Below are positions 1-64,000 of a DNA stretch of 64,000 bases, in pieces. The notes beneath the pieces were generated by a model. It had not been told where the DNA came from and made no database searches. It saw only the letters and a program-made list of their open reading frames with translations. A program made the position numbers and the translations under genes. Position 1 is the stretch's first letter. Each line of letters opens with the position of its first letter. This stretch comes from a virus: positions 51,929 through 115,928 of the IMG/VR virus record IMGVR_UViG_3300027792_000013, one strand, 5' to 3'.

Positions 1-137
1 AGCTTTGAAATCTTGTTGAAATCTTCATTAAATTCCGTAAGTTTGTTACCATTTGAATTCTCGTAGAGATTCAATAAATTGATGTCAATTTCAGTAGCAT
101 TTAACTTCTTTTTTAAACTAAATATTAGGTTTGACAT
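1..137 (-). CDS. Hypothetical protein, 3' part beyond window
   Basis: An open frame starts at the ATG at 137 and runs off the left edge (about 45 residues visible, beginning MSNLIFSLKKKLNATEIDIN). It is the next gene downstream of the replicative helicase and begins just before that gene's stop codon position, as in a tight operon. T4 has its primase (gp61) in this neighbourhood, but nothing visible here supports calling it a primase. Function unknown. Confidence 0.6.
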   Translation of the reverse strand, partial: MSNLIFSLKKKLNATEIDINLLNLYENSNGNKLTEFNEDFNKISK

Positions 138-139
138 TT

Positions 140-1501
140 TTAACCATCAAAATTAAAGTCATATTTTTTTACTGTAGATTCTTTATTTGGTGATTGTGGT
201 AAATCAGCTGTAATGCCACCTTCAATATCATAATGGGTCATGTTATCATTATTTATACCAACCATGAATTTTCTTGTAGCTTTTTCAATACCAAACAATC
301 TATTTTTCAAAATTTTTATAACTAATTGATTTTCATCAATCATACTTTCGGTTCCTATAATTGCTGCCATTAAATCCGCGGTAGCATTTATACCAGCTGA
401 TTCTGCTACTGCACTTTGTAAAACATCCGTGGTATCCCATCCATTTCTATTCAATTGAGATGCGCTTAACATAATGGTATTGGTTTCGACACAAAGTTCT
501 CGTAATTCTTCACAAATACTTTTTATAAACAAATACATCCCCTGTTTAATTTCAACTTTAAACGATCTGATAATATTCAAATAATCTACAGTAATAATGT
601 CGGGTTTGAAGTTCTCTTTCAGTTCTAAATCTCGTAATAACACTCTAAAATTTTCTGTAGTTACCCCCCCGGTTGGGAACTCATGAATTTTTAGTTTTCC
701 ATATGATTTTTGTTTCAACCCATTTATTTTAAATTCATATTTATCTTTTTCAACTGTTTGAAATGAATTAATAGGCATTTCAAGTAAATTAGCATCAAAT
801 CTTTTTCTAACTGTAAACTCATCTAACTCCATTGTGAAATAAATTACATTTAATCCCTGTCGAATATAATTGGCGCTCAAATCAACTAAAAGTCTGGATT
901 TGCCCACATTCGGCATACCAAGAAAAATTATTAATTTTTTTCGTTCTAAACCACCTCCAGTGGCTCGATTAAATCCGCCCAAATTTGTAGGATATTTTGT
1001 GGCTTCGTTATGATAATAATCAAATGCTTTTTCTGAGTCTCTAAAATAATCATGTCCCTGTGGAATATTAAATCCAACTCTAAGAGCTTCTTGTAGTATT
1101 GTTGGAATGCTTTCAACCATTCCCTTTTTAGCTTTATCAAATATTCCTATGGAATCCAATAAGGCGTTATAGATTGCTCTTGTTCTGCACCAACCCTCAG
1201 CTTCCGTAACCAACCAATTTTCATCTATCTCTTCTGTTGGGGATTCCAACAATTGTAGTTTTGCCAGTATAGCATCTAGTTGAGACTGGCTCAAAGATTT
1301 ATCTTTTTCTTTAAAATATATCTTTAAAATTGTAAAACTTGGAGATTTTCGATATTGTCTAAAAAATGAAATAATGGCACTACAAACCTTTTGGTCTTCG
1401 AATGATTCAAAATATTTTGGTTCAATAAAATATAAGATTTTATCTCTAATATTTTGTTTACATAAAATATTTTTGAGGATTAAATCACTTAATAGCATCA
1501 T
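140..1501 (-). CDS. 41: DnaB-family replicative helicase (T4 gp41-like)
   Basis: A 453-residue protein with the layout of a phage replicative helicase. The N-terminal half is helical. The RecA-like core follows, with Walker A GMPNVGKS near residue 195 and Walker B ending ITVDYLNII near residue 303. A SQLNR segment near 340 matches the DnaB H3/H4 region. By family knowledge it is a hexameric 5'-3' helicase that unwinds the fork ahead of the phage polymerase. It lies downstream of UvsX and the polymerase gene, the T4 order. The length is close to that of T4 gp41. The annotated start overlaps nothing and sits about 18 bases after the previous stop. Confidence 0.9.
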   Translation of the reverse strand: MMLLSDLILKNILCKQNIRDKILYFIEPKYFESFEDQKVCSAIISFFRQYRKSPSFTILKIYFKEKDKSLSQSQLDAILAKLQLLESPTEEIDENWLVTEAEGWCRTRAIYNALLDSIGIFDKAKKGMVESIPTILQEALRVGFNIPQGHDYFRDSEKAFDYYHNEATKYPTNLGGFNRATGGGLERKKLIIFLGMPNVGKSRLLVDLSANYIRQGLNVIYFTMELDEFTVRKRFDANLLEMPINSFQTVEKDKYEFKINGLKQKSYGKLKIHEFPTGGVTTENFRVLLRDLELKENFKPDIITVDYLNIIRSFKVEIKQGMYLFIKSICEELRELCVETNTIMLSASQLNRNGWDTTDVLQSAVAESAGINATADLMAAIIGTESMIDENQLVIKILKNRLFGIEKATRKFMVGINNDNMTHYDIEGGITADLPQSPNKESTVKKYDFNFDG

Positions 1502-1519
1502 GTATATTTTAAATGGTTT

Positions 1520-1837
1520 TTATTGAAAACTTATAGGAGATTTTTCAATATTTGGATATGACATAATCACTTTTGGTATTTCCTCTTCTAAATTTGTAGA
1601 CTTTAAAATTATTTTTTGAAGTTTTTTTGAAAGATACTCAAGAAATTCTTCTACAATTTTATCTTCGTATATACAATAAATTTTTAATTTATTAACAGTT
1701 GAATCATAAGTTATACCATGAAAAAATAGAAATATATCTCCAATTTTATACATTCTGTTTTCAGCATAAATAATGGATTCGGTTTTATTTGAAGGTTTGA
1801 AACTTGCGATCCACTTATCTATTTTATTCGTCTTCAT
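1520..1837 (-). CDS. Hypothetical protein between uvsX and gene 41
   Basis: 105 residues from the ATG at 1837, giving a 14-base overlap with the end of uvsX; an upstream in-frame start at 1852 lies deeper inside uvsX and is less likely. No motif is recognised. In T4 the small gene 40 sits at this place between uvsX and 41, so it is a positional counterpart, but I see no sequence evidence that it is gp40. Confidence 0.6.
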   Translation of the reverse strand: MKTNKIDKWIASFKPSNKTESIIYAENRMYKIGDIFLFFHGITYDSTVNKLKIYCIYEDKIVEEFLEYLSKKLQKIILKSTNLEEEIPKVIMSYPNIEKSPISFQ

Positions 1838-3047
1838 TGTTTGATTCCGCATCTATTACAGTTTCGTTATTAATTTGAGCTTCATCGGAATTTAAAACCT
1901 CTTCGGCTACATCCTTTCCCCCAATTTCGTTTAGTTTCTCCTCGTCAATCATATCCTGGATATTTTTTAATTCGTCTTCTGCCATTGATTTTTCTAATGC
2001 TTCATCAACTTGTTCTTTTCCATAAGAAAATACTATTTGAGCTTCTTTATCTAATAGATCTAAAATTTCCTTGGTAAAACAAACTTGGGGATTTTCGTCT
2101 ATCTCATTTGGGAAATATCTTTCTCCGTTGGGAAAAATAATTTTTCTGCCTTCCTTTTTCAATATTCCACTTTCGAGCCCCAAATCAGTTAGCCCATAAA
2201 ATCTATCAAGTCCTCTGGAAAATGATAGTCTCATTTGAATCGTTGAGTATTGTTTGGCTGAACTCCTAGTTTTTTCAGCTTTGGCAGTTAAAATCAGACC
2301 CGAAATTGTATTAGTAGCAGTTTTTTCAACTTTGGGAAATAAACAAACAATAAAACTACTGGCATAAGTTAATCCAGTACCACCACTAATATTGCTTTTA
2401 GTACTAAAAGGATTCGCTGGATTATCATAAGTGTGTGATGTAACAATCATCGGGAACTTTAAAAATCCCAACTCAATTGTTAGTAACCTGAAAATTCCTT
2501 TTACTAGCTTAGCTCTTAGTCCCATATCCATTTTATTTTTATCATCTAGACTATCTTTGATTTCTTTTTCGCTAACCATCATTCCTAAAGAATCTAAAAC
2601 GAATAGAAATCGAGGGTTTGGGTTATTCGGAGCCTTGTTTGCTTCCCTATCAGCCTTTATAATTTCCAGCATTTGCATTGTTTGATTTCGGTAATCCTCG
2701 ATTGATTTTACAGGGCTATGCAAAACTCTGTTGGAATCCAATCCCAATTCGATAATTGTCTTTTTTTCCAACGCATTTTCACTGTCACTGTAAATTACAT
2801 AATTGTTTGGGTCTAGATTTAACCAGCTTTTACAGATATGTAAACTTAAAAATGATTTTCCGCAGGAATAAGATCCAGCTAGTCCAACAATCCGATTTGT
2901 TGGGAATCCACCAAAAATAGAACCAGATAGTAGAGCATTGAACATATAACTTCCGGTATCAATTGTTTCAGTAATATCGCTTAACATTCCATCATAAGCG
3001 ATATTCGAAAAAGGATTAATTCTTTTGAGTTTCTTTAACAAATCCAT
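1824..3047 (-). CDS. uvsX: UvsX-like RecA-family recombinase
   Basis: 407 residues. Walker A GSYSCGKS is near residue 60, an acidic Walker B segment FLFVLDSLG near 150, and a disordered acidic C-terminus (many E, D, N) follows the core, as in T4 UvsX (about 390 residues). By family knowledge it forms the presynaptic filament on single-stranded DNA and drives strand exchange and recombination-dependent replication. Its partners are also in this window: UvsY at 25284, UvsW at 23765, gp46 and gp47. A good site GGAGAATAACA precedes the ATG at 3047. Confidence 0.92.
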   Translation of the reverse strand: MDLLKKLKRINPFSNIAYDGMLSDITETIDTGSYMFNALLSGSIFGGFPTNRIVGLAGSYSCGKSFLSLHICKSWLNLDPNNYVIYSDSENALEKKTIIELGLDSNRVLHSPVKSIEDYRNQTMQMLEIIKADREANKAPNNPNPRFLFVLDSLGMMVSEKEIKDSLDDKNKMDMGLRAKLVKGIFRLLTIELGFLKFPMIVTSHTYDNPANPFSTKSNISGGTGLTYASSFIVCLFPKVEKTATNTISGLILTAKAEKTRSSAKQYSTIQMRLSFSRGLDRFYGLTDLGLESGILKKEGRKIIFPNGERYFPNEIDENPQVCFTKEILDLLDKEAQIVFSYGKEQVDEALEKSMAEDELKNIQDMIDEEKLNEIGGKDVAEEVLNSDEAQINNETVIDAESNNEDE

Positions 3048-3049
3048 TG

Positions 3050-3535
3050 TTATTCTCCTTCTACATATAGATGCACTTTATTTGTTTTGCTAATTGTTAT
3101 TTTCAATGTGATTAAATCTTTATCTTTCCACAAAATTTCATCAAAGCTATGAAATAATTTCAATAGTTTTTTGAATTCAGTTTTTTGATAATTAATTGAC
3201 AAATCAAATGATATTATTTTTTTTTCACTCAATCTTTTTAACTTGTCAATCCAATTTTGTTTGTTTTTAAGTCTCCACTTAATCAAATATTCTGGATGTT
3301 TCTTTCTGTAATTCATAGTTCTTAGTATTATTTTCTCTCTATTTTCCTGATAATATTGTTTCTGTTTATTTCTAATAGAATCTTTGTTTTGTAAGTAATT
3401 TTTTCTAGCATATTTTTTTTGATATCCCTTTACTTTATCTTTATTTGTTTTTGCCCACTTCTTTGTATATTTGTTTATCGCTTCTCTATTTTTATGGACC
3501 CGCTTATGCTTTTTTAATTTTTGTTTGTCTTCCAA
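3050..3535 (-). CDS. Very basic lysine-rich protein, possible HNH endonuclease remnant
   Basis: 161 residues, starting at TTG (3535) behind AGAGGTGACAA. The first 110 residues are a run of short basic segments of the type KKYARKNY, KQYYQENREKI and MNYRKKHPEY. I associate this pattern with the N-terminal DNA-binding part of phage HNH homing endonucleases. No HNH catalytic motif follows; the last 50 residues are a small unrelated-looking domain. It lies between uvsX and the polymerase gene, a common place for homing endonuclease insertion. It could equally be an intact small DNA-binding protein. Confidence 0.55.
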   Translation of the reverse strand: MEDKQKLKKHKRVHKNREAINKYTKKWAKTNKDKVKGYQKKYARKNYLQNKDSIRNKQKQYYQENREKIILRTMNYRKKHPEYLIKWRLKNKQNWIDKLKRLSEKKIISFDLSINYQKTEFKKLLKLFHSFDEILWKDKDLITLKITISKTNKVHLYVEGE

Positions 3536-3546
3536 TTGTCACCTCT

Positions 3547-6117
3547 TTAAAACATAGTTTTCAATGAAATTTTTTCGGGATTAAAAAATTTGTCATGAAT
3601 TGTCCAACCACATACTTTTCCTAAGTTATCTAAAGGATGTAAAAACGTTTTTTCGAATTGAGTTTCATAATCTATAGATTGGTCTAAACCCAACTCGGGA
3701 GGTAGAATAGTTAAAAACGCTATTACATTTTCCCCAATTTTGTTTGGAGTTTTAAGATAAATAAATTTAATTTTGGTTTTTTCCTGAATTAATCTATATT
3801 TCCCCAATAGGTTTAATTTTTTAATCCAGTAATTATATAATAGAGATCCTCTGACATGAATGGGGGTTGCTTTGGCATAAATATTTACATCGTCTCCATA
3901 TTTTTTTAATCCTTGAACAGATCTTGGAAATGCGATTTCATCTGGTTTCATTTTATCATATTCTTCCCAAAACTTCTTTATGCCAGACATTATTTTTTCC
4001 TCTGATTTCAGAAAAATATCATTCACAATTTCCTTTAATTTTGTTCTGATGACCTGCGGGGTGGAAGATCTGACAATTTCAATTCCGGTAACTTTTAATG
4101 TTGGGGGATCACAAATTATATCTTCGTCAATATATTTCTGAATAATATATTTCTTTTTGGCTACAAAAAGACCTTTTCCAACAACCTCTTGTTTCATAAC
4201 AAGAGATTTTTTATAGACATTCAATATCGAATAAATCTCTTCAATTGCTTTTTCAATATATTTCGACACTTTTTTGTCACCAAATTCTTTTACAAATTTA
4301 GCGATTTCAGTATCTGACAATCCCGGTGATAATTTATTTGTCAATTTTGAACAAGAAATATATTCGGAATCTGTATCACAATAAACAACATCGATATGAT
4401 CCTTTAAATTAGCTTTCAAATATTCCTCAATAAACCGAACTACATATTGACCTGTACATGTAATAGCCGAAGCAATTCTAATATCAAAATATCTAAATTT
4501 TTCATTTGCAAATGCTCCGTATCCGCTATTTAATAGAATTTTCAAAGCCTGTTGTTTCAAATCCAGACTTTTATATAGAGATGTTTTACTTTTTGCGGAT
4601 TTCATTTTCTTTTTGGTTTCTACTCGATCATTGTAAATGGTCTCCATAATATCACCAAAAATAGACGATTGATCTTTTCTATAAAATTGTAAATTTGCTG
4701 TCATTGTTAAATTCTTTTCTTGTAAAATTGAAGTATCAACTTTTCTGAAAATCAAATTGTCCAATATAGAATTATCGTCTTTTTTTGTTTCATCATAAAA
4801 ACAAGCTAAAGAATCTATTCCAGGATTGTTAGGAAAAATTTTTGAAATCAAATCTTTTCTTGTATCCTCATCTGTTATTAGAGTCTGAGGAGAGATATTG
4901 CAATCAATAATAACATTTGGATACTCAGAATTTACATCGTATGAAATTACCCAATCATGAAACCCAATTTGTGGTTCTCTGACATATCCACCGGGATATT
5001 CTTCCTTTCTTGAATCTTTTTTAAAAGGCGGAACTATAAGATTTCGTTTTTTCTGCTCATTGTAAACAATCACGTCCCAGACCTTTACGGCTGAAAAAAT
5101 ATCACAAAAAAGAACTTTGGCAGTATAAGCAATTGTTGTAGCTAAATTCAATAACTGTAATTTTTCTTCCAAAAGATAAACTAATTCAACATCATAGATA
5201 TTATATTCGACAAACTTTTGTTTGTCATTTAAATAGAATTCATCTAAAGAATCTTCGTCAAACTTAACTTTTTCTTTGTTAAGTTCGACTTGTGAAATAT
5301 GCGATAATGAATATGATTCCCTTGTTGTTGGTACATACTTTTTGTATAGATCCAAATAGTCTAAAATAGGAATATGAAAATCCCAATGAGACAATCGACT
5401 TCCATTCACAAAAGATTCAATGGGATTGACATGCCCAATAGGACTCAAATCGTTTAAAACATTTGATCCAATTACTTTGCAAATCCGGTTGGTTAAATAT
5501 GGGATATCAAAATATTGGACATTCCACCCGGTAATAATATCCGGAGACAAAGATTTTATGACGTGAATAAATAACTCCAAAAGTTCCCTTTCAGTTGTGA
5601 CTTGTTTGAATTGAATTTTTTCTTTATCTATGTCTAATTGACATTTTGAAGTTTCAAAGGGGCAAGTACTTAAAACAAAAAATGATTTCGTTATACTATC
5701 TTTTATAGTAATCGAAGTAACCGGATATAATGCATCCTGTGGTTCAGCAAAACCTTGACTATTTGAAAAAACTTCGATATCAATATAAACAGTTTTGATA
5801 AAATCTAGATTCCAAAATACTGATTGTTCTTCTCCCCATCTTGAATTAATAAATTGATATACTGGCGAAATTTCCCCATATAATGGAACATCTAGTTGTT
5901 TTTGATCATTTTTAAAATTATGATATTCTTTGATCGATAAACTATGTTTTTTCAAAAATTTATTATCAGTCCCTATATATTCAGTGGGTATTTGTGCCAA
6001 AGTATAGATTTCCGGATAAAAAATAACATCTCGTTTAAATTTCTTACCGGTTTCATTGTAACCAATACAACATAAACTGTTACCGTTTGAAATCACATTT
6101 GTGTAAAATTCTTTCAT
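3547..6117 (-). CDS. 43: Family B DNA polymerase (T4 gp43-like)
   Basis: 856 residues. The 3'-5' exonuclease region carries the DIEVFS motif near residue 111 and GWNVQYFDIPYL near 200. The polymerase region carries motif A DVNSEYPNV near 395, motif B around LLNSGYGAFAN near 532 and motif C CDTDSEY near 580. All catalytic aspartates expected for a family B polymerase are visible. It replicates the phage genome with the helicase at 140. The stop of the transglycosylase gene does not separate it from its neighbour: the ATG at 6117 overlaps the next gene's end by ATGA. If the genome really contains 7-deazaguanine bases made after replication, this enzyme must copy such templates. Confidence 0.95.
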   Translation of the reverse strand: MKEFYTNVISNGNSLCCIGYNETGKKFKRDVIFYPEIYTLAQIPTEYIGTDNKFLKKHSLSIKEYHNFKNDQKQLDVPLYGEISPVYQFINSRWGEEQSVFWNLDFIKTVYIDIEVFSNSQGFAEPQDALYPVTSITIKDSITKSFFVLSTCPFETSKCQLDIDKEKIQFKQVTTERELLELFIHVIKSLSPDIITGWNVQYFDIPYLTNRICKVIGSNVLNDLSPIGHVNPIESFVNGSRLSHWDFHIPILDYLDLYKKYVPTTRESYSLSHISQVELNKEKVKFDEDSLDEFYLNDKQKFVEYNIYDVELVYLLEEKLQLLNLATTIAYTAKVLFCDIFSAVKVWDVIVYNEQKKRNLIVPPFKKDSRKEEYPGGYVREPQIGFHDWVISYDVNSEYPNVIIDCNISPQTLITDEDTRKDLISKIFPNNPGIDSLACFYDETKKDDNSILDNLIFRKVDTSILQEKNLTMTANLQFYRKDQSSIFGDIMETIYNDRVETKKKMKSAKSKTSLYKSLDLKQQALKILLNSGYGAFANEKFRYFDIRIASAITCTGQYVVRFIEEYLKANLKDHIDVVYCDTDSEYISCSKLTNKLSPGLSDTEIAKFVKEFGDKKVSKYIEKAIEEIYSILNVYKKSLVMKQEVVGKGLFVAKKKYIIQKYIDEDIICDPPTLKVTGIEIVRSSTPQVIRTKLKEIVNDIFLKSEEKIMSGIKKFWEEYDKMKPDEIAFPRSVQGLKKYGDDVNIYAKATPIHVRGSLLYNYWIKKLNLLGKYRLIQEKTKIKFIYLKTPNKIGENVIAFLTILPPELGLDQSIDYETQFEKTFLHPLDNLGKVCGWTIHDKFFNPEKISLKTMF

Positions 6118-7325
6118 TCAAATATTTCCTTTAGATCATGTTTAATTGTATCTTCTTCAAATTTGTTAAAAACCATTCCACTTTTAATTAACTCGTCAAG
6201 TTTTTTTCCTTTTGGTAAATCAAATATTTTGTCAATTAATGTAAAAATAAAAATATCATTTCGAGGAAAAATGTCTCTTATAATTTCTTTTGAATTCAAG
6301 AAAAGTATATTTTCTAACTCAGTTTTATCTTTTATAAAGTGATACAAATTATGCAAGGATAAAAAACTATAAAAACGTGTCGTAAATGCCTGATTTTTTT
6401 CGTTAAATTCTTGATATATATGTCGCCAAGTTAAACCTTCACAAACTGGACAATCACAAGGTAGTGGAATATCTAAATTAAGATGGTCAATTGAATCTAT
6501 CTGTTTTGTTATAGTTAATTTGCTCGATTTAAAAATAGAAGTTTTGTAAGACCCGAATGCCGATGATAATATAGGTGATGATGAATCGTATGAAATTTTG
6601 CATTTATACCCTAATTGATTTAGTTTATGTTGAAAATAAATCAACATGCGCATAATTTGATATGATGTTGCTCCAAAAATATGAAAAATTTTTCCTTTGC
6701 TGTTAAATCTATCAAATTCCCCGGATTCTAAAAACATAATAAGAGCATACAAAGTTAAAAATATATTTCGTGATACAGATCCAATCGCCCACCCACCACT
6801 AAAATTAAAATCCTTGACTTTCTGATACCACGTAATCAATTGATCGATGCTTCTTCCTTGTAAAACATTCATAAATTTTGTTTTGTTACTTTGATGAGTT
6901 TCAAACCATTGAAAATTAGAAAATGACATTTCTAAACATTCTTCAAATGTTTTTCTTCTGTTTCCTTTACTAGATGATATAAATGGTGGTATATCCAAAT
7001 TTGGAGAGTAATTGGTATTTTCTTCTAACCAATCAAATATTTTTTCTCTAATCTCATCAGAATATTCTAAGTAGTCCGTAGTTATTTGATATCCACCAGA
7101 ATCTCCCATCACTAATGTTTTAGTTAAGTCAATTTTTAATATTTCCTTAACCAAATTTGGTTTTTTATAATTATGTCCGGCCGAAAACATAATTTTGTCA
7201 TAATGAAAAATAGAATTTTCTTTATTGAAAAATCGCATAGACTTTTCTTTTATTAATTTATCAGTAATCATTTCATCATATAAACATCCTGTCGATATTG
7301 CTGGAATATATAAAGTTCTATTCAT
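6114..7325 (-). CDS. dpdA: DpdA-type transglycosylase for 7-deazaguanine in DNA
   Basis: 403 residues with the marks of the tRNA-guanine transglycosylase superfamily. DSGGYQ near residue 77 corresponds to the TGT DSGGFQ with the first catalytic Asp. FMNVLQG near 150 and GWAIGSVSR near 180 match the base-binding strands. SYDSSSP near 247 holds the likely nucleophile Asp. The zinc site is C-x-C-x2-C (near 288) with a His about 35 residues later. Phages use this family (DpdA) to swap guanine in DNA for a 7-deazaguanine base. The genes folE, queD and queE for the precursor lie in the same island (11280-14073), so a DNA rather than tRNA role is likely. It has its own promoter at 7349-7377. Confidence 0.85.
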   Translation of the reverse strand: MNRTLYIPAISTGCLYDEMITDKLIKEKSMRFFNKENSIFHYDKIMFSAGHNYKKPNLVKEILKIDLTKTLVMGDSGGYQITTDYLEYSDEIREKIFDWLEENTNYSPNLDIPPFISSSKGNRRKTFEECLEMSFSNFQWFETHQSNKTKFMNVLQGRSIDQLITWYQKVKDFNFSGGWAIGSVSRNIFLTLYALIMFLESGEFDRFNSKGKIFHIFGATSYQIMRMLIYFQHKLNQLGYKCKISYDSSSPILSSAFGSYKTSIFKSSKLTITKQIDSIDHLNLDIPLPCDCPVCEGLTWRHIYQEFNEKNQAFTTRFYSFLSLHNLYHFIKDKTELENILFLNSKEIIRDIFPRNDIFIFTLIDKIFDLPKGKKLDELIKSGMVFNKFEEDTIKHDLKEIFE

Positions 7326-7348
7326 TTAATGACCTACCTTATTTAATT

Positions 7349-7377
7349 ATTATACCAAAAAACTTAAAAAAACTTTC
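7349..7377 (-). promoter_or_regulatory. Sigma-70-type promoter for dpdA
   Basis: On the minus strand a GAAAGT hexamer lies 17 bp before TATAAT, with T runs between them. The start would be about 17 bases before the dpdA ATG, leaving room for its AAGGTAGG site. It is the weakest -35 match of the class found at nine other places in the window. Confidence 0.6.
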
Positions 7378-7403
7378 TTTTTTTAGTAGAAAAATATATG
7401 TTT

Positions 7404-8411
7404 TCATATATACTCCTTGATTTTTTCAAACCCAACAAATTTATTAATCAATATTTGTCTTTGTATTTTTAATAATTCATCCAATTTATTTTTATTCATT
7501 GAGTTAATTTGTTTGACAAAATGCAAAAACGTTTTAATTATTTCATTGTCGGATAAGAGATTCTCATATTTAAATTCTGATATATACATTTCTTCGTAAG
7601 ACAATCGATTTGGAATAAATGGAACCACATCTAAAAATACTCCCTCAACAGCACTTATACCAAATGTTTCTTGAAGATTGGCACTAAATAAAAATTTACT
7701 ACTCGTTAGTAATTTATAATAATCTTTTTTTGTTTTGCATTCTTCTAAACTAACAACAAAAGACATGTCTTTTATTTCATTTTTCATTCTCCTAAATAAG
7801 TCAATTCTTTTTTCCACTGATAGTCTATGTGGAAAAATTACCTGATTTTTCTTTAAATCACGATCCATTTTATACTTATTTAAATAATCTATTTTGTATG
7901 GAAATCCAACTACTTTTATTTTGTCTTTATATGTATTCCCAAAATTATTTATGATCATTTTTTTATGAAAATCAGTTGTAACAAAAGATATGTCGGAACA
8001 ATCTAATAAACTTTTTTCAAATCCATTGAAATACTTATTTGCACCAACTAATCCTAATAAATCATATGGATCATAACTTCCAGCATGCCAATAAGAATAG
8101 ATTTTAATATTAATTCCACTTAAAAGTGACATATATTTTACTGCTATAATCCCATAATGCCAGGCATCATAAAACAAAAATTTATCATTTGGTTTAATTA
8201 ATTTTTTATTGAATAAATCTGCCATTTTACTAATTTGTTCTGATTTCCACTTATTAGTATTAAAAATATCTAAAAAATTTTTGTTATTACTTATACCAGA
8301 TCTAGTTTTTCCGTCTATTTCAATCGAGTCCGGAAATTCTTCTTTAAACCATACTTTCCACTGTTTTGTATATCTTGTCTCTAATGGTTCCAATGTAACT
8401 AAATATAGCAT
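7404..8411 (-). CDS. GT-B fold glycosyltransferase (GT4-like)
   Basis: 335 residues from the ATG at 8411, chosen because GGAGGTTAAT stands directly before it; an ATG four codons upstream lacks a site. The C-terminal half has the retaining GT4 pattern: PHRLSVEKRIDLF near residue 195, where such enzymes have the G-R-x-x-x-E-K segment, and QETFGISAVEG near 248 with the donor-binding Glu. It would transfer a sugar from a nucleotide donor. Its place between dpdA and a second glycosyltransferase suggests that it acts on the modified base or its precursor. That is inference; a host-surface target is also possible. Confidence 0.75.
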   Translation of the reverse strand: MLYLVTLEPLETRYTKQWKVWFKEEFPDSIEIDGKTRSGISNNKNFLDIFNTNKWKSEQISKMADLFNKKLIKPNDKFLFYDAWHYGIIAVKYMSLLSGINIKIYSYWHAGSYDPYDLLGLVGANKYFNGFEKSLLDCSDISFVTTDFHKKMIINNFGNTYKDKIKVVGFPYKIDYLNKYKMDRDLKKNQVIFPHRLSVEKRIDLFRRMKNEIKDMSFVVSLEECKTKKDYYKLLTSSKFLFSANLQETFGISAVEGVFLDVVPFIPNRLSYEEMYISEFKYENLLSDNEIIKTFLHFVKQINSMNKNKLDELLKIQRQILINKFVGFEKIKEYI

Positions 8412-8431
8412 ATTAACCTCCATAATCTATT

Positions 8432-9163
8432 TTAATATATATATTCAATATCTTTAATAGACCAACCATCTTTTTTTAAAGAAATTCCATAATTATTTAC
8501 TTTTTTACTCCAAGCCAATTCAGATACCCACTTTTTTTCTGAATAACTATATCTAAGATGGTAAATACTATCATTACAAAATATATAGTGAGGTTTTATT
8601 TTTTTATGTTTGAAAATTAAATCAGAAAAAACAAACCAATCTATTGTTTTTTTAGTATTTAATAATTTTTTTAAAATAACAGTATCTTCTATAAAAGTAT
8701 CATATTTTTGTAAATAACAACATCCCAACATTGAAAGATAAATATCATCATTTACAAACATCGGTGCTTTTCTGATTCCTATATCAACTCTATTTTCTAT
8801 AAATGACATATAGACTATGTTTTTATTTTCCACAAATTTTAAAATGTTTTGAATAACTTTTTCATTAAAAATAAAATCATCGTCAAAAATAAAGTAGTTT
8901 TTACGATTTAAATTATTCATATATTTAAGCATGTAATAAGTAGTTTTATTTATATTGCCACCACCTAATCCTGAAAATATATTCCACTTTTTTATCATCA
9001 ATACTTCGAGTAACTTTTTCTGAAACCCAGTTAAGTCATTTTCCCCATCTTTGATTACTAACAAATTACCAACAGTATTAAATGTTGATAGTACTGTTAA
9101 AAAAGCAGTAAAACATTCATACCCAAGAGTTCTTACCACAATTGTAAAATTTTTTTCTTTCAT
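8432..9163 (-). CDS. GT-A fold glycosyltransferase (GT2-like)
   Basis: 243 residues. An N-terminal Rossmann-like half (FTIVVRTLGY, then NLLVIKDGEND) leads to the metal and nucleotide-sugar binding motif IFDDDFIF near residue 95, typical of GT-A enzymes of the GT2 type. The C-terminal half contains an aromatic-rich acceptor region. No strong ribosome site is seen; it follows the deacetylase gene by six bases and may be translationally coupled to it. It is the second sugar-transfer enzyme of the modification island. Acceptor and donor cannot be read from sequence. Confidence 0.7.
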   Translation of the reverse strand: MKEKNFTIVVRTLGYECFTAFLTVLSTFNTVGNLLVIKDGENDLTGFQKKLLEVLMIKKWNIFSGLGGGNINKTTYYMLKYMNNLNRKNYFIFDDDFIFNEKVIQNILKFVENKNIVYMSFIENRVDIGIRKAPMFVNDDIYLSMLGCCYLQKYDTFIEDTVILKKLLNTKKTIDWFVFSDLIFKHKKIKPHYIFCNDSIYHLRYSYSEKKWVSELAWSKKVNNYGISLKKDGWSIKDIEYIY

Positions 9164-9169
9164 ATTTAT

Positions 9170-9799
9170 TTACATAAAAAGATTAAACACTTTATCATTT
9201 TTAAACCATAATCTTTCACAAAAAAGATTGTTTTTATGTAAATAAAAATACAAGCTATTTATTAAAGAAATATCAATCTGTGATTTATATAACATAACCA
9301 ATCTTATTTTATCAAAAATATCTATATTAATAAATGCATGATTAAAATTATTATTTTTTAAAAAATCATTGGTTTTAAATTGTACATTATCGGCATATGG
9401 TAAATCCTCATAAAAAATTAATTTATCATCGGGTAATATATTTTTAAAAGTTTCAAAGCATATAACATGATCTATATGTTCTTCAATTGATAATGGCAAG
9501 AAAACGAAATCATACCAACATAAATTTATTTTAACATCTATGTTTATTTTTAATTTCGAACGTAACTTAGAATCTAAAAAATTTAAGTGAATATAATTTG
9601 CATTTACATGTTTACAGAAACTTTTGTCTTCTTGTAATCTTGTATTATATGGATTTTCCGATTTTATATTTTCATTTAATAGATAATTACTTTTATTAAA
9701 AACCGTTAAAATAGTTTTTTTACCTATTATTCTTTGTATAGATCCACCAATAGAAAAAGCAATATCATCGAAATGTGGTTGAACAAATAATATCTTCAT
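9170..9799 (-). CDS. PIG-L/LmbE-family N-deacetylase
   Basis: 209 residues. The family's two zinc motifs are visible: QPHFDDIAFSIGG at residues 7-19 (P-H-x-D-D followed by G-G) and EEHIDH near 108 (H-x-D-H). PIG-L/LmbE enzymes remove an acetyl group from N-acetyl sugars such as GlcNAc derivatives. Next to two glycosyltransferases, this suggests that a free amino sugar is made and attached, or exposed after transfer. The ATG at 9799 overlaps the upstream gene's stop (ATGA), so the genes are coupled. Confidence 0.8.
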   Translation of the reverse strand: MKILFVQPHFDDIAFSIGGSIQRIIGKKTILTVFNKSNYLLNENIKSENPYNTRLQEDKSFCKHVNANYIHLNFLDSKLRSKLKINIDVKINLCWYDFVFLPLSIEEHIDHVICFETFKNILPDDKLIFYEDLPYADNVQFKTNDFLKNNNFNHAFINIDIFDKIRLVMLYKSQIDISLINSLYFYLHKNNLFCERLWFKNDKVFNLFM

Positions 9800-10239
9800 T
9801 TTTTGTAATCTACCATATATTTTTCCCAGTCATTATAACTAAAAGAATCTGAAATAAATATACCATCAATTGATTCTATTTTTAAAGATACTTGATTTAT
9901 ATTACTCAAAGTCAGATTATTAGTTTTTAAAGTAAATATTTTATGAATGTAGTGATTTGATAATATATAAGCCGGTATCTTAAAAATTTCATCTATTTCA
10001 TATTCAGCAACAATGATATATTTATTTACATCTATTGTTGATAAAAATTCAAATAATTCTTTATTGTCTATTTTTGATTGATTACATGCTCCAAAATAAA
10101 TCCTTTTAATATCCACATCTTTTTCTAGTATATTTTTAATTTCATTTAGAGAAAAAGATCCTTTGACAAATAAAGTTTTGATTTTATCTTTTTCTATCCC
10201 TTCAACTTCTACCGATACAAAATAAGGTTTATCTAACAT
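9796..10239 (-). CDS. Hypothetical protein, partner of the radical SAM gene
   Basis: 147 residues if started at the ATG at 10239 (MLDKPYFVS), which has a GTGAGA stretch before it and overlaps the radical SAM gene by 11 bases; a start at 10266 is also open. It has alternating strands and helices (IKTLFVKGSFS, IKRIYFGACNQS, YIIVAEYEI) that faintly recall half of a radical SAM barrel, but there is no iron-sulfur cysteine motif. I do not recognise the family. It may be an accessory subunit of its neighbour. Confidence 0.55.
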   Translation of the reverse strand: MLDKPYFVSVEVEGIEKDKIKTLFVKGSFSLNEIKNILEKDVDIKRIYFGACNQSKIDNKELFEFLSTIDVNKYIIVAEYEIDEIFKIPAYILSNHYIHKIFTLKTNNLTLSNINQVSLKIESIDGIFISDSFSYNDWEKYMVDYKK

Positions 10240-10945
10240 TTTTTTTCTCACTTTCACCATGATCATTGCTGTATCCTAAACAAGTTTCACATTTTTTAAT
10301 AATTCTATTTTCAATATTCGTTTCCCAAATATTCCCCAAAACACAATCACTACTATCATCAAAACACTCACAACATCTTACTATTTTACCATTAGATAGT
10401 ACTACCACCTCATTATTTACAAGAAAAGAACAATTTTTGAAATCACTCCTTTTCTCTGTATTATTTAATTGACCCAGGTCCCGCAATCGTTTGGTAAAAC
10501 ATTTGAATCCATTATTTAAAAGATCTAGTATAATGTCTTTATATTTTTCTTCGTCAAAAAATAATATATTTATTTTATCTTTGTCATTTTTTATTTCACT
10601 CAAATTTTTAATTGAGTTATAATTGTGAAAGGAAATGTATAATTTACTTAACCCCATTTTTATTAAAGACGAAAAATTACTATTAGTTAATAGAATTCCA
10701 TTCGTATTTAATTCAACTTTTATTTTTTTATTATTTAATACTTTTATTGTATATAATAATATATCTAATTCCAAAAGACTTTCTCCAAAATGATGTAATC
10801 GTACTTTTTTCGATGTGATAATATTACATATATGGTCTATCACATCTTTATCAATTGTTTTAATAGGTCTTGTCATCGCACTTCTTGGGCAATAATAACA
10901 ACTTAAGTTACATTTATTTGTTATTTCAATTTGATATATATTCAT
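10229..10945 (-). CDS. Radical SAM protein with C-terminal cysteine cluster
   Basis: 238 residues. The radical SAM cluster motif CNLSCYYC (C-x3-C-x2-C) is at residues 12-19. HFGESLLE near 52 corresponds to the SAM-binding GGE-type strand, and ELNTNG near 80 is typical of the family. A cysteine group near 192 (CCECFDD) and CETC near 218 resemble a SPASM or twitch domain binding extra Fe-S clusters. Such enzymes do radical chemistry on peptides, sugars or small molecules. Within the 7-deazaguanine island it is a second radical SAM enzyme besides QueE. The substrate is unknown. Confidence 0.75.
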   Translation of the reverse strand: MNIYQIEITNKCNLSCYYCPRSAMTRPIKTIDKDVIDHICNIITSKKVRLHHFGESLLELDILLYTIKVLNNKKIKVELNTNGILLTNSNFSSLIKMGLSKLYISFHNYNSIKNLSEIKNDKDKINILFFDEEKYKDIILDLLNNGFKCFTKRLRDLGQLNNTEKRSDFKNCSFLVNNEVVVLSNGKIVRCCECFDDSSDCVLGNIWETNIENRIIKKCETCLGYSNDHGESEKKNVR

Positions 10946-11278
10946 CTAATAATACTCTTTTAGTGATCCATTTTCATTATCTTCTGATATTTCAATTTTA
11001 ATTTTTCTTTTAGGAAATTTGGTGGAAATTTTTTTATAAAAAAAATCAGATATTGCCTCACAAGATTTGTTATTAAGATTCTTATTTTTTATTAAAGATT
11101 CTACGAAACTTTTGAATAAAAAGAACTCTATATCACGATCATTGTGGAAAACTTCTATCCATATTTTTACATAAAAAATATGACGGTGGATATTTTTTAA
11201 AAATTTTACTTCTGGTGGGGCATCTGTATATCGATGAAACCCAACAAAATTAGTAGTAATCCATATAAAACTATTCAT
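10946..11278 (-). CDS. PTPS/QueD-fold (T-fold) protein, divergent
   Basis: 110 residues from the ATG at 11278, one base after the folE stop; the longer frame has no better start. The order of motifs follows the QueD/PTPS family: a strand ITTNFVGFHRY, then HRHIFYVKIWIEV near residues 29-41 where QueD has H-G-H plus strand, DRDIEF where QueD has VIDF, SCEAISDFF where QueD has TxENLA, and a final strand IEISEDN. I infer a T-fold protein related to 6-carboxytetrahydropterin synthase with a changed metal site (H-R-H). It sits directly behind folE although a normal queD lies at 13564, so it probably has a different job. Confidence 0.55.
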   Translation of the reverse strand: MNSFIWITTNFVGFHRYTDAPPEVKFLKNIHRHIFYVKIWIEVFHNDRDIEFFLFKSFVESLIKNKNLNNKSCEAISDFFYKKISTKFPKRKIKIEISEDNENGSLKEYY

Positions 11279-11279
11279 T

Positions 11280-11894
11280 CTATTTCTTAATGTAATGTAA
11301 AAATTCTTCTTTTGTACTAATATCAAGAAAACAGCCTTTTAATGAAGTAGTTATCATCCAGGCATTCGGTTCTTGAATTCCTCTGATCTGCATGCAACCA
11401 TGTTGAGCTTTAATATAAACTCCACATCCTACCGGTTGAAGTTTTTCATCAATGAACTCCGATATTTGTTCCGTTAATTCTTCTTGAATTTGTGGTCTTT
11501 TGGTAAACCAATCAACAATTCGAGCCAGCTTAGAAATGCCAGTAATTAGCTTATTGGGAATGTATCCTATATAAGCCTCACCAACAAATGGGACAAAATG
11601 ATGAGAACATAATGAATTTACGCGAATTGGACCCAAAACAATCATAGAGTTAATCTGTTTGGTATTGACGAAAAATGTTATCTTTGGAGACGGTTCATAA
11701 CAGCCTTTTAAAAGTTCCCTAACATACATTTTGGCAATTCTTTTAGGGGTTTCGTTTAAATTTTGATCTAAATTCATATCAAATCCCAAGATCTTTAAAA
11801 TTGATATAAAATGAGTTTGTACTTCGTCTTCCATGATTTTCAATTCAGATTCCGTTTTTATCTTATTGTCATTCGCAATTCCTAGTCCTGGCAT
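11280..11894 (-). CDS. folE: GTP cyclohydrolase I
   Basis: 204 residues. The zinc and substrate motifs of GTP cyclohydrolase I are visible: CSHHFVPF near residue 97, GISKLARIVDWF near 125, and HGCMQIRG near 166. The enzyme turns GTP into 7,8-dihydroneopterin triphosphate, the first step to both folate and 7-deazaguanines. Together with queD and queE on the same strand it would supply the base inserted by DpdA. The ATG at 11894 has AAGGAGTAAAA before it, and a promoter (11929-11957) lies upstream, so folE is the first gene of a transcript running toward the glycosyltransferases. Confidence 0.93.
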   Translation of the reverse strand: MPGLGIANDNKIKTESELKIMEDEVQTHFISILKILGFDMNLDQNLNETPKRIAKMYVRELLKGCYEPSPKITFFVNTKQINSMIVLGPIRVNSLCSHHFVPFVGEAYIGYIPNKLITGISKLARIVDWFTKRPQIQEELTEQISEFIDEKLQPVGCGVYIKAQHGCMQIRGIQEPNAWMITTSLKGCFLDISTKEEFLHYIKK

Positions 11895-11928
11895 TTTTAC
11901 TCCTTCTTTTAAATCAATTTATTGGTCT

Positions 11929-11957
11929 ATTATAATATATTTCATATTTTTACTTAA
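11929..11957 (-). promoter_or_regulatory. Sigma-70-type promoter for folE operon
   Basis: TTAAGT, a 17-bp spacer and TATAAT on the minus strand. The TAA of TTAAGT is the stop codon of the upstream gene at 11954. Here the T run after the -35 box is replaced by an A run. The leader is about 30 bases and carries a normal ribosome site. Confidence 0.65.
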
Positions 11958-12562
11958 TATAATCTGGCATGTAAATAAAACTTATCAGCTATATTTGTAC
12001 TAAGATTCAAAATAACTAGTTTTGTTTCAAATATTAACGTCCAGTTATCAGGTAAATCAGTTCCAAATAATCCAGAAGATCCAAGAACAAAATTATGTTC
12101 TACATAATCTCCTTCACTAGTATTTTTTGGTTGAATTTGATTTATTACATGTTTTTTATCAACTAGTTGAAATTCTTCATATCCAATAGAAGCTAGAAAA
12201 TCTATAATCTCGCTTGAAATAGTTTCCACAGATAAAAATTTTGGTTTTTCTTTTAATTTTCTTAAACACTTAATTATTTTAAAATCATAATCTTTAATAC
12301 CAATTTTTAAATAATAAGGTAAACCATAATTAGTAAATAAATCTATTAGAGGAATACAATTTTTATCGGTTATATCGATATTTAATAAACGCAATTGTTT
12401 ATTACTAATATAACTTTGAAATTTATTTTCATCTTCATCTTCATCATGTTCTATATATTCCTTATTAACAACGTTCATAGAAACAACGGTAAACCCCTTC
12501 TTTAAATAAAATTCTATATCTTGTTCATTACATCCGATGTCAAAAATTAAATTCTTTCGCAT
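11954..12562 (-). CDS. FkbM-like protein, methyltransferase core degraded
   Basis: 202 residues behind a clear AAGGAGGAAAAATAA site. The start FDIGCNEQDIEFYLKKGF resembles motif I of FkbM-type methyltransferases (V-D-V-G-A-N-x-G), and LKIGIKDYDFKIIKCL followed by FLSVE resembles their later motifs, where K-I-D-x-E-G is usual. Several SAM-binding glycines are missing, so activity is doubtful. FkbM proteins O-methylate sugars and other small molecules, which would fit with the neighbouring glycosyltransferases. Assignment is tentative. Confidence 0.5.
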   Translation of the reverse strand: MRKNLIFDIGCNEQDIEFYLKKGFTVVSMNVVNKEYIEHDEDEDENKFQSYISNKQLRLLNIDITDKNCIPLIDLFTNYGLPYYLKIGIKDYDFKIIKCLRKLKEKPKFLSVETISSEIIDFLASIGYEEFQLVDKKHVINQIQPKNTSEGDYVEHNFVLGSSGLFGTDLPDNWTLIFETKLVILNLSTNIADKFYLHARLY

Positions 12563-12578
12563 TTATTTTTCCTCCTTA

Positions 12579-12809
12579 TCACCTTTCAGAAACTTTAGCA
12601 AATTTAGCATATTCAGAAAATACAATATCAGTACCATAAAATTCGTTATGTTTATCAATAATTTTAAATATTCGATTTCCACAAGCTAAAAATGATTTGT
12701 TCTCTAAATTTTGACCAGCAAATATATCACTCGTTGGTAATTCTATCAATATATAAACCATTCTTTTGGTTGTAACTGAAATGTCCTTAGCATATATTAT
12801 TTGTGTCAT
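12579..12809 (-). CDS. Hypothetical small protein
   Basis: 76 residues with mixed strands (MVYILIELPTSDIF, KSFLACGNRIFKII). No motif is recognised. It lies between queE and the FkbM-like gene in the modification island, so it may belong to that pathway. A GGAGTATAAAAA stretch lies about 13 bases before the ATG, a little far for a strong site. Confidence 0.6.
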   Translation of the reverse strand: MTQIIYAKDISVTTKRMVYILIELPTSDIFAGQNLENKSFLACGNRIFKIIDKHNEFYGTDIVFSEYAKFAKVSER

Positions 12810-12818
12810 ACTATCTTT

Positions 12819-13562
12819 TTATACTCCTCTTTTATTGCCCCAAAGTAAAACATGAAGTCTTGGGGTAACCCTGAAATCTGTAGTAAATGCTTTTCTTAGA
12901 TTGATTTCTTTTAAAACATCAATTAGAAATTTTAGATCTTCTACCATTTGAGTTTGTTCTGTACCCTTTGGCATTAGATAGATGCAACATTGTTGTGGGT
13001 CCATCAAGTTCCAAAATTTCAACAAATTGTGAATTTTAACTAATTGTTTTGCAATTTTTTCAGGAATTTTTTCCTGAAGGTTTATAACAAACTTCAAATT
13101 AACCGTTTTAATATTAGATAGAGCCACAATATTGGTGAAACAATCTCCGATTTTCTTTATAAATTGTAATTTTGGAGAAATATTTAAAGTAATTTTTCTT
13201 TTATATAGAGGATATTCCATTCGATTAATAAATTCTGTTGGTATAATGGTCCCATTAGTTTCAATTTCAATACCGAAGATATATGGTAATAAATAGATTC
13301 GATCAATAAACTCCATAAACCCTTGTTGAAGAAATGGTTCGCCCCCCGTAATAACTATATTACGACTACCAAATTTTTCAATTTGCATTAGAATTTGCTC
13401 AATACTCATTTCCTGAAATTCTTTTGATTTTGACGCAAATTTTGAATCACAAAAATCACAAGAAAGATTACAGCCAGCGAATCGAATAAATGTTGACAAA
13501 ACACCAATATTAGGTCCTTCACCTTGAATTCCAACAAAAATTTCACTGACCCACATTTTCAT
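12819..13562 (-). CDS. queE: 7-carboxy-7-deazaguanine synthase (radical SAM)
   Basis: 247 residues. FVGIQGEGPN at the N-terminus and CNLSCDFCDSKFA near residues 32-44 (C-x3-C-x2-C) are typical of QueE. NIVITGGEPFLQQ near 70 is the SAM-binding GGEP motif. By family knowledge it converts 6-carboxy-5,6,7,8-tetrahydropterin into 7-carboxy-7-deazaguanine (CDG). It follows queD with only one base between TAA and ATG (GGCTAAAATG), so the two are made together. No QueC, which turns CDG into preQ0, is seen in the window. Confidence 0.92.
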   Translation of the reverse strand: MKMWVSEIFVGIQGEGPNIGVLSTFIRFAGCNLSCDFCDSKFASKSKEFQEMSIEQILMQIEKFGSRNIVITGGEPFLQQGFMEFIDRIYLLPYIFGIEIETNGTIIPTEFINRMEYPLYKRKITLNISPKLQFIKKIGDCFTNIVALSNIKTVNLKFVINLQEKIPEKIAKQLVKIHNLLKFWNLMDPQQCCIYLMPKGTEQTQMVEDLKFLIDVLKEINLRKAFTTDFRVTPRLHVLLWGNKRGV

Positions 13563-13563
13563 T

Positions 13564-14073
13564 TTAGCCTTCTATGATAATCATATTGTTTTCGGTTTCT
13601 GAAAACTCTAATCGATACAACTCAATTGAATTATCTGATTTTATTGTTTCAATAATTTCTGGAATGATTTTTGAACTAATATGACGAAAAAATATTCGGC
13701 CTAAAATTTCAGAGGTTAGACTGTTTGATTCCAAAGGACTAAAGACGATAATCTTTTCTGGATAAATTGAAAATTCTTTTTCTTTTTTAGTAACTACCGG
13801 TAAAGTTGGAAACATTTGATGTAAAATTGGATCTTCGGAAGATAAAAATAAAGCGTGATCAATAGTTTTAAAAAAGTCTTTAATGGGCTTCAAATCATTG
13901 AAATCTATAATCATTCCAACGTTATTCAAACTCCCACCTAAAAAAATAGATACTACTCCGCTGTGACCATGAAGATTTCTACACGCACATTCTATATTAT
14001 AAGCGGTTTTTTTCTGATCATAGATTCGATGAGCATATTCAAATCTATATGTTTTTTTGATTGATGTAGTCAT
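13564..14073 (-). CDS. queD: 6-carboxytetrahydropterin synthase
   Basis: 169 residues. The zinc ligands are visible: FEYAHR near residue 12 and C-R-N-LHGHSG near 30-38, then MIIDFNDLK near 54 and DHALFL near 70 as in QueD/PTPS proteins. A C-terminal SxxELYRLEFSETENN segment completes the T-fold. It makes 6-carboxytetrahydropterin from the FolE product for QueE. A GAGGTAAAGAA site precedes the ATG at 14073, which overlaps the membrane protein gene's stop. Confidence 0.92.
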   Translation of the reverse strand: MTTSIKKTYRFEYAHRIYDQKKTAYNIECACRNLHGHSGVVSIFLGGSLNNVGMIIDFNDLKPIKDFFKTIDHALFLSSEDPILHQMFPTLPVVTKKEKEFSIYPEKIIVFSPLESNSLTSEILGRIFFRHISSKIIPEIIETIKSDNSIELYRLEFSETENNMIIIEG

Positions 14074-14300
14074 TTCTTTACCTCGATTATTGCAACCCCA
14101 CCCAGATAATTCAAAGCTACTAAATATTCATGGGATTTGTAGTTAAGAATATAAACATCAGCTGCTAGGTTAGTACTTCCCATTTCACATAGTTTCGAAT
14201 ATGAAACATCTTTTGTAATGTAATAGGTGTTTAACCCAAACAATAACCCAATCCCTAAAACACCAACCAAACACAAAATTATTGTTTTTTTACATTTCAT
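14070..14300 (-). CDS. Small membrane-anchored protein
   Basis: 76 residues. A basic start (MKCKKT) leads to one hydrophobic segment, residues 6-26, then about 50 residues that would lie in the periplasm. The part HEYLVALNYLGGVAII resembles the GHTYIF...GISI part of the lipoprotein at 46721, so both may belong to one small phage family. The ATG follows TATAAT by only six bases, so the mRNA is probably leaderless. A role at the envelope, such as superinfection exclusion, is possible but unproven. Confidence 0.7.
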   Translation of the reverse strand: MKCKKTIILCLVGVLGIGLLFGLNTYYITKDVSYSKLCEMGSTNLAADVYILNYKSHEYLVALNYLGGVAIIEVKK

Positions 14301-14306
14301 ATCTAT

Positions 14307-14335
14307 ATTATATAATAGATTTGTAAAAAACTTTA
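14307..14335 (-). promoter_or_regulatory. Sigma-70-type promoter, leaderless start
   Basis: TAAAGT, a 17-bp spacer and TATAAT on the minus strand; six bases later comes the ATG of the gene at 14300. The TAA of the upstream transglycosylase gene forms part of the -35 box. It probably drives the membrane protein, queD, queE and onward. Confidence 0.75.
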
Positions 14336-15010
14336 GGATTGTGTAGGTTGAATATTTGTTGAAGTTGTTCTAAATTCTTGCTTGCAAAATTTTGATCTTT
14401 CAATTAGATCTATGTAACTGTAATTCAAATATCTTCCAGATTGCCCATTATTATACCAGAAATATGCTTTGGCTAAATCCCCATTTGCCTCTTTGAGATA
14501 TCGCAAAAATATTTCTGCACCTAATTCAATATTGTACTCCACCTCAAAAATTCGATTGATGTCAATATCGAGTTCATCTTTCCAAACATTGTAGTTAACC
14601 TGAGATACACCATATGCAATAGGAAATCCGGAGGAATTTCTAGATACTGCCAGTGGATCAAAAACAGATTCAATATGAAGTATTGGCAAAAAATTGTAGG
14701 GGTTCAATTTCTTTTTTTGGCATATATCATAGGTGTGTTTCAAAATAGAAGCAAATACTGGAAACCTAGCCTGGTAACCAAATTCAACAAACTTTAGAAA
14801 CTCATAATCCCTAGTGTTTTTTTGATAGATTTCAAAATCCATTCGCAAATTTTTGTGTTCGTTTTTTGCGAATTCATTAAATGTTTTCAAGGTTGTTTGA
14901 TACTTTACATAATAAGCACCCGCGACATTTCCTAAAAACATTATAGATATAATCAAAACAAAGTTCAAAATAATAGACATTCTCAACCATTGATTCTTTT
15001 TGTTTTTCAT
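14333..15010 (-). CDS. Membrane-anchored lytic transglycosylase (SLT domain)
   Basis: 225 residues with one N-terminal transmembrane segment (about residues 11-33). An SLT goose-lysozyme-like domain follows: ILHIES near 113 with the catalytic Glu, YGVSQVNYNVW near 136 (the usual GxxQ motif), and AYFWYNNGQSG near 190 (the AYNxG motif). It cleaves the glycan strands of peptidoglycan. The uncleaved anchor suggests a signal-arrest type lysin or an envelope-bound enzyme. It has a strong GTAGGAGGTCAAC site and overlaps the upstream gene by four bases. Confidence 0.85.
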   Translation of the reverse strand: MKNKKNQWLRMSIILNFVLIISIMFLGNVAGAYYVKYQTTLKTFNEFAKNEHKNLRMDFEIYQKNTRDYEFLKFVEFGYQARFPVFASILKHTYDICQKKKLNPYNFLPILHIESVFDPLAVSRNSSGFPIAYGVSQVNYNVWKDELDIDINRIFEVEYNIELGAEIFLRYLKEANGDLAKAYFWYNNGQSGRYLNYSYIDLIERSKFCKQEFRTTSTNIQPTQS

Positions 15011-15432
15011 GTTGACCTCCTACAGAAAACAAATCGGTCGTCGAAAATAGGAATAAATTCATTTTTAATTTTTTCCCATTTTTCGATCTCATTGTTTTTG
15101 AGCATAGGCTCTATAATGAAAATTTGTTTTTTATCTTTTGAAACTTCAAGAAGCTCTTGAAATGATTTTTTGATAAGTGAAATGCTATCGTCAATTGAAT
15201 CGTTACTGGTATATTTGAAAGGAAATACTGCACGATTATGGACAAACTCAAATACTCTGATTTTCTTTTTAAGTTCTTCTTGGCATAATGAAAACTCATG
15301 GGGTTCAATTCCTGGAATTCTAGTCGAAAATTGATTTGTTACTCTTAATTTTCTACCCAAAGGAAAACACAAAAAAACAACCAATCCATTTTTCATTGTA
15401 CCATTCAAACTCTTAATACTAACAGTCCTCAT
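15007..15432 (-). CDS. Hypothetical protein
   Basis: 141 residues with a ribosome site TTTGGAGTAAAA and its own promoter at 15450. It is mixed alpha/beta with several hydrophobic strands (LVVFLCFPLG, KQIFIIEPML). No family is recognised. It is translationally coupled to the lytic transglycosylase downstream. Confidence 0.65.
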   Translation of the reverse strand: MRTVSIKSLNGTMKNGLVVFLCFPLGRKLRVTNQFSTRIPGIEPHEFSLCQEELKKKIRVFEFVHNRAVFPFKYTSNDSIDDSISLIKKSFQELLEVSKDKKQIFIIEPMLKNNEIEKWEKIKNEFIPIFDDRFVFCRRST

Positions 15433-15449
15433 TTTTACTCCAAAGATAA

Positions 15450-15478
15450 ATTATATTGGATTTTAGCAAAAAACTTAA
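15450..15478 (-). promoter_or_regulatory. Sigma-70-type promoter
   Basis: TTAAGT followed by a T run, a 17-bp spacer and TATAAT on the minus strand, with a normal leader and ribosome site before the gene at 15432. Confidence 0.72.
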
Positions 15479-15488
15479 AAAAATCAAT

Positions 15489-16079
15489 TTAAAAAATTTT
15501 TTCCTTTTTGAAATTTTCATACAACAAATTCAAAGTCCAAATACTATCAACAATATCAGCAAATGGACTCTGCCCAACTTTCATATTAGTTTTTATAGCG
15601 GTTTCTCCGAATTTCTGAACAAAGAATTCATACATCACAACTTTATTTGAATTTCCCTTTCCTGTAGCAAATTTTTTTATTGTTGTTGGGGGATATACGG
15701 TAACTGGGATATTTCTTACATACAATTCGTATTTGAGAATTCCAGTGGCCTCCGCAATTTTGTAGGAATAATTACCCCTAACACCAAACGCGTAGTTTTC
15801 AAATGCTGCTACAATATTAGATGTTTTGTATTCAAAATGAAGATGTTCTATTTCACTAATGAAATGACTTGCTAAATCAGCATAATGTTCAATTGAAGAA
15901 TAACTATCATTTTGTTTAACAATTCTGAAATCAAAGCTTTGATTTAAAGTCTTTTTTGGTGGATCTTTTGTTATCACTAAAGTTTTTATGTTTGATAATT
16001 TCATGGGAAGATCTGAAACGATGGATGCCATAGAAGGCGAATTTAGTGAATAATCAAATGCTATTAATAACGTACTCAT
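15489..16079 (-). CDS. RuvC-like Holliday junction resolvase
   Basis: 196 residues of the RNase H-like fold. The acidic residues appear in order: AFDYSLNSPS near residue 8, AAFENYAFG near 93, and SPFADIVDSIW near 175-180. This is the D...E...D-x2-D arrangement of RuvC-type resolvases. It would cut branched recombination or packaging intermediates, the role of the unrelated gp49 in T4. It sits near the gp46/gp47 genes. The ATG lacks a good ribosome site; translation may depend on the upstream gene. Confidence 0.75.
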   Translation of the reverse strand: MSTLLIAFDYSLNSPSMASIVSDLPMKLSNIKTLVITKDPPKKTLNQSFDFRIVKQNDSYSSIEHYADLASHFISEIEHLHFEYKTSNIVAAFENYAFGVRGNYSYKIAEATGILKYELYVRNIPVTVYPPTTIKKFATGKGNSNKVVMYEFFVQKFGETAIKTNMKVGQSPFADIVDSIWTLNLLYENFKKEKIF

Positions 16080-16097
16080 TATAGATTTATTAATTGC

Positions 16098-16463
16098 TCA
16101 TTCCGCATGTAATACATCTGTTGGGCTATCCAATTTTGTAAATCTTGGCCATCCCGGTCGTGGTGTATCAATATATTTGTACTCTCTTTCCATTCTAGAC
16201 ATATCTCTTAATGTAAGTTTTACAACACGAATATTAACAACTGAAACATCTTTCGGGGATGAATTATCCTTTTCTACAAACATAGCAAATAGTAAAATAT
16301 CTCCAGGAATAATTTTGGTTCCAAATACGGATTTTTTACCAAGCATTTTCTTCAACTTTTCTTCGGTAACTGGTTCAGAATTTTTTAATTGTATTGTAAA
16401 TGCTTTAAATACTTTTGATTTTTTTCTCATAATAAAATCGTCTGGATCTACCCAATGTTCCAT
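16098..16463 (-). CDS. Hypothetical protein
   Basis: 121 residues with an AAAGGAGTATAAA site. A late promoter box lies just upstream (16492), unusual for a gene between recombination genes. It is beta-rich in the middle (IIPGDILLFAMFVEK, VSVVNIRVVKLTL). No family recognised. Confidence 0.65.
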   Translation of the reverse strand: MEHWVDPDDFIMRKKSKVFKAFTIQLKNSEPVTEEKLKKMLGKKSVFGTKIIPGDILLFAMFVEKDNSSPKDVSVVNIRVVKLTLRDMSRMEREYKYIDTPRPGWPRFTKLDSPTDVLHAE

Positions 16464-16491
16464 TTTATACTCCTTTTATTCATCATGTCTT

Positions 16492-16499
16492 TATTTATA
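16492..16499 (-). promoter_or_regulatory. T4-type late promoter TATAAATA
   Basis: A perfect TATAAATA on the minus strand, about 29 bases before the ATG at 16463 and immediately downstream of the gp46-like gene's end. It would put the 121-residue protein and the resolvase under late control. Confidence 0.65.
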
Positions 16500-16501
16500 A
16501 A

Positions 16502-18628
16502 TCATTTTATTGTTTCAACTGTTGAAAACAAGTCTTTTTGTACTTTCAAAATTTTATCAAATTCTAAGTTAAAACTTTCTTCCCTATGGGATACCACATA
16601 AATAGTTTGACCCAAAGTCGTAAACAATTTCAAAATTTTTACTAGCCCATGTATACCTTCAAGATCTAAACTACTATCTAAGACCTCATCGAAAATAAGA
16701 AGGTTTATATCACAGCTGCTTTTCATTTTTGCGAAACTTGCGAATGTAAGTAGCAAGGACAAATCCAATCTTTGTCTTTCTCCTCCACTAAAATTTTCAT
16801 ACTCAACTTCCTCGTTTACTCTAATAAAGATTTTGCAATCCAAAGTTTCGTTAAACAAGACTGAGTACTCAGTTTCAAATATACTCAAAAATTCATTGAC
16901 TTTCGTATTTAAAACACTTAAATATTTGTTGATAATATATGATCTTATTCCTCCATCAGACAAGCTTTGTTCAATAATTTTCAGATACTTCAGAACTTCG
17001 TCTTTCTTAGTTAAAGTCGAATTGTGTTCCGTCAATAATTCTCTTTGTTCTTTAAGAAGATTTTCTTGGTTATCACTATTCATGACTTGTGGAACCACTG
17101 AATTAAATTCTTTTTCTAAACCAGCAATTTGACCTTCGATCCCTGAAATAGCCTTTAAAATTCTCTGTTGTTCATTTTGTGCTTCTTTTGCTGTCTCTAC
17201 TGCCTTTTTTATTTCTACAATCTTATCGTTGATAGCATATAATTCATCTTTTTTTGTCTGTATCAGATTTTCGTTTTTCTGTTTTTCTTCTTTGACTTTT
17301 GTGTTTAATTCATTAATGAGTTCATTCAATTTGGTTTCTAGTGCTTCAACCTCCTTTAATTCTGGTTTAATTTTCTCTGAGTATTCACTAGTAATTTTTT
17401 GTATCTCAGATTTTTCTATTGAATTGCATTTTCCTATTTTAACCCGCAGTTTTTGAATCTCTTCGTTGTTTGCTTTAATTTGTTCCTCTGCTTGTTTTAT
17501 TTTTTCTGCTTTTAATTCATCAGTAATTTCTTGGAAGCATAAAGGACATTTTGATTTGGTTTCATCACTTTTGAAAAAATTCAATAGTTTTGTTGGCTCA
17601 GCTAAATCTCTTTCCAATAATTTTATTTCTGTAGAATATTGATCAATATCTTTTTTTGTCTCATTTTTGATTTGGTTTGTATGTTCTTGTTGTTGGTTCC
17701 CATATCTTTCAATTTTAAGGTCGAGTTCTGATTTTTTAGTTTTAATGTTTGAAATTTTTTGGTCATATTCTTGTTTGATTTTTTGATTATAATCATCGTT
17801 TTCTAGAGTCATAATCTCATTTTGAAGATTTGTTCTTGAAACCAAAAGAGGTTCAATATTGTTTTCGATTAAACTCCGAGATTTTTTCTCTAATTCTTCA
17901 AGAGACAATTTAAATCCCAAAAGTTTATCTTTGTTTTCTTCAATTTCTCTTTTAATGATTTCCTTTTTTTTCTCAGCATTTTGTTTTTGATCTTCGTTAT
18001 AAGTTGTAATTCGTTTTAATTCTTGTTTGAGCGCTTCAATTTGAATCTCTACCTTTTCTTTTGCTATTTTGGTTTCCTGAATTTGAGTTCCGATTTTCTT
18101 TAGTTTTCCGCTATTAACTTCTTTCAGTTTTGACAAGATATTTAAATCAAATAACTGTTCAATAATTTCTCGTTTCTGTTGCAAAGGCAGGCGTAAAAAT
18201 GGAGTAAAATAACTGCTACCCATTGTTATGATTTGTCTAAAGATTTTTTCGTCGAAACCTAAAATTTGGGTCTCAAGATATTCTTGGTATTCCCTAGCTC
18301 CTAACTGTTTTACCATTTCATTGTTTTTATAGATTTCAAAAACAGCTGGTTTTTGTCCCCTAACAATTTTGTATTCAATATTATTTTTTGTAAAAATCTG
18401 TGTAACCAACAAGTTCTTTCCGGTATATCTATTGGTTAAATTCCCTAATACAATTTTTCTATATGGTTTTCCGAAAAAAACATAATTTAAGGCATCAACC
18501 AAAACTGATTTGCCTTGACCATTTTTACCGGTCATTAAAACCAAGTTGTTTTCTTCTAGATTGAATTCGATATCTGAATTCCCATATGATAAAAAATTCT
18601 TGAATGTTAATTTACCCAATCTAACCAT
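16502..18628 (-). CDS. 46: SbcC/Rad50-like recombination ATPase (T4 gp46-like)
   Basis: 708 residues in the Rad50 layout. Walker A GKNGQGKS is near residue 35. Two long coiled coils flank a zinc hook CPLC near 363. The ABC signature FSGGERQRL is near 613 and Walker B LLIFDEVLDSS near 644. With the gp47-like nuclease at 19002 it forms the complex that resects DNA ends for UvsX-driven recombination and degrades host DNA. The two genes are separated by one small gene and are read in the same transcript. Confidence 0.93.
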   Translation of the reverse strand: MVRLGKLTFKNFLSYGNSDIEFNLEENNLVLMTGKNGQGKSVLVDALNYVFFGKPYRKIVLGNLTNRYTGKNLLVTQIFTKNNIEYKIVRGQKPAVFEIYKNNEMVKQLGAREYQEYLETQILGFDEKIFRQIITMGSSYFTPFLRLPLQQKREIIEQLFDLNILSKLKEVNSGKLKKIGTQIQETKIAKEKVEIQIEALKQELKRITTYNEDQKQNAEKKKEIIKREIEENKDKLLGFKLSLEELEKKSRSLIENNIEPLLVSRTNLQNEIMTLENDDYNQKIKQEYDQKISNIKTKKSELDLKIERYGNQQQEHTNQIKNETKKDIDQYSTEIKLLERDLAEPTKLLNFFKSDETKSKCPLCFQEITDELKAEKIKQAEEQIKANNEEIQKLRVKIGKCNSIEKSEIQKITSEYSEKIKPELKEVEALETKLNELINELNTKVKEEKQKNENLIQTKKDELYAINDKIVEIKKAVETAKEAQNEQQRILKAISGIEGQIAGLEKEFNSVVPQVMNSDNQENLLKEQRELLTEHNSTLTKKDEVLKYLKIIEQSLSDGGIRSYIINKYLSVLNTKVNEFLSIFETEYSVLFNETLDCKIFIRVNEEVEYENFSGGERQRLDLSLLLTFASFAKMKSSCDINLLIFDEVLDSSLDLEGIHGLVKILKLFTTLGQTIYVVSHREESFNLEFDKILKVQKDLFSTVETIK

Positions 18629-18992
18629 TTTTAACCACCTTGATTCTATAGGATTTTATAGCTGTAAAAAATCGATGAAACAAATTTGGTTTTTTTCGTA
18701 AAGCTAAAAACTTTAATTGCACATCTGTGATAAGTGGTTCTAACCATTTGTCAATATTGGCTTGATTTGGTATGGGCAATTCAATAAAAGCTGAGTCTGT
18801 ATGATTAATATTATATAGCTCAGCTCTAACAAACTCTAGAAAATCCTTTAATTTATTTTGTTCATCTCTATTTTTTTCTTTTAACATTAACTGATAATAA
18901 GTAGCAAACCATTCCTTGGGATTATATTGTTTCTGTAATAGCCCCATGACAACCATATCATGAAAATGTTTCATATAAACTTCAGTTTCCAT
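18621..18992 (-). CDS. Hypothetical protein between genes 46 and 47
   Basis: 123 residues, mostly helical with many aromatic residues (QYNPKEWFATYYQLML), a GAGGC site and an 8-base overlap with the gp46-like gene. No family recognised. Its place suggests co-expression with the Mre11/Rad50-type pair. Confidence 0.65.
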   Translation of the reverse strand: METEVYMKHFHDMVVMGLLQKQYNPKEWFATYYQLMLKEKNRDEQNKLKDFLEFVRAELYNINHTDSAFIELPIPNQANIDKWLEPLITDVQLKFLALRKKPNLFHRFFTAIKSYRIKVVKNG

Positions 18993-19001
18993 TTTTTTGC
19001 C

Positions 19002-20003
19002 TCACTCAATCAGTGCTTCTTCATGTAATTTCAAAAACATTTGAACGAGAACGTCCTTGTTTATATTTGGATCTACAATAGTATCATCAAAATAACATTT
19101 TGCCATATCAATTACACTTGAAATTGATTCCAAACTTTTATTTTCAATAACAGCTCTGATATCGGCTTCAAGTTGAATCTCCTTTAATTCGAAAATATTT
19201 TGTTTTTTCAGAGACCCCACAAATGCTTCATATTTTTGTTTATCCGTTATTTTATATTGTACTAGCTTTACTATTTTGTTATTAAAATCTTTTTCTAGTA
19301 CTTTTATCATGTCTTGATCATCATTGTAAATGATTTTTTCGAAAATCTTTATGTTGGTTGGAACGAATTCTAGTTTACCATTGTCTTCTAAAATATAGTA
19401 ACCATGTTCATAATCAATTTCTCCCCAATCTAACTCCAGAATAGATCCGACATATAAAATATTGTTTTGTTGTTGACGTCTGTGCCAATGTCCACTAAAT
19501 ACCATCTCGTATTTAGAGAAGTCATTTTGGGATAATCCTTGTTTTGCTATAATTCCTCTTTGATATTCAAACCCAGAGATTTCAAAATGACCAAAACAAT
19601 AACGAGCACTAGCAAAATTAACGTTGCCCCAACCTAAAAACTGATATTTGTTTGATAGTAATAAATTATTCGAAACTACAATAAAATGTTTTTGATCTTC
19701 ACCTAAAATCTTTTTGATAACTAAAGGTGAATTAACATCACTTGTATTTCTATAGAAACAATCATGGTTACCTACAATTTGTATCCAAGAGACTTTTTTG
19801 TCTTTAATTGGTTCTATGATATCAGATATCATTTGCAAAAACGAAGTTGTTTTTATTCCTTTTTTGTCATTAAACACATCACCAAGTTGGACAATAGTTG
19901 TGTCTTTCGTTCTTGGATCTTCCCAAAACTTTTTGAAAAATTGTCCTAACCAATAGTCATGAATATCCGATTTCCCATAATGTAAATCACCTAAAATAAT
20001 CAT
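19002..20003 (-). CDS. 47: SbcD/Mre11-like nuclease (T4 gp47-like)
   Basis: 333 residues from the ATG at 20003, chosen because GGAGATTCAA precedes it; the longer frame would start at TTG inside this site. The phosphoesterase motifs are visible: ILGDLHYGK at 3-11, VQLGDVFNDKKG near 42, VGNHDCFY near 79, and FSGHWHRR near 171. It is the nuclease partner of the ATPase at 16502. Confidence 0.93.
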   Translation of the reverse strand: MIILGDLHYGKSDIHDYWLGQFFKKFWEDPRTKDTTIVQLGDVFNDKKGIKTTSFLQMISDIIEPIKDKKVSWIQIVGNHDCFYRNTSDVNSPLVIKKILGEDQKHFIVVSNNLLLSNKYQFLGWGNVNFASARYCFGHFEISGFEYQRGIIAKQGLSQNDFSKYEMVFSGHWHRRQQQNNILYVGSILELDWGEIDYEHGYYILEDNGKLEFVPTNIKIFEKIIYNDDQDMIKVLEKDFNNKIVKLVQYKITDKQKYEAFVGSLKKQNIFELKEIQLEADIRAVIENKSLESISSVIDMAKCYFDDTIVDPNINKDVLVQMFLKLHEEALIE

Positions 20004-20233
20004 TTGAATCTCCAATACTTAACATTTCGATTGATAAACTTTCTGTCCATAGATTCAACCAATCCATCTTTTTTAAATTTGTTTAAACATTTACATATTT
20101 GTTTGTTGATTCTTTTGACATTTCCCGATGTTGAATATTGCTGTAGCCAGGTCAAATATTTCATAGTTAATACATGAGTTCTTGTCCACTCAGATGTTAA
20201 AGTCGAACAAATAAAATGTCTTATTGTTATCAT
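20000..20233 (-). CDS. Small helix-turn-helix-like protein
   Basis: 77 residues, basic. The C-terminal 40 residues (KRINKQICKCLNKFKKDG, then a strand and NVKYWRFK) look like a winged helix. The ATG comes six bases after TATAAT, so the message is probably leaderless and this is the first gene of the gp47/gp46 transcript. It could be a regulator. Function not established. Confidence 0.6.
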   Translation of the reverse strand: MITIRHFICSTLTSEWTRTHVLTMKYLTWLQQYSTSGNVKRINKQICKCLNKFKKDGLVESMDRKFINRNVKYWRFK

Positions 20234-20239
20234 ATTGTT

Positions 20240-20268
20240 ATTATAAATGAAGTCATAAAAAAACTTTA
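20240..20268 (-). promoter_or_regulatory. Sigma-70-type promoter, leaderless start
   Basis: TAAAGT plus T run, 17-bp spacer, TATAAT, then AACAAT and the ATG of the gene at 20233. It drives the gp47-gp46 recombination group. Confidence 0.75.
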
Positions 20269-20284
20269 GAATGATTTTAAATTT

Positions 20285-20800
20285 TTATTGATTGGGATTA
20301 ATGGTTGTAAATTCATCTATCCACGCCAAAATTTTTCTGGTATTTTGTTGTTGAATTGGTTCTGGTTCGGATTCTTCTCGTAAAATAGGTTTTATTTTTT
20401 TGATATTGTTACGGATTCGAACTTCATACAAACTTTCATCACATAATTTGTCTTTCTCTTGTTTAATAATATCCAACTGGACGTGTTCTTTGTTTAGTTT
20501 TTGCATGGAACACGTCCAGATAATTTGGGTAAAAAACGCATAGGGATTTTTGGTTTTTTTGGGGTCAAAATTTCTAGCATATCTAATACAGTATTCAACC
20601 CCATCTTGAATCCAATCTTCTATCCAGGTATACCCACACCAATTGTATCGTCTTGCTATATTTTGGGCCAAAATCAAAAACATTCGAGCTAATTTGTCAT
20701 GAATTCTTGTTGATGAATCCTTCTTTTTATCTTCAATATATTTGCAAATCTCAATAAAAAACTCTTGATTGTTCAAATAAATATTTTTTTGTAGTTCCAT
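20285..20800 (-). CDS. 55: Late-transcription sigma factor (T4 gp55-like)
   Basis: 171 residues. The central part matches the conserved region of gp55: RYNWCGYTWIEDWIQDGVEY near residues 54-73, FDPKKTKNPYAFFTQI near 80-95, then a basic helix. It is the region-2-like part that reads the late -10 box. Its presence explains the TATAAATA boxes before the structural genes. The ATG follows TATAAT (20807) by six bases, so the mRNA is probably leaderless. Confidence 0.88.
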   Translation of the reverse strand: MELQKNIYLNNQEFFIEICKYIEDKKKDSSTRIHDKLARMFLILAQNIARRYNWCGYTWIEDWIQDGVEYCIRYARNFDPKKTKNPYAFFTQIIWTCSMQKLNKEHVQLDIIKQEKDKLCDESLYEVRIRNNIKKIKPILREESEPEPIQQQNTRKILAWIDEFTTINPNQ

Positions 20801-20806
20801 ATATTA

Positions 20807-20812
20807 ATTATA
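20807..20812 (-). promoter_or_regulatory. -10 box of the gp55 gene, leaderless start
   Basis: TATAAT on the minus strand, then TAATAT and the ATG at 20800. The T(T/A)AAGT box found elsewhere is absent; upstream there is only a weak TATAGA at the 17-bp distance. Confidence 0.5.
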
Positions 20813-20842
20813 ATATATTTTTCGTGGTTTCTATAAAAAATT

Positions 20843-23149
20843 TTAAATTTTTAAAAAAGTACTATACAAAATCGTGTTTTCATTGTATTGTTCTTTAAAA
20901 AATTTGGAGACATTAAATAAATTGTAGAAAAACAGCTTATTTTTTGTAGTTGTAACATTAAACTTTTTATTATTTAATAATAAGTCTTTATATTGTTTTA
21001 AATGATCAATAATTTTTTTTACTCTATAGAATGTAAGCGCTGTACAGCGCTTAGTGGCCTTTAGGCCACTAATAAAAATTTGTACTATCAATTTTACATC
21101 AATTTTTCTTTGCAATAAATTTGTACAATCAATAGTACAATCATTTGATAAACGAACGTTATTTTGTTTTTCTTCTTCGTTTCTAAACGGTTTTGTAAAT
21201 TCCATCCATTTTTTATCATATTCAGAATCTTGATCTGAAAATGATCCCATATATATATTTTTTTGTTTCAACATTACAGTTAACGTATTTAAGAATTCAA
21301 AAACGTTTTTATACTTTAATTGTAAACCTTTAGATTGATACATTCCAGTGTAAGTAAAACATTTATCCGATAAGTAGTTGTTATGAACTTTATCAATTAA
21401 AGGCACGTTGAAAATTACATATACATTTTCAACTTTGTCAGTACTTCTATATCCTAAACATCTACCCAAGGCCTGTTGAATCTTATCAGTAATCAATAGA
21501 TATACAATGTGGTTTTCGAAATTGCTACTATCAAAAAATTCATAGAGATTTTGTGTGCTTTTCAAAATTTGTGGAATAAATAGGGCTTTCATAGCTGTTA
21601 TTTCCTCTGGACTTGGATATGTAATCATTATTCCCACATTCTTTTTCGTTTTTGAGTTTTTCAGGTTTTCTTGAATGGTATTAATTCCTTTGATATTAAC
21701 TAAATTGAATTCTTGCCCCATACTATTACCAAAAAACAAATTGTCATCGATATCAAATAATTTACAAGCTAATTTTTTAGCAAATACGAGTCTATCTCTA
21801 CCAGACAAAACCAAATCAGATTTTTTAACAGAATTTAAACCTTCGACCCCAATGTAATGTAGTTTGGGTTCCAATATGTTGTGATTGATATCAAGTTTTT
21901 TTAGATCTGCTCCGGATTTTTCGCTAACATAGTCCATGATAACAGAACTCATTTTTTCAGTGCTTAGAATTATGTTAACCAAATTTTTTGACTGGAACCA
22001 ATATCGATCTCTGATTTCAACCACACTTTTTTGTTTATAAGTCTCAATTTCAAGGTATTCTGATTCAATTTTTATGCTTCTACATTTTTTTTCTTTAAGT
22101 AGTTTGTCAAATTGTCGAATTTTAGGATCTTCAATGTTTTTTATTTTATAAGTATTTGAAAGCGCCAACAATAACTTTTTGTCATAATTTTTATCATTTT
22201 GTTTTGTTACTATTTTTACTGGATTATATACATTTTGTTCACATTCATCTTGTACACAAATGCAAGCAAATCCATTGTATAACCAACTAATAGATGGCCA
22301 CAAATGTTCGAATTTTTTAGTTGTCATCAAAAAGATTCTATCTTTTTGTTTGAATTGATTGACCTGGGAATTGTATATATCCATAATCATTCTGTCTTCA
22401 TCGGCATCGATTAAACTTGAAGAATCGAGAAAGGCCCTAATTGATTTTGACTGTCTTTCGAATTCTGTTAAACTATTTTTGTAAGCTTCGATTTCTTCTG
22501 GGGTTTGTAGATTTCGTAATTCTGTGATACTATGATCAATGATTTTTTTAACACTGCGATGATCCACATCTACCATTTCAGTATATAGACTTTGGTACTC
22601 ATTTTTTATTCTTAACATGTCTTTTTGTAGTTCTTGATCGGCAACAAATCCACGTCTATTTTCGTATACAACATTCAAAATAATGTCAAGATTTGAATAG
22701 ATAATCATATACGGTTTTTGTAGTGTTATCATCAATTTTTCGATTTCTTCGAGTCTTTTATGAGTTGAACAACAAAATATATTGCCTAAACCTAACTCCG
22801 ATAATGCGCAATATGATTTTCCGGTTCCTTCGTTTGAAAGCACCAAATAGAAATTTCCATTGTATATAAGACTTTTGTAATCAATTGATTTATATACATC
22901 CTTAAAAAATTGTTTCAAATCTCGTTGCATTTGGTCTTTGTCCGGAGTTTGTATTTTATCAAAATCATTTTTAGAAAAGATCAGACTATGTTTATCATAA
23001 TGTTTACCGATTTGGGTTTCATCATTTTGTAAAATAAAATCGATGTTATTACTTTTACTGTTTTTACTAAATTGCATCGAATTTTCGAATTCGCCCCGAA
23101 AAATCAATTCCGGATGTAAATGTGATACTTGTGACAAAAATTCTTTCAT
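20843..23149 (-). CDS. SF2-like helicase/ATPase, phage-specific
   Basis: 768 residues. A nucleotide-binding loop SNEGTGKS is near residue 105, a DExx-like QDECEQN near 301, and QALGRCLGYR near 560, which fits helicase motif VI. The order and spacing suggest a superfamily 2 type helicase with inserted regions. It lies between gp55 and UvsW genes, so a replication role, perhaps at origins or branched DNA, is plausible. Exact family not recognised. The last fifth contains two adjacent GC-rich palindromes at the DNA level (21035-21071). Ribosome site GAGGCCAAAA before the ATG. Confidence 0.65.
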   Translation of the reverse strand: MKEFLSQVSHLHPELIFRGEFENSMQFSKNSKSNNIDFILQNDETQIGKHYDKHSLIFSKNDFDKIQTPDKDQMQRDLKQFFKDVYKSIDYKSLIYNGNFYLVLSNEGTGKSYCALSELGLGNIFCCSTHKRLEEIEKLMITLQKPYMIIYSNLDIILNVVYENRRGFVADQELQKDMLRIKNEYQSLYTEMVDVDHRSVKKIIDHSITELRNLQTPEEIEAYKNSLTEFERQSKSIRAFLDSSSLIDADEDRMIMDIYNSQVNQFKQKDRIFLMTTKKFEHLWPSISWLYNGFACICVQDECEQNVYNPVKIVTKQNDKNYDKKLLLALSNTYKIKNIEDPKIRQFDKLLKEKKCRSIKIESEYLEIETYKQKSVVEIRDRYWFQSKNLVNIILSTEKMSSVIMDYVSEKSGADLKKLDINHNILEPKLHYIGVEGLNSVKKSDLVLSGRDRLVFAKKLACKLFDIDDNLFFGNSMGQEFNLVNIKGINTIQENLKNSKTKKNVGIMITYPSPEEITAMKALFIPQILKSTQNLYEFFDSSNFENHIVYLLITDKIQQALGRCLGYRSTDKVENVYVIFNVPLIDKVHNNYLSDKCFTYTGMYQSKGLQLKYKNVFEFLNTLTVMLKQKNIYMGSFSDQDSEYDKKWMEFTKPFRNEEEKQNNVRLSNDCTIDCTNLLQRKIDVKLIVQIFISGLKATKRCTALTFYRVKKIIDHLKQYKDLLLNNKKFNVTTTKNKLFFYNLFNVSKFFKEQYNENTILYSTFLKI
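21035..21071. repeat. Two adjacent perfect palindromes inside a CDS
   Basis: An 18-bp perfect palindrome (arms AAGCGCTGT/ACAGCGCTT, 21035-21052) abuts a hairpin with arms TAGTGGCC and GGCCACTA around TTTA (21052-21071). Both are far richer in G+C than the flanks. They encode the residues around SGLKATKRCTALT of the helicase-like protein. Confidence 0.85.
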
Positions 23150-23171
23150 TTTTGGCCTCTATAATTTTAGA

Positions 23172-23423
23172 TCAAATTGTTGGAAACAAAGTAGATATTT
23201 TAGTAGCTATAGTTTCTGCGCTACTTTTGTCTTCAAAAAACAAATCAAATCTACTACCATCAACCCAAAACGAAAACCTATACAATTGAATTGTTTTTTT
23301 CGAATTGGGCACATTTGGATCAATAATTTCTTCTAGAGTTTCTTGTACATCCGAATAAGCAGACAGTAATGATTTTCGAAAACAATAACCCCCAACATTA
23401 ATAAAGTCTTTGGAATTGTCCAT
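23172..23423 (-). CDS. Hypothetical protein
   Basis: 83 residues behind a strong GGAGGATTAA site. It ends in a beta-rich part (RFSFWVDGSRFDLFFEDKSS). Not recognised. It lies in the UvsW operon. Confidence 0.6.
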   Translation of the reverse strand: MDNSKDFINVGGYCFRKSLLSAYSDVQETLEEIIDPNVPNSKKTIQLYRFSFWVDGSRFDLFFEDKSSAETIATKISTLFPTI

Positions 23424-23762
23424 TTAATCCTCCATATTTAATTTATCTTGTTTTATAGCATCAATCAATCCCATTTCACTTGTGGTAAATTTTCTGTATT
23501 GTTTTATTATGTCAATAATTTTTTCATAGATTCGTTCTTGTTCTATTTCTATTAATCTCATACGAATAGTAACATTGACATTTTCCGAAAAATAGAGATG
23601 TATTTCAGGTTCATCCGGTAATTTACAAAATGAGACCGATTTTAGTTCATCAAGAAAACCTAGGAATCTATTTTTTTCTAGTTCTATGATCAAAATAGAC
23701 AGATTGAAATTGTACTTTAAAAAAAATTTTTCCACTGTATGTGGTTCAATGTAAAAATTCAT
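23424..23762 (-). CDS. Hypothetical protein
   Basis: 112 residues, GGAGGATAACT site, directly abutting its neighbours. Helical with charged residues; no motif recognised. Co-transcribed with uvsW. Confidence 0.6.
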   Translation of the reverse strand: MNFYIEPHTVEKFFLKYNFNLSILIIELEKNRFLGFLDELKSVSFCKLPDEPEIHLYFSENVNVTIRMRLIEIEQERIYEKIIDIIKQYRKFTTSEMGLIDAIKQDKLNMED

Positions 23763-23764
23763 AG

Positions 23765-25291
23765 TTATCCTCCATTATTGTATTTTTCTAACCGTATTGT
23801 TTTTGTAACAACCGGAAATCCCTCTTTTTTATAGATTTTGAGTCTTTCTTTTCCGTGTTCATATGCTATATTATGACATGTTTTTTTTGGATTATTGAAA
23901 ACAAAGGTTAAATCATCAGTAAACTCTACGAAATTCATATTTTGCTTTGTATCTGATTTTCGTAGTCCCCTCCCAATTAACTGCAAAAGTCGAATCTGAG
24001 TTTTTATTGGAATTGGACAAACAACATTTGTTAATTCAATTATGTTTACGCCCATTCCGAAAATCTGAATTGAAGCCACAACTATACAATTTACAGAGGT
24101 TTCAATTTGTCTTCGTATTTTTTCTCTTTCAATGGCTGTTATACTACCGTCGATATAATACACTGGTCGATTTGAAATTTGTTTCAAAATGTTTTCAAGA
24201 TTTCTTCCGTATTCAATTCTATTGAAAACCACAAGTGTATTTCCATTTAATTTCGTTATAAACTCAGATATTAATTTATTGCGTTTTTCATGGCTCAATA
24301 TGTATGTTAATTCTCTTTGGTAATCGCGGTCACTATTTAAATATGATCCGCCTATTAGTCGGCATTCATCTAGTGGATATTTCAAAACAACATTATATAC
24401 CATTAGTTTTGCCAATACATTTTCTTCTATTAAAGTTTTTGTCTCTACAATTTCGTAAATGTTTCCTAAAAGTCCGGTGATTACATTTTTATGAGTTACG
24501 AATGAATCAAGACTTCCAGTTACTCCAAGTCTCCATGAAGCATTAATAGAGTTTTCACATATTTTTTTAATAGAATCAGTTTTTGCCTCGTGAACCTCAT
24601 CAATTATTAAAGATTTAAATTTGTGAAAATAGCTTTCGTCCTGGTCATAAATGCTTTGCCAGGTACTGATATAGATTTGTTTGTTGTCGTCTTTCTTTAC
24701 TCCACCTGTAATAGCATGAATCATATTTTCTATTTTACCATAATTTTTATTATATGCCAAAAAATCACTTTGCATTTGCAAAACTAAATTTATACGAGGA
24801 ACAACCAATAGGACCTTTTCATTTTTACTGAGTACATGTTCAAGTAGAAATTTAATGTAAAGGTAAATTGAAAAAGATTTTCCGCTTCCAGTTGGGCATT
24901 TGCCGACGAATTTTTGTTCTCGTAGAGCTCCCAAAACCAAATCGTGTTGATACCAACGTATATCAAAATTTCCTTTATATAATCCAATTTCTTTTTTTAT
25001 ATCTTCTAAATCAATTTTTTCAATTTGGAATTTCGGATCCAATTTATAAGGTATACTATATTTTTGCAGAATTTTCTCAACTTTATATAATAATCCAAGA
25101 TAAGTTGAAGATGTTCTCAAATTAAACAATCTAATTTTTCCATCCCATCTACCAGATTTATACATTGGCATAAACCAAGCATTTGGAACCATGAAAGTAA
25201 AACTTTCAGACAATGTTTGTTTTATTCCTTCGTCATCAGTATGAATCTTTATAAATGATTCATTTAGTTTTTCAATAAAAACATTATCCAT
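23765..25291 (-). CDS. uvsW: UvsW-like recombination helicase
   Basis: 508 residues from the ATG at 25291, preferred because TTGGAGGGAC precedes it; a longer frame to 25318 would overlap uvsY further and lacks a site. The N-terminal part (PMYKSGRWDGKIRLF near 40-55) matches UvsW's DNA-binding domain. Walker A CPTGSGKS is near 135, DEVH near 232, the motif III-like VTGSLDS near 255, and LIGRGLRKSD near 444. By family knowledge it unwinds R-loops and migrates branched DNA. Confidence 0.92.
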   Translation of the reverse strand: MDNVFIEKLNESFIKIHTDDEGIKQTLSESFTFMVPNAWFMPMYKSGRWDGKIRLFNLRTSSTYLGLLYKVEKILQKYSIPYKLDPKFQIEKIDLEDIKKEIGLYKGNFDIRWYQHDLVLGALREQKFVGKCPTGSGKSFSIYLYIKFLLEHVLSKNEKVLLVVPRINLVLQMQSDFLAYNKNYGKIENMIHAITGGVKKDDNKQIYISTWQSIYDQDESYFHKFKSLIIDEVHEAKTDSIKKICENSINASWRLGVTGSLDSFVTHKNVITGLLGNIYEIVETKTLIEENVLAKLMVYNVVLKYPLDECRLIGGSYLNSDRDYQRELTYILSHEKRNKLISEFITKLNGNTLVVFNRIEYGRNLENILKQISNRPVYYIDGSITAIEREKIRRQIETSVNCIVVASIQIFGMGVNIIELTNVVCPIPIKTQIRLLQLIGRGLRKSDTKQNMNFVEFTDDLTFVFNNPKKTCHNIAYEHGKERLKIYKKEGFPVVTKTIRLEKYNNGG

Positions 25292-25685
25292 GTCCCTCCA
25301 AAAATTTTTGATGATCAATAATATTTTTAATACACCAAACTCTCTCTCTGAAACTAATAATAACTTCTTTTAGATATTTTATGATTTCAGTTTGTAATTC
25401 AATAGTTTCTTTCAAGTTAGCAATTTCATAATCTCCATTGAGAAGCATATCTAATTCTTTATTTGTTTCTGGGATCAAAGTATGTTTACATTTATAATGT
25501 AACATTTTTGATGAAATTTTTATTGCCAATTCTTTTTGTAATTTGATAACCCTTTTGTTTTCATCTAATAGTAAATCAATGTAAAATTGGGTCAAATAAG
25601 GAGCTTTTGCCGCTTCATCAACCAGTTTTGTTTTGTCAATCCATAGTTCTTTTTTTGCTTTTTCTTGAAGTTCTTCAATTGTCAT
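25284..25685 (-). CDS. uvsY: UvsY-like recombination mediator
   Basis: 133 residues, close to the 137 of T4 UvsY. The N-terminus LQEKAKKELWIDKTKLVDEA follows the UvsY pattern (a short helix, then I-D-x-T-K-L and E-A-A), and the rest is helical. UvsY loads UvsX onto gp32-coated single-stranded DNA. It lies directly before uvsW, as in T4. No ribosome site is seen; a three-codon leaderless mini-frame (ATG GTA ATA TAA) ends at the start region, and coupling from it is possible. Confidence 0.82.
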   Translation of the reverse strand: MTIEELQEKAKKELWIDKTKLVDEAAKAPYLTQFYIDLLLDENKRVIKLQKELAIKISSKMLHYKCKHTLIPETNKELDMLLNGDYEIANLKETIELQTEIIKYLKEVIISFRERVWCIKNIIDHQKFLEGHG

Positions 25686-25704
25686 ATTATATTACCATTA
25701 TTGT

Positions 25705-25733
25705 ATTATAAATTAAAACTAAAAATAACTTTA
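25705..25733 (-). promoter_or_regulatory. Sigma-70-type promoter for uvsY-uvsW
   Basis: TAAAGT, 17-bp spacer, TATAAT; six bases later stands ATG GTA ATA TAA, then the uvsY ATG. The TAA of the upstream neck gene overlaps the -35 box. Confidence 0.72.
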
Positions 25734-26459
25734 GGCATAAAAAAAATCAATGGGTAAACTGTATTTTGTTTTTAGTTCTTCCATACATTCCTCTATAATT
25801 TTACTTCCTCTTTCGAGAATTTTTTCACCGTTTAACTGACTATTTCCTGGTAATGGAACCCCCGAATATTTGTCTAAATTAGCTCCCCATTGTTCCAAGA
25901 ACCTCCCATAAACATATTTTTTCATCCATTCTTCGTTGAAAATTCCAGTAACAGTGGAGGAATCCAAGGATGTAAAAACTTTCAGTATATAAACTGAACT
26001 GTCATCAATAACACCTGGTGGGGTTGTAAAATTAATGATGTGATCAATTGGGTTGAAATTAAATGTCAACATTGCCCGATATCTACTATCAATCATTTTG
26101 AGTTTTTCTAATAGAAGTTCATATCCAACCAAATCCATATCAGACATGATATACCGGGCATCTTGCATAAAATCCCACTGTAAAGAAAAAGTTGGTTCCC
26201 CTAATGCGGTTGTAGTTGTTCTCAAAGCTTCAGTAACAGCTATAATATTTTCATCTAATTCATAGCTGGTTTCACCGTCAACTACTGATAGAATCAAAAA
26301 CCCAGATTTAAAACCATCATAATGATATTTACCAAATAATTGGAGAGCATCTTCAATTATCAGACTTTCTTGTTCAGGGGTGATTTCAACAGTTACAGCC
26401 CCATCACCACATCTCATTAAGGCATATTTTTTTAGACCATCGGCACTCGTTATTGACAT
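25731..26459 (-). CDS. 13: Neck protein (T4 gp13-like)
   Basis: 242 residues. The N-terminus LKKYALMRCGDGAVTVEITPEQ followed by DALQLFGKYHYDG matches the start of gp13-type neck proteins in T4-like phages (a helix, a P-V-I-type strand, then a helix ending in H-x-D-G). It would join the completed head to the tail. It lies downstream of the portal gene, and its ATG overlaps the previous stop (TAATG). Confidence 0.7.
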   Translation of the reverse strand: MSITSADGLKKYALMRCGDGAVTVEITPEQESLIIEDALQLFGKYHYDGFKSGFLILSVVDGETSYELDENIIAVTEALRTTTTALGEPTFSLQWDFMQDARYIMSDMDLVGYELLLEKLKMIDSRYRAMLTFNFNPIDHIINFTTPPGVIDDSSVYILKVFTSLDSSTVTGIFNEEWMKKYVYGRFLEQWGANLDKYSGVPLPGNSQLNGEKILERGSKIIEECMEELKTKYSLPIDFFYA

Positions 26460-27010
26460 TATTTTTTAGTCTTTTTTGATGCTGACTTTGTTGGTTTTTT
26501 TGGTTTTTCTGTTTTAATTATTGATGGTTGGTCAGGAATTTTGGGGGTTATTGAACTTAGAATCTCTTGATTTTTTTCAATAACAGGATCTTTGGTTTTG
26601 TTTAAAATTGTTGGTTCTACTGGAATTACTGGAGCTGGTTCTACTGGAATTACTGGAGCTGGTTCTACTGGAATTACTGGAGCTGGTTCTACTGGAGGCG
26701 AAGCATCAATAACAGTAATTTTAGGTTCAATCTCTGGTTCTTTTGAAATTTCACTCATTAGGTTGCTATAAAATTCTTTATTGATTATGGGATCAGTTCC
26801 AGTTTCCATTGTCACTTCCGCCTGGGATTTAAATTGCTCATTTTTATGAGCACCAGCGATTTCATCACTACTAATAAATTTCAACATTCCTGGATATTTT
26901 TCGGACAATCCTTCTGGTAGCCCACGATTTAGCCCCTCATGGATTCTATACGTTTTCCCCGGGACATTCATTGTCCACTTGTAGTTCAACAAATTAAAAT
27001 ATGTAGCCAT
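26459..27010 (-). CDS. Virion-type protein with proline-rich repeats
   Basis: 183 residues. About 90 residues of folded-looking sequence are followed by three exact copies of VEPAPVIP (residues about 106-129), then a lysine-rich tail (KPKKPTKSASKKTKK). The Pro repeats come from a 24-bp tandem repeat. It has its own late promoter (27031) and strong ribosome site. In the head-neck cluster, so a structural role is likely; family unknown. Confidence 0.65.
   Translation of the reverse strand: MATYFNLLNYKWTMNVPGKTYRIHEGLNRGLPEGLSEKYPGMLKFISSDEIAGAHKNEQFKSQAEVTMETGTDPIINKEFYSNLMSEISKEPEIEPKITVIDASPPVEPAPVIPVEPAPVIPVEPAPVIPVEPTILNKTKDPVIEKNQEILSSITPKIPDQPSIIKTEKPKKPTKSASKKTKK
26613..26695. repeat. 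24-bp tandem repeat, 3.5 copies
   Basis: Units at 26613-26636, 26637-26660 and 26661-26684 are identical, followed by half a unit. They encode the VEPAPVIP repeats of the gene at 26459. Confidence 0.9.
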
Positions 27011-27030
27011 GTTAACCTCCTAACAATACC

Positions 27031-27038
27031 TATTTATA
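27031..27038 (-). promoter_or_regulatory. T4-type late promoter TATAAATA
   Basis: A perfect TATAAATA followed by a short leader containing TTAGGAGGTTAAC before the ATG at 27010. Drives the Pro-repeat protein and the neck gene. Confidence 0.8.
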
Positions 27039-27040
27039 AT

Positions 27041-27562
27041 TTAGTCAGTAAAATCGAATGTTGAATAAAGCAAAGTGGCATCACAAAATAGGGTATCAGG
27101 ATCAACTCTAGTAGAAAATCCTAGATTTGATAAATTTTTTACCCAGCATTGATGAAAAGCAATTTTACTAACTATATTTTTTTTATTTGAAAGCAAATAA
27201 AGAACACCTTCGGAAGTGTCAGTTTGATTTCTTAAATGTAACATAGCATCAATTGTTAACTGTTGATTTTCTGGAAGTGGAGAAAAATCTTTATTAGCTA
27301 ACATCCATCTAAACAAGTTGATATAATTACTTAGATTTTCATCAACCACAAAAGTAAATCTAAGTTCACCGAAATCAATACTAGTCCCTGGTTCTCTTTC
27401 CGTATAGAATGGATTCTGTTTATTAATTACACCAATACTAACATCTGGTATTGTGGTATCAACTATCATATATGAAAAGTCAGGAAACTTTTCTAAAGTA
27501 AAAAAGAAGTTCGTGGGATTCGTATGATTTAATATTAAATGTTCAGCGGTTTGATATATCAT
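27041..27562 (-). CDS. Tail-tube-fold structural protein
   Basis: 173 residues: beta-rich throughout, with FGELRFTFVVDENLSNYINLFRWM in the middle. I know this strand plus D-E-x-x-x-N-Y helix pattern from tube-like baseplate and tail proteins of T4-like phages. It lies between portal and neck genes and overlaps the portal stop by ATGA. It may be a tube initiator or a tail completion protein; the exact T4 counterpart is not clear. Confidence 0.5.
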   Translation of the reverse strand: MIYQTAEHLILNHTNPTNFFFTLEKFPDFSYMIVDTTIPDVSIGVINKQNPFYTEREPGTSIDFGELRFTFVVDENLSNYINLFRWMLANKDFSPLPENQQLTIDAMLHLRNQTDTSEGVLYLLSNKKNIVSKIAFHQCWVKNLSNLGFSTRVDPDTLFCDATLLYSTFDFTD

Positions 27563-29154
27563 ATTTCCTCTGGTTCATTTTCGGGTTCTTTGTTAGGTTG
27601 TTGTCCTGGTAATTTATTTCCCTGTGGTTTACCAAATGAAACTTCGTTTTCTCCATTTTGTTCACTGTCATTTTGTTCCTCTTTTAATTTTTTCAATTTT
27701 TTCTTTTTTTCTTCCCATTCTTGTTCTGATAGTTTCAAAACATTTATGGCGAGTTCATCATCAGTAAAAAATCTGCCTACATATGGGTCTAACATTTGAA
27801 GACGCTCAATTCGCATCCGTTCCAATTCGGCTTCTTTGATTTCTTTAAACAGATTGTCTTCACTGAATTCAAAGCAAATGAATTTTCCAAATGATTGGAA
27901 ATCTTCGTCATCACAAATTCCTTTAAAAAGCAATTGACGTCGAAGTAATTCTAAAAATAGTTTTGAAAATTTGCGTCTAACTTTAGATATAAATTTTGAA
28001 AAATTAACTTCGTCTCTTTCTATTTCAGTCGTTCTTCCAAAATTTAAAACTGACTTTTCTTCGATTCCTAAACGACTGGTTGGAATTCTCATGGATTCAT
28101 ATACTTTCTTGAGGAAATAATAAAGATCATCAAGTTCACCTAGATTTTCTCCACCGCTTAAGGTATCAACCGTAGTTCCCCTACCATCAGCCGTTTTTGG
28201 TAACCAAATATCTTCGGTAGTTGCTATAACATTTCGTTCATTTAAAAGAGTTCCAGAGGATGCATCATAAATGATGTTGTTCTTGAATTTCATCGCCAGT
28301 TGTTTCATGTATTCTTCGGCTTTAACTTTAGGTAAATAACCGACATCAACCGCATATACCCTTTTTTCTGGTGCTCGAATTAATCTGTAAATTATAATAC
28401 AATCTTCAATAAGTCTCAAATTGTTAATTGCTTTTATTGATCTATGTAAATATGATAATAGTCTTCCGGTAATTCTATCATATAACCCAGATCCAACGAA
28501 AACTATTAATTCAGTAGGTATTTTAGTTGAAGTATATTCAAAATTTGTCATAAAATAACTTGCTTGAAACAAGTTTTCTTTTGGTGGTGTATATATAGGA
28601 AATACCTTTTTTGTTTTTCTGTTTAAATCAAATGTTATATTTACGGGGTCAATTCTATTGAGCTTGACTATGCCATCTTTTACATTATCTTTTTTGACAA
28701 CAACCTCGTAACATATTCGACCATCGATATACCAAGACATAAATATTTCGTCGCCAATATTTTCGAAATCCATTAGAGACAAAATGTTATCAAACTCTTC
28801 AGTAATTTTGTCTACTGTATCTTTACTGATTTGAAGTTTTTCTGGAATTTTAGAGCAATTAATTTTTACTATTTTGTCTTCTGGATCTGAAGCAATAGCT
28901 TCGTTTACAATTTCTTCTAATGCCCGATTAATTTCCGGATATTCACTAATTCTACGATATAAATCAATTGAAGATTTCTCATTTATAGGAGTTGCTGTTT
29001 TACCATCGATTTGTTGGGAATATTCCCCAACTGGCATTTCTTCGGACCACTCGGTAGTTTTTTTGGTGGTTTCACTATCATCTGAAATAAATTTCTTTTT
29101 TAGCTCTACTTCTCTACCGTAAAAAATTTCTTGTAACAACGTTGTTATACTCAT
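27559..29154 (-). CDS. 20: Portal protein (T4 gp20-like)
   Basis: 531 residues, about the length of T4 gp20. RRISEYPEINRALEEIVNEA near residue 70, a stem region with VKLNRIDPVNITFD near 170, LPKTADGRGTTVDTLSGGENLG near 315-336 and DEVNFSKFISKVRRKFSKLF near 370 are characteristic. It forms the dodecameric portal for DNA entry and prohead initiation. It has a late promoter at 29169. Confidence 0.9.
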   Translation of the reverse strand: MSITTLLQEIFYGREVELKKKFISDDSETTKKTTEWSEEMPVGEYSQQIDGKTATPINEKSSIDLYRRISEYPEINRALEEIVNEAIASDPEDKIVKINCSKIPEKLQISKDTVDKITEEFDNILSLMDFENIGDEIFMSWYIDGRICYEVVVKKDNVKDGIVKLNRIDPVNITFDLNRKTKKVFPIYTPPKENLFQASYFMTNFEYTSTKIPTELIVFVGSGLYDRITGRLLSYLHRSIKAINNLRLIEDCIIIYRLIRAPEKRVYAVDVGYLPKVKAEEYMKQLAMKFKNNIIYDASSGTLLNERNVIATTEDIWLPKTADGRGTTVDTLSGGENLGELDDLYYFLKKVYESMRIPTSRLGIEEKSVLNFGRTTEIERDEVNFSKFISKVRRKFSKLFLELLRRQLLFKGICDDEDFQSFGKFICFEFSEDNLFKEIKEAELERMRIERLQMLDPYVGRFFTDDELAINVLKLSEQEWEEKKKKLKKLKEEQNDSEQNGENEVSFGKPQGNKLPGQQPNKEPENEPEEI

Positions 29155-29168
29155 TTATTCTCCACAAT

Positions 29169-29176
29169 TATTTATA
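29169..29176 (-). promoter_or_regulatory. T4-type late promoter TATAAATA
   Basis: A perfect TATAAATA with the leader ATTGTGGAGAATAA before the portal ATG at 29154. It overlaps the end of the upstream gene at 29172. Confidence 0.8.
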
Positions 29177-29999
29177 ATCTTCTTCTTGGTCTTCTCATTT
29201 TTATTTTTTTCGGTCTAATTGGTTTTATTTTTTTCATTTTTGTGGTTTTCATTGCTTTGCTAACCCTCGTTTTCATTTGTTTTAAAGTTTCGGGTCTAGC
29301 TTTTTTAGCCTTTAATTTTCTTTTTTTAGCCTCAAAAATTCTTTTATAGATATCTTGATTTGACTCTCTTTTAAATTCTTTAATTGGAATTTTTTCTTTG
29401 ACTTCTGGAGATCGTTTTCTTTTTAATCCCCGGCTCTCTTTGATTTTAACGTTCCGTTCCTCGGTGGTTTTCATTTTCTTTCTGGTATCACGATATACTT
29501 GAGCGGCTGTAATATCTACCCACTTTGCTCCAGGAGATTTTACAAGATCTAACCATTTGCTATACGGAATTTCATAAACTTTTCTGCCCATATGTGATGA
29601 CAAATATCGTTTTATTATTGCCAACCCTTCTTGGCTAAAAATTTTATATGCACTTTTTATATCGGAATATGGAAGATTTATTGGTGAATTTTTTTTAACA
29701 GCTTTTTGATTTGTTACAATAATTTTTTTGATAAAATATTCTCTAGTTCTGGGTGGTAAATAATGAAGGTTTAATCCTAACCAACCTCTAGATTTTCCTG
29801 CGGGGTATAATCCAATACAAAGACTTAATGGATGGGCATCATACCAAGGAAGTCTCCTTGGGGTTTCATGATACAATTTTGAAGTATAATCGAACGTATA
29901 TAGTTTTCCTATTTGAATTTTTATAGCTCTGGTAGTTTGAAATTGCTGAACAAACTGTTGCCAAAATTTTTCTTGTTGTGGTGAAATAACATTTGCCAT
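29172..29999 (-). CDS. Virion-associated protein with very basic tail
   Basis: 275 residues. The first half contains LPWYDAHPLSLCIGLYPAGKSRGWLGLNLHYLPPRTR in sense, a Y-D-x-x-P...G-x-N-x-H-Y-L-P-P pattern that I recall from a conserved structural protein of T4-like phages. From residue 170 it is almost all K, R and short spacers, ending RPKKIKMRRPRRRL. Such a tail could bind DNA inside the head or tail. Late-expressed by position, coupled to its neighbour by TAATG. Function unknown. Confidence 0.65.
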   Translation of the reverse strand: MANVISPQQEKFWQQFVQQFQTTRAIKIQIGKLYTFDYTSKLYHETPRRLPWYDAHPLSLCIGLYPAGKSRGWLGLNLHYLPPRTREYFIKKIIVTNQKAVKKNSPINLPYSDIKSAYKIFSQEGLAIIKRYLSSHMGRKVYEIPYSKWLDLVKSPGAKWVDITAAQVYRDTRKKMKTTEERNVKIKESRGLKRKRSPEVKEKIPIKEFKRESNQDIYKRIFEAKKRKLKAKKARPETLKQMKTRVSKAMKTTKMKKIKPIRPKKIKMRRPRRRL

Positions 30000-32350
30000 T
30001 ATTCTGGAATCCCAAATAATAATGATTTTACATTCATTAGAATCGATAGATCATCTATAGTGATTCTTCGATCTTCAGAATTCATAATTTGTTGCATAAC
30101 TATTGGAGATCCTGGTGGCTGTGTTGGTTGACTCCGAGTACCCATATAAGCATCCCCAACCTCTTTAGGAGAATCTTGTTGGTCACATTCTCGGGCTCTA
30201 GACAATCTATTAGAAACACTGGCTAATGATATTCCTTTTGGTTGAACGTGCCATGGTTCTTTTTTTCTGCCTGGCGGAGGCCTAAGGAATGGTCTGTGAA
30301 GACCATATTTTCTTAGTAATCCCATTTGATCTATTTTATTTAGATCTTCTGAATTGGCATCAAACGCCCACCCATATTCATGAAGAGATCTTCCTGGGGG
30401 GGCTGCTTTATCGGGAAATTTAGCATATAGATTTGCCTGTTCTTCTGAACTTCTAAATCCGGATGTTATTGTTAAATTTTTTCCTGTTTTGTCTTTATAT
30501 TCGGCACCAACCCCGACTAAAGCAGAATAAAGATCTGGTTGTAACCCAGATACATCAACTCTTGAATTAGCTAAATTAAATGGTTCTTGTGTTAAATCTT
30601 GTTTTTCTTCTTTTGGAATTATAGTTCGCATTTTTTCTAAATTTGTTTTTGTTTCACTTGGAGGCAAAGTTATTTGAGGTATATAAGCATCACCAATTTG
30701 ATTTATTTTGTCTTTCCATTTCGCTCCAAATTTTCCTTGTCTCATCCATTTTTCTAAATACTTTACAATATTAGCTGGTGTACTATCATCTCCAAGGGCA
30801 TCAACGACTTTAGCCCTCATTTTTGCTTCTTCGGCTTTATTGAGTCCAATTTTTGATCTAATATCTTTCCAACGTTCGACTCTTTTTCTTGTTAAAGTAG
30901 TTTCTGTATCATCTTGTAATTGGGAAATTTGAATGTCTTCTTGTTCTGAGATTTGCTTTATTTTTTTGTTGGAGTACATTCCTAGAGCTGCAATAGGGGC
31001 ACCAAGAACAGCTCCCCCGGCAATTCCACCTAATAAACTACCAACCCCACCAAATCCTGCACCAGCTCCGGTTGGAATAGCACCTTTCCCCAAAGCTTTT
31101 AATCCACCTAATAAACCCCCCGGTTTTGTTAGGGTATCAATAAAATCTGATTTTTTTTCTTTCTTTTTTTCTTTTTTATTTTTTTCTTGTTCTTCTACAA
31201 GGGCAGCAGTATTTTCGGATATTTCTTTTAAAAAGAAATCTCGGTTTTCCCAATCTTCTTTACTATTGGTTTCCTGGGACAATCTCATTTGTTGGTAGGT
31301 ATTGTCTTCTACATCTTTTAGAAGTTCTTGTGTTTGTTGAGTTTCTTGTTTAGGAGCAGAATATTTTTCTCTGATTTTTCTTTCGGTTTCCCATTCTTCA
31401 GGGGAACTAGCTTTTAAAAATTCATTTAAACCACCACCCACTTGCTCATACATTTCTTGTGATGATGGTGGTCTTATACTTTTTTTGATGGTTGGTTCAG
31501 GAGTTCCACTAATCTTTTTTTGTTGATATTTTTCTCTAATTCGTTTTTCGGTTTCCCATTCTTCAGGAGAACTCATTCTTAAAAATTCACTTAGATCACC
31601 CCCGGATTCTTCAAATAATTTGCCTATATCTGGTTTACTTTCTTTGACCGTCTTTGATTTTCTTGTTAATTCTCCAGAAGTAGTTTCGACATCTCTCATT
31701 TGGGCTGAAATCTGCTGTTTCAATCTGTATCTTCTAGTCTCATCCATTTTTCGTAGAAATTCCAATTGCTTTTCATATCGTTCTCTGGTCTTTGCTTTTT
31801 TTTCTTTGATTTTTTGAGTTAACCAAGCTCCTGCCAACATCAAACCAGGACTATCTGTTAATAATCCTAAAGCTCCGCCAAGAGTTTCCGGTAAATTTTC
31901 TTTTTTGAGTCGTTCTTTAAGTCTTCCTTTTAGTGTCTCTTCTTTTAGTTTGTATTGACCTTTTTTTATAGTGCCGCCCTTTCTTGTAAATTCTCCTTCG
32001 GCTATTTTAGTAACTTTTCCAACCAATCTTTTTATTCGTTCTTTTTCTGCTCCGGTTATTTGTTTTTGTCTGAACATGGTTTCAACAGCGTCTTGAATTC
32101 CATGTAGTTCCTTTATATAGTTTCTAACATCACTAGTTTCAACAACTGTTGTCAAACCTTCGATTATATTGTTGATTTCTTTGTAGATTTCAACTACTTC
32201 ATCTCGAACGACTTTGCCAGATTTTATATCGGAAAGAATATCTTTACTTTGTAATTTATTGGCTTTCTGAATAACAGATTCAACGAATTTTCTTTCTTCA
32301 AAAATTTTTCTTTTTTGTTTAATCTCTTGTTTTGTTATCGTATTTGGCAT
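29999..32350 (-). CDS. Large tail protein with M15 peptidase domain
   Basis: 783 residues. Helical, charged N-terminal half; two near-identical segments around SSPEEWETE(K/R) near residues 260 and 320; a Gly/Ala-rich hydrophobic stretch near 425-460. The C-terminal domain is of the VanY/M15 type: TSGFRSSEEQANLYAKFP, SLHEYGWAFDAN near 657 (S-x-H-x6-D) and EPWHVQ near 698. M15 enzymes cut peptidoglycan peptide crosslinks. Linked to tail genes and a late promoter, it is probably a virion enzyme that opens the cell wall at infection. Confidence 0.78.
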   Translation of the reverse strand: MPNTITKQEIKQKRKIFEERKFVESVIQKANKLQSKDILSDIKSGKVVRDEVVEIYKEINNIIEGLTTVVETSDVRNYIKELHGIQDAVETMFRQKQITGAEKERIKRLVGKVTKIAEGEFTRKGGTIKKGQYKLKEETLKGRLKERLKKENLPETLGGALGLLTDSPGLMLAGAWLTQKIKEKKAKTRERYEKQLEFLRKMDETRRYRLKQQISAQMRDVETTSGELTRKSKTVKESKPDIGKLFEESGGDLSEFLRMSSPEEWETEKRIREKYQQKKISGTPEPTIKKSIRPPSSQEMYEQVGGGLNEFLKASSPEEWETERKIREKYSAPKQETQQTQELLKDVEDNTYQQMRLSQETNSKEDWENRDFFLKEISENTAALVEEQEKNKKEKKKEKKSDFIDTLTKPGGLLGGLKALGKGAIPTGAGAGFGGVGSLLGGIAGGAVLGAPIAALGMYSNKKIKQISEQEDIQISQLQDDTETTLTRKRVERWKDIRSKIGLNKAEEAKMRAKVVDALGDDSTPANIVKYLEKWMRQGKFGAKWKDKINQIGDAYIPQITLPPSETKTNLEKMRTIIPKEEKQDLTQEPFNLANSRVDVSGLQPDLYSALVGVGAEYKDKTGKNLTITSGFRSSEEQANLYAKFPDKAAPPGRSLHEYGWAFDANSEDLNKIDQMGLLRKYGLHRPFLRPPPGRKKEPWHVQPKGISLASVSNRLSRARECDQQDSPKEVGDAYMGTRSQPTQPPGSPIVMQQIMNSEDRRITIDDLSILMNVKSLLFGIPE

Positions 32351-32367
32351 TTTTGATCCTCATATAA

Positions 32368-32375
32368 TATTTATA
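32368..32375 (-). promoter_or_regulatory. T4-type late promoter TATAAATA
   Basis: A perfect TATAAATA, then TTATATGAGGATCAAAA before the ATG at 32350. It lies just behind the frameshift frame's stop. Confidence 0.78.
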
Positions 32376-32382
32376 TGATGAC

Positions 32383-32562
32383 CTACTTTTTACCTCTTTT
32401 CTTTTTTTCTAATTCAGCTATATGTACATCAACAAAAATGTCGAATAGATAAGGTGGTAAATTAACTATTTCAGAAAAATTAAAAGGAAATCTTTGCAAA
32501 GTCAACGAATAATAAATATCTTGTATATGAGAAATACTATTGCTATAATGAACTATGTTGCT
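32383..32562 (-). CDS. -1 frameshift extension of the gp26-like protein
   Basis: A 59-codon frame, open from the slippery site to TAG at 32383-32385. It has no ATG or GTG and no ribosome site of its own. It is reached from the gp26-like gene by slipping back one base at T TTT TTA (32562-32568), three codons before that gene's stop. The product would be a fusion of about 301 residues. The encoded tail is well-behaved protein (DIYYSLTLQRFPFNFSEIVN...), helical, ending in a basic EKKKRGKK. This is like the G/GT tail-chaperone pairs of other phages; for a T4-type baseplate gene it is an inference. Confidence 0.6.
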   Translation of the reverse strand, partial: SNIVHYSNSISHIQDIYYSLTLQRFPFNFSEIVNLPPYLFDIFVDVHIAELEKKKRGKK

Positions 32563-33287
32563 AAAAAAAGTATAGGATCTCCTGTTCTAAAGTGGATTTC
32601 ACTTTTACATTCTGGACAATTCCAAGTAAAATCCATTACAATTTTAGGTTCTTTTTTGAACCAATCGAGAATTTTTTGATATTGTGCTTCATTCAGATCA
32701 TCAATGAATTTCTTTTTTCCTTCGGTGTCAAGTTCAAATCTTTCATCTCCAAGCAAAACAGATCGAATATGTGATTCGAAAAGTTCAAGATTTGCAACTT
32801 TAATTGGTTTCTTCTTTTGATCTTTCAAATTTGATAAATATGAGAAATTTGAAAACATCAATTCGATTCCATATTTTTTTTGTTTATCAAAAATAATAGT
32901 AGAATCCAGAAACTTTTCACCTTCAACTGATACTATTTTTGTTAAATCGTATTCTGCCAGCTCTGAACTTTCATGTTTTTTGCATTTTTCATTTTCACAT
33001 GTCAAATCAAATTGGATTAAACTACCCTTTGACATCAAACGCAGATTGTACATGAGCCATGCGATTTCAACAAATGGAAGATCATCTACAATTGTTGGCG
33101 TCTTAAATTTTACTGTATTTTTGATTACCTGTACTACCGCCAAATATAGATCCGAACTGGAATCACTGTCAGCACCCATCAATAAAATTCTTTCTTCTCC
33201 CATTCTGTAAGGTCTAATAGAAACTGTTTCTCTTTTTGTAAGCAATTCTACTTGCTTTTCTTCGACTGGTATTTCCCATGGATTCAT
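32553..33287 (-). CDS. 26: Baseplate protein (T4 gp26-like)
   Basis: 244 residues from the ATG at 33287, chosen for the perfect AAGGAGAAAAAA site; the longer frame upstream overlaps the next gene. It fits the T4 baseplate protein family: SIRPYRMGEERILL near residue 25, then cysteine pairs CENEKC near 97 and CPEC near 230 that probably bind zinc together. The end contains the slippery stretch CTTTTTTTAGC. In T4, gp26 helps assemble the baseplate hub together with gp51. Confidence 0.75.
   Translation of the reverse strand: MNPWEIPVEEKQVELLTKRETVSIRPYRMGEERILLMGADSDSSSDLYLAVVQVIKNTVKFKTPTIVDDLPFVEIAWLMYNLRLMSKGSLIQFDLTCENEKCKKHESSELAEYDLTKIVSVEGEKFLDSTIIFDKQKKYGIELMFSNFSYLSNLKDQKKKPIKVANLELFESHIRSVLLGDERFELDTEGKKKFIDDLNEAQYQKILDWFKKEPKIVMDFTWNCPECKSEIHFRTGDPILFLAT
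32562..32568 (-). promoter_or_regulatory. Slippery heptamer U_UUU_UUA
   Basis: In the reading frame of the gp26-like gene the codons are CTT TTT TTA GCA ACA TAG. This gives the canonical -1 slippery sequence in correct phase, and the -1 frame is open for 59 codons. Confidence 0.65.
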
Positions 33288-33297
33288 TTTTTTCTCC

Positions 33298-33465
33298 TTA
33301 TCGATGCCATGAAATTGAATATTCACCGCACGTTGAGCATTCTGATACTTGAACATTAAAAGGAATATTTGGGTCATCATCCTCAACAAATTCGTGCCCA
33401 CTTATTGGACACATATGACGAAATGATAACCATAAACCGCGAATAAAACATATAAGTTTCATCAT
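33298..33465 (-). CDS. Small protein with two Cys pairs
   Basis: 55 residues, with tandem ATGs at 33465 and 33462 behind a strong GGAGGTAA. The motifs MCPISGHEF and ECSTCGEYS suggest a small zinc-binding fold. It ends two bases before the ribosome site of the gp26-like gene. Not recognised further. Confidence 0.65.
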   Translation of the reverse strand: MMKLICFIRGLWLSFRHMCPISGHEFVEDDDPNIPFNVQVSECSTCGEYSISWHR

Positions 33466-33687
33466 TTACCTCCATTTAGAATCTGGGATTGAATTTTCAA
33501 ATATAAATAGATCCTGAGCTATTCCATTTTCGTCCACATATAATTGAGTGATAACCTGAACAAGATCCCACCCAACACAAGATTCTGAATTTAAAAATGT
33601 TGTAATATTGTCTAAAATTTTTGTACTGTCAAATATGTTTATTTTTTCTGTAATTGAAGGTTTTGGAATTATTTTATAGTTTTTCAT
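33466..33687 (-). CDS. Hypothetical protein
   Basis: 73 residues from the ATG at 33687 (MKNYKIIPKP), overlapping the upstream gene by 14 bases. A TTGGGAAAAAA stretch stands before it. An upstream ATG at 33741 is possible but lies deeper in the neighbour. No family recognised. Confidence 0.5.
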   Translation of the reverse strand: MKNYKIIPKPSITEKINIFDSTKILDNITTFLNSESCVGWDLVQVITQLYVDENGIAQDLFIFENSIPDSKWR

Positions 33688-33976
33688 TTTTTTCCCAAGA
33701 TATTGAAGGCTCACCATCAAAAAATTCGGTTTCAAACCCAATAGTACGAAAATCTTTTAAAATTTCTTCTTGTATATCATAAACTTCTGTTGAATTGTCC
33801 TCAAATTCTGGGAAAAGAGATGCTATTTGTCGCCGTATATTTAATTGTCCAGTACTTTTTCTACCGTTTATTGCTGCAATAAAAATCTTTGTTTCTATAA
33901 TTTTAATTATGTCATTTTCGGGATTGAGTGTTGATTGGAAACTTATTTTCTTTGCGATATCTGGTGTTATGTACAT
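33674..33976 (-). CDS. Hypothetical protein, possibly baseplate-associated
   Basis: 100 residues from the ATG at 33976, preceded by AAAAAGGAGTAAAAA. Middle part ETKIFIAAINGRKSTGQLNIRR, then an acidic segment. It lies in the late gene block upstream of the gp26-like gene. Not recognised. Confidence 0.55.
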   Translation of the reverse strand: MYITPDIAKKISFQSTLNPENDIIKIIETKIFIAAINGRKSTGQLNIRRQIASLFPEFEDNSTEVYDIQEEILKDFRTIGFETEFFDGEPSISWEKNEKL

Positions 33977-33980
33977 TTTT

Positions 33981-34295
33981 TTACTCCTTTTTGTTACCGC
34001 ATTCAACTTCAAAACTAAAGTTGATAAATTCGCTATTAATGGATGCTGTACGTTGAATATAGATATCTATAGCAAATTTGCCCAATTTAATCATATCAAG
34101 AGTATTGTTACTTTCATCACATATAACACTATGGCCGAATATTATGTTTGCGTATTTTAATAAATTTAATTCCAATTCAATCTTTGTTTTAATCCAACTC
34201 CTATGAATTTCATCGTTGGGTTTAAAAATCAATTTTTCAATTATCGGTTCTGTAATTTTCTTTATTTTTGTTATTAATTCTTCTTTAGTTATCAT
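33981..34295 (-). CDS. Hypothetical protein
   Basis: 104 residues, lysine-rich helix at the start, then strands (KFAIDIYIQRTASI, EFINFSFEVECG). No strong ribosome site before the ATG. It is in the block of small late genes before gp26; family unknown. Confidence 0.5.
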   Translation of the reverse strand: MITKEELITKIKKITEPIIEKLIFKPNDEIHRSWIKTKIELELNLLKYANIIFGHSVICDESNNTLDMIKLGKFAIDIYIQRTASINSEFINFSFEVECGNKKE

Positions 34296-34341
34296 TTTTG
34301 TTTTCTTTAAATAGAGTCGGTTTTTTTATTTTCATTGGTAC

Positions 34342-34611
34342 CTATTGTTCTGGCACGTAGTTCGCCGGATCGCCAGCAACATAAGCGTTTTTTCCCAATG
34401 CTGCCATTAATGCACCCAAAAAACCACAAAGCAGCATCGTCTTTTGTTCTTCATCGCCTCTATAATATGCGTCATAAAACAATTTTCGCTCGGTTTCGGA
34501 TGCCAATAATTCCGGATTACAACACGAAAAATCTGGACAACATTGACCTGATTCATAATCATGCCGCGAAGTACCCTTTAACCACAATTCTAGTTGTTTT
34601 TTTTGAGTCAC
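34342..34611 (-). CDS. Small cysteine-containing protein, GC-richer than neighbours
   Basis: 89 residues starting at GTG (34611) behind AAGGGGTAAATT. It has a CCPDFSCC motif near residue 24 and a hydrophobic segment LLCGFLGALMAAL near 62. I have seen the CCPDFSCC type of motif in small proteins of phages and plasmids, without known function. Its base composition is less AT-rich than the window, and it adjoins the GC-rich insert, so it may have been acquired with it. Confidence 0.6.
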   Translation of the reverse strand: MTQKKQLELWLKGTSRHDYESGQCCPDFSCCNPELLASETERKLFYDAYYRGDEEQKTMLLCGFLGALMAALGKNAYVAGDPANYVPEQ

Positions 34612-34937
34612 AATTTACCCCTTAAAAAAAGGCCAGCGGGCCGGTCGCTACTCCGGCTTGCTCCGGTTGCCGACAACCGTAAGTCGCATATGCTGCGTAA
34701 TGTGGGTAAGTCGGTGTACCTAATCTCCGCAGCGAAGGCGTGTCCGCGATTTTCCACGCCGCCGCTGGCCGTATTATTGCTTATGGACAGAGGGCCGGTG
34801 TTCTTAGCGCGCTCCAACCGGCGGTTCCATTTGGTTTTAGTACCCCGGATTGCTCCGCCTCTGTCCATATTATTGCGGGGGCCGGGCCTGTCAATTCTTT
34901 TGATTTCATCTTCTACAGAGTTAATTAATTCACTCAT
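34608..34937 (-). CDS. Small gene containing the GC-rich insert
   Basis: A 109-codon frame beginning MSELINSVEDEIKRID in ordinary phage codon usage, then entering about 260 bases of GC-rich DNA that it reads through in frame, ending RGKL in AT-rich sequence again. The part encoded by the insert (Arg-, Ser-, Gly-rich) does not look like a folded protein, and the opposite strand is also open there. Perhaps only the first 15-20 codons are native. The ATG follows TATAAT by six bases. Confidence 0.4.
   Translation of the reverse strand: MSELINSVEDEIKRIDRPGPRNNMDRGGAIRGTKTKWNRRLERAKNTGPLSISNNTASGGVENRGHAFAAEIRYTDLPTLRSICDLRLSATGASRSSDRPAGLFLRGKL
34628..34890. repeat. GC-rich, hairpin-rich insert
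   Basis: A sharp island of high G+C in AT-rich DNA. Inverted repeats: GGCCAGCGG at 34631-34639 pairs with CCGCTGGCC at 34762-34770, and TATGGACAGAGG at 34782-34793 pairs with CCTCTGTCCATA at 34858-34869. Smaller hairpins lie inside (GGCGTG/CACGCC near 34736-34759, GGTTG/CAACC near 34664-34677). TATTATTGC occurs twice (34772, 34868). It looks like two folded modules. Confidence 0.75.
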
Positions 34938-34943
34938 GACTAA

Positions 34944-34972
34944 ATTATAAAGTAGAACAGAAAAAAACTTAA
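34944..34972 (-). promoter_or_regulatory. Sigma-70-type promoter, leaderless start
   Basis: TTAAGT plus T run, 17-bp spacer, TATAAT, then TTAGTC and the ATG at 34937. It lies within the late structural block, so the small genes downstream can be expressed early too. Confidence 0.75.
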
Positions 34973-34975
34973 TGA

Positions 34976-35218
34976 TTACGCAGTTTTAATTTGTTTTTCT
35001 TGAGATGTTAACCTATTAATTTCATCTCTCTTTCGTTTTATCTGAATTCGAATTTGCTCTATTTGTCTTGCTGTATCACGATTAAGAGTTTTGCTTGATC
35101 TGACATGTTTAATTTGATTTTCAAGATCTGCGATTTGTTTGTGCAATCGTTCTTTTTGTGCTTGTTTGTATATCTCGGTTGACTTATCACCTTCTAAAAA
35201 AATTTCTGTGCCTTTCAT
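34976..35218 (-). CDS. Coiled-coil protein with capsid-targeting-like start
   Basis: 80 residues from the ATG at 35218, behind AAGGAGATTTAAA; the longer frame runs into the tail gene. It starts MKGTEIFLEGD, the second form of the N-terminal signature shared by ten genes here, and continues as a charged helix (QIADLENQIKHV, RIQIKRKRDEINRL). Probably a head-core or internal protein. It lies just downstream of tail-tube genes. Confidence 0.6.
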   Translation of the reverse strand: MKGTEIFLEGDKSTEIYKQAQKERLHKQIADLENQIKHVRSSKTLNRDTARQIEQIRIQIKRKRDEINRLTSQEKQIKTA

Positions 35219-35229
35219 TTTAAATCTCC

Positions 35230-35733
35230 TTATTCCCAAGTTACATATAAAAAATTGACAGTGAATTCCAAAGGTTGATTGGTAAGATCCCAATTCAATG
35301 GAACTTCGGAAACCTCTTCCGGAATACAATCCTTGAACGTAATTGTTCTTATAGTTTGCATTGATCTATTATAGACATCAACTATTACATCGGATTTAAC
35401 GTTATCGAAAAAATCAACAGTCAATGTTTTTTTCGAATAAATTGCGTCAAACCATTTGCTAAACCCATTCCATACTTTAAACTCAGAATCAGAGAAAAAT
35501 GTTACTGGTAACAAACTGAAATTTAATCCACTTGGAACATTCAGTTTTAAACCATAATATGAGTACCCAGAAGAATTTAATTTTTGGCTTGGGAGTACTG
35601 CCCCTTTTGCAAAAAAGGTGCATCCAAATCTTCCCATATCTCCAAAATATTTTTGACCATTTGAAACAGTGACCTTGAACTTATTTGTTACCGCTACATC
35701 TTTGAATTGTGATTTAAATTGTTCAAGGTTCAT
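35230..35733 (-). CDS. Tail-tube-like protein, second copy
   Basis: 167 residues, similar in size and in overall beta pattern to the gp19-like protein encoded directly upstream: a start AVTNKFKVTVS, a central segment and an end PLNWDLTNQPLEFTVNFLYVTWE matching the INLSWDTTDTPEEYSVTFKYDYW of its neighbour. A paralogue of the tube protein; could be a tube initiator or baseplate tube protein (gp48/gp54 role). Coupled to its neighbour through TAATG. Confidence 0.6.
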   Translation of the reverse strand: MNLEQFKSQFKDVAVTNKFKVTVSNGQKYFGDMGRFGCTFFAKGAVLPSQKLNSSGYSYYGLKLNVPSGLNFSLLPVTFFSDSEFKVWNGFSKWFDAIYSKKTLTVDFFDNVKSDVIVDVYNRSMQTIRTITFKDCIPEEVSEVPLNWDLTNQPLEFTVNFLYVTWE

Positions 35734-36245
35734 TATTTTGTGGTGTCACTTGTCCAATAATCATACTTAAATGTTACTGAATATTCTTCTGGAGTATCCG
35801 TTGTATCCCAAGATAAATTGATTACATCACCACAGTTTTGTGGATATGCCCCTACGATAGTATATGATTTCAAAATTTCCTGTTTACTACCTAATTGAAC
35901 TACAAGAAGATCTCGTTTTACCTCTTGAAGTAAACTAAATCCGATATTTTGTTTTGTATTATTTATTAGCTCGCCCCATTCTTCTAGTTTTCGTCGAATT
36001 GTATATCCGATGTCATTATATACATGTACCGTCCAATCTTCATAGTCAGGATCTCCAGGAATTTGAACTTTTCTACCCATAAAACTCATTGCAAATCCCC
36101 CATTACTTTTCGTGGGAATAGAAGCCCCTTTGCAATGAAAACTATGATTCAGTGGGGTTCCTGTTGGAAATTGAAGAGTAACTAGAAATAACGTCGGTCT
36201 AGCGACGTTACCAAACATCGCTTTATATCCTTCAATACTTAGCAT
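35733..36245 (-). CDS. 19: Tail tube protein (T4 gp19-like)
   Basis: 170 residues, as in T4 gp19 (163). ARPTLFLVTLQFP near residue 15, FHCKGASIP near 36, MGRKVQIPGDPDYEDWTVHVYND near 56-78 and the final VTFKYDYW all follow gp19. It builds the inner tube within the sheath encoded at 40037. A strong AGGAGGATATA site lies just after a long hairpin (36261-36301). Confidence 0.9.
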   Translation of the reverse strand: MLSIEGYKAMFGNVARPTLFLVTLQFPTGTPLNHSFHCKGASIPTKSNGGFAMSFMGRKVQIPGDPDYEDWTVHVYNDIGYTIRRKLEEWGELINNTKQNIGFSLLQEVKRDLLVVQLGSKQEILKSYTIVGAYPQNCGDVINLSWDTTDTPEEYSVTFKYDYWTSDTTK

Positions 36246-36260
36246 TATATCCTCCTTTGG

Positions 36261-36301
36261 TATAACCAGGAGGGGATCTTACAAATCCCCTCCTGGTTAT
36301 A
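36261..36301 (-). terminator. 17-bp perfect hairpin after the major capsid gene
   Basis: Arms 36261-36277 and 36285-36301 are exact reverse complements, with a 7-base loop. No U run follows on the minus strand; instead the tail-tube ribosome site comes 6-10 bases later. It may be an attenuator, a processing site or a 3'-end stabiliser for the capsid mRNA. Confidence 0.7.
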
Positions 36302-36327
36302 TTAACTTCTATTACTACGAGCACTTT

Positions 36328-37734
36328 TTACAGATTGGTGATCGTAATGTATCTGTAGTACAGATGCGCACCAAAAGGATTTTCACCTAGACCGTATCGA
36401 GTTTGGAACCAGATCCTGGGCTGACCGTCTTCTTCACCAATACCCTTTTTGATTGTCAGTGGAACATAAGGGCAATAGTAAAGACCGGCATCCCATTCTG
36501 AGGTACCTTTGTAGCCAACGACACAATAGTTAGATGTTGCATAGATATCAACATAGACTTTGTACTTATGACCCAGGGTTCCAATAAAAGCACTATTTCC
36601 GAGATTAACATCTCCAATACCATAGTCGGTATTTCCGGGACCGTAGTGCTTAAACATTGGAAGACTTTCAATCATTGAAGCTACATCAAGACTACAAACA
36701 ATGAAATTGCCCCGACCTCGTAAAGTATCCTTTGCGATTTGGTTACCAGTTTTGTTGAACTTTTGAATCATCGACCAAGTCTTTTCTAGGCTCCAACGAC
36801 CATCCGCATCACCACCTTCATCAATACTCAAATAGTTGAAAGTTGAAGTTCCACCCAACTGAGCCTTTTCAATTAGCTTGTCCAAAAATCTTTTGTTCAT
36901 TTCAACTGCCACTTCATTACCAAGGGCTTTGGTAAGTTCAGCATCAGCATCCATACCATGAACTGATTTCAAATCCTGGGCAAGTTCATCAGTGAATTTA
37001 GCTTTTAACCGATAGTTATCAGCTGTTACTGTCACTTTCTCGATGACCATTCCGAGTTCTCGAATCCCGGTTGTTGCAGCTTCTGCAGCAGCAACATTAG
37101 CGAACTTTCCATATTCTTTGAAGAGGAACCGGAAATGAGCTTCGTTATCATAATAAGAACTAATTGTGGTTTCCGCACTAACGAAAGGATTTGCGTTATC
37201 AACGCTATCATCTTCCGCAAAGCTACCCGAAGTGATTTCTACCAGTACTGTATTGCCTTCCTTGTATCGAACAACACCAACTCCGGCTCCACTACCATTA
37301 CTGGTAATGGCTCCTTCTTGTACGAAGGCAGCCGCAGAACCTAAAACCATAACACAGGAATTTGAAGCCTTTACGGGGTAAGCCGTGTTATTATGATAAA
37401 CAGTTTTCATACAAAAAACTAAGCCGCTAGGACCAGTCATTGGCTGAACACCAAAAAGATCCATACCAATTAGTTGAGGAAAACCTCTTCGAATAACAGA
37501 GACTAGAACGGGTTCATACTTCTGTATATCGCCCGTTTCTGTCTTTTCTGCTAACAGGTAATCTTGTTTTTCATTTTCCAAAAGAACAGCCATAACAGAT
37601 TTTTGACGATCTGTTAAGGTCGGATACCCGACCCGCTCACTCAAAAATCCAGGAATCTCTTGATTGGTTTTCGGATCAATGGATGGTTCTGACCATTCCT
37701 GAAGTAATTGTGGAATAGGTTTAATTTGTAACAT
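36328..37734 (-). CDS. 23: Major capsid protein (T4 gp23-like)
   Basis: 468 residues. RQKSVMAVLLENEK near 43, FPQLIGMDLFGVQPMTGPSG near 86-105, and the C-terminal VYVDIYATSNYCVVGYKG and YYCPYVPLTIKKG segments follow gp23 of T4-like phages. Codon use and a strong GGAGGAAACT site fit a highly expressed gene. It follows protease and scaffold genes in the T4 order 21-22-23. Confidence 0.93.
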   Translation of the reverse strand: MLQIKPIPQLLQEWSEPSIDPKTNQEIPGFLSERVGYPTLTDRQKSVMAVLLENEKQDYLLAEKTETGDIQKYEPVLVSVIRRGFPQLIGMDLFGVQPMTGPSGLVFCMKTVYHNNTAYPVKASNSCVMVLGSAAAFVQEGAITSNGSGAGVGVVRYKEGNTVLVEITSGSFAEDDSVDNANPFVSAETTISSYYDNEAHFRFLFKEYGKFANVAAAEAATTGIRELGMVIEKVTVTADNYRLKAKFTDELAQDLKSVHGMDADAELTKALGNEVAVEMNKRFLDKLIEKAQLGGTSTFNYLSIDEGGDADGRWSLEKTWSMIQKFNKTGNQIAKDTLRGRGNFIVCSLDVASMIESLPMFKHYGPGNTDYGIGDVNLGNSAFIGTLGHKYKVYVDIYATSNYCVVGYKGTSEWDAGLYYCPYVPLTIKKGIGEEDGQPRIWFQTRYGLGENPFGAHLYYRYITITNL

Positions 37735-37745
37735 AGTTTCCTCCT

Positions 37746-38411
37746 TTACAATAGTGAAGCGTACTTTGCGCTTTCACTTACGACAATTTCTTCCTTCTTT
37801 TTAGAATCTTCCACCAGACTCTCGATTAAGAAGTCCAATTTCCCACTAAAAACTTTGGTGTCTGAAAAATCCATTTCGGAAATCAAATTTTTTAGTTTGT
37901 CTCTTTTCACATCTGTCAATGTTTTTGTTCTTTCATCAAATATTCGAGAGCATTGCAAACGAAGATTCTCTTCTTTGAGATGAAGGTTTTCCTCATTCTT
38001 GTTACCAAGTTCCTCTTTCAAATTAACGTTTTCTTCATTGAGACTGTCGAAAATGCCTTTTTGATCTTCGGGGATTGTTAATGAATTTTCCTTGATAACA
38101 CCAATTACAGCATCTGCGATTTGACTTTTGAGACGCAATTGTAAAGATTCTTCAATAGTAGTTTTGTTTTCTTTGAAATACTCATCGAGAGCTTCAGTCA
38201 AAAACGAATCAACTTTTGAAATCAATCCGGTTTTGAATTCATCTACTTCGTTGAGTATTTCTTTTTCAGCAGCTTCCCTAATCTCTTCTTTCATTGAAGA
38301 TACTTTTTCGGAGACCGCGGCTTCGAAAAGAACTTCAATTTTGGTATTGAATTCTTCCGTTAGAAGAGTAGGATCTACTGTTTCGAATAACTCTTTCAGT
38401 TTCTCTTTCAT
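37746..38411 (-). CDS. 22: Prohead scaffold core protein (T4 gp22-like)
   Basis: 221 residues, almost wholly helical, acidic, with heptad-type segments (EENVNLKEELGNKNEENLHL). The start MKEKLKELFETVDPTLLTEE and the position between protease and capsid genes fit gp22. It forms the internal core on which the head assembles and is degraded by the gp21-like protease. Late promoter at 38431. Confidence 0.85.
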   Translation of the reverse strand: MKEKLKELFETVDPTLLTEEFNTKIEVLFEAAVSEKVSSMKEEIREAAEKEILNEVDEFKTGLISKVDSFLTEALDEYFKENKTTIEESLQLRLKSQIADAVIGVIKENSLTIPEDQKGIFDSLNEENVNLKEELGNKNEENLHLKEENLRLQCSRIFDERTKTLTDVKRDKLKNLISEMDFSDTKVFSGKLDFLIESLVEDSKKKEEIVVSESAKYASLL

Positions 38412-38430
38412 GTTAACCTCCTTTGAAATC

Positions 38431-38438
38431 TATTTATA
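38431..38438 (-). promoter_or_regulatory. T4-type late promoter TATAAATA
   Basis: A perfect TATAAATA, then GATTTCAAAGGAGGTTAAC before the gp22-like ATG; probably the main promoter for scaffold and major capsid. Confidence 0.82.
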
Positions 38439-38461
38439 AAAATTTAATTTTTCATTTTTTT

Positions 38462-39151
38462 TTAAACTAACTCAAATGAGTAATATATATAATCAGCTTG
38501 CAAATATCTCATTGCAGCCCCCTTTGTTTTGTAAATACCAAAAGAAGGGCCAATTGGTTGATATGTTAAAGCTGGTGTTATATCACAAATTGGAATATCG
38601 TTGATGCTAAAATAGACTTTGGCATCAGTTTTTTTCTTTTCAATTGAAAGTTTAATCCAATCAGTTGTGATCACAACACCGGTATCAAAGTTAGTTATTT
38701 CATTACCATCCATATTATATACAATTCTCCAGTTAGGTGAATTTTTATCACAATAAAACTGAAGATCATTGTATGCTACCATATCAATCATACTTAACCC
38801 AGCTCTGACTTTAAATTCATCAGTTTCATTAGTTAGAGTACATATTTTTAATCTCTGATGTAAAATAAATTCAGACAGAGAGGAAAACTGAATAAATTTA
38901 TAGATTGAATGTAGAGAACAATATCCAGTCGATGCCGTTCCAGTATTTAAACCAACAAACCCAACTGCATCAGCATCAGAATTAAGAGTTGTAATACCAG
39001 CACCGGCTCCACTGAATTTGATTTGCAAATGCGGTCCAACCATTTGACCATTAGATAATCCTGGTTGAATTCCAAACATGAAATGTTCAAAAGACTGTTG
39101 CGCCTTCAAAACCTTTTCAAACGTTATACGTCCATCACATTGTACTGACAT
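38462..39151 (-). CDS. Beta-sandwich (lectin-like) virion protein
   Basis: 229 residues, beta-rich, with the features of a concanavalin-like sandwich: EFILHQRLKICTL, DLQFYCDKNSPNWRIVY, then WIKLSIEKKKTDAKVYFSINDIPI near 165-190, where such domains have the K-V-Y-x-N-G strand. It lies between the protease and scaffold genes, where T4 has no such gene. A head decoration or fibre role is suggested by context. AAGGAGAAAAACA site. Confidence 0.55.
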   Translation of the reverse strand: MSVQCDGRITFEKVLKAQQSFEHFMFGIQPGLSNGQMVGPHLQIKFSGAGAGITTLNSDADAVGFVGLNTGTASTGYCSLHSIYKFIQFSSLSEFILHQRLKICTLTNETDEFKVRAGLSMIDMVAYNDLQFYCDKNSPNWRIVYNMDGNEITNFDTGVVITTDWIKLSIEKKKTDAKVYFSINDIPICDITPALTYQPIGPSFGIYKTKGAAMRYLQADYIYYSFELV

Positions 39152-39162
39152 TGTTTTTCTCC

Positions 39163-39849
39163 TTAGATTTTTTTACCATTTTTTAACATTTTTAATAATA
39201 GACTGAACCCTTCAAAAAAAACTTTTTGTTTTTCTTCGGTACTCATTGTACTAATAAAAGATGATTTTACTCTACGTTTTACCTGCTCCGCAATATTTTC
39301 GTCAATAAAATCATACTCTACACTTTCGCAAATTCCTTGAACAAAAGCTTCTGGCCCAGCAGGATCGCAAACAATATCTCCAGGGGTAATCAATTTCATT
39401 CCCCTTTGAACAAATTTAGTTCCGTTTTGTTCTTTTAGTGCCCCAGTTGCCCTAGAAGAAATTCCTATTCTTGTTTTTTCATCAATAAAAGTTTTTACGA
39501 TATTACCAAGCGGGGTTGGCAATACTTTGGCTTTACTAATGAAATTGTTACCATCTTGAATCAATTCGAGAAACAAATGGGATACCCTATCCGGATTTAC
39601 GATTGGAGAATTTGGATGTCCTAGTTCTCCATAAGCTCCGCGAGGAACTATAAAATCTCTATTGTAAACATCTAGAGATTCTTGAATAACATCTAGCCCA
39701 TAATATCTACTATTTTTGTTTTTGATATTACATTGAATTGTTATGCCTTTAATGTAATAGTTAGGTTGAGAATTAGAAGTTTCCTCTTGTAAAATCTCAG
39801 ATGTAGTTTCCCACGTAGTTTCTCGGAACAGTTTAAGTTGACTATCCAT
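39163..39849 (-). CDS. 21: Prohead core protease (T4 gp21-like)
   Basis: 228 residues. YYGLDVIQESLDVYN near 50, RGAYGELGHPNSP near 72 with the His, and TRIGISSRATGALKE near 130-144 with the catalytic Ser match gp21-type proteases. It cleaves scaffold, capsid and internal proteins during head maturation. The ten proteins here with capsid-targeting-like starts would be substrates. Confidence 0.88.
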   Translation of the reverse strand: MDSQLKLFRETTWETTSEILQEETSNSQPNYYIKGITIQCNIKNKNSRYYGLDVIQESLDVYNRDFIVPRGAYGELGHPNSPIVNPDRVSHLFLELIQDGNNFISKAKVLPTPLGNIVKTFIDEKTRIGISSRATGALKEQNGTKFVQRGMKLITPGDIVCDPAGPEAFVQGICESVEYDFIDENIAEQVKRRVKSSFISTMSTEEKQKVFFEGFSLLLKMLKNGKKI

Positions 39850-39867
39850 TTCTACCTCCCTGAGAGA

Positions 39868-40026
39868 TTAGACACTCCCAACTATGTCATTTCGGATGTT
39901 TTCATTCATCTTTTCAATCCGTTCCTGAGCTTTTTCGTGAAGTTCTTCACCAATTAGCTCCTTGAATTTCAACGAATTACCTCGACTGGCCTCAAGTAAA
40001 GCCTCTAAAATTCTTTCTTTACCCAT
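39868..40026 (-). CDS. 67: Small prohead core protein (gp67-like)
   Basis: 52 residues starting at 40026 behind AGGAGGTAAATC. Begins MGKERILEALLEASRGNSLKF, with the small helical look of gp67 (E-A-I-x-S-x-D-x-x-x-A-x-K in T4), and lies directly before the protease gene like T4 gene 67. It lacks the acidic tail of T4 gp67. Confidence 0.65.
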   Translation of the reverse strand: MGKERILEALLEASRGNSLKFKELIGEELHEKAQERIEKMNENIRNDIVGSV

Positions 40027-40036
40027 GATTTACCTC

Positions 40037-41713
40037 CTAGACCGCGGTCTTTAATATCTCTTCGAAACTAACACTTGATGCAACTGCGTTGAAGTTCAGC
40101 TGAATAAATTCAGCTGCCCTAACCGGCTTGATGTAGATGTCACCGACAAAGGCATTATTGTCTATGATATAAGGTGTATTGTTTGTGGTGTCACAAACAG
40201 TAAAGAAATCATAGATTCCACCTTTACCTTTTACGTATTCCAAAAATGGATCCACCATTAGTTTGAACATTGACCTTGTGAACTCATCATTGTTTTGAAA
40301 CAGAAAAGATCTTGATGCTGTGGCTATTGACTTTTCTAAGAGAATGAATAATCTACGTACATTGATTCTATTGAATGCACTATCTAGACTCAACAATGTT
40401 TTTTGTCCCCAGATCATATTACCTTCACTTGGGAAACTTACTATTGGATTGATACCATTTTTGTACAAAGTATCTCTTTGAGTTTTGTTTGGGATAATAG
40501 CAAATTTCAAAACATTTCTGAATTGGCCATTGCTATATCCCGCGGGTGCTTTCCAGACTTCATCGTAATAATCCGTTCTGCTAAAACATCCGGCTATATC
40601 GCCGCTTACAGGAACCCAACGTTGAATGTCGCTGTACTTATCATATATTCTTTTCCAGTTAGCATATAAAGCACCATAACTCGTATTTTTATTCAAAGTC
40701 GAGTTTCTATAGGAAACACAATTACTAATTGCGGTTGAAGTATCAACCGCAAAAATCTCCGATGAAGGAACTGTATTTACTGAAAAACAATCTAATCTAT
40801 TTGCGGCAATATCGATAATATAACTTTGAATTATTGAATTGCAATTGCCTCCATCCATCAAAATTGAAACATCGAATTCTTCTGAGTTTGCAAATAAGTC
40901 ATATCCGGTTTGAATATTTCCGGTAGTTGGATCACCATCCAACCCACCCGACATTCCAACTTTTTCAAAACTTGATGGTAGATTTGCATTAGAGGTATTG
41001 TCATACGCATATACCCAAGCAGATCTATCATTCAAAACATTTTCGATATACTTTGAGCGACCCGTAGCATCTTTAGCGTCTGGATCTAGTGATACTATCC
41101 ATTTTTCCTGAATTAGCCAATTATCATCTAACCAATTTTTTACGAGAATCGCAACAGCAATTTCATTTTGTGCTTCGGTTGCCCCGGCACTAGGGGCAAA
41201 TTCAAATTCGTCTTCAAAACTAACACCACTTTCAATTTCAGCAGTTGCAAAATCGGCCACGTTACAAAGAGCAATTCGAATTTTAGAATTTCCTAAATCT
41301 CCTGGGTACTTTGCAAAAAATTTTAGTTTTTCATTTGTGCTGAAAGACACTGTTGGTTGATTTGAAGAATTTGGAATGTATTCCTGTGCACCGTCGGTGG
41401 TATCACCATAGGTGTCATCGTATACAACAATTCCGGCATTTTTTGCAGCTGTTGAGTTTACGGCTCGAACAACCCACAAATTATTTGCATATCGTAAAAA
41501 TTCTGTATTGCTGAACCAATGTTCAAAATTACCGGCAACAGGTAAACCCCAAAATTCATAATTTTCTCTTTCATTGGTTGTTAATTTTCTTTCAAAACAA
41601 GGTCCCCATTTTGCCTTGATTACATTACCAACAATTGATGTTGCGATAATTGGAACCGTTGTAGTGAAATCAAACTCCCTCACCTGAACACTCGGACTTA
41701 GCGAAAAAGACAT
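40037..41713 (-). CDS. 18: Tail sheath protein (T4 gp18-like)
   Basis: 558 residues. The start SPSVQVREFDFTTTVPIIATSIVGNVIKAKWGP in sense is the typical sheath N-terminus. The C-terminal part FIPNKTQRDTLYKNGINPIVSF and LDSAFNRINVRRLFILLEKSI near 430-450 are also characteristic. It is the contractile sheath. Its leader carries three consecutive hairpins. Confidence 0.93.
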   Translation of the reverse strand: MSFSLSPSVQVREFDFTTTVPIIATSIVGNVIKAKWGPCFERKLTTNERENYEFWGLPVAGNFEHWFSNTEFLRYANNLWVVRAVNSTAAKNAGIVVYDDTYGDTTDGAQEYIPNSSNQPTVSFSTNEKLKFFAKYPGDLGNSKIRIALCNVADFATAEIESGVSFEDEFEFAPSAGATEAQNEIAVAILVKNWLDDNWLIQEKWIVSLDPDAKDATGRSKYIENVLNDRSAWVYAYDNTSNANLPSSFEKVGMSGGLDGDPTTGNIQTGYDLFANSEEFDVSILMDGGNCNSIIQSYIIDIAANRLDCFSVNTVPSSEIFAVDTSTAISNCVSYRNSTLNKNTSYGALYANWKRIYDKYSDIQRWVPVSGDIAGCFSRTDYYDEVWKAPAGYSNGQFRNVLKFAIIPNKTQRDTLYKNGINPIVSFPSEGNMIWGQKTLLSLDSAFNRINVRRLFILLEKSIATASRSFLFQNNDEFTRSMFKLMVDPFLEYVKGKGGIYDFFTVCDTTNNTPYIIDNNAFVGDIYIKPVRAAEFIQLNFNAVASSVSFEEILKTAV

Positions 41714-41729
41714 TTGTCACCTTCCTTTT

Positions 41730-41776
41730 GGTTTCGGCAATGCACGAAACCTGAAATTTCAGGATATATATTATCC
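41730..41776 (-). promoter_or_regulatory. Structured leader of the tail sheath mRNA
   Basis: Three neighbouring inverted repeats: GGTTTCG/CGAAACC (41730-41751), the 14-bp palindrome CCTGAAATTTCAGG (41750-41763) and GGATA/TATCC (41762-41776). They lie between the late promoter at 41785 and the ribosome site of the sheath gene. Confidence 0.6.
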
Positions 41777-41784
41777 TCAAAAAG

Positions 41785-41792
41785 TATTTATA
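41785..41792 (-). promoter_or_regulatory. T4-type late promoter TATAAATA (sheath)
   Basis: A perfect minus-strand TATAAATA, about 70 bases before the sheath ATG, five bases from a plus-strand late promoter facing the other way. Confidence 0.75.
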
Positions 41793-41796
41793 AAAA

Positions 41797-41804
41797 TATA
41801 AATA
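41797..41804 (+). promoter_or_regulatory. T4-type late promoter TATAAATA, plus strand
   Basis: TATAAATA followed by only eight bases before the ATG at 41813. No ribosome site, so the transcript is probably leaderless or nearly so. It drives the plus-strand block that ends with the terminase. Confidence 0.75.
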
Positions 41805-41812
41805 GTTTTTAG

Positions 41813-42379
41813 ATGAAAACATTTAAAGAGTTTTTATTAGAAGAACAAGTAAAAATTAATAAGTATTTTCTCGAAACTTTTTTTTCTGGAAACTTAGATC
41901 TAGCATTCGAATATCAAAGTGAAAGTTTCAAAGCAAAGGTTGTTCCATTTTTTAAAAAAAGATATTTATTAGACAAAAATAGCAATTATACGATATTGAG
42001 TAAAAAAATTATAGATCGGGGTGGAAGGTGGTTATCCCAACCGTCAAGCCAAATATTATTGGTGGTGCTTGGAAGAAAATACTTGCAATCATTACTTGAT
42101 ACCAGTACATCGGGGTACGTATCTGAATCCGAAACAATTTTGTTATCACTATATTTTCATAAAGAAAAGTTCAAAGAAACAGAATTCAATTTATCTAATT
42201 TATTGCGATTGCGTTCAGATATTGAATTTTTTAACTTAACAAAAGAAGAATTGGTTCCTATTTTAATGGGTTTGTCGGCAAAACATCCAAGTTTTATTAA
42301 TGTTTCATTTACACATGATTTAGAAAAAATCAGTTTATATAATAAGGGTATATTAGATGTTGCACAATTATATAAATAA
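41813..42379 (+). CDS. Internal-head-type protein (MKTFKEFLLE start)
   Basis: 188 residues. The start MKTFKEFLLEEQ is nearly the T4 capsid-targeting sequence MKTYQEFIAE of internal proteins. The remainder is helical with a LLRLRSDIEFF segment and is not recognised. Expected to be packed into the prohead, trimmed after the targeting peptide and possibly injected with the DNA. First gene of the only plus-strand operon, with a late promoter right before it. Confidence 0.7.
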   Translation: MKTFKEFLLEEQVKINKYFLETFFSGNLDLAFEYQSESFKAKVVPFFKKRYLLDKNSNYTILSKKIIDRGGRWLSQPSSQILLVVLGRKYLQSLLDTSTSGYVSESETILLSLYFHKEKFKETEFNLSNLLRLRSDIEFFNLTKEELVPILMGLSAKHPSFINVSFTHDLEKISLYNKGILDVAQLYK

Positions 42380-42396
42380 AACAAAGGAGTAAAAAA

Positions 42397-42729
42397 ATGA
42401 AAGGTTCTAAATTGTTTGAAGAAGGATATGATAGAGATACTGATTTTGTAATCAAAAAAGAGATTAAATCAATCAGTTCGATACTAAAGAAAAAGTTTAT
42501 GATAGGATTTAAATATAGATTGGAAGATAGAATAACCATAGGGACAATTTATTTTTGGATAGAAGGTGGAGATGGTTCATTATATAATATTGAAAATCCC
42601 CAATATGAAGCCGAAAGGGAAAAAATAAAAAAAATAGCATATAGCAATAGAACAGATCCATATCCCAAAATAGAAGCTTTATTAAGCAAATATAGAGAAG
42701 AAATTGTTAATGCATTTAAAAAAATTTAA
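42397..42729 (+). CDS. Internal-head-type protein (MKGSKLFEEG start)
   Basis: 110 residues behind AAAGGAGTAAAAAA. The start MKGSKLFEEGYDR is of the MKGxx(I/L)F form. The middle FKYRLEDRITIGTIYFWIEGGDGS is beta-rich. Not recognised; probably a small packaged protein. Confidence 0.62.
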   Translation: MKGSKLFEEGYDRDTDFVIKKEIKSISSILKKKFMIGFKYRLEDRITIGTIYFWIEGGDGSLYNIENPQYEAEREKIKKIAYSNRTDPYPKIEALLSKYREEIVNAFKKI

Positions 42730-42750
42730 CAATGTACAAATTACGATAAG

Positions 42751-44373
42751 ATGCTTAACAATTTAGAAAAATATCCAGAAGAGTTTTGTTATCACAAAAT
42801 ATTCAATTTGAGGAAGGAAAATCTGGATTTTCCTTATACACAATTCCAATACGATGAAATCATTAAGTGTTCACAAGATATAGAATATTTTTTTCGAAAC
42901 TACATTTGGATCATCAATTTAGATGAGGGTTTGATAAAATTTAATCCCTACGATTTCCAAATCGATTTCGTTAAATCACTTCAAGATGAAAGATTTGTAA
43001 TCTCAAAGTTTCCTAGGCAGTCGGGTAAAACAACGAGTGTGGGAGCATTTCTATGCCACAGTATATTATTTCAGGAATATACTCAAATTGGTGTAGTGGC
43101 AAACAAACAAAAGACAGCCAGTGAAGTTTGTAAAAAACTTCAAACTATGTATTTGAACTTACCATTGTGGATGCAACAGGGTGTTCTTAACTGGGGTAAA
43201 CTTGGATTTGAATTAGAAAATGGATCGAGAATGGTAGTTGAGCCTACGAGTGGAACCGCTCTTAGTGGATATTCAATTTCAATTTTGTACTGGGATGAAA
43301 TGTCTAAGTGCCCACCAAATTTAGCCAATGACTTCTTAGCTAGTGTTTATCCCACAATTTCTTCAGGAACCAGATCAAAAATTATTTTGACATCAACCCC
43401 AATTGGTTACAATCATTATGCTAAATTCTGGCACGATGCTAAAAATGAGCTCAATGGGTTTGTTCCACACGAAATAAATTGGAGAGATGTTCCAGGAAGA
43501 GACGAAAAATTTAAAATTGATACAATAGCCAAAATTGGACAGCGACTTTGGGACCAAGAATACGAGTGTAAATTTCTCGGTTCTTCTAACACATTAATTG
43601 AAGGGTCTCGACTAGAAGAACTATATCATGTTAATCCAATTAAAGAGATGCTTGGGCATGACTTAAAAATTTATGAAGAACCCCATAGAAATGATAGAGG
43701 AGTAATTGATCATACCTTTGTATTAGTTGTAGATTCTAGTAAAGGTACCGGAAATGATTACCACGCATTTCAGATCATAGATGTTTCGGTTATTCCGTGG
43801 AAACAAGTTGCGGTATATAGAAACAATGTCCTTGATTGGATGCATTATGCTCCAATAGTTAATGAAATTGTAAATATGTATGGTGATAATATTTTGCTTG
43901 TATGTGAAAATAATGATATTGGAGATGCTGTTTTAAAATCTTTAATGTATGATTTGGAGTGCAATGCCTTAGTTTATGCTCCGGAAGGCGGAAAACCTGG
44001 TTTGAATATGAATGTAAAAACTAAAAAGATGGGCAACGCTACTTTGAAATCTTTAATTGAAAATCAAAAATTGGAAATCATTGATTTTGATACAATAAAC
44101 GAATTATACAGATTTGTTCAAAGTGGAACTACGTTTTGTGCAGAATCAGGATATAATGATGATTTAGCTATGGGATTGGTAATGTTCGCATTTGTTAGTA
44201 CAACCAAAATGTTCAGTGAATTTGTTAATTCTGGAGCTTCTCTTCGTGAAACCCTATTTGGAAAAAATCAACAACGAATTTTAGATGATCTACCATGTCC
44301 TGGATTTTCTACCAATGGAAGTGATTTGGGACCAGGAGAAGAGATTTTTGATTCAAATTCTTCGTTGTTCTAA
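42751..44373 (+). CDS. 17: Terminase large subunit (T4 gp17-like)
   Basis: 540 residues. ATPase domain: FPRQSGKTTSVGAF near residue 88 (Walker A), SILYWDEMSKCP near 180 (Walker B with the catalytic Glu), LTSTPIGYNHYAKFW near 210 (coupling motif). Nuclease domain: VLVVDSSKGTGNDYHAFQI near 325 and the Asp pair in YNDDLAMGLVMF near 470. It pumps DNA into proheads and cuts concatemers. No small subunit is recognised next to it. Confidence 0.93.
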   Translation: MLNNLEKYPEEFCYHKIFNLRKENLDFPYTQFQYDEIIKCSQDIEYFFRNYIWIINLDEGLIKFNPYDFQIDFVKSLQDERFVISKFPRQSGKTTSVGAFLCHSILFQEYTQIGVVANKQKTASEVCKKLQTMYLNLPLWMQQGVLNWGKLGFELENGSRMVVEPTSGTALSGYSISILYWDEMSKCPPNLANDFLASVYPTISSGTRSKIILTSTPIGYNHYAKFWHDAKNELNGFVPHEINWRDVPGRDEKFKIDTIAKIGQRLWDQEYECKFLGSSNTLIEGSRLEELYHVNPIKEMLGHDLKIYEEPHRNDRGVIDHTFVLVVDSSKGTGNDYHAFQIIDVSVIPWKQVAVYRNNVLDWMHYAPIVNEIVNMYGDNILLVCENNDIGDAVLKSLMYDLECNALVYAPEGGKPGLNMNVKTKKMGNATLKSLIENQKLEIIDFDTINELYRFVQSGTTFCAESGYNDDLAMGLVMFAFVSTTKMFSEFVNSGASLRETLFGKNQQRILDDLPCPGFSTNGSDLGPGEEIFDSNSSLF

Positions 44374-44535
44374 AAATGATAGACTCCAACAAAGAATCAA
44401 ATACAACGGAATAAAGAGTCCAATAAATTTCGTTATTTCTTTGGAATCAATACCGAGTACAAAAACTCCGACCCCAGTTGCGAAAACAATAACCAATAGA
44501 AACAACGAAAAAAATTTAAAACTTAGTTTTTTCAT
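44353..44535 (-). CDS. Small membrane protein with two transmembrane segments
   Basis: 60 residues from the ATG at 44535, behind AAAGGAGTGGTAATA. Two hydrophobic segments (FFSLFLLVIVFATGVGVFVL and FIGLFIPLYLILCWSL). It converges with the terminase gene and overlaps its last 21 bases on the other strand. Last gene of the accessory transcript. Confidence 0.65.
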   Translation of the reverse strand: MKKLSFKFFSLFLLVIVFATGVGVFVLGIDSKEITKFIGLFIPLYLILCWSLSFLEQRRI

Positions 44536-44537
44536 TA

Positions 44538-45002
44538 TTACCACTCCTTTGTTTTCAAGTGTTCAATCAATTTTATTTTCGTTGCAAACTTAGTACCCTC
44601 TGGATAGTTCATCTGATCTAATTCATAAATAAACCCTTTCCGTAGACCACGCTCAGAACAAAATGGCGGAAGATCTCCTGAGGCTGGTTCATATTCTATT
44701 CGCATCAATTGATATTCTAAAAATGTGTCTTGATTATTAACTGGCTGGCTAGAAAAACACGGCACACACTTTTCTAAATATGTTTCAACAAACTTCTTGT
44801 TTGAAAAGCAGGTTAGCCAAAACCCACGTTCTTTTAACCATTTTGGTGGTTCTACAAACTGATCAAAGAAATATTCAACCTGTGCTTTTCCTTTTACATA
44901 AACCGACAAATACTTTCTAGTTTTGTCTTTTTTACAAAGAGCCACTACAATCTTGTAACCATATTTAATTTTTGGAACCTTAGATAATTTTTTCAATACC
45001 AC
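44538..45002 (-). CDS. Hypothetical protein
   Basis: 154 residues, starting at GTG (45002) behind AAGGGAGAAAACGC. Several cysteines (CVPCF near 80) and aromatic residues; no family recognised. Accessory early region. Confidence 0.6.
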   Translation of the reverse strand: MVLKKLSKVPKIKYGYKIVVALCKKDKTRKYLSVYVKGKAQVEYFFDQFVEPPKWLKERGFWLTCFSNKKFVETYLEKCVPCFSSQPVNNQDTFLEYQLMRIEYEPASGDLPPFCSERGLRKGFIYELDQMNYPEGTKFATKIKLIEHLKTKEW

Positions 45003-45045
45003 GCGTTTTCTCCCTTATAAAATTCTGTTTTTATTTTCCTTCTTG

Positions 45046-45444
45046 TCATATCAACAAATCTGCAAGATTTATGAGTTCACTAAAAACATCTGAATATCCA
45101 TGGGCAGGTCCATTTTCCCATGCAATCCTCTTCAGTGTTCCGGCTTTGGGATGATTGGGGTCAATATCAAGTTCAGTAAAAGCATCTTTCCAAAATTCCT
45201 CGTCTAATCTTTTGTCCTCCTTACCATGTGCATCCAACATTTCCCCTCGTTTTGCAAATACTTCCAACTCCGTATCTTTAAGAATTTTCATCAAGTTTTG
45301 TATTGCTAATACGATTTCATTGACTTTTTCTTCGCCAATTAATTCAGTCCATGAATAAATAAGATTGTTAAGATACTCAATGTTTGGAACACGTTGCACG
45401 TAGATTGGATATGGTTTCTCATTTTTGTATTTGTCAAAATTCAT
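45046..45444 (-). CDS. Hypothetical protein
   Basis: 132 residues from the ATG at 45444, the one with GGAGGCAAAA before it. Helical and acidic, with an HGYSDVFSELINLADLL end. Not recognised. Confidence 0.6.
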   Translation of the reverse strand: MNFDKYKNEKPYPIYVQRVPNIEYLNNLIYSWTELIGEEKVNEIVLAIQNLMKILKDTELEVFAKRGEMLDAHGKEDKRLDEEFWKDAFTELDIDPNHPKAGTLKRIAWENGPAHGYSDVFSELINLADLLI

Positions 45445-45475
45445 TTTTGCCTCCATTATTTGTTAATTTTTCTAA

Positions 45476-45802
45476 TCATTTGCCCCTTGCCTTTTTGATT
45501 GCAGCACGACGGGCTTTGGCTTTGTCGAGGGGGGCGTCCCCCCATGTAAGAGGGACAGCAATAATTTGTTTAACTGCTTCATTGCATTTCACGGGTTCTT
45601 CCTCATAATATGGGCAATCTATCTTCAATTTTGTTTTCCGAGATATAGAACCTCCATATGGCTCTGGTTTTGAAATCCAATACTTGCTTGCTGGTAATGG
45701 AGGAATTTTATATGGAAATTCACATTCTCCGGTTCCATAAGGTGACAATCTACCAGTTTTTGTTTTATGCCATTTCGCATATTTACATTTCAAACAAAAC
45801 AT
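45476..45802 (-). CDS. Small Cys-rich protein
   Basis: 108 residues from the ATG at 45802 behind AAAAGGAGGAAGA. Starts MFCLKCKYAKWH (C-x2-C), with further cysteines in GECEFPY and DCPYYEE, which suggests a zinc or redox site. A GGGGGG-CGT-CCCCCC hairpin (45529-45543) lies in its 3' part. Function unknown. Confidence 0.6.
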   Translation of the reverse strand: MFCLKCKYAKWHKTKTGRLSPYGTGECEFPYKIPPLPASKYWISKPEPYGGSISRKTKLKIDCPYYEEEPVKCNEAVKQIIAVPLTWGDAPLDKAKARRAAIKKARGK

Positions 45803-46254
45803 TCTTCCTCCTTTTGCGGCAAATAACAGGCTAAAATGTTGATGTTGCAATTACCAAAAATTTCAATGATCATTGTCTGTACGAATTCCCAATCAAGACC
45901 ATCAAGACCGCATCCTATTCTCGGCATTGCAATATCTTTAATGTCGTGCTTTATCACAAGTTCCCGCATCTTTTTTAATGCCACTTCAAGATCTTTATAA
46001 GTTGGTTTTTCATAAGAATATTTTTTTGTTATGAGATTAAATACCCGGCCGGTCAATATACAGGTTGGGTGTTGTAAATCAGAATAATGATGACGAAGTT
46101 CTGTTCTCAAATTAAATTTTGTTGCCATAGGAACGGCAATTCCAGCCCCCATTCTCAGATCACTTGCAATACAATGAGTTAAATAATACTTTGGTGGCAA
46201 TAGAAAAATGTCTTGTTTAATTTCTTTGAAAAGAAGTGCATTATCCATTTGCAT
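45790..46254 (-). CDS. TARG1/DarG-like macrodomain ADP-ribosyl hydrolase
   Basis: 154 residues, a single macrodomain. THCIASDLRMGAGIA near 25, LITKKYSYEKPTY near 76 and MPRIGCGLDGLDWE near 112-124 follow human TARG1 (OARD1) closely. These include the Lys and the Asp (in GCGLD) known to act in TARG1 catalysis. The family removes ADP-ribose from proteins, and its relatives reverse the thymidine ADP-ribosylation made by the DarT toxin. In a block of small early genes it may protect phage DNA or proteins from host ADP-ribosylation. The anti-DarT role is inference. Confidence 0.82.
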   Translation of the reverse strand: MQMDNALLFKEIKQDIFLLPPKYYLTHCIASDLRMGAGIAVPMATKFNLRTELRHHYSDLQHPTCILTGRVFNLITKKYSYEKPTYKDLEVALKKMRELVIKHDIKDIAMPRIGCGLDGLDWEFVQTMIIEIFGNCNINILACYLPQKEEECFV

Positions 46255-46731
46255 TTATTTTTCTCCAGTTTTCTTTGCCTTTTTTTGTTTCTTTATTAGT
46301 TTTAGTGCCCGTTCTTTTTCGATAAGTTGCTTGAATAATACCAATTCTCGATGTTCTTCTCTAATCAAATTAAATGCCTGAAACAAATCACTATAATCTT
46401 TGATGAGACGTTTTATTACTCCCAAAACATCATTTAATGGAATAAGTGCTGAAAGATCAATAACTGTGGGAGTGCAATTCACAAGTAATTTCTCGGAATT
46501 ATTAAAGGAAACAACTTTCGTTAATGAAATTGGATCTTGCTTATTGATTTCCTTCTGTATAAATTTAGCGATGTTCATGTCTTTTACAATAATATTTACG
46601 GTTGAATTACAATAAGCAGCTTTTATTAAATACTTTGTATTTCCACGCCCTCTGGTTGATTCCAAAATCTCAATCATATTTTCTAAGTATTTAATCGCCT
46701 GTTCAGTTTGATTTACTTTTTTAATTTTCAT
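46255..46731 (-). CDS. Hypothetical helical protein
   Basis: 158 residues behind GAGGAGAAAAATC. Helical at both ends with a beta middle; lysine-rich C-terminus (KKQKKAKKTGEK). The part VIDLSALIPL is also found, as INLSALIPL, in the protein at 52975, perhaps by chance. Not recognised. Confidence 0.58.
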   Translation of the reverse strand: MKIKKVNQTEQAIKYLENMIEILESTRGRGNTKYLIKAAYCNSTVNIIVKDMNIAKFIQKEINKQDPISLTKVVSFNNSEKLLVNCTPTVIDLSALIPLNDVLGVIKRLIKDYSDLFQAFNLIREEHRELVLFKQLIEKERALKLIKKQKKAKKTGEK

Positions 46732-46960
46732 GATTTTTCTCCTCGTTCTGACTATTCACCCACCGCAAAGTTTCAGCTGAGGGGCAAATTGAAATACCTG
46801 CTGCTGACCGGGCAAAAATATACGTATGTCCGGATATCCTAACTTCTCGGATAGAAGCTAAATCTCTCGCCCACTGCACTTCTTCTCCCTCTTTTACCTT
46901 ACTACATCCACCAAGAAATATCCCCACAATGAGTACACATACAAAAAGTAATTTTTTCAT
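46721..46960 (-). CDS. Small lipoprotein
   Basis: 79 residues from the ATG at 46960, behind AAAAGGAGAAAAATT. A signal peptide ending LGGC at residue 19 is a lipobox. The mature part has REVRISGHTYIFARSAAGISICPSAE, similar to the HEYL...GGVAI part of the membrane protein at 14070. Probably an outer or inner membrane lipoprotein. Superinfection exclusion or lysis roles are possible but not shown. Confidence 0.75.
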   Translation of the reverse strand: MKKLLFVCVLIVGIFLGGCSKVKEGEEVQWARDLASIREVRISGHTYIFARSAAGISICPSAETLRWVNSQNEEKNHEN

Positions 46961-46973
46961 AATTTTTCTCCTT

Positions 46974-47561
46974 TTACCAAGACCATTGTTTTTCTCGCTG
47001 TCTTGCATCTAAGCAATAATCTTTACACCAACTATCTTGACACTTAGTTCTTCTTCCATATTTCCGATGCAATATCGCCATTTCTGCTAAGTTATCAATA
47101 CAAATATTGTCCCAAATATCATGCCAAACACAATCAAATTTTTCGCCCTTTGTAGGCTTATATTCAAGAGCATCAGCATGAATAATATTCAATCTTTCAT
47201 CTTTGAAATAAGGGGCAATAAGTTTTATGACATCTTCACTAATCTCGATAACTGTTATTTTTGTAACCTCGGGGTTATCCAAAAGAAATTTGACGCAACA
47301 ACCTAACCCAAGACCATTAATCAAAATAGATCCTTTTGCCTCTAAAAAGAACCACCTAAAATCTCGTATTTCGTCTGGGGTATTACTCATTACTGTTGTA
47401 TTTCCCTTTTTTAACCGTTTATACGTTCCTTCTGGTACATTTCTACCGGTTTTCATAAAAGAAATTTGTTGAGAAATATTATCTTTTTTTGAAACACTAA
47501 ATGTCTCAACACTCCAATCACCAGATTTTCCATCCGGGATAAATGACATATCTAAGTTCAT
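46974..47561 (-). CDS. Class I SAM methyltransferase-like (spermidine-synthase type)
   Basis: 195 residues from the ATG at 47561, whose A and T are shared with the previous stop (TAATG) and which has AAGGTGGGAAAA before it. SILINGLGLGCCVKFLLDN near 80-98 is motif I, ITVIEISEDVIKLI near 103 motif II, and IIHADALEY near 125 motif III. FDCVWHDIW near 140 takes the place of the usual FDxxxxD. It resembles the spermidine-synthase fold rather than a DNA methyltransferase. The target is unknown. Confidence 0.68.
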   Translation of the reverse strand: MNLDMSFIPDGKSGDWSVETFSVSKKDNISQQISFMKTGRNVPEGTYKRLKKGNTTVMSNTPDEIRDFRWFFLEAKGSILINGLGLGCCVKFLLDNPEVTKITVIEISEDVIKLIAPYFKDERLNIIHADALEYKPTKGEKFDCVWHDIWDNICIDNLAEMAILHRKYGRRTKCQDSWCKDYCLDARQREKQWSW

Positions 47562-47641
47562 TAATTTTCCCACCTTTCAGGATAAAAAACCGCTGAACTA
47601 CACCAGATAACCAACCCACAAAAAAGAATTGTAAACAACAT
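47561..47641 (-). CDS. 26-residue hydrophobic peptide
   Basis: ATG at 47641 to TAA at 47561-47563: a single hydrophobic segment (LFTILFCGLVIWCSSAVF) ending ERWEN. Its stop overlaps the ATG of the methyltransferase-like gene (TAATG), and that gene's ribosome site lies in its last codons. It may be a small membrane peptide or a translational coupler. Confidence 0.45.
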   Translation of the reverse strand: MLFTILFCGLVIWCSSAVFYPERWEN

Positions 47642-47643
47642 GA

Positions 47644-47832
47644 TTAGCGCCCCATATATTTTTTTACCCAATCTTGAAATTCTTTTTCAACCCCAAGAAG
47701 TGAAGCCAACAATTTTACTGCATCATCATGTCCTTTAGCATACTCACGAAAGCTTTTTACATCATCTGGGTGTTTTCGTTCAGTTTCTTTAAAAGTATAT
47801 TTAATAGCACTTAAAATATCATGTTTTTCCAT
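47644..47832 (-). CDS. Hypothetical small protein
   Basis: 62 residues from the ATG at 47832 behind TTGGAGGATATTGA. Helical (FREYAKGHDDAVKLLASLLG). Not recognised. Confidence 0.6.
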   Translation of the reverse strand: MEKHDILSAIKYTFKETERKHPDDVKSFREYAKGHDDAVKLLASLLGVEKEFQDWVKKYMGR

Positions 47833-47833
47833 T

Positions 47834-47965
47834 TCAATATCCTCCAAGAAATTCGATGGTATAGCCCTCACCTTTTTGATAATAAGCGTGAAAGGTCAAT
47901 CCTCTTTTAACACATTCTTCAATTGCTTCAAACCATTCATCAAAGGAATTAACGGTTATTGTCAT
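47834..47965 (-). CDS. Hypothetical small protein
   Basis: 43 residues, starting MTITVNSFDEWFEAIEE, from the ATG at 47965 that shares bases with the previous stop (TAATG), and with GATAGGAGATAAC before it. Probably a real small gene given the packed start and stop. Unknown function. Confidence 0.6.
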   Translation of the reverse strand: MTITVNSFDEWFEAIEECVKRGLTFHAYYQKGEGYTIEFLGGY

Positions 47966-48198
47966 TAGTTATCTCCTATCTGAGAATCTTTGAAATCCGC
48001 AAAAACATCTTCGTAATTTTTGCGGCCAAAAAATTTATTGTTTGTGTATACCCAAGTTAGAAATTTTTCAATTTCTTCGACTTGAGAACATTCAAGTAAT
48101 TCTTCACAATAAGACAGAACTTCTTGAGGATTAAAAGTTCCTTGGTTAGCAATTGCACCACTAAGAATTAAATAATTTCTTTCTCCCAACTTCTTCAT
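47965..48198 (-). CDS. Paralogue A of a tandem pair
   Basis: 77 residues. It shares MKKLGxRNY, (F/Y)NPxxLxY, SQVEEIEKFLTW and DVFADFKDSQIGD with the next gene upstream (48202). Tandem duplication with divergence in the middle. AT-rich early region. Function unknown. Confidence 0.65.
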   Translation of the reverse strand: MKKLGERNYLILSGAIANQGTFNPQEVLSYCEELLECSQVEEIEKFLTWVYTNNKFFGRKNYEDVFADFKDSQIGDN

Positions 48199-48201
48199 TA
48201 G

Positions 48202-48435
48202 CTAATCTCCTATCTGAGAATCTTTGAAATCCGCAAAAATATCTTCGTAAATGTACTTATTCAAACTCCTTAGGTAAGGATTTGCATGAATCCAAGTCAA
48301 AAATTTTTCAATTTCTTCGACTTGAGAACTCAACAATTTTTCTTTGAAATACCCAAGAATCTTGGGATTGTACGTCCCAAAGATTCTAACCGCATTACTG
48401 ATAAGAGCGTAATTTCTCTTTCCCAACTTTTTCAT
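48202..48435 (-). CDS. Paralogue B of a tandem pair
   Basis: 77 residues from the ATG at 48435 with AAAGGAGTTAATA. The sister of the gene at 47965. A further in-frame ATG at 48453 lies six bases after TATAAT (48460), so a leaderless longer form (MKGVNN plus this) is possible. Unknown function. Confidence 0.65.
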   Translation of the reverse strand: MKKLGKRNYALISNAVRIFGTYNPKILGYFKEKLLSSQVEEIEKFLTWIHANPYLRSLNKYIYEDIFADFKDSQIGD

Positions 48436-48459
48436 ATTATTAACTCCTTTCATATATAT

Positions 48460-48488
48460 ATTATAATATAGATTTGGCAAAAAATCAA
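48460..48488 (-). promoter_or_regulatory. Sigma-70 promoter TTGATT-17-TATAAT
   Basis: The best classical promoter in the window: TTGATT, T run, 17-bp spacer, TATAAT, before the accessory gene block 44353-48435. Expected to be early. Confidence 0.75.
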
Positions 48489-48507
48489 TAAAAATTTTTA
48501 TTTTGTT

Positions 48508-48801
48508 TTATTTTTTCGAAGGCATTTGATTTGCAATCATAATAGATGAGGTATGTTCCAAATATGTTTTTTCTAAAGTTGGGGATGGATCAGTAATAGC
48601 CGCGATAGCGTGTTCTTTGATTTCGATAGGACTAGACGAAACCCCAAGTTTCCAAGGTTGTAACCCCAAACTAATTTGCGGACCCGTTGGACCTTTGACT
48701 TCTTGAAAAAGACACGACATCAATTTTTCGAATTTTAGCTCTCCTACTTGCTTACCAATCAACATCTCACCGGTAATCAAAATTACAACTTTTACGGACA
48801 T
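48508..48801 (-). CDS. LSm-like phage protein
   Basis: 97 residues from the ATG at 48801 behind AAAGGAGAAACAAA. VVILITGEMLIGKQVGE at the start, then ISLGLQPWKLGVSS and HAIAAITDPSPTLEKTYLEHTSSIMIA. This follows a small phage family with an Sm-like barrel (K-V-V-x-L-x-T-G-E-x-V-I at the start, P-W in the middle, Y near the end). RNA binding is possible. Confidence 0.55.
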   Translation of the reverse strand: MSVKVVILITGEMLIGKQVGELKFEKLMSCLFQEVKGPTGPQISLGLQPWKLGVSSSPIEIKEHAIAAITDPSPTLEKTYLEHTSSIMIANQMPSKK

Positions 48802-48814
48802 TTTTGTTTCTCCT

Positions 48815-49210
48815 TTAGTTTTCTCTTGTATTATCATGCCGATAAACACAACTAAGATTTTGACATTTCTTACACATTTCTACGGTAGAATGTATTGAAC
48901 ACATCCTCATATTTTCGTCTTGTAATTTGTCATTATTTTGTATCGTTAAAAAGTACTGTTTAAACAATAAAAAAAAGAGAATTGACATCTCTTCTTTGTT
49001 ATGTGGTTTTACCAGACTTTTGAAGATTACTTCAATTGCTTCGGAAGTTAAAAGTCTTTCTTTTGAAACCATATTGATTAAATCATTTATATATTTGTGT
49101 AAAAAATTTTCTAGATTTAAAAACTGCTCAACTTTGATTCCCAAAGCTTTTCCAATTTGATTTGCACCAGCAGCCTCATGATTAAAACTAAATTTTATTT
49201 TCTTTTCCAT
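48815..49210 (-). CDS. Hypothetical protein
   Basis: 131 residues, helical, with a C-terminal cysteine group (MCKKCQNLSC). The ATG follows TATAAT by eight bases, so it is nearly leaderless. No family recognised. Confidence 0.6.
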   Translation of the reverse strand: MEKKIKFSFNHEAAGANQIGKALGIKVEQFLNLENFLHKYINDLINMVSKERLLTSEAIEVIFKSLVKPHNKEEMSILFFLLFKQYFLTIQNNDKLQDENMRMCSIHSTVEMCKKCQNLSCVYRHDNTREN

Positions 49211-49218
49211 AATATTTA

Positions 49219-49247
49219 ATTATAATTGAAATCAAAGAAAAACTTTA
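49219..49247 (-). promoter_or_regulatory. Sigma-70-type promoter, near-leaderless
   Basis: TAAAGT, 17-bp spacer, TATAAT, then eight bases to the ATG at 49210. It drives the two genes before the promoter at 48460. Confidence 0.73.
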
Positions 49248-49823
49248 TCAATTTTTGATAATATCTATACTGTCTGGTAACTTGTAATTGATGATTTTTT
49301 CAAGTCTTTCTGAATGGGTAACCAGACGAAGCTCAATTCCATTTTTGATTGCAATATTACGAACCTCGGAAAATGCTTTAAATTGATGTTCCCACTCATA
49401 AATTTGTTTTGTTGTGGAATTATGGGTTTCATCCATACCAAATCCCTGTAAGTAAATAATGGGTTTGTATTTATCCACATATCGTAAGAGGTATGATAAA
49501 AATAAAGATGGGGTACATCCAGTTACAAGATTAAGTTTTCGATGACCATATATTTCAGCTGATTTTATAACAGCAATTTTTTGATTTTCCAAAATTGGTG
49601 AATCAAACCAATCTTTGAAATGAGATTCCAGAATTATTGTGAACTCGCAATCCATATAATTGATTCTAGTGTCATTCATACAAAAAACATTTGTGGAATG
49701 ATGATTGTATTTCCAACCTAGAAATTTTGAATTTCCGCTAGGGCTTCTTCCTATCAAAGCAATGCCTTTGTTTTCCCACCAGATTTCGTTACGAAACTCA
49801 TTGAGACTATAAGTCAAAATCAT
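49248..49823 (-). CDS. Rossmann-like protein, MAF/DUF115-type (tentative)
   Basis: 191 residues. GIALIGRSPSGNSKFLGWKY near 20, VFCMNDTRI near 45, then CTPSLFLSYLLRYVDKYKPIIYLQGFGMDE near 100-130. The order G-x-G-P-S-like loop, N-D strand and L-x-G-x-D strand resembles DUF115/MAF and sialyltransferase-like Rossmann folds. It may handle a sugar or a pterin; assignment is weak. Its ATG overlaps the previous stop. Confidence 0.4.
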   Translation of the reverse strand: MILTYSLNEFRNEIWWENKGIALIGRSPSGNSKFLGWKYNHHSTNVFCMNDTRINYMDCEFTIILESHFKDWFDSPILENQKIAVIKSAEIYGHRKLNLVTGCTPSLFLSYLLRYVDKYKPIIYLQGFGMDETHNSTTKQIYEWEHQFKAFSEVRNIAIKNGIELRLVTHSERLEKIINYKLPDSIDIIKN

Positions 49824-49993
49824 ATGATTTTTTGTTTTTTCAATTCTATGACAAAATTAATAATTCCAAGATATGTGTTTGACCAATTTCGTCCATGTTT
49901 TTCATCATATTTATTAAGAGCATCCGAAATAACCTTTTTTAATTTTGTTTCATCAAATTTAGTTTCTGGTTGAAATACTTCTTTGCCTTTCAT
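49820..49993 (-). CDS. Small protein with capsid-targeting-like start
   Basis: 57 residues from the ATG at 49993: starts MKGKEVFQPETKFDETKL, the MKGxx(I/V)F signature, followed by a helical body. Stop overlaps the next ATG (ATGA). No strong ribosome site. Probably a packaged small protein. Confidence 0.55.
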   Translation of the reverse strand: MKGKEVFQPETKFDETKLKKVISDALNKYDEKHGRNWSNTYLGIINFVIELKKQKII

Positions 49994-50002
49994 TTTAGTC
50001 TC

Positions 50003-50821
50003 CTATTCGTCTTTATTTAACATTTTTTCGACAGTACCCTCCGAACTTGTTTGAATCAATTTTATCATATATTCATCATCTTCATGACTTTCTATAGGAT
50101 CTACAAACTGGTCAATTTCAACCATAGGATCAGTTGGAACTTCGGATAGATTTTCATTGTAATCAAAAATATTTGTATATACTTTTTTAATAACACTCGT
50201 ATCCGATATTCTAGGAAATAGCCAAGCCTCAACGTTATATGTCAAATTCCAGATTATGGTTTGAACACTTCCAGTTTCGTTTTTTAGATCATTTTGAAAA
50301 TCTGGCTTTGAACCAACAAGAACTACATTGGTATCAAAGCTATTTGTTTTGAAAACAGTTGGTAATAAATTAATTGCTATTGATTTCTGAGGTTTGTATT
50401 CAGGTAAAATTTGCTCAACAATTTGATACATGTCATGGTAGGTTTTTGCCCAAATAGATACCTCAAAAGTCAAATCATAAGGAACCGGTTCAAATACACT
50501 CAATAATGAACTATCATAACCACTAAGTGCTGAAGTTTGGAGATATTTGTTAATCGCATTTCGTTGCCTTTGTGGCTGTCTAACACAATCAGTTAGAATA
50601 TATGTGATTCTTGGAATCATTATCCCAACAACTCTGGGATCATCGGAGTACTGTTTTAATAGATAATAAAATTTTTTTTTTGTTCCAATTGTTAACGGAA
50701 TTTCAATATTTTTTTGTAAAACATTATTAGTATCATAACGTCTTACTGTATAGTCTTTAAACAGAGATCCAAATCCGGCTACGTATTTTCGCAGTATATT
50801 ATGAGTAAAAAAATCACCCAT
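50003..50821 (-). CDS. 15: Tail sheath stabiliser / tail terminator (T4 gp15-like)
   Basis: 272 residues, as in T4 gp15. NILRKYVAGFGSLFKDYTVRR at the start, MIPRITYILTD near 68, VPYDLTFEVSIWAKTYHDMYQIVEQILP near 112-139 and WNLTYNVEAWLFPRISD near 200 all follow gp15. It caps the tail and joins it to the head. Near the gp14-like gene. Confidence 0.9.
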   Translation of the reverse strand: MGDFFTHNILRKYVAGFGSLFKDYTVRRYDTNNVLQKNIEIPLTIGTKKKFYYLLKQYSDDPRVVGIMIPRITYILTDCVRQPQRQRNAINKYLQTSALSGYDSSLLSVFEPVPYDLTFEVSIWAKTYHDMYQIVEQILPEYKPQKSIAINLLPTVFKTNSFDTNVVLVGSKPDFQNDLKNETGSVQTIIWNLTYNVEAWLFPRISDTSVIKKVYTNIFDYNENLSEVPTDPMVEIDQFVDPIESHEDDEYMIKLIQTSSEGTVEKMLNKDE

Positions 50822-51056
50822 TTTTTTCTTGTCTCTTTTTTATCGCCAAATTATGTTCAGGCTTTTCATTGTTCCATCCACGATGGAGAATGTAAGTGCC
50901 TTTGGTATCAATTTTCATTGACATTGGAGCGAATAAAACTATACTCATCGCAAATTGACATTTAGGACAAGTTCGCTCATTTGAGTCAATAATTTTTTTA
51001 CTGTAGAAATCGTCCACGAAACCACAATTTGGGCATTCAAATTGATATGATGGCAT
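50814..51056 (-). CDS. FmdB-type zinc ribbon protein
   Basis: 80 residues. MPSYQFECPNCGFVDDF and RTCPKCQF are the two C-x2-C pairs of the FmdB zinc ribbon. Often found as a small regulatory or nucleic-acid-binding protein; seen in other phages next to structural genes. Coupled to the upstream gene by TAATG. Confidence 0.75.
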   Translation of the reverse strand: MPSYQFECPNCGFVDDFYSKKIIDSNERTCPKCQFAMSIVLFAPMSMKIDTKGTYILHRGWNNEKPEHNLAIKKRQEKNG

Positions 51057-51211
51057 TATTTTTTCCTTTTTTTATTATCCTCTTCTTTATTTTCATCTTC
51101 ATCTTCATCCTCTTCTTCTTCTTCTGATTTCCCCTCTTCCTCTTCTTCTGATTCTTCATTTTTTTTGTCTTTCTTTGCGATTTCTTCAAAAAGATCTTTA
51201 ATTGTTTTCAT
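51056..51211 (-). CDS. Acidic core-type protein (MKTIKDLFEE start)
   Basis: 51 residues from the ATG at 51211 behind GGAGATTTAAA. Starts MKTIKDLFEEIAKKD, then a run of Glu and Asp, then NKKRKK. The acidic tail recalls T4 gp67, while the first ten residues fit the capsid-targeting signature. Likely a prohead core or internal protein. Confidence 0.6.
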   Translation of the reverse strand: MKTIKDLFEEIAKKDKKNEESEEEEEGKSEEEEEDEDEDENKEEDNKKRKK

Positions 51212-51591
51212 TTTAAATCTCCTTTTTGTTTTTTAAATGTATCTTTCAATTCTTTTTGTGATTCCTGATTCCAAATCAATTTGTCTTTAACAACTTTGAT
51301 TTGGTGTTTAAGAGATTCTTTAGTTTTTTTGGATACTCCTGGTGTGGATGCTTGCATTCTGTATCTACTCAAATTGGTTTCAAATTCTTTTTGCTGAATT
51401 CGAAGTTTCTTAAGTTGGGCATCATAATCAAAAATATCTTTACCTTGTATGTTTTTTGTGGAACCATCTTTCCACGAACCAGTAATCCAATCTTTTTTTG
51501 AAACTTTATTTTTGGGATCCCATGGTGTCGAATATTTTTTAATAAAATCTGCTGTTGTATTTTCATTAACAAACTCTTTAAATGTTTTCAT
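51208..51591 (-). CDS. Internal-head-type protein (MKTFKEFVNE start)
   Basis: 127 residues. MKTFKEFVNENT is a close copy of the T4 capsid-targeting sequence. The body is basic and helical (KLRIQQKEFETNLSRYRMQA, KKQKGDLK), as in DNA-packed internal proteins. Own late promoter (51610). Overlaps the next gene by four bases. Confidence 0.7.
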   Translation of the reverse strand: MKTFKEFVNENTTADFIKKYSTPWDPKNKVSKKDWITGSWKDGSTKNIQGKDIFDYDAQLKKLRIQQKEFETNLSRYRMQASTPGVSKKTKESLKHQIKVVKDKLIWNQESQKELKDTFKKQKGDLK

Positions 51592-51595
51592 GTTG

Positions 51596-51763
51596 TTATT
51601 CCTGATTTTTATTTATATTTTCTTCTACGTTTTTTAAAAAACAATCAATGGCTTGAATAATCAAATCATTGATTTCAACATTCCATTTGGCTGCTAATTT
51701 ATTTAGTGTTTCAAGTGTATGAAACTCTATACCATCAATTACAACATGTATTATTTGTTTCAT
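51596..51763 (-). CDS. Small protein, possible ribbon-helix-helix
   Basis: 55 residues from the ATG at 51763, overlapping the gp14-like stop (ATGA). A strand IIHVVIDGIEFH is followed by two helices (LETLNKLAAKWNV, INDLIIQAIDCFLKNV), an arrangement like ribbon-helix-helix DNA-binding proteins. Tentative. A late promoter lies in its 3' part. Confidence 0.5.
   Translation of the reverse strand: MKQIIHVVIDGIEFHTLETLNKLAAKWNVEINDLIIQAIDCFLKNVEENINKNQE
51610..51617 (-). promoter_or_regulatory. T4-type late promoter TATAAATA
   Basis: A perfect TATAAATA about 20 bases before the ATG at 51591, inside the end of the gene at 51596. Confidence 0.75.
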
Positions 51764-52386
51764 CCAAATGGGTCCGTTTCAGAGTCATCAATTACATCAT
51801 CTTGTACAATTTCAGTTTCGAGATCTTCACTATCATCCAAGTGATCTTTTGTTGTTTCAATATTAGTAAAGCTCGCGGTTTCAAGTGTTGTTGGAACATC
51901 TTCGTGGCTATAAACCCAGGCTTTAGCTCCAATTTCCATTAAATCTAATTTGCCCAAATGGTAAAAACTTGGTTCTAAATTGATTCTAGTGATTTCATAC
52001 ATTCCATGTTCATGTTGCCATGGTAAGTACAAAAGATCACCAATTATATGTTCAATTTGTTTTGATGAATCAATGTTACCATTGGTAATAAAATCTTCTC
52101 GTGATACCGCTATTTCTAATTCGTCACGAAATTCTAACCCAAACATACCAAAATTATCACCTTCGCCATTAAATTTCAGATTTGAAATTAAATATCCTCG
52201 TACTTCGTATTTTGTGGGGAAACTTTCAAGAATGTCTTCTCCAAACATAAAGTCAAGATTTTCTGAACTTTGTTTTGGTATAAAAAAGATTTTGACTCCA
52301 TAAAAATTACAGAATTCCTTTCCTATGCCTTTGTATAGGCGAAATTCTCGATCATTAAAGAAATCAAAAATTTTTTTTGAAATCAT
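51760..52386 (-). CDS. 14: Neck protein (T4 gp14-like)
   Basis: 208 residues. VKIFFIPKQSS near 30, LDFMFGEDILESFPTKYEVRGYL near 44-66, NFGMFGLEFRDEL near 78, IIGDLLYLPWQHEHGMYEI near 113-131 and PSFYHLGKLD then AWVYSHED near 155 follow T4 gp14 in order. The acidic C-terminal tail is longer-looking. It joins head and tail together with the gp13-like protein. Confidence 0.85.
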   Translation of the reverse strand: MISKKIFDFFNDREFRLYKGIGKEFCNFYGVKIFFIPKQSSENLDFMFGEDILESFPTKYEVRGYLISNLKFNGEGDNFGMFGLEFRDELEIAVSREDFITNGNIDSSKQIEHIIGDLLYLPWQHEHGMYEITRINLEPSFYHLGKLDLMEIGAKAWVYSHEDVPTTLETASFTNIETTKDHLDDSEDLETEIVQDDVIDDSETDPFG

Positions 52387-52754
52387 GTTATGTTTTTTAT
52401 TTTTTTATAGAGCTCACGAACTACTTTATATCCGCCATTCAACAATACCATCCAGAATGTATACTGAAGTATACAAGACTCGGTAATTGGTTTTTTGGTC
52501 AACTTTGTAATCGTTAAAAAACATAGGATTCCAATTAACCAACTGAGAATCAACGAAAACAGATGTGAAGTTTTGATCCACTCAATAAATCTCTTTTTTT
52601 GTTTTTGTTTTCGATTTACTTTTATATCCGAAACTTTACTAACAGTTAAAATCTTGACAATTTCAGTAAACACAAGAGTCGAAAACAAAAATACAGTAAT
52701 TGCATAAATGTCAAGAGATTTCATAAATGAGAAAAACTTGACTATTGTACCCAT
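52383..52754 (-). CDS. Holin-like membrane protein
   Basis: 123 residues with three hydrophobic segments (about 17-37, 65-85 and 95-110), a basic loop (RKQKQKKR) after the first and a basic C-terminus. It has a late promoter (52772) and a GGAGGTATACA site. Small late multi-pass membrane protein, so a holin is the likeliest role; T4 holin t is not similar. Not proven. Confidence 0.5.
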   Translation of the reverse strand: MGTIVKFFSFMKSLDIYAITVFLFSTLVFTEIVKILTVSKVSDIKVNRKQKQKKRFIEWIKTSHLFSLILSWLIGILCFLTITKLTKKPITESCILQYTFWMVLLNGGYKVVRELYKKIKNIT

Positions 52755-52771
52755 TGTATACCTCCACTAAT

Positions 52772-52779
52772 TATTTATA
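52772..52779 (-). promoter_or_regulatory. T4-type late promoter TATAAATA
   Basis: A perfect TATAAATA, then ATTAGTGGAGGTATACA before the ATG at 52754. Confidence 0.78.
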
Positions 52780-52978
52780 AAACAATTCGCGGAGTTCTGT
52801 TGGCTATAAATCCATTTTTCTCCAATAGTTTTAACCAATCTTGGATTTCATAACTTGCAATAGCAGCATCCAAAATATGTCTGGGGATCTGATTTTTTAG
52901 ATACAAATCAGTTAAACAAATTATGTTTCCTAATTTGATTAAAAAGGCTTCGTCTATTTTGAAACATTCATTTGTCAT
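52775..52978 (-). CDS. Hypothetical small protein
   Basis: 67 residues, helical (IDEAFLIKLGNIICLTDLYLK). ATG overlaps the upstream stop (ATGA). Not recognised. Confidence 0.55.
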   Translation of the reverse strand: MTNECFKIDEAFLIKLGNIICLTDLYLKNQIPRHILDAAIASYEIQDWLKLLEKNGFIANRTPRIVL

Positions 52979-53493
52979 TTTGTTTCTTTTGTTTCTTTTG
53001 GTTCCTTTGATTCTTCTAAAAAGTCTAGTTTGTCCAACTCATTGAGATCAACATCTTCGTAAATGAATCTCGAAATGTTTCCAATATCAGCAATAGTAAG
53101 CAGCTTTTTTTGAAACAAAGGAATCAGAGCTGATAGATTAATTGTGAATTCAACTTCAGTATTAATAGAATCCAACTGTTCTTTTTCCTCCGAATATTTA
53201 TCATCCATTGTGGATTTAACATCCCAAATACCAGTCTTGACAACTTCCCCATCTTTTCCTTTTTGTGTTCGTTCTTCTCCGTACTTACGGATTAAACGTT
53301 GCATCGCAACTCGATAATGTTTGATTTCTGCAAGGATTTTCGCACTGATTTTTCCGATGCGATAAATTTCTTTTGGTTTCAATTCATTTGAAGTAAAAAT
53401 CTTTTGAATTGTACTTTCGGATAAAATCAATTCTTCCAATGTAACAATCTGGGCAGGTAAAAACTTTTGAATCTTTGAAATTTCTTTCGTCAT
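52975..53493 (-). CDS. Hypothetical phage protein
   Basis: 172 residues. A helix with AMQRLIRKYGEERTQKGKDGEVVKTGIWD, a strand INTEVEFTINLSALIPL, and an acidic C-terminus (KEPKETKETK). I recall this layout (Y-G-E-E, a linker, then a short strand) from small proteins of many phages without known function. AAAGGAGTTTGTA site; promoter at 53528. Confidence 0.58.
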   Translation of the reverse strand: MTKEISKIQKFLPAQIVTLEELILSESTIQKIFTSNELKPKEIYRIGKISAKILAEIKHYRVAMQRLIRKYGEERTQKGKDGEVVKTGIWDVKSTMDDKYSEEKEQLDSINTEVEFTINLSALIPLFQKKLLTIADIGNISRFIYEDVDLNELDKLDFLEESKEPKETKETK

Positions 53494-53527
53494 TACAAAC
53501 TCCTTTTGTTTAATGATTTATATTAAA

Positions 53528-53556
53528 ATTATATAATAACCATTTTAAAAACTTAA
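53528..53556 (-). promoter_or_regulatory. Sigma-70-type promoter
   Basis: TTAAGT plus T run, 17-bp spacer, TATAAT, then a leader of about 25 bases with a normal ribosome site. The TAA of the protease-like gene at 53553 is part of the -35 box. Confidence 0.72.
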
Positions 53557-54245
53557 GATTGATTCGCATAAAGATATAGGAATTTAATGAATTGTTGATA
53601 AACTTTTCTATTACCGATTTCGCTTTGATAACTGTAGCGACTAAATTTTTCACTAACTTCGGGATCGCTTCGATATTTTCTTATTTTATCTAAAATTTGT
53701 TGTTTTGCTAATCCCCTATTTTTTAGATACTCTATATACTCAGCGGCATAAGCCCTGATTTCCTCCGGGATTTCTTCGTATAAATTTTTGTTATGGTATT
53801 GTTCAAGTTTTTTGTTAAGCCATTCTTTGAAATCGAAGGTATCAAAACCTAAGCCAATTTTTGCTTTATTGAGTTGTTGTATATGAATACTTTCATGGGA
53901 AACCAATTCTTTGATTTGATTTACAAATTTTTGGTAAGTCGATAATGAAACAAAGTTTTTTTCGAATCCATTTGACCTATAAAAAATAATTATTGTTCTT
54001 GAACTCATTAAAGTTGCACGAACGATAAAACATTCAGTTACGGAAGTAACTCCTTCTGATGTTTCCATAAATTTAACACCATGTGAAGAAAAACTAGAGT
54101 TTAAAATTTTAATTATTTTTTCGGTTGGTAAAAATTTACCAACCAATTTAGATGAAACCCTTTCAAAAATATTAACGAGTTCTAAAATTCTTTTAGAGTC
54201 AATTAATACTATTCCTTCATACAGAAAAATTTCCTTTCCTTTCAT
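53553..54245 (-). CDS. HExxH metallopeptidase-like internal protein
   Basis: 230 residues, starting MKGKEIFLYEG (packaged-protein signature, second form), behind AAGGAGAAAA. Zinc protease motif SHESIHIQQ (H-E-x2-H) near residue 114, with PEEIRAYAAEYIEYL near 165 offering a downstream Glu ligand. I infer a protease carried in the head and perhaps delivered into the cell. The exact peptidase family is not recognised. Confidence 0.6.
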   Translation of the reverse strand: MKGKEIFLYEGIVLIDSKRILELVNIFERVSSKLVGKFLPTEKIIKILNSSFSSHGVKFMETSEGVTSVTECFIVRATLMSSRTIIIFYRSNGFEKNFVSLSTYQKFVNQIKELVSHESIHIQQLNKAKIGLGFDTFDFKEWLNKKLEQYHNKNLYEEIPEEIRAYAAEYIEYLKNRGLAKQQILDKIRKYRSDPEVSEKFSRYSYQSEIGNRKVYQQFIKFLYLYANQS

Positions 54246-54253
54246 TTTTCTCC

Positions 54254-55282
54254 TTATATATCTCCATCTTCTATTCCTACATGTGAAGTATTATATGAAA
54301 AAGATCCACTTGTAATAATGATATCATCAATTTCGCTGGTATCAACTTCTAAATTCAATAAAAACCCAATTTTATCACCCACTTCTATGACATTCCCAGC
54401 TAAGTCATAGTCAAGAACAAATTCAGCTTTGTATACTTTATATTGCGTTCCGGTAGTTATAGTTGGAACTTCTACAGTTTGGGTTTTACATGAAGTTTCA
54501 CCGATACCATTATAATACGCAACCAATTTTAAATCAACTGTATCATTATTGGATCCTGAAGCGTTTAGAACAAAATAAATTTCTACTATGATATCACTAG
54601 CGGCATCCCAATCGGCGTGCACATCAGCTTCGAAGGTTAGCAAATGAGCAGCAAGTGTAACTCCCCATCCACCAATATGATTTGCGTTAGGACTTACCCA
54701 AGTTGCACCACCACCAACGGCATTAGCCGCCGTCATTGGTATATGATAGTATCTGCGATATTTTGTTGTTGAAGCCCTGATATGATCTGATATTTCAACT
54801 TCGCCGTCACTATCCACACGAATCCCCTCATCACCGCCATCATCGCTAATCCAGTAACCATCTAACATTAGATTTCCTTGTAAAGCCCTGGTTCCATCCA
54901 AAAGGAAATAATCTGTTAGTAAGACATCAACTGCTATATTTGTATAATAATTTGTTGTAATCTCAGTTTCGGTAAAATATCGATCATCGTGATTGTGGCC
55001 AACCAAACTAATCCCGGTAAATGAACCGCCATAAAATCCAAATTTAAGTAAATCATCACTTTCATCGAATTTTAAACAAGCATCTGGATCTGCACTTCTA
55101 TCCCAACGAATTAGAGAATCATTGCTAAAAAATAAGTCATCAACAATATTTAGATTATAATGAAACGTATAATCCTGTACGGTTATATCAACGCTAAAAT
55201 TACTTAATTCCGTTATCAAAGCATTTAATTGTGTTCTAGCATCTGAAAATGGCCCATCAGGAGCAATTAAAGCGGTATCCAT
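54254..55282 (-). CDS. Tail fibre-type protein
   Basis: 342 residues. VGHNHDDRYFTETEITTNYYT near 92-112 is the G-H-x-H-D-D-R-Y-x-T-E repeat motif of phage tail fibres. The C-terminal half is a beta sandwich (VEIYFVLNASGSNNDTVDLKLVAYY). It follows the large DUF4815 protein gene. Probably binds the host or links fibre parts. Confidence 0.7.
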   Translation of the reverse strand: MDTALIAPDGPFSDARTQLNALITELSNFSVDITVQDYTFHYNLNIVDDLFFSNDSLIRWDRSADPDACLKFDESDDLLKFGFYGGSFTGISLVGHNHDDRYFTETEITTNYYTNIAVDVLLTDYFLLDGTRALQGNLMLDGYWISDDGGDEGIRVDSDGEVEISDHIRASTTKYRRYYHIPMTAANAVGGGATWVSPNANHIGGWGVTLAAHLLTFEADVHADWDAASDIIVEIYFVLNASGSNNDTVDLKLVAYYNGIGETSCKTQTVEVPTITTGTQYKVYKAEFVLDYDLAGNVIEVGDKIGFLLNLEVDTSEIDDIIITSGSFSYNTSHVGIEDGDI

Positions 55283-55612
55283 TTATTCCTCCAACAATTC
55301 GATTTTATCTTTTTTTGGTTTCATTCTTTTTGAAAGATTTTTTACTAGCTTTTTTAACTCTAACATTTCTTTTTTCATTTTTTTATTTTCATCATGTAAG
55401 GTTTGTATGGTCTGAATTTGAAGTTCTTGTGTTTCAGAAAAACAATTTAATTTTATATCATTTTCTACTTTTAACATTTTGTTCTCCATTTCAAGAGCTG
55501 TTAATTTTTCTTTTAATTTTTTTTGTTCTCGGTGATCAGTTAGTCTAGTTTTTTCATCCTTGGATCTTCGATTTATTAATGCCCCTGACTTATTGTTTCT
55601 TATAAAACTCAT
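55283..55612 (-). CDS. Coiled-coil protein
   Basis: 109 residues from the ATG at 55612, behind TATAGGAGGCATA. Long heptad-rich helix (LKEKLTALEMENKMLKVEND, LHDENKKMKKEMLELKKLV). Between fibre and baseplate genes, so a structural or assembly role is likely. Confidence 0.62.
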   Translation of the reverse strand: MSFIRNNKSGALINRRSKDEKTRLTDHREQKKLKEKLTALEMENKMLKVENDIKLNCFSETQELQIQTIQTLHDENKKMKKEMLELKKLVKNLSKRMKPKKDKIELLEE

Positions 55613-55620
55613 TATGCCTC

Positions 55621-58600
55621 CTATAATGCACGAAATGCCCATCTACTGTTCATAACAACTGGACTTTTCCACAAAAGCGTTGATTCTAAAACAAATTTGG
55701 CAGTAAACATAACTGGCCAGGCAGGTTCACTAGTATAATCAGTGACTATCCCAACATCGTCGCTTACAACATCATTATCAACAACATCCGTATCACTAAA
55801 TCTGGCGACTATATCATCGGTCAATAATACATATACTGAATTCGTTATTGAATCGATAGCTACAATTTTTCCTGTCGCTGAATCATCGATGTTATGTACA
55901 TTGTCACCAATTGCAAAAGTAATTGCCGCCCCCGCAGTTTCAAGGTCAAGTTTTTGTAACAACATGAAATCGAACTCATAAGTTTTTTTGTAAAACCCAC
56001 CACCAATATCGACATTGTCTATGGCATCATTAACTAATCGAAACCAAGTTAAATTGTTGTCTATACAAAATTCTCTGATAATAGAAGTTCCACTTTCAGT
56101 AAATTCATCAAGGACTAATTTTACGTTATTATAAGCCGGAACATCTTCTGTTAGTTTGGTAATGTATTGATTTGTAGATGCTATGTCATACCTGTAGAAA
56201 ATCAAATTTGTTTCAATGTTTACTATAGGAGTTGTTGCCCCGTTACCAGTTAGTTCAGCTTTTATTTGTAATTGAGTACCTTGTAGTCTTAGGTTGACTT
56301 CTTCGTGAATATTGAATGGTTTCCAGGTAGTACCCGCATCAATGCTATAATAGTATTGAATTCCTGAATTGGGGGTTTCAATAAACTCATTCATGAATAA
56401 AAATCTTCCAAAACAATCAAAGGCATAATGAGTATCATCAGCAACTTTTGGAAATGTAATATTTTCTAAAATAAAACTACCAGTTGTCGCAAATGTACCT
56501 TCGTATAATACAATAGCCAAATCTTTATCTTGTAAAGCGTTCCAGGTAACTCCATTAGATGAAGCAAATAATACTCCATCCAAATATGGATTTTCGGAAA
56601 TCACATTCCCGGAGTCCAAATCAACGTCACCTAGTTGTGAAACGAAAACTGTATATTCATGACTTTTTGACCCAACTGAAATATAAAACTGTTGCATTGC
56701 AGGAATGAATATTGGTCGTGTTAATGTAATTCTCGTTGGGGTTGTTCCATAAAGACTCGTTGTAATATTTTCAGGATAAAGTTCTTGTACATGAATCAAA
56801 TTTTCGGCATCTGGAAACCCATTTTTTAATAGCCCAATTTTGATTAAAACTGGTTCAATAGGAGAAAATGCGGTATAATTATATAGTTCATCTTCTGTAA
56901 CAGGTTTAGGTAAATCATCGGCTTTTGTCCCAAAATATAAATCAAACGCTGTTATAATTTTATCTGTTCTAAACAGAAAACTTTGGGCAATTGGATCAAC
57001 TAAAATATCTCCATTTTCATCTCGTTTATTTACTGACCAAGACATGGGGGTTGAAGGGGTTGGGGTCAACGATGGGGGATTTGGATTCATATTTACGGTA
57101 TCAAAAATTCCTTGTACTGGTGGGGTTTCTCTCATGGCTGATTCTTTGCTTGGTTGTTTATAATTGTATTGATCAGTAATTTTATCAAATACATTTGTAA
57201 CAACTGTTCGATTCTCAATAAACTTTTTAATCCCTTTGGCTTTAAAAATAGCAATGAATTCCAAATCATCACTATCAATAAATCTGGTTTCAATATCACC
57301 CGATCTAACTCCACTCGGAATAGTAAAGGTGGCTTTAAAAGATCCATCAGCAGCAACAGCAATTCTTCCTGTTGGCTGTCCCCCGGAGGTTTCGTTTCGA
57401 TATGGACTTATAGCCAACATTTTGGCTGCAATACCACCAAAGACACAGGCAACATATGCACCTGGACTAAAGTTTTTACCATGAACCGTTATGGTTTGAG
57501 GTCTAACGAAAGTATCTATATTTTCTCCGATTTCAACCTTTTCGGTAGAAACTTTATTATCGATTTGGTTCATAACTTCGGAAACATAAGCATTAGGGGT
57601 ATCATCGTATGATGATTTCGAAGGCTTACTCCAGTTAATCCAATTTGTTTTTGTTATTGTATTTCTGACTTCATTTTCTATTATGGTTTTTTCAGTAACT
57701 ACATAGTCAATATAAAAATCTCGGTCAGGACTCATAGACGTAAATGGTTTTTTAGTTATGACTCCAAAGGGATTCAAATTCATTGTTTCAGATTTCAGAG
57801 TATTTGTAAAAAATACAACATCGGAAGTTTTTTCTAAAGTCAAAACTTTTTCTCTGCCAATTTCATTTGTATAAACAGTTATATTGGTTCGCGTATCATT
57901 ACTACGATCATATTCATAATCTCGTTCATAACTAACCATTGAAAGAGTCTGATCAATTAAATTCATGGCACAATAATAGTCTGGATTTTGAAGATTTGCC
58001 TTGTACATTGTATTGAATGGATCTACTAAGAGTCCACTCAATGTTGTTGATAATTCTCCTTCTTTAACTTCCCCTTCTAAAGCCAGAGCTGCGATATTTG
58101 TTTCCAATTGATTTATACGGGCCTTCATATAATGTAAATCCCGCATTGTTGTTCTTTTGAAATTGTACTCTTGAATAATTACATCTGTATGATCCTTTCC
58201 CGGTTTAAATTTTATCCACCCTAGAGGAAGAAGTTCTTCGTTGAATGGGGGAATTAACGTCTTATCGTAAGTAGTTGGAATACCTTCTTTTTGAATAACA
58301 GCTCCAAATTTGTCTATGCTAAACAAATCTGTTCTGGCTAAATATGTGTAATAATCAACCAACATCGTTGTTGTATTTACTGGAATATCTCCAGTATTTG
58401 TGATATGAACATTGTACATATCTGATTGATCGGAGTCTTCAACAATTGTAAAATCTGTATCACGAACTAAATTTTTATAATAAGTAAAAGTTACATAATA
58501 GGTAACTCCGGTTCCTGGTTTAGCTCCAATCCAGTGAATCATATCAGATTCAAGTTCGTAATCAACTCCTTGTGTATATCCAGGAATACTTTCAATTGCA

Positions 58601-59613
58601 TTTATGCTAGTATATGTTGTTCCATAAATATTGATGAATGAATCATAGTTACCCGTTCCTCTGGTAACTGCCATTGATGAAACCCGAACAATTGCGGTTA
58701 TGTTAATCAAATGAACGCTTTCATCAGTTACTACATATGGTTTGAATAACAAATAATCATCAGTTCCAGTAGCATACGTATGTGGTTCATTTGCATAAGC
58801 AATTGTTGTCAAGGCCCTACTTATAGCTATTTTTTTGGGTACAATAAATCTGTTATCAAATCCCTTGACATAGCAAATTCCAGGTCCAACACAAACATTA
58901 ACGTAAGGATTATCATAAATACTTGGGTCTTCCCCTTCTGGAACCGGAGCTTGTTCAACGGTTAATTTCATACCTTCAACTAAATAGTTTCCGCTTTCGT
59001 CATAGGTTCTTTGAGCTAGAGTTTCTGATAGTTTTGAATAATCTGGTCTTCGTATATAGTTTTGGACGATACCATCAAGTAGATTCCAAAGTGTTTTTAC
59101 TCCGTCTTCATCAGAATATTTTTGTGTTTCTGGTAATGTTATTTTAACACTAGGAACATCAATGACTTTAACTAAATGTCCAGTTATTTTCAATCTATGA
59201 GATCCAGCTAACCCATAATTCGTATGTCCGCTGGCAGGATCAACTAAAGTACTATCATCGGCTTCTGTAACAAATTCTTCTTTTATATAGATTCCTACAT
59301 TTTCTGTACCGCTAGCTAAAACTGTAATATTTTGTTCTGGAATTTCAATTATTCTGCCATTGTAGTAATAACTACCAGCTGTTATACTGGCCGTGGTTCC
59401 AACTACTGCCAAATCAATACCATCAACAACACTTCCATTTTTGTACAATGTATCAAAATTCTTTTTTAGTTGAATGTTCTGAAAACTCTGCAATTGAGTA
59501 ATTTCTCGGCTCTGTGGTGCTCTCCCAGGTACACATAAAACTTGTTTATAGTCTTTTGCCCACTGAGCTTCGGCATCATCGTAATAAGGATAAATATTTA
59601 AATCAATTGCCAT
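55621..59613 (-). CDS. Large baseplate/fibre protein with DUF4815 domain
   Basis: 1330 residues, the largest protein here. The start LNIYPYYDDAEAQWAKDYKQ and RAPQSREITQLQSFQN near 30-50, then SYYYNGRIIEIPEQ near 80, belong to the DUF4815 family of T4-like structural proteins. The middle has an immunoglobulin-like part (TITVHGKNFSPGAYVACVFG near 620) and the end several beta sandwiches. It lies between the gp8-like wedge gene and the fibre gene, which suggests a baseplate-attached fibre or spike. Confidence 0.75.
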   Translation of the reverse strand: MAIDLNIYPYYDDAEAQWAKDYKQVLCVPGRAPQSREITQLQSFQNIQLKKNFDTLYKNGSVVDGIDLAVVGTTASITAGSYYYNGRIIEIPEQNITVLASGTENVGIYIKEEFVTEADDSTLVDPASGHTNYGLAGSHRLKITGHLVKVIDVPSVKITLPETQKYSDEDGVKTLWNLLDGIVQNYIRRPDYSKLSETLAQRTYDESGNYLVEGMKLTVEQAPVPEGEDPSIYDNPYVNVCVGPGICYVKGFDNRFIVPKKIAISRALTTIAYANEPHTYATGTDDYLLFKPYVVTDESVHLINITAIVRVSSMAVTRGTGNYDSFINIYGTTYTSINAIESIPGYTQGVDYELESDMIHWIGAKPGTGVTYYVTFTYYKNLVRDTDFTIVEDSDQSDMYNVHITNTGDIPVNTTTMLVDYYTYLARTDLFSIDKFGAVIQKEGIPTTYDKTLIPPFNEELLPLGWIKFKPGKDHTDVIIQEYNFKRTTMRDLHYMKARINQLETNIAALALEGEVKEGELSTTLSGLLVDPFNTMYKANLQNPDYYCAMNLIDQTLSMVSYERDYEYDRSNDTRTNITVYTNEIGREKVLTLEKTSDVVFFTNTLKSETMNLNPFGVITKKPFTSMSPDRDFYIDYVVTEKTIIENEVRNTITKTNWINWSKPSKSSYDDTPNAYVSEVMNQIDNKVSTEKVEIGENIDTFVRPQTITVHGKNFSPGAYVACVFGGIAAKMLAISPYRNETSGGQPTGRIAVAADGSFKATFTIPSGVRSGDIETRFIDSDDLEFIAIFKAKGIKKFIENRTVVTNVFDKITDQYNYKQPSKESAMRETPPVQGIFDTVNMNPNPPSLTPTPSTPMSWSVNKRDENGDILVDPIAQSFLFRTDKIITAFDLYFGTKADDLPKPVTEDELYNYTAFSPIEPVLIKIGLLKNGFPDAENLIHVQELYPENITTSLYGTTPTRITLTRPIFIPAMQQFYISVGSKSHEYTVFVSQLGDVDLDSGNVISENPYLDGVLFASSNGVTWNALQDKDLAIVLYEGTFATTGSFILENITFPKVADDTHYAFDCFGRFLFMNEFIETPNSGIQYYYSIDAGTTWKPFNIHEEVNLRLQGTQLQIKAELTGNGATTPIVNIETNLIFYRYDIASTNQYITKLTEDVPAYNNVKLVLDEFTESGTSIIREFCIDNNLTWFRLVNDAIDNVDIGGGFYKKTYEFDFMLLQKLDLETAGAAITFAIGDNVHNIDDSATGKIVAIDSITNSVYVLLTDDIVARFSDTDVVDNDVVSDDVGIVTDYTSEPAWPVMFTAKFVLESTLLWKSPVVMNSRWAFRAL

Positions 59614-59621
59614 TTTTACTC

Positions 59622-60137
59622 CTAAAATGCAATAATAATCCCAAATTGTTCAGTTTGAACATTCGATCTTGTTACTGGAGTTCTGTTGTTTACATAATGT
59701 AGAATTCCTTGATCAACTACACTTGCTGGTAAATATGATAACCCAGTCAACACCACGCCACCAGCACCACTAGGATTCGATAGAACCCCAATTTGCCTAA
59801 ATGTTACTGAAGTTGGACAGAAATCATTGTAGTAAATATTTGTAACCAGATATACCATTGTCGGCAAATCCGTATAAATATCATCATCTAAAATAGCTCG
59901 ATATATAACGCCACTAACTTCGATTTCACCTGTGCTATCTGGAACGATCAAATACTTGGAAACAATCTTTTTTATAAATTGTAGTTCCTCTACTTCAGTT
60001 TGTGATGCCACTGGAACATCAGGATTGTTTTCGTCAGTCCAAGGAGTTGTTCTACCGATGGCTAGATATAAATTAGATTGTTGTTTAAAGTCATAAGCTC
60101 GCCAAACTCTGTTTTTTAATGTTAAAATGCTGCTCAT
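59622..60137 (-). CDS. 8: Baseplate wedge protein (T4 gp8-like, short)
   Basis: 171 residues from the ATG at 60137, overlapping the upstream stop (ATGA). LYLAIGRTTPWTDENNPD near 24-41 (gp8: I-x-x-G-R-x-x-P-W), FRQIGVLSNPSG near 113 and LHYVNNRTPVTRSNVQTEQFGII near 145-167 (gp8: Y-x-x-N-R-P-P-I ... Q-T-E) match T4 gp8 in order. T4 gp8 has 334 residues, so this is a shortened form. Confidence 0.7.
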   Translation of the reverse strand: MSSILTLKNRVWRAYDFKQQSNLYLAIGRTTPWTDENNPDVPVASQTEVEELQFIKKIVSKYLIVPDSTGEIEVSGVIYRAILDDDIYTDLPTMVYLVTNIYYNDFCPTSVTFRQIGVLSNPSGAGGVVLTGLSYLPASVVDQGILHYVNNRTPVTRSNVQTEQFGIIIAF

Positions 60138-60709
60138 TTTTTCTTCCACTTACCTTCTATTTGATTGTACGTCAAATCACCTTTGGCTTTAAGTGTCCGT
60201 AAATGATCACTCAAATTTTTAATATTCGAAAATTGCTTTTTAATTTCAGCGTATGTGTGATTTACAATAAATTTCTTTAAACGATCTTGGATTTCATTTT
60301 CACTTTTTGGTTCTTGTTTTTCTTTCTCCTTATTTAGCAATCTCAAATGATCTATTTTTTTAGTAATATCAAACTGATCTATTTTTTTAGTAATATCAAA
60401 ATATCTATTATCTTGTTTTTCTTTCTTCTTATTTAGCAATCCCAACTGATCTATTTTTTCAGTAATATCAAAATATCTTTTTTTCTTCCACTTACCCTCT
60501 AATTGATTGTACATTAAATCGCCTTTGGTTTTAAGTTCTTGTAAATGAACACTCAAATTTTTAATATTCGAAAATTTCTTTTTGATTTCAGCGTATGTGT
60601 GATTTACAATAAATTTCTTTAAACGATCTTGGATTTCACTTTTTGGTTCTTGTTTTTCTTTTTCTGTTTTTTGCTCTTCTTGTATTAAAAATTCTTTAAA
60701 TGTTTTCAT
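60134..60709 (-). CDS. Internal-head-type protein with duplicated winged helix
   Basis: 191 residues. Starts MKTFKEFLIQEEQK, like the T4 capsid-targeting sequence. The body holds two nearly identical segments (about residues 31-80 and 141-191): LKKFIVNHTYAEIKK, FSNIKNLS, HL, L, KGDL, YNQ and EGKWKKK recur in both. Each looks like a winged helix. Between them lies a smaller RYFDIT(E/K)KID repeat. A DNA-binding protein carried in the head is my inference. Own late promoter (60726). Confidence 0.7.
   Translation of the reverse strand: MKTFKEFLIQEEQKTEKEKQEPKSEIQDRLKKFIVNHTYAEIKKKFSNIKNLSVHLQELKTKGDLMYNQLEGKWKKKRYFDITEKIDQLGLLNKKKEKQDNRYFDITKKIDQFDITKKIDHLRLLNKEKEKQEPKSENEIQDRLKKFIVNHTYAEIKKQFSNIKNLSDHLRTLKAKGDLTYNQIEGKWKKK
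60290..60500. repeat. Short internal tandem repeats
   Basis: Within the internal protein gene at 60134, segments encoding FDITKKID and RLLNKEKEKQ recur several times between the two winged-helix copies (about 60330-60480). Boundaries are approximate. Confidence 0.6.
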
Positions 60710-60725
60710 TTTAACTCCTTGATTT

Positions 60726-60733
60726 TATTTATA
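60726..60733 (-). promoter_or_regulatory. T4-type late promoter TATAAATA
   Basis: A perfect TATAAATA, then AAATCAAGGAGTTAAA before the ATG at 60709. Confidence 0.8.
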
Positions 60734-60744
60734 TTTCATATACC

Positions 60745-61587
60745 CTAGACCAGAGTTAATTTCACATCTCGTTGCCACATGAATTGATTTGTATTTCCTG
60801 ATGCTGTGGCCATGTCCCAAAATGTAAAACCATTTTCTACATCACTAAAATCCCATAACCCAACAATCAAATTTGATTGGTAATTATCAAATTGTAAATT
60901 GCCTAAAGCAGCATCAATTGTTCTATGTAAAGCCCATTCTTCACAATAATTTGGTGCATACCACATATCAAAATCAGATAAAGCAGCTACATATTCATCT
61001 ATGTGGAGATCATTTATTATGCGTAAATAGAAAATTTTACAACCAGTTGGATGTAAAAGCGCTTCACAAATATCTTGTAATTCCGTATATCCGAATACAT
61101 CAGATCTAATTTCGTAGACGTAGTAGGCATAATATTCATTGTCATGATATTTTGAACTTCCACTATATACGTGATTTTTATTGGAATATGTCATGATATT
61201 CTGTTCAGGATAATAAAACGAAAATGAACCCACATGGTTCATTATCTGAAACAGAAATTCATAACTTTTTTGTGTTCCTTTTATAGCATAAAAATCTTTG
61301 GCATGTTTGATCAACAGTTTTACATCGATTTCTTGAATTCGATACAAAGGAAATTGAGCCAAATATTGTTTTGTATATTGTTCCAAAATATCAGCTTCGT
61401 TTACACTGTCGATTTGATCAATGTCAAGAAAATGTAGAAAGTCTCTAATCAATTGGTATGGATTTCCGGTTGTGTCTAGCCACTCTAAATAGTATTGAAT
61501 AAATGCTTTGAACTTCGGATATTCTTCTCTAAGGTATTCCGGAATAAAACGATTAATCAACACTGATAAAAATTGTGATCTAGCCAT
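60745..61587 (-). CDS. Baseplate/tail structural protein
   Basis: 280 residues. The start FIPEYLREEYPKFKAFIQYYLEWLD and LIRDFLHFLDIDQID near 45, then YAIKGTQKSYEFLFQIM near 118, form a pattern I know from the N-terminal part of wedge-type proteins of T4-like phages (helix, E-W, D-I-D, K-G-T-x-x-S-x-x-F-L-F). Late promoter at 61605. The likely role is in the baseplate wedge. The exact T4 counterpart (gp7 or gp6 role) is uncertain. Confidence 0.6.
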   Translation of the reverse strand: MARSQFLSVLINRFIPEYLREEYPKFKAFIQYYLEWLDTTGNPYQLIRDFLHFLDIDQIDSVNEADILEQYTKQYLAQFPLYRIQEIDVKLLIKHAKDFYAIKGTQKSYEFLFQIMNHVGSFSFYYPEQNIMTYSNKNHVYSGSSKYHDNEYYAYYVYEIRSDVFGYTELQDICEALLHPTGCKIFYLRIINDLHIDEYVAALSDFDMWYAPNYCEEWALHRTIDAALGNLQFDNYQSNLIVGLWDFSDVENGFTFWDMATASGNTNQFMWQRDVKLTLV

Positions 61588-61604
61588 TTAATTTTTCCAT
61601 TTTG

Positions 61605-61612
61605 TATTTATA
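61605..61612 (-). promoter_or_regulatory. T4-type late promoter TATAAATA
   Basis: A perfect TATAAATA about 18 bases before the ATG at 61587; no classical ribosome site in the short leader. Confidence 0.72.
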
Positions 61613-61613
61613 T

Positions 61614-61859
61614 TCATTCAATCACCAAATGTTGATCAATTCCGGAAATTGAAATAATCCAATTAGCTTTTTCTTTGGTGGAACATTCAACTGATCTAAC
61701 TTGATCCTCTTTATAGAAATAAGTTAATTGTTTGAATTTTTTACTGTATCTTGCTATTTTTTTCTCTGGTCTTCTTTTAAACATACCACCAACAGGAGAT
61801 TCTTTTGTTTGTACATCTCCAGATTCCGTAGTTTCTAAAAAAATATTTTTGCCTTTCAT
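61614..61859 (-). CDS. Small internal-head-type protein (MKGKNIFLET start)
   Basis: 81 residues behind GAGGGACTAAAA. Starts MKGKNIFLETTES, second form of the packaged-protein signature. Basic middle (FKRRPEKKIARYSKKFKQL), then a beta end. Function unknown. Confidence 0.6.
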   Translation of the reverse strand: MKGKNIFLETTESGDVQTKESPVGGMFKRRPEKKIARYSKKFKQLTYFYKEDQVRSVECSTKEKANWIISISGIDQHLVIE

Positions 61860-61861
61860 TT

Positions 61862-62776
61862 TTAGTCCCTCGTTATATTATCTAAATATTCATCAATTTG
61901 TAGCAAAATTTGTTGTGGATTGTATTTTGAATCATTTATTTTTTGGTTATCAATATCACTCTCTACACTTCGTTTTAATTTTTCAATTAATTTTTTTCCA
62001 AAATTAAACATTTTGTATACTATTAGTAGAAAAACATTAAAATATAAGTATTCTTTTCGTTGATTAAAATCAATTATAGATTTTTCTATTATTGGATTAT
62101 ACTTACTTTTAGCATAACTAATAAATTCTTTGATATCTGTATTTGTCAATCCAAATGCAGCGGCTTTTCTCAAAACTGTTTTATTATCGAAACCATCTAA
62201 GTATGGTTTTCGATTTCTAAGATAAATACTATCTAAAATACTATAAGATTTATTTTTTAGTATTTCAAAAAATTCAATTAATGATGCTTCTTTTTCAGTT
62301 AAACGACTACTATGATTTTTCCAATAAAATGATGATAATTTCAATCTTTTATTAATTAGATTTTGAGATTTTAAATTTTCCATATTTTTTTTATCTAAAT
62401 TCCAATCATATTTCAATGATTTGTTAAGCCACTGTGACATATGAGTTATTTCATGTGCTAATGTTGCGAGAGCTTTTTCTTTTGTGCCTTCTTCCCAAAG
62501 ATTGGTATTGATAGTAATAATCCATTTGAGCGTTCTCATATTTTCTATTGTCTTATCTTCGTTGTTAGTACATTGGGTCACATACCGTTTGCCAAATTTA
62601 ATTTTGACATTTATACTAATTTTTTCATTACCATCGTCATATATTTTTTTAAAAGTATAGTTACCAATAGGAAATATTTTATCAAGTTGTGGTTTAACTT
62701 CTGCCATTACATCTTGCAGTAAAGTTCCTTTGTAATTACTAAAACCTTCTGCTAAGAAATCTTTAAATCTTTTCAT
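61862..62776 (-). CDS. HExxH metallopeptidase-like internal protein
   Basis: 304 residues from the ATG at 62776 (MKRFKDFLAEG, the packaged-protein signature); two bases separate it from the previous stop. LATLAHEITHMSQWLN near residue 108 is a clear H-E-x2-H zinc protease motif, followed by ENLKSQNLINKRLKL and TEKEASLIEFFEIL near 160, which may give the third ligand. Second protease-like protein with this start. Inferred to be carried in the head. Confidence 0.62.
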   Translation of the reverse strand: MKRFKDFLAEGFSNYKGTLLQDVMAEVKPQLDKIFPIGNYTFKKIYDDGNEKISINVKIKFGKRYVTQCTNNEDKTIENMRTLKWIITINTNLWEEGTKEKALATLAHEITHMSQWLNKSLKYDWNLDKKNMENLKSQNLINKRLKLSSFYWKNHSSRLTEKEASLIEFFEILKNKSYSILDSIYLRNRKPYLDGFDNKTVLRKAAAFGLTNTDIKEFISYAKSKYNPIIEKSIIDFNQRKEYLYFNVFLLIVYKMFNFGKKLIEKLKRSVESDIDNQKINDSKYNPQQILLQIDEYLDNITRD

Positions 62777-62778
62777 AG

Positions 62779-64000
62779 TTAAACCCAATTATTCGGAGCT
62801 ATTTTGTAATTATTAAAATTTTTATCTTTTCCAGTATACCAAGTTCCACCTTTCCAAACTCCACTTTTCCACATTCCATCAAACCATACTCCATCATGCC
62901 AAGTTCCTTTTTCCCAAATTCCACCTCTCCACGTTCCATCTCTCCACGTTCCATTAAACCATATTCCATTAAACCAAGTACCATTATACCATGTTCCGCC
63001 TTTCCAAGTACCATTATTCCAAATTCCACCTTCCCATGTCCCATTTTTCCAGGTTCCATTAAACCAAGTACCGGTTTCCCAAGTACCATTTTTCCACATT
63101 CCCTTTTCCCAAATTCCACTTGTCCATATACCATCTTCCCAAGTCCCGGTTTTCCAAACGCCACCATGCCAGATACCACTGTGCCAGGTACCACTTCTAA
63201 AAATTAAATCATTGATATCATCAAATTCAATAACAACATCTTTTACTTTTATTGATTTGTCTAAAATACCGTCAAAAAACCAAGTAGATTCAGCTTTAAG
63301 ATCTTCTATGTTTTTTAACTGTTTTATACCATATTTGGATGGATTTTTTACAATATCATTGTATTTGCTTTTATCGAAAAAATTAATTATTTGTGGATTA
63401 TCATCACTATAAAAATTAGCTTCAAATGAACCTTCTAATTTTTTACCTTGCTTTTGATTTAACCAATTTTGTATTATTGATTTCATATTAACGGTTATTT
63501 TACCATAACCTCTTTCAGACATAACTAAAAATTGATCCTTGGGGTCATAAACATTGGTGTACGGATAAATTATTATACGACCGATTGGAGCATTGATATT
63601 TTTATCATCGGCTTTAATCAAATACGAAATTAAAGCATTATTTTTAATGTATTTTTCGATGTTTTTACCTTGAACTTCAATGCTTTTACCAGTCTTTTTA
63701 TCTAATTCAGTACAACTTCTCCATTCTCTATCTGTACTCATGCCTGCAATGTCGTATGGATGTCTGGATATAACTACCAGCAATTTTTTATCCGTATGGG
63801 ATAACATTTTTGAAGTTTTATCCTTCATTAAGTCGAAAGTTTTCTTTAAAGTAGGATCTAAACGTTGTAGGAGTTTACCGATCTTGATGAAGTTTTTGTC
63901 TGTACCAGTTTTCTTGGCAAGTCCGGATTCCCAATTTTCGATTTCATATCCATTAGCATTCAAAACCTTTTCGATTTTTTTATCCGGACTTTCGTCAAGA
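62779..64000 (-). CDS. W-x-x-G repeat protein, 5' end beyond window
   Basis: The frame is open to the right edge, so the real start is outside; a TTG at 63963 is only an internal codon. The first 250 visible residues form a folded domain (VVISRHPYDIAGMSTDREWRSC in sense, ALISYLIKADD, PIGRIIIYPY). From about 63200 down follow some two dozen five-residue repeats of the form x-x-G-x-W (GTWHSGIWHGGVW...). These probably form a regular beta structure. Neighbouring genes encode internal-head-type proteins. Function unknown. Confidence 0.7.
   Translation of the reverse strand, partial: LDESPDKKIEKVLNANGYEIENWESGLAKKTGTDKNFIKIGKLLQRLDPTLKKTFDLMKDKTSKMLSHTDKKLLVVISRHPYDIAGMSTDREWRSCTELDKKTGKSIEVQGKNIEKYIKNNALISYLIKADDKNINAPIGRIIIYPYTNVYDPKDQFLVMSERGYGKITVNMKSIIQNWLNQKQGKKLEGSFEANFYSDDNPQIINFFDKSKYNDIVKNPSKYGIKQLKNIEDLKAESTWFFDGILDKSIKVKDVVIEFDDINDLIFRSGTWHSGIWHGGVWKTGTWEDGIWTSGIWEKGMWKNGTWETGTWFNGTWKNGTWEGGIWNNGTWKGGTWYNGTWFNGIWFNGTWRDGTWRGGIWEKGTWHDGVWFDGMWKSGVWKGGTWYTGKDKNFNNYKIAPNNWV
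62825..63205. repeat. 15-bp repeats encoding x-x-G-x-W units
   Basis: About two dozen imperfect 15-bp units rich in CCA and TTCC on the plus strand. They give the Trp-Gly repeats of the gene at 62779. Confidence 0.85.

What the first reader, a model, noticed from the sequence alone, without database searches (positions are those of the whole stretch)
34976..62776. Ten scattered genes share a capsid-targeting-like N-terminus
Seen: MKTFKEFLLE (41813), MKTFKEFVNE (51591), MKTFKEFLIQEE (60709), MKTIKDLFEE (51211), MKRFKDFLAE (62776), and a second form MKGTEIFLEG (35218), MKGSKLFEEG (42397), MKGKEVFQPE (49993), MKGKEIFLYE (54245), MKGKNIFLET (61859). Known: T4 internal proteins begin MKTYQEFIAE, a capsid-targeting sequence removed by gp21. 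The bodies are unrelated to each other. Inference: a large set of packaged, possibly injected effectors, with two variants of the tag.
Basis: partly seen in the sequence, partly recalled or inferred. Interest (0 to 1): 0.88.

Follow-up and report, generated by a model that had tools for sequence, protein, structure and literature searches.

The report
Phage head-packing tags on eleven proteins
A little-known T4-type phage puts near-identical short 'pack me in the head' leaders on eleven otherwise unrelated proteins, probably so that they are loaded into the virus head and delivered into the bacterium; the leader type is known from phage T4, but one of the two versions here was found nowhere else.

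Summary
All ten N-termini exist at the stated coordinates and are far beyond chance: a blind all-against-all comparison of the record's gene starts recovers the same two groups. An eleventh member (MKTIKQIFEEAL) spans the ends of the record, which join in frame, so the genome looks circular and complete (~115.9 kb).

Group A (six genes, MKTFKEF/MKTIKDL type) matches the T4 capsid-targeting sequence. In T4-like phages MKTFKEF heads a curated 'internal virion protein' family and alternates with T4's MKTYQEF on orthologous bodies. In 107 distinct MKTFKEF ORFs from public viral contigs, a hydrophobic-x-Glu site follows in 74, against 9 and 2 at control positions. The phage encodes the matching S77 prohead protease, scaffold and capsid protein, and four tagged genes carry T4-type late promoters.

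Group G (five genes, MKGxx[ILV]F) is probably a shortened variant: it resembles the starts of this phage's own protease and scaffold and is interleaved with group A. It was found in no other phage.

Packaging, cleavage and injection remain inferred. Two tagged proteins have HExxH motifs suggesting metallopeptidases; 'effector' is otherwise unproven.

The parts
34976..35218 (-). Tagged gene, group G, MKGTEIFLEG, 80 aa, coiled-coil-like body
41813..42379 (+). Tagged gene, group A, MKTFKEFLLE, 188 aa; weak N-terminal match to phrog_2667 'internal head protein' (E 0.064)
42397..42729 (+). Tagged gene, group G, MKGSKLFEEG, 110 aa
49820..49993 (-). Tagged gene, group G, MKGKEVFQPE, 57 aa
51056..51211 (-). 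Tagged gene, group A, MKTIKDLFEE, 51 aa, very acidic body
51208..51591 (-). Tagged gene, group A, MKTFKEFVNE, 127 aa
53553..54245 (-). Tagged gene, group G, MKGKEIFLYE, 230 aa, HESIH motif (possible metallopeptidase)
60134..60709 (-). Tagged gene, group A, MKTFKEFLIQE, 191 aa, internally duplicated body
61614..61859 (-). Tagged gene, group G, MKGKNIFLET, 81 aa
61862..62776 (-). Tagged gene, group A, MKRFKDFLAE, 304 aa, HEITH motif (possible metallopeptidase; SprT-like E 0.0014, below cut-off)
62779..64000 (-). C-terminal part of the eleventh tagged gene, group A (MKTIKQIFEEAL); it starts at record position 158 and crosses the record ends; W-x-x-G repeats
39163..39849 (-). Prohead protease, S77 / gp21 type, begins MDSQLKLFRET
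37746..38411 (-). Scaffold, gp22 type, begins MKEKLKELFET
36328..37734 (-). Major capsid protein, gp23 type, LLAE at the T4 cleavage position
39868..40026 (-). Small ORF in the position of T4 gene 67, begins MGKERILEALLEA (role inferred from position only)
41797..41804 (+). Late-promoter box TATAAATA before tagged gene 41813
42371..42378 (+). Late-promoter box TATAAATA before tagged gene 42397
51610..51617 (-). Late-promoter box TATAAATA before tagged gene 51208-51591
60726..60733 (-). Late-promoter box TATAAATA before tagged gene 60134-60709

Best explanation
The shared N-termini are capsid-targeting propeptides of the T4 kind. Late in infection the tagged proteins are made, several from T4-type late promoters. 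Their first ~10 residues dock onto the assembling scaffold core, so the protein is enclosed in the prohead. The gp21-type S77 protease then cuts after the Glu of a hydrophobic-hydrophobic-x-Glu site at about residue 8-11. The freed body stays in the head with the DNA and enters the host at infection. Group A is the T4-type sequence. Group G is most likely a lineage-specific form of the same tag, one residue shorter before the LF/IF pair. Shown: the tags and their statistics, the cognate protease, scaffold and capsid protein, late promoters, and interchange of A-type tags with T4's on orthologous bodies in other phages. Inferred: packaging, cleavage, injection, and that group G does the same as group A. 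Likely cargo roles are counter-defence or early host take-over, as for T4 Ip1-3 and Alt.
For: Blind N-terminal comparison; protein-level likeness ending at residue 10. T4 work: residues 4 and 7 of the tag target, 8 and 10 are for processing, gp21 cuts after L/I-x-E (PMC9026906). Group A has F/I at 4, F/L/I at 7 and Glu at 10 or 11. Among 107 distinct ORFs fetched only by the 21-nt MKTFKEF pattern, [LIVMF]xE falls in residues 8-14 in 74, against 9 at 18-24 and 2 at 28-34. MKx[FY]xEF occurs 2-6 times in each of 16 of 22 T4-like records; the reversed control is 0 in all 33 records searched. MKTFKEFIAES and MKTYQEFINET head the same 77-aa body, and the MKTFKEF copy matches phrog_8111 'internal virion protein' at 3e-51. 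MKTFNELFNES and MKTYQEFIAES head bodies 88% identical, so the LF form replaces the F-hydrophobic form. Protease with conserved H78, S131/S132, D158; scaffold; MCP with LLAE at the T4 cleavage position. Hydrophobic pair-x-Glu starting at residues 5-8 in 10/11 tags against 4/164 other genes, one of them the protease. TATAAATA 18-30 nt upstream of 12 genes and of none at four control distances; 4 of 11 tags against 10 of 164 others, P = 0.006.
Against: No virion proteomics. Strict L/I-x-E is met by 5/6 group A but only 2/5 group G tags, and group G lacks the residue-4 hydrophobic of T4. Scans of viral contigs for group G patterns gave only this phage and chance-like hits. An A-type N-terminus also heads UvsW.1-like proteins filed as 'DNA helicase' in T4-likes (phrog_1143), so the tag alone may not prove packaging. 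The hydrophobic pair-x-Glu motif was defined after seeing the tags. Genes were called with a simple home-made caller.
Confidence: 0.76

Rival explanations
1. Only group A is a capsid-targeting sequence. Group G (MKGxx[ILV]F) is a different shared leader, for example a docking peptide for the tail or baseplate, or for a chaperone.
For: Group G breaks the residue-4 rule and meets strict L/I-x-E in only 2/5. It is absent elsewhere. Several group G genes neighbour tail genes such as the tail tube (35230) and sheath stabiliser (50003).
Against: Group A genes lie in the same tail blocks, interleaved with G. Four of five G tags fit the relaxed site that also fits the phage's own protease, LFRE. One G gene has the same late promoter and adjoins an A gene. 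Each group contains one HExxH protein.
Confidence: 0.2
2. The likeness is at nucleotide level: a shared translation-initiation or regulatory sequence, not a protein tag.
For: A-rich starts ATGAAAACATTTAAAGA are nearly identical in DNA.
Against: Synonymous codons differ, the upstream 80 nt are not shared beyond Shine-Dalgarno and late-promoter boxes, and other phages use varied codons for the same peptide.
Confidence: 0.03
3. The genes are paralogues that diverged in the body and kept the start.
For: Tags are near-identical while genes sit in the same region.
Against: No body matches another (lowest E 0.11) or any other gene of the genome; lengths run from 51 aa to over 400 aa; elsewhere A-type tags head 85 separate body clusters.
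Confidence: 0.03
4. The tagged proteins are scaffold-core or head-structural parts that are packaged and cut, but are not injected effectors.
For: The 51-aa acidic protein resembles a core peptide; scaffold and protease share similar starts.
Against: Bodies are varied, orphan and unlike core proteins; tagged proteins elsewhere include ART-PolyVal, GNAT and zeta-toxin-like enzymes; T4 Ip1-3 are injected inhibitors (PMC12373910).
Confidence: 0.2

Closest known systems
T4 capsid-targeting sequence and internal proteins IPI-IPIII (MKTYQEFIAE; Mullaney and Black 1996, reviewed in PMC9026906)
   Same: Ten-residue N-terminus on unrelated bodies; group A shares the MKT-aromatic-x-E-F frame and the Glu at 10; cognate S77 protease and scaffold encoded.
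   Different: Eleven genes scattered through the head, tail and baseplate blocks, against three in two loci in T4; a second tag form (MKGxx[ILV]F); no body matched a T4 internal protein; two have an HExxH motif.
Internal-protein gene sets of T-even phages (ip genes found by their signal sequence; PMC12373910 and its references)
   Same: Many non-homologous genes recognised by a shared leader.
   Different: This phage is far from T-evens (best core-protein identities seen were about 30-42%) and its bodies are new.
T4 Alt, also trimmed by gp21 at both ends (PMC9026906)
   Same: Protein delivered from the head after trimming by gp21.
   Different: No ADP-ribosyltransferase was recognised among the window's tagged proteins, although A-type tagged ART-PolyVal and GNAT proteins exist in other contigs.
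Giant-phage head ejection proteins (SPN3US, phiKZ)
   Same: N-terminal propeptides cut after Glu by a gp21-related protease.
   Different: Propeptides there are mostly 111-254 residues and the motif differs, A-x-E in SPN3US (PMC5694885, PMC10052503).

Membership tests
T4-type capsid-targeting sequence (group A) | Short N-terminal leader with hydrophobic/aromatic residues 4 and 7 | tested here: met
   F/I at 4 and F/L/I at 7 in 6/6; T4 data in PMC9026906
T4-type capsid-targeting sequence (group A) | L/I-x-E processing site at about residues 8-10 | tested here: met
   5/6 strict, the sixth is V-N-E; 74/107 in the environmental MKTFKEF set against 9 and 2 at control positions
T4-type capsid-targeting sequence (group A) | Interchangeable with known capsid-targeting tags on orthologous bodies | tested here: met
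   In other phages: clusters C6, C16, C27, pairs, phrog_8111 'internal virion protein'. Not testable for this phage's own bodies, which have no tagged orthologue
T4-type capsid-targeting sequence (group G) | Hydrophobic residues at 4 and 7 | tested here: not met
   Residue 4 is T/S/K; the hydrophobic pair is at 6-7. So not filed as a strict member
T4-type capsid-targeting sequence (group G) | L/I-x-E processing site | tested here: inconclusive
   2/5 strict; 4/5 with a relaxed hydrophobic pair-x-E that also fits the phage's own protease, LFRE
T4-type head maturation system | S77 prohead protease with conserved catalytic residues | tested here: met
   PF03420 6e-23, phrog_207 1e-53; H78, S131/S132, D158 conserved in at least 98% of 45 sequences
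T4-type head maturation system | gp22-type scaffold and gp23 with an L-x-E cleavage site | tested here: met
   phrog_237 2e-34, phrog_138 4e-101; LLAE aligned with FLxE/AEIGGD
T4 internal (packaged, injected) proteins | Present and trimmed in the mature head | not testable with these tools
   Needs virion proteomics
T4 internal (packaged, injected) proteins | Delivered into the host cell | not testable with these tools
   Needs infection assays
Zinc metallopeptidases (61862, 53553) | HExxH zinc-binding motif within a recognised family | tested here: inconclusive
   HEITH and HESIH present; Pfam matches all below cut-off; single-sequence models too poor to search

The most novel reading that the evidence does not exclude
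One phage uses two distinct capsid addresses, group A and group G, read by different sites or at different stages of core assembly, so that two cargo classes are sorted separately inside the same head.
Probability: 0.12. Interest if true: 0.78.

Novelty: new variant of a known kind. Interest (0 to 1): 0.56.

Why it matters
If right, one short leader lists the proteins a phage delivers with its DNA, which are otherwise hard to predict because their bodies are orphans. The leader was found here on 85 separate body clusters in T4-like and environmental viral contigs, some recognisable as ADP-ribosyltransferases, acetyltransferases or zeta-toxin-like kinases. The window adds a distant T4-type lineage with eleven tagged genes and a second form of the tag that looks matched to its own scaffold and protease, which would let the rule of targeting be tested by comparing lineages.

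Tried and rejected
(1) Close relatives: sheath and terminase scans of viral contigs found none. The nearest MCP relative by local identity, L043/G020, showed no tag in its 75 kb. G033 is a 100% identical 19-kb piece of this phage and gives no evolutionary information. (2) Group G elsewhere: exact and degenerate patterns gave this phage plus chance-like hits, mostly inside ORFs. The one T4-like hit, MKGNKIFNSQ in G016, has no Glu site and was rejected. (3) Homology of the two HExxH proteins, one A and one G, which would have proved interchange: BLASTP E 0.089 only, no PDB relative, and AlphaFold models without an alignment at pLDDT 46-48, not searched. (4) MKTFGDYFSALS at record 51437-51643, with a late promoter, considered as a twelfth tag but lacks the Glu site; left out. 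(5) Sigma-70-type promoter scan: no more sites than in shuffles. (6) The tag alone as proof of packaging was rejected because UvsW.1-like proteins also carry it. (7) The contigs are partial, so copy numbers per environmental phage were not estimated.
Full report
WHAT WAS CHECKED. The window is positions 51929-115928 of a 115,928-base virus record, 31% G+C. All ten listed N-termini are real ORF starts at the stated coordinates. To avoid choosing a motif in advance, I compared residues 2-10 of 175 predicted genes all against all. Sixteen pairs reach a BLOSUM62 score of 25, against 1.8 on average at internal offsets and 0.74 after column shuffling. Column identity falls to background after about residue 10, the bodies do not match each other or any other gene of the genome, and synonymous codons differ. 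All ten window tags lie in the last 46 of 175 genes (P = 7e-7).

AN ELEVENTH GENE. The record starts and ends with the same 12-mer, and joining the ends gives one open frame, MKTIKQIFEEALSLDVAKKF..., that runs into the ORF ending at window 62779. Homologues in jumbo phages align in single pieces across the join, for example query residues 1-254 and 6-231. So the genome is probably circular and complete at ~115.9 kb, and the eleventh tag belongs to a protein with W-x-x-G repeats.

GROUP A IS A T4-TYPE CAPSID-TARGETING SEQUENCE. In T4, ten residues suffice to send a protein into the head; residues 4 and 7 matter for targeting, 8 and 10 for processing, and gp21 cuts after L/I-x-E (PMC9026906). 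Group A has F/I at 4, F/L/I at 7 and Glu at 10 or 11. Three independent tests support identity. First, I fetched viral contigs by the 21-nt MKTFKEF pattern alone, which says nothing about what follows: in 107 distinct ORFs, [LIVMF]-x-E lies in residues 8-14 in 74, against 9 at 18-24 and 2 at 28-34. Second, the pattern MKx[FY]xEF occurs 2-6 times per genome in 16 of 22 T4-like records, with no match to the reversed control in any of 33 records. Third, in other phages orthologous bodies carry different versions of the tag: MKTFKEFIAES and MKTYQEFINET on one 77-aa protein, where the MKTFKEF copy matches phrog_8111 'internal virion protein' at 3e-51, and MKTFNELFNES and MKTYQEFIAES on bodies 88% identical. 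The environmental family C0 shows MKTFKEF-LDE-SSLSRIK and MKTFKEF-CSQLDE-SSLSRIK, a linker insertion that keeps the L-x-E.

THE MACHINERY IS PRESENT. The window encodes a gp21-type S77 protease with conserved His78, Ser131/132 and Asp158, a gp22-type scaffold, and a gp23-type capsid protein with LLAE aligned to the T4-like FLxE/AEIGGD cleavage position, plus portal and terminase. T4-type late promoters are used: TATAAATA lies 18-30 nt before 12 genes and before none at four control distances. Four tagged genes (41813, 42397, 51208, 60134) have such a box close upstream, 4/11 against 10/164 other genes, P = 0.006. One of the four is a group G gene.

GROUP G. MKG-x-x-[ILV]-F resembles group A shortened by one residue before the hydrophobic pair (MKTIKDLFEE beside MKGSKLFEEG). 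It also resembles this phage's own protease (MDSQLKLFRE) and scaffold (MKEKLKELFE). Hydrophobic pair-x-Glu starts at residues 5-8 in 10 of 11 tags and 4 of 164 other genes, one of the four being the protease (motif defined after the fact). A and G genes alternate along the genome. Against identity: strict L/I-x-E holds in only 2/5, residue 4 is not hydrophobic, and scans of viral contigs found group G nowhere else. I put the chance that group G is a capsid tag at about two in three.

WHAT THE CARGO MAY DO. In T4, Ip1, Ip2 and Ip3 are injected inhibitors of different GmrSD restriction enzymes and share only their leader (PMC12373910). Here 61862 (HEITH) and 53553 (HESIH) carry HExxH motifs with sub-threshold matches to SprT-like, phage metallopeptidase, M91 and M30 models. 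This is suggestive only; structure prediction without an alignment failed. Tagged proteins in other contigs include an ART-PolyVal ADP-ribosyltransferase, a GNAT acetyltransferase and a zeta-toxin-like kinase, in line with delivered enzymes.

LIMITS. Nothing here shows packaging, cleavage or injection. A-type N-termini also head UvsW.1-like proteins filed under 'DNA helicase' (phrog_1143), so some tagged proteins may not be packaged, or UvsW.1 may be. Genes were called with a simple script. No close relative was available to test conservation. Text searches for the tag letters found no paper, but the library lacks most subscription journals, so prior description of these environmental tags cannot be excluded.

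VERDICT. It is a new variant of a known kind.

Noticed in passing
window 64000 and record position 1: The record begins and ends with the same 12-mer and the ends join in frame, so the ~115.9-kb genome is probably circular and complete although classed as linear.
   Followed up: yes
L323 576, 1492, 3431; L324 439, 1384, 3168: Jumbo phages Lu11 (Pseudomonas) and JA13 (Dickeya) have neighbouring genes with their own shared N-terminus (MKIQLAVAG, MRIQLAVAAV, MKIQLATAAV; MEIEVSLSAL, MKTVVSISAL), one of them on a homologue of the eleventh tagged protein. It may be another packaging tag.
   Followed up: partly
L007 14605-14838, L018 18853-19080, L048 14616-14846 and others: UvsW.1-like proteins of T4-like phages (phrog_1143) start with an A-type tag such as MKSFTEFVNEAA or MKTFKEVIQEAS.
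   Followed up: partly
L064 3736-4532, L086 6037-6816, L007 19934-20773, L157 2513-2941: A-type tagged proteins in other contigs match ART-PolyVal, GNAT and Zeta_toxin models, and weakly Zn_protease and RNA 2'-phosphotransferase.
   Followed up: partly
window 60134-60709: Two ~50-aa repeats (90% identical DNA) with a Pfam TBD match of 7.7e-9, probably convergent in a Lys-rich helical repeat.
   Followed up: partly
window 45790-46254: Macro-domain protein (PF01661, 4.7e-6), possibly acting on ADP-ribose signals.
   Followed up: no
window 12819-14073: A radical SAM protein and a 6-pyruvoyl tetrahydropterin synthase-like protein side by side, as in 7-deazaguanine (QueE/QueD) synthesis (pathway inferred).
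   Followed up: no
window 47965-48435: Tandem paralogues starting MKKLGERNYLILSG and MKKLGKRNYALISN.
   Followed up: no
window 38462-39151: Gene between protease and scaffold with no PHROG or Pfam match, an unexpected insertion in the head block.
   Followed up: no
record 51437-51643 (just outside the window): 68-aa protein MKTFGDYFSALS with a late promoter at the usual spacing, a possible degenerate twelfth tag.
   Followed up: partly
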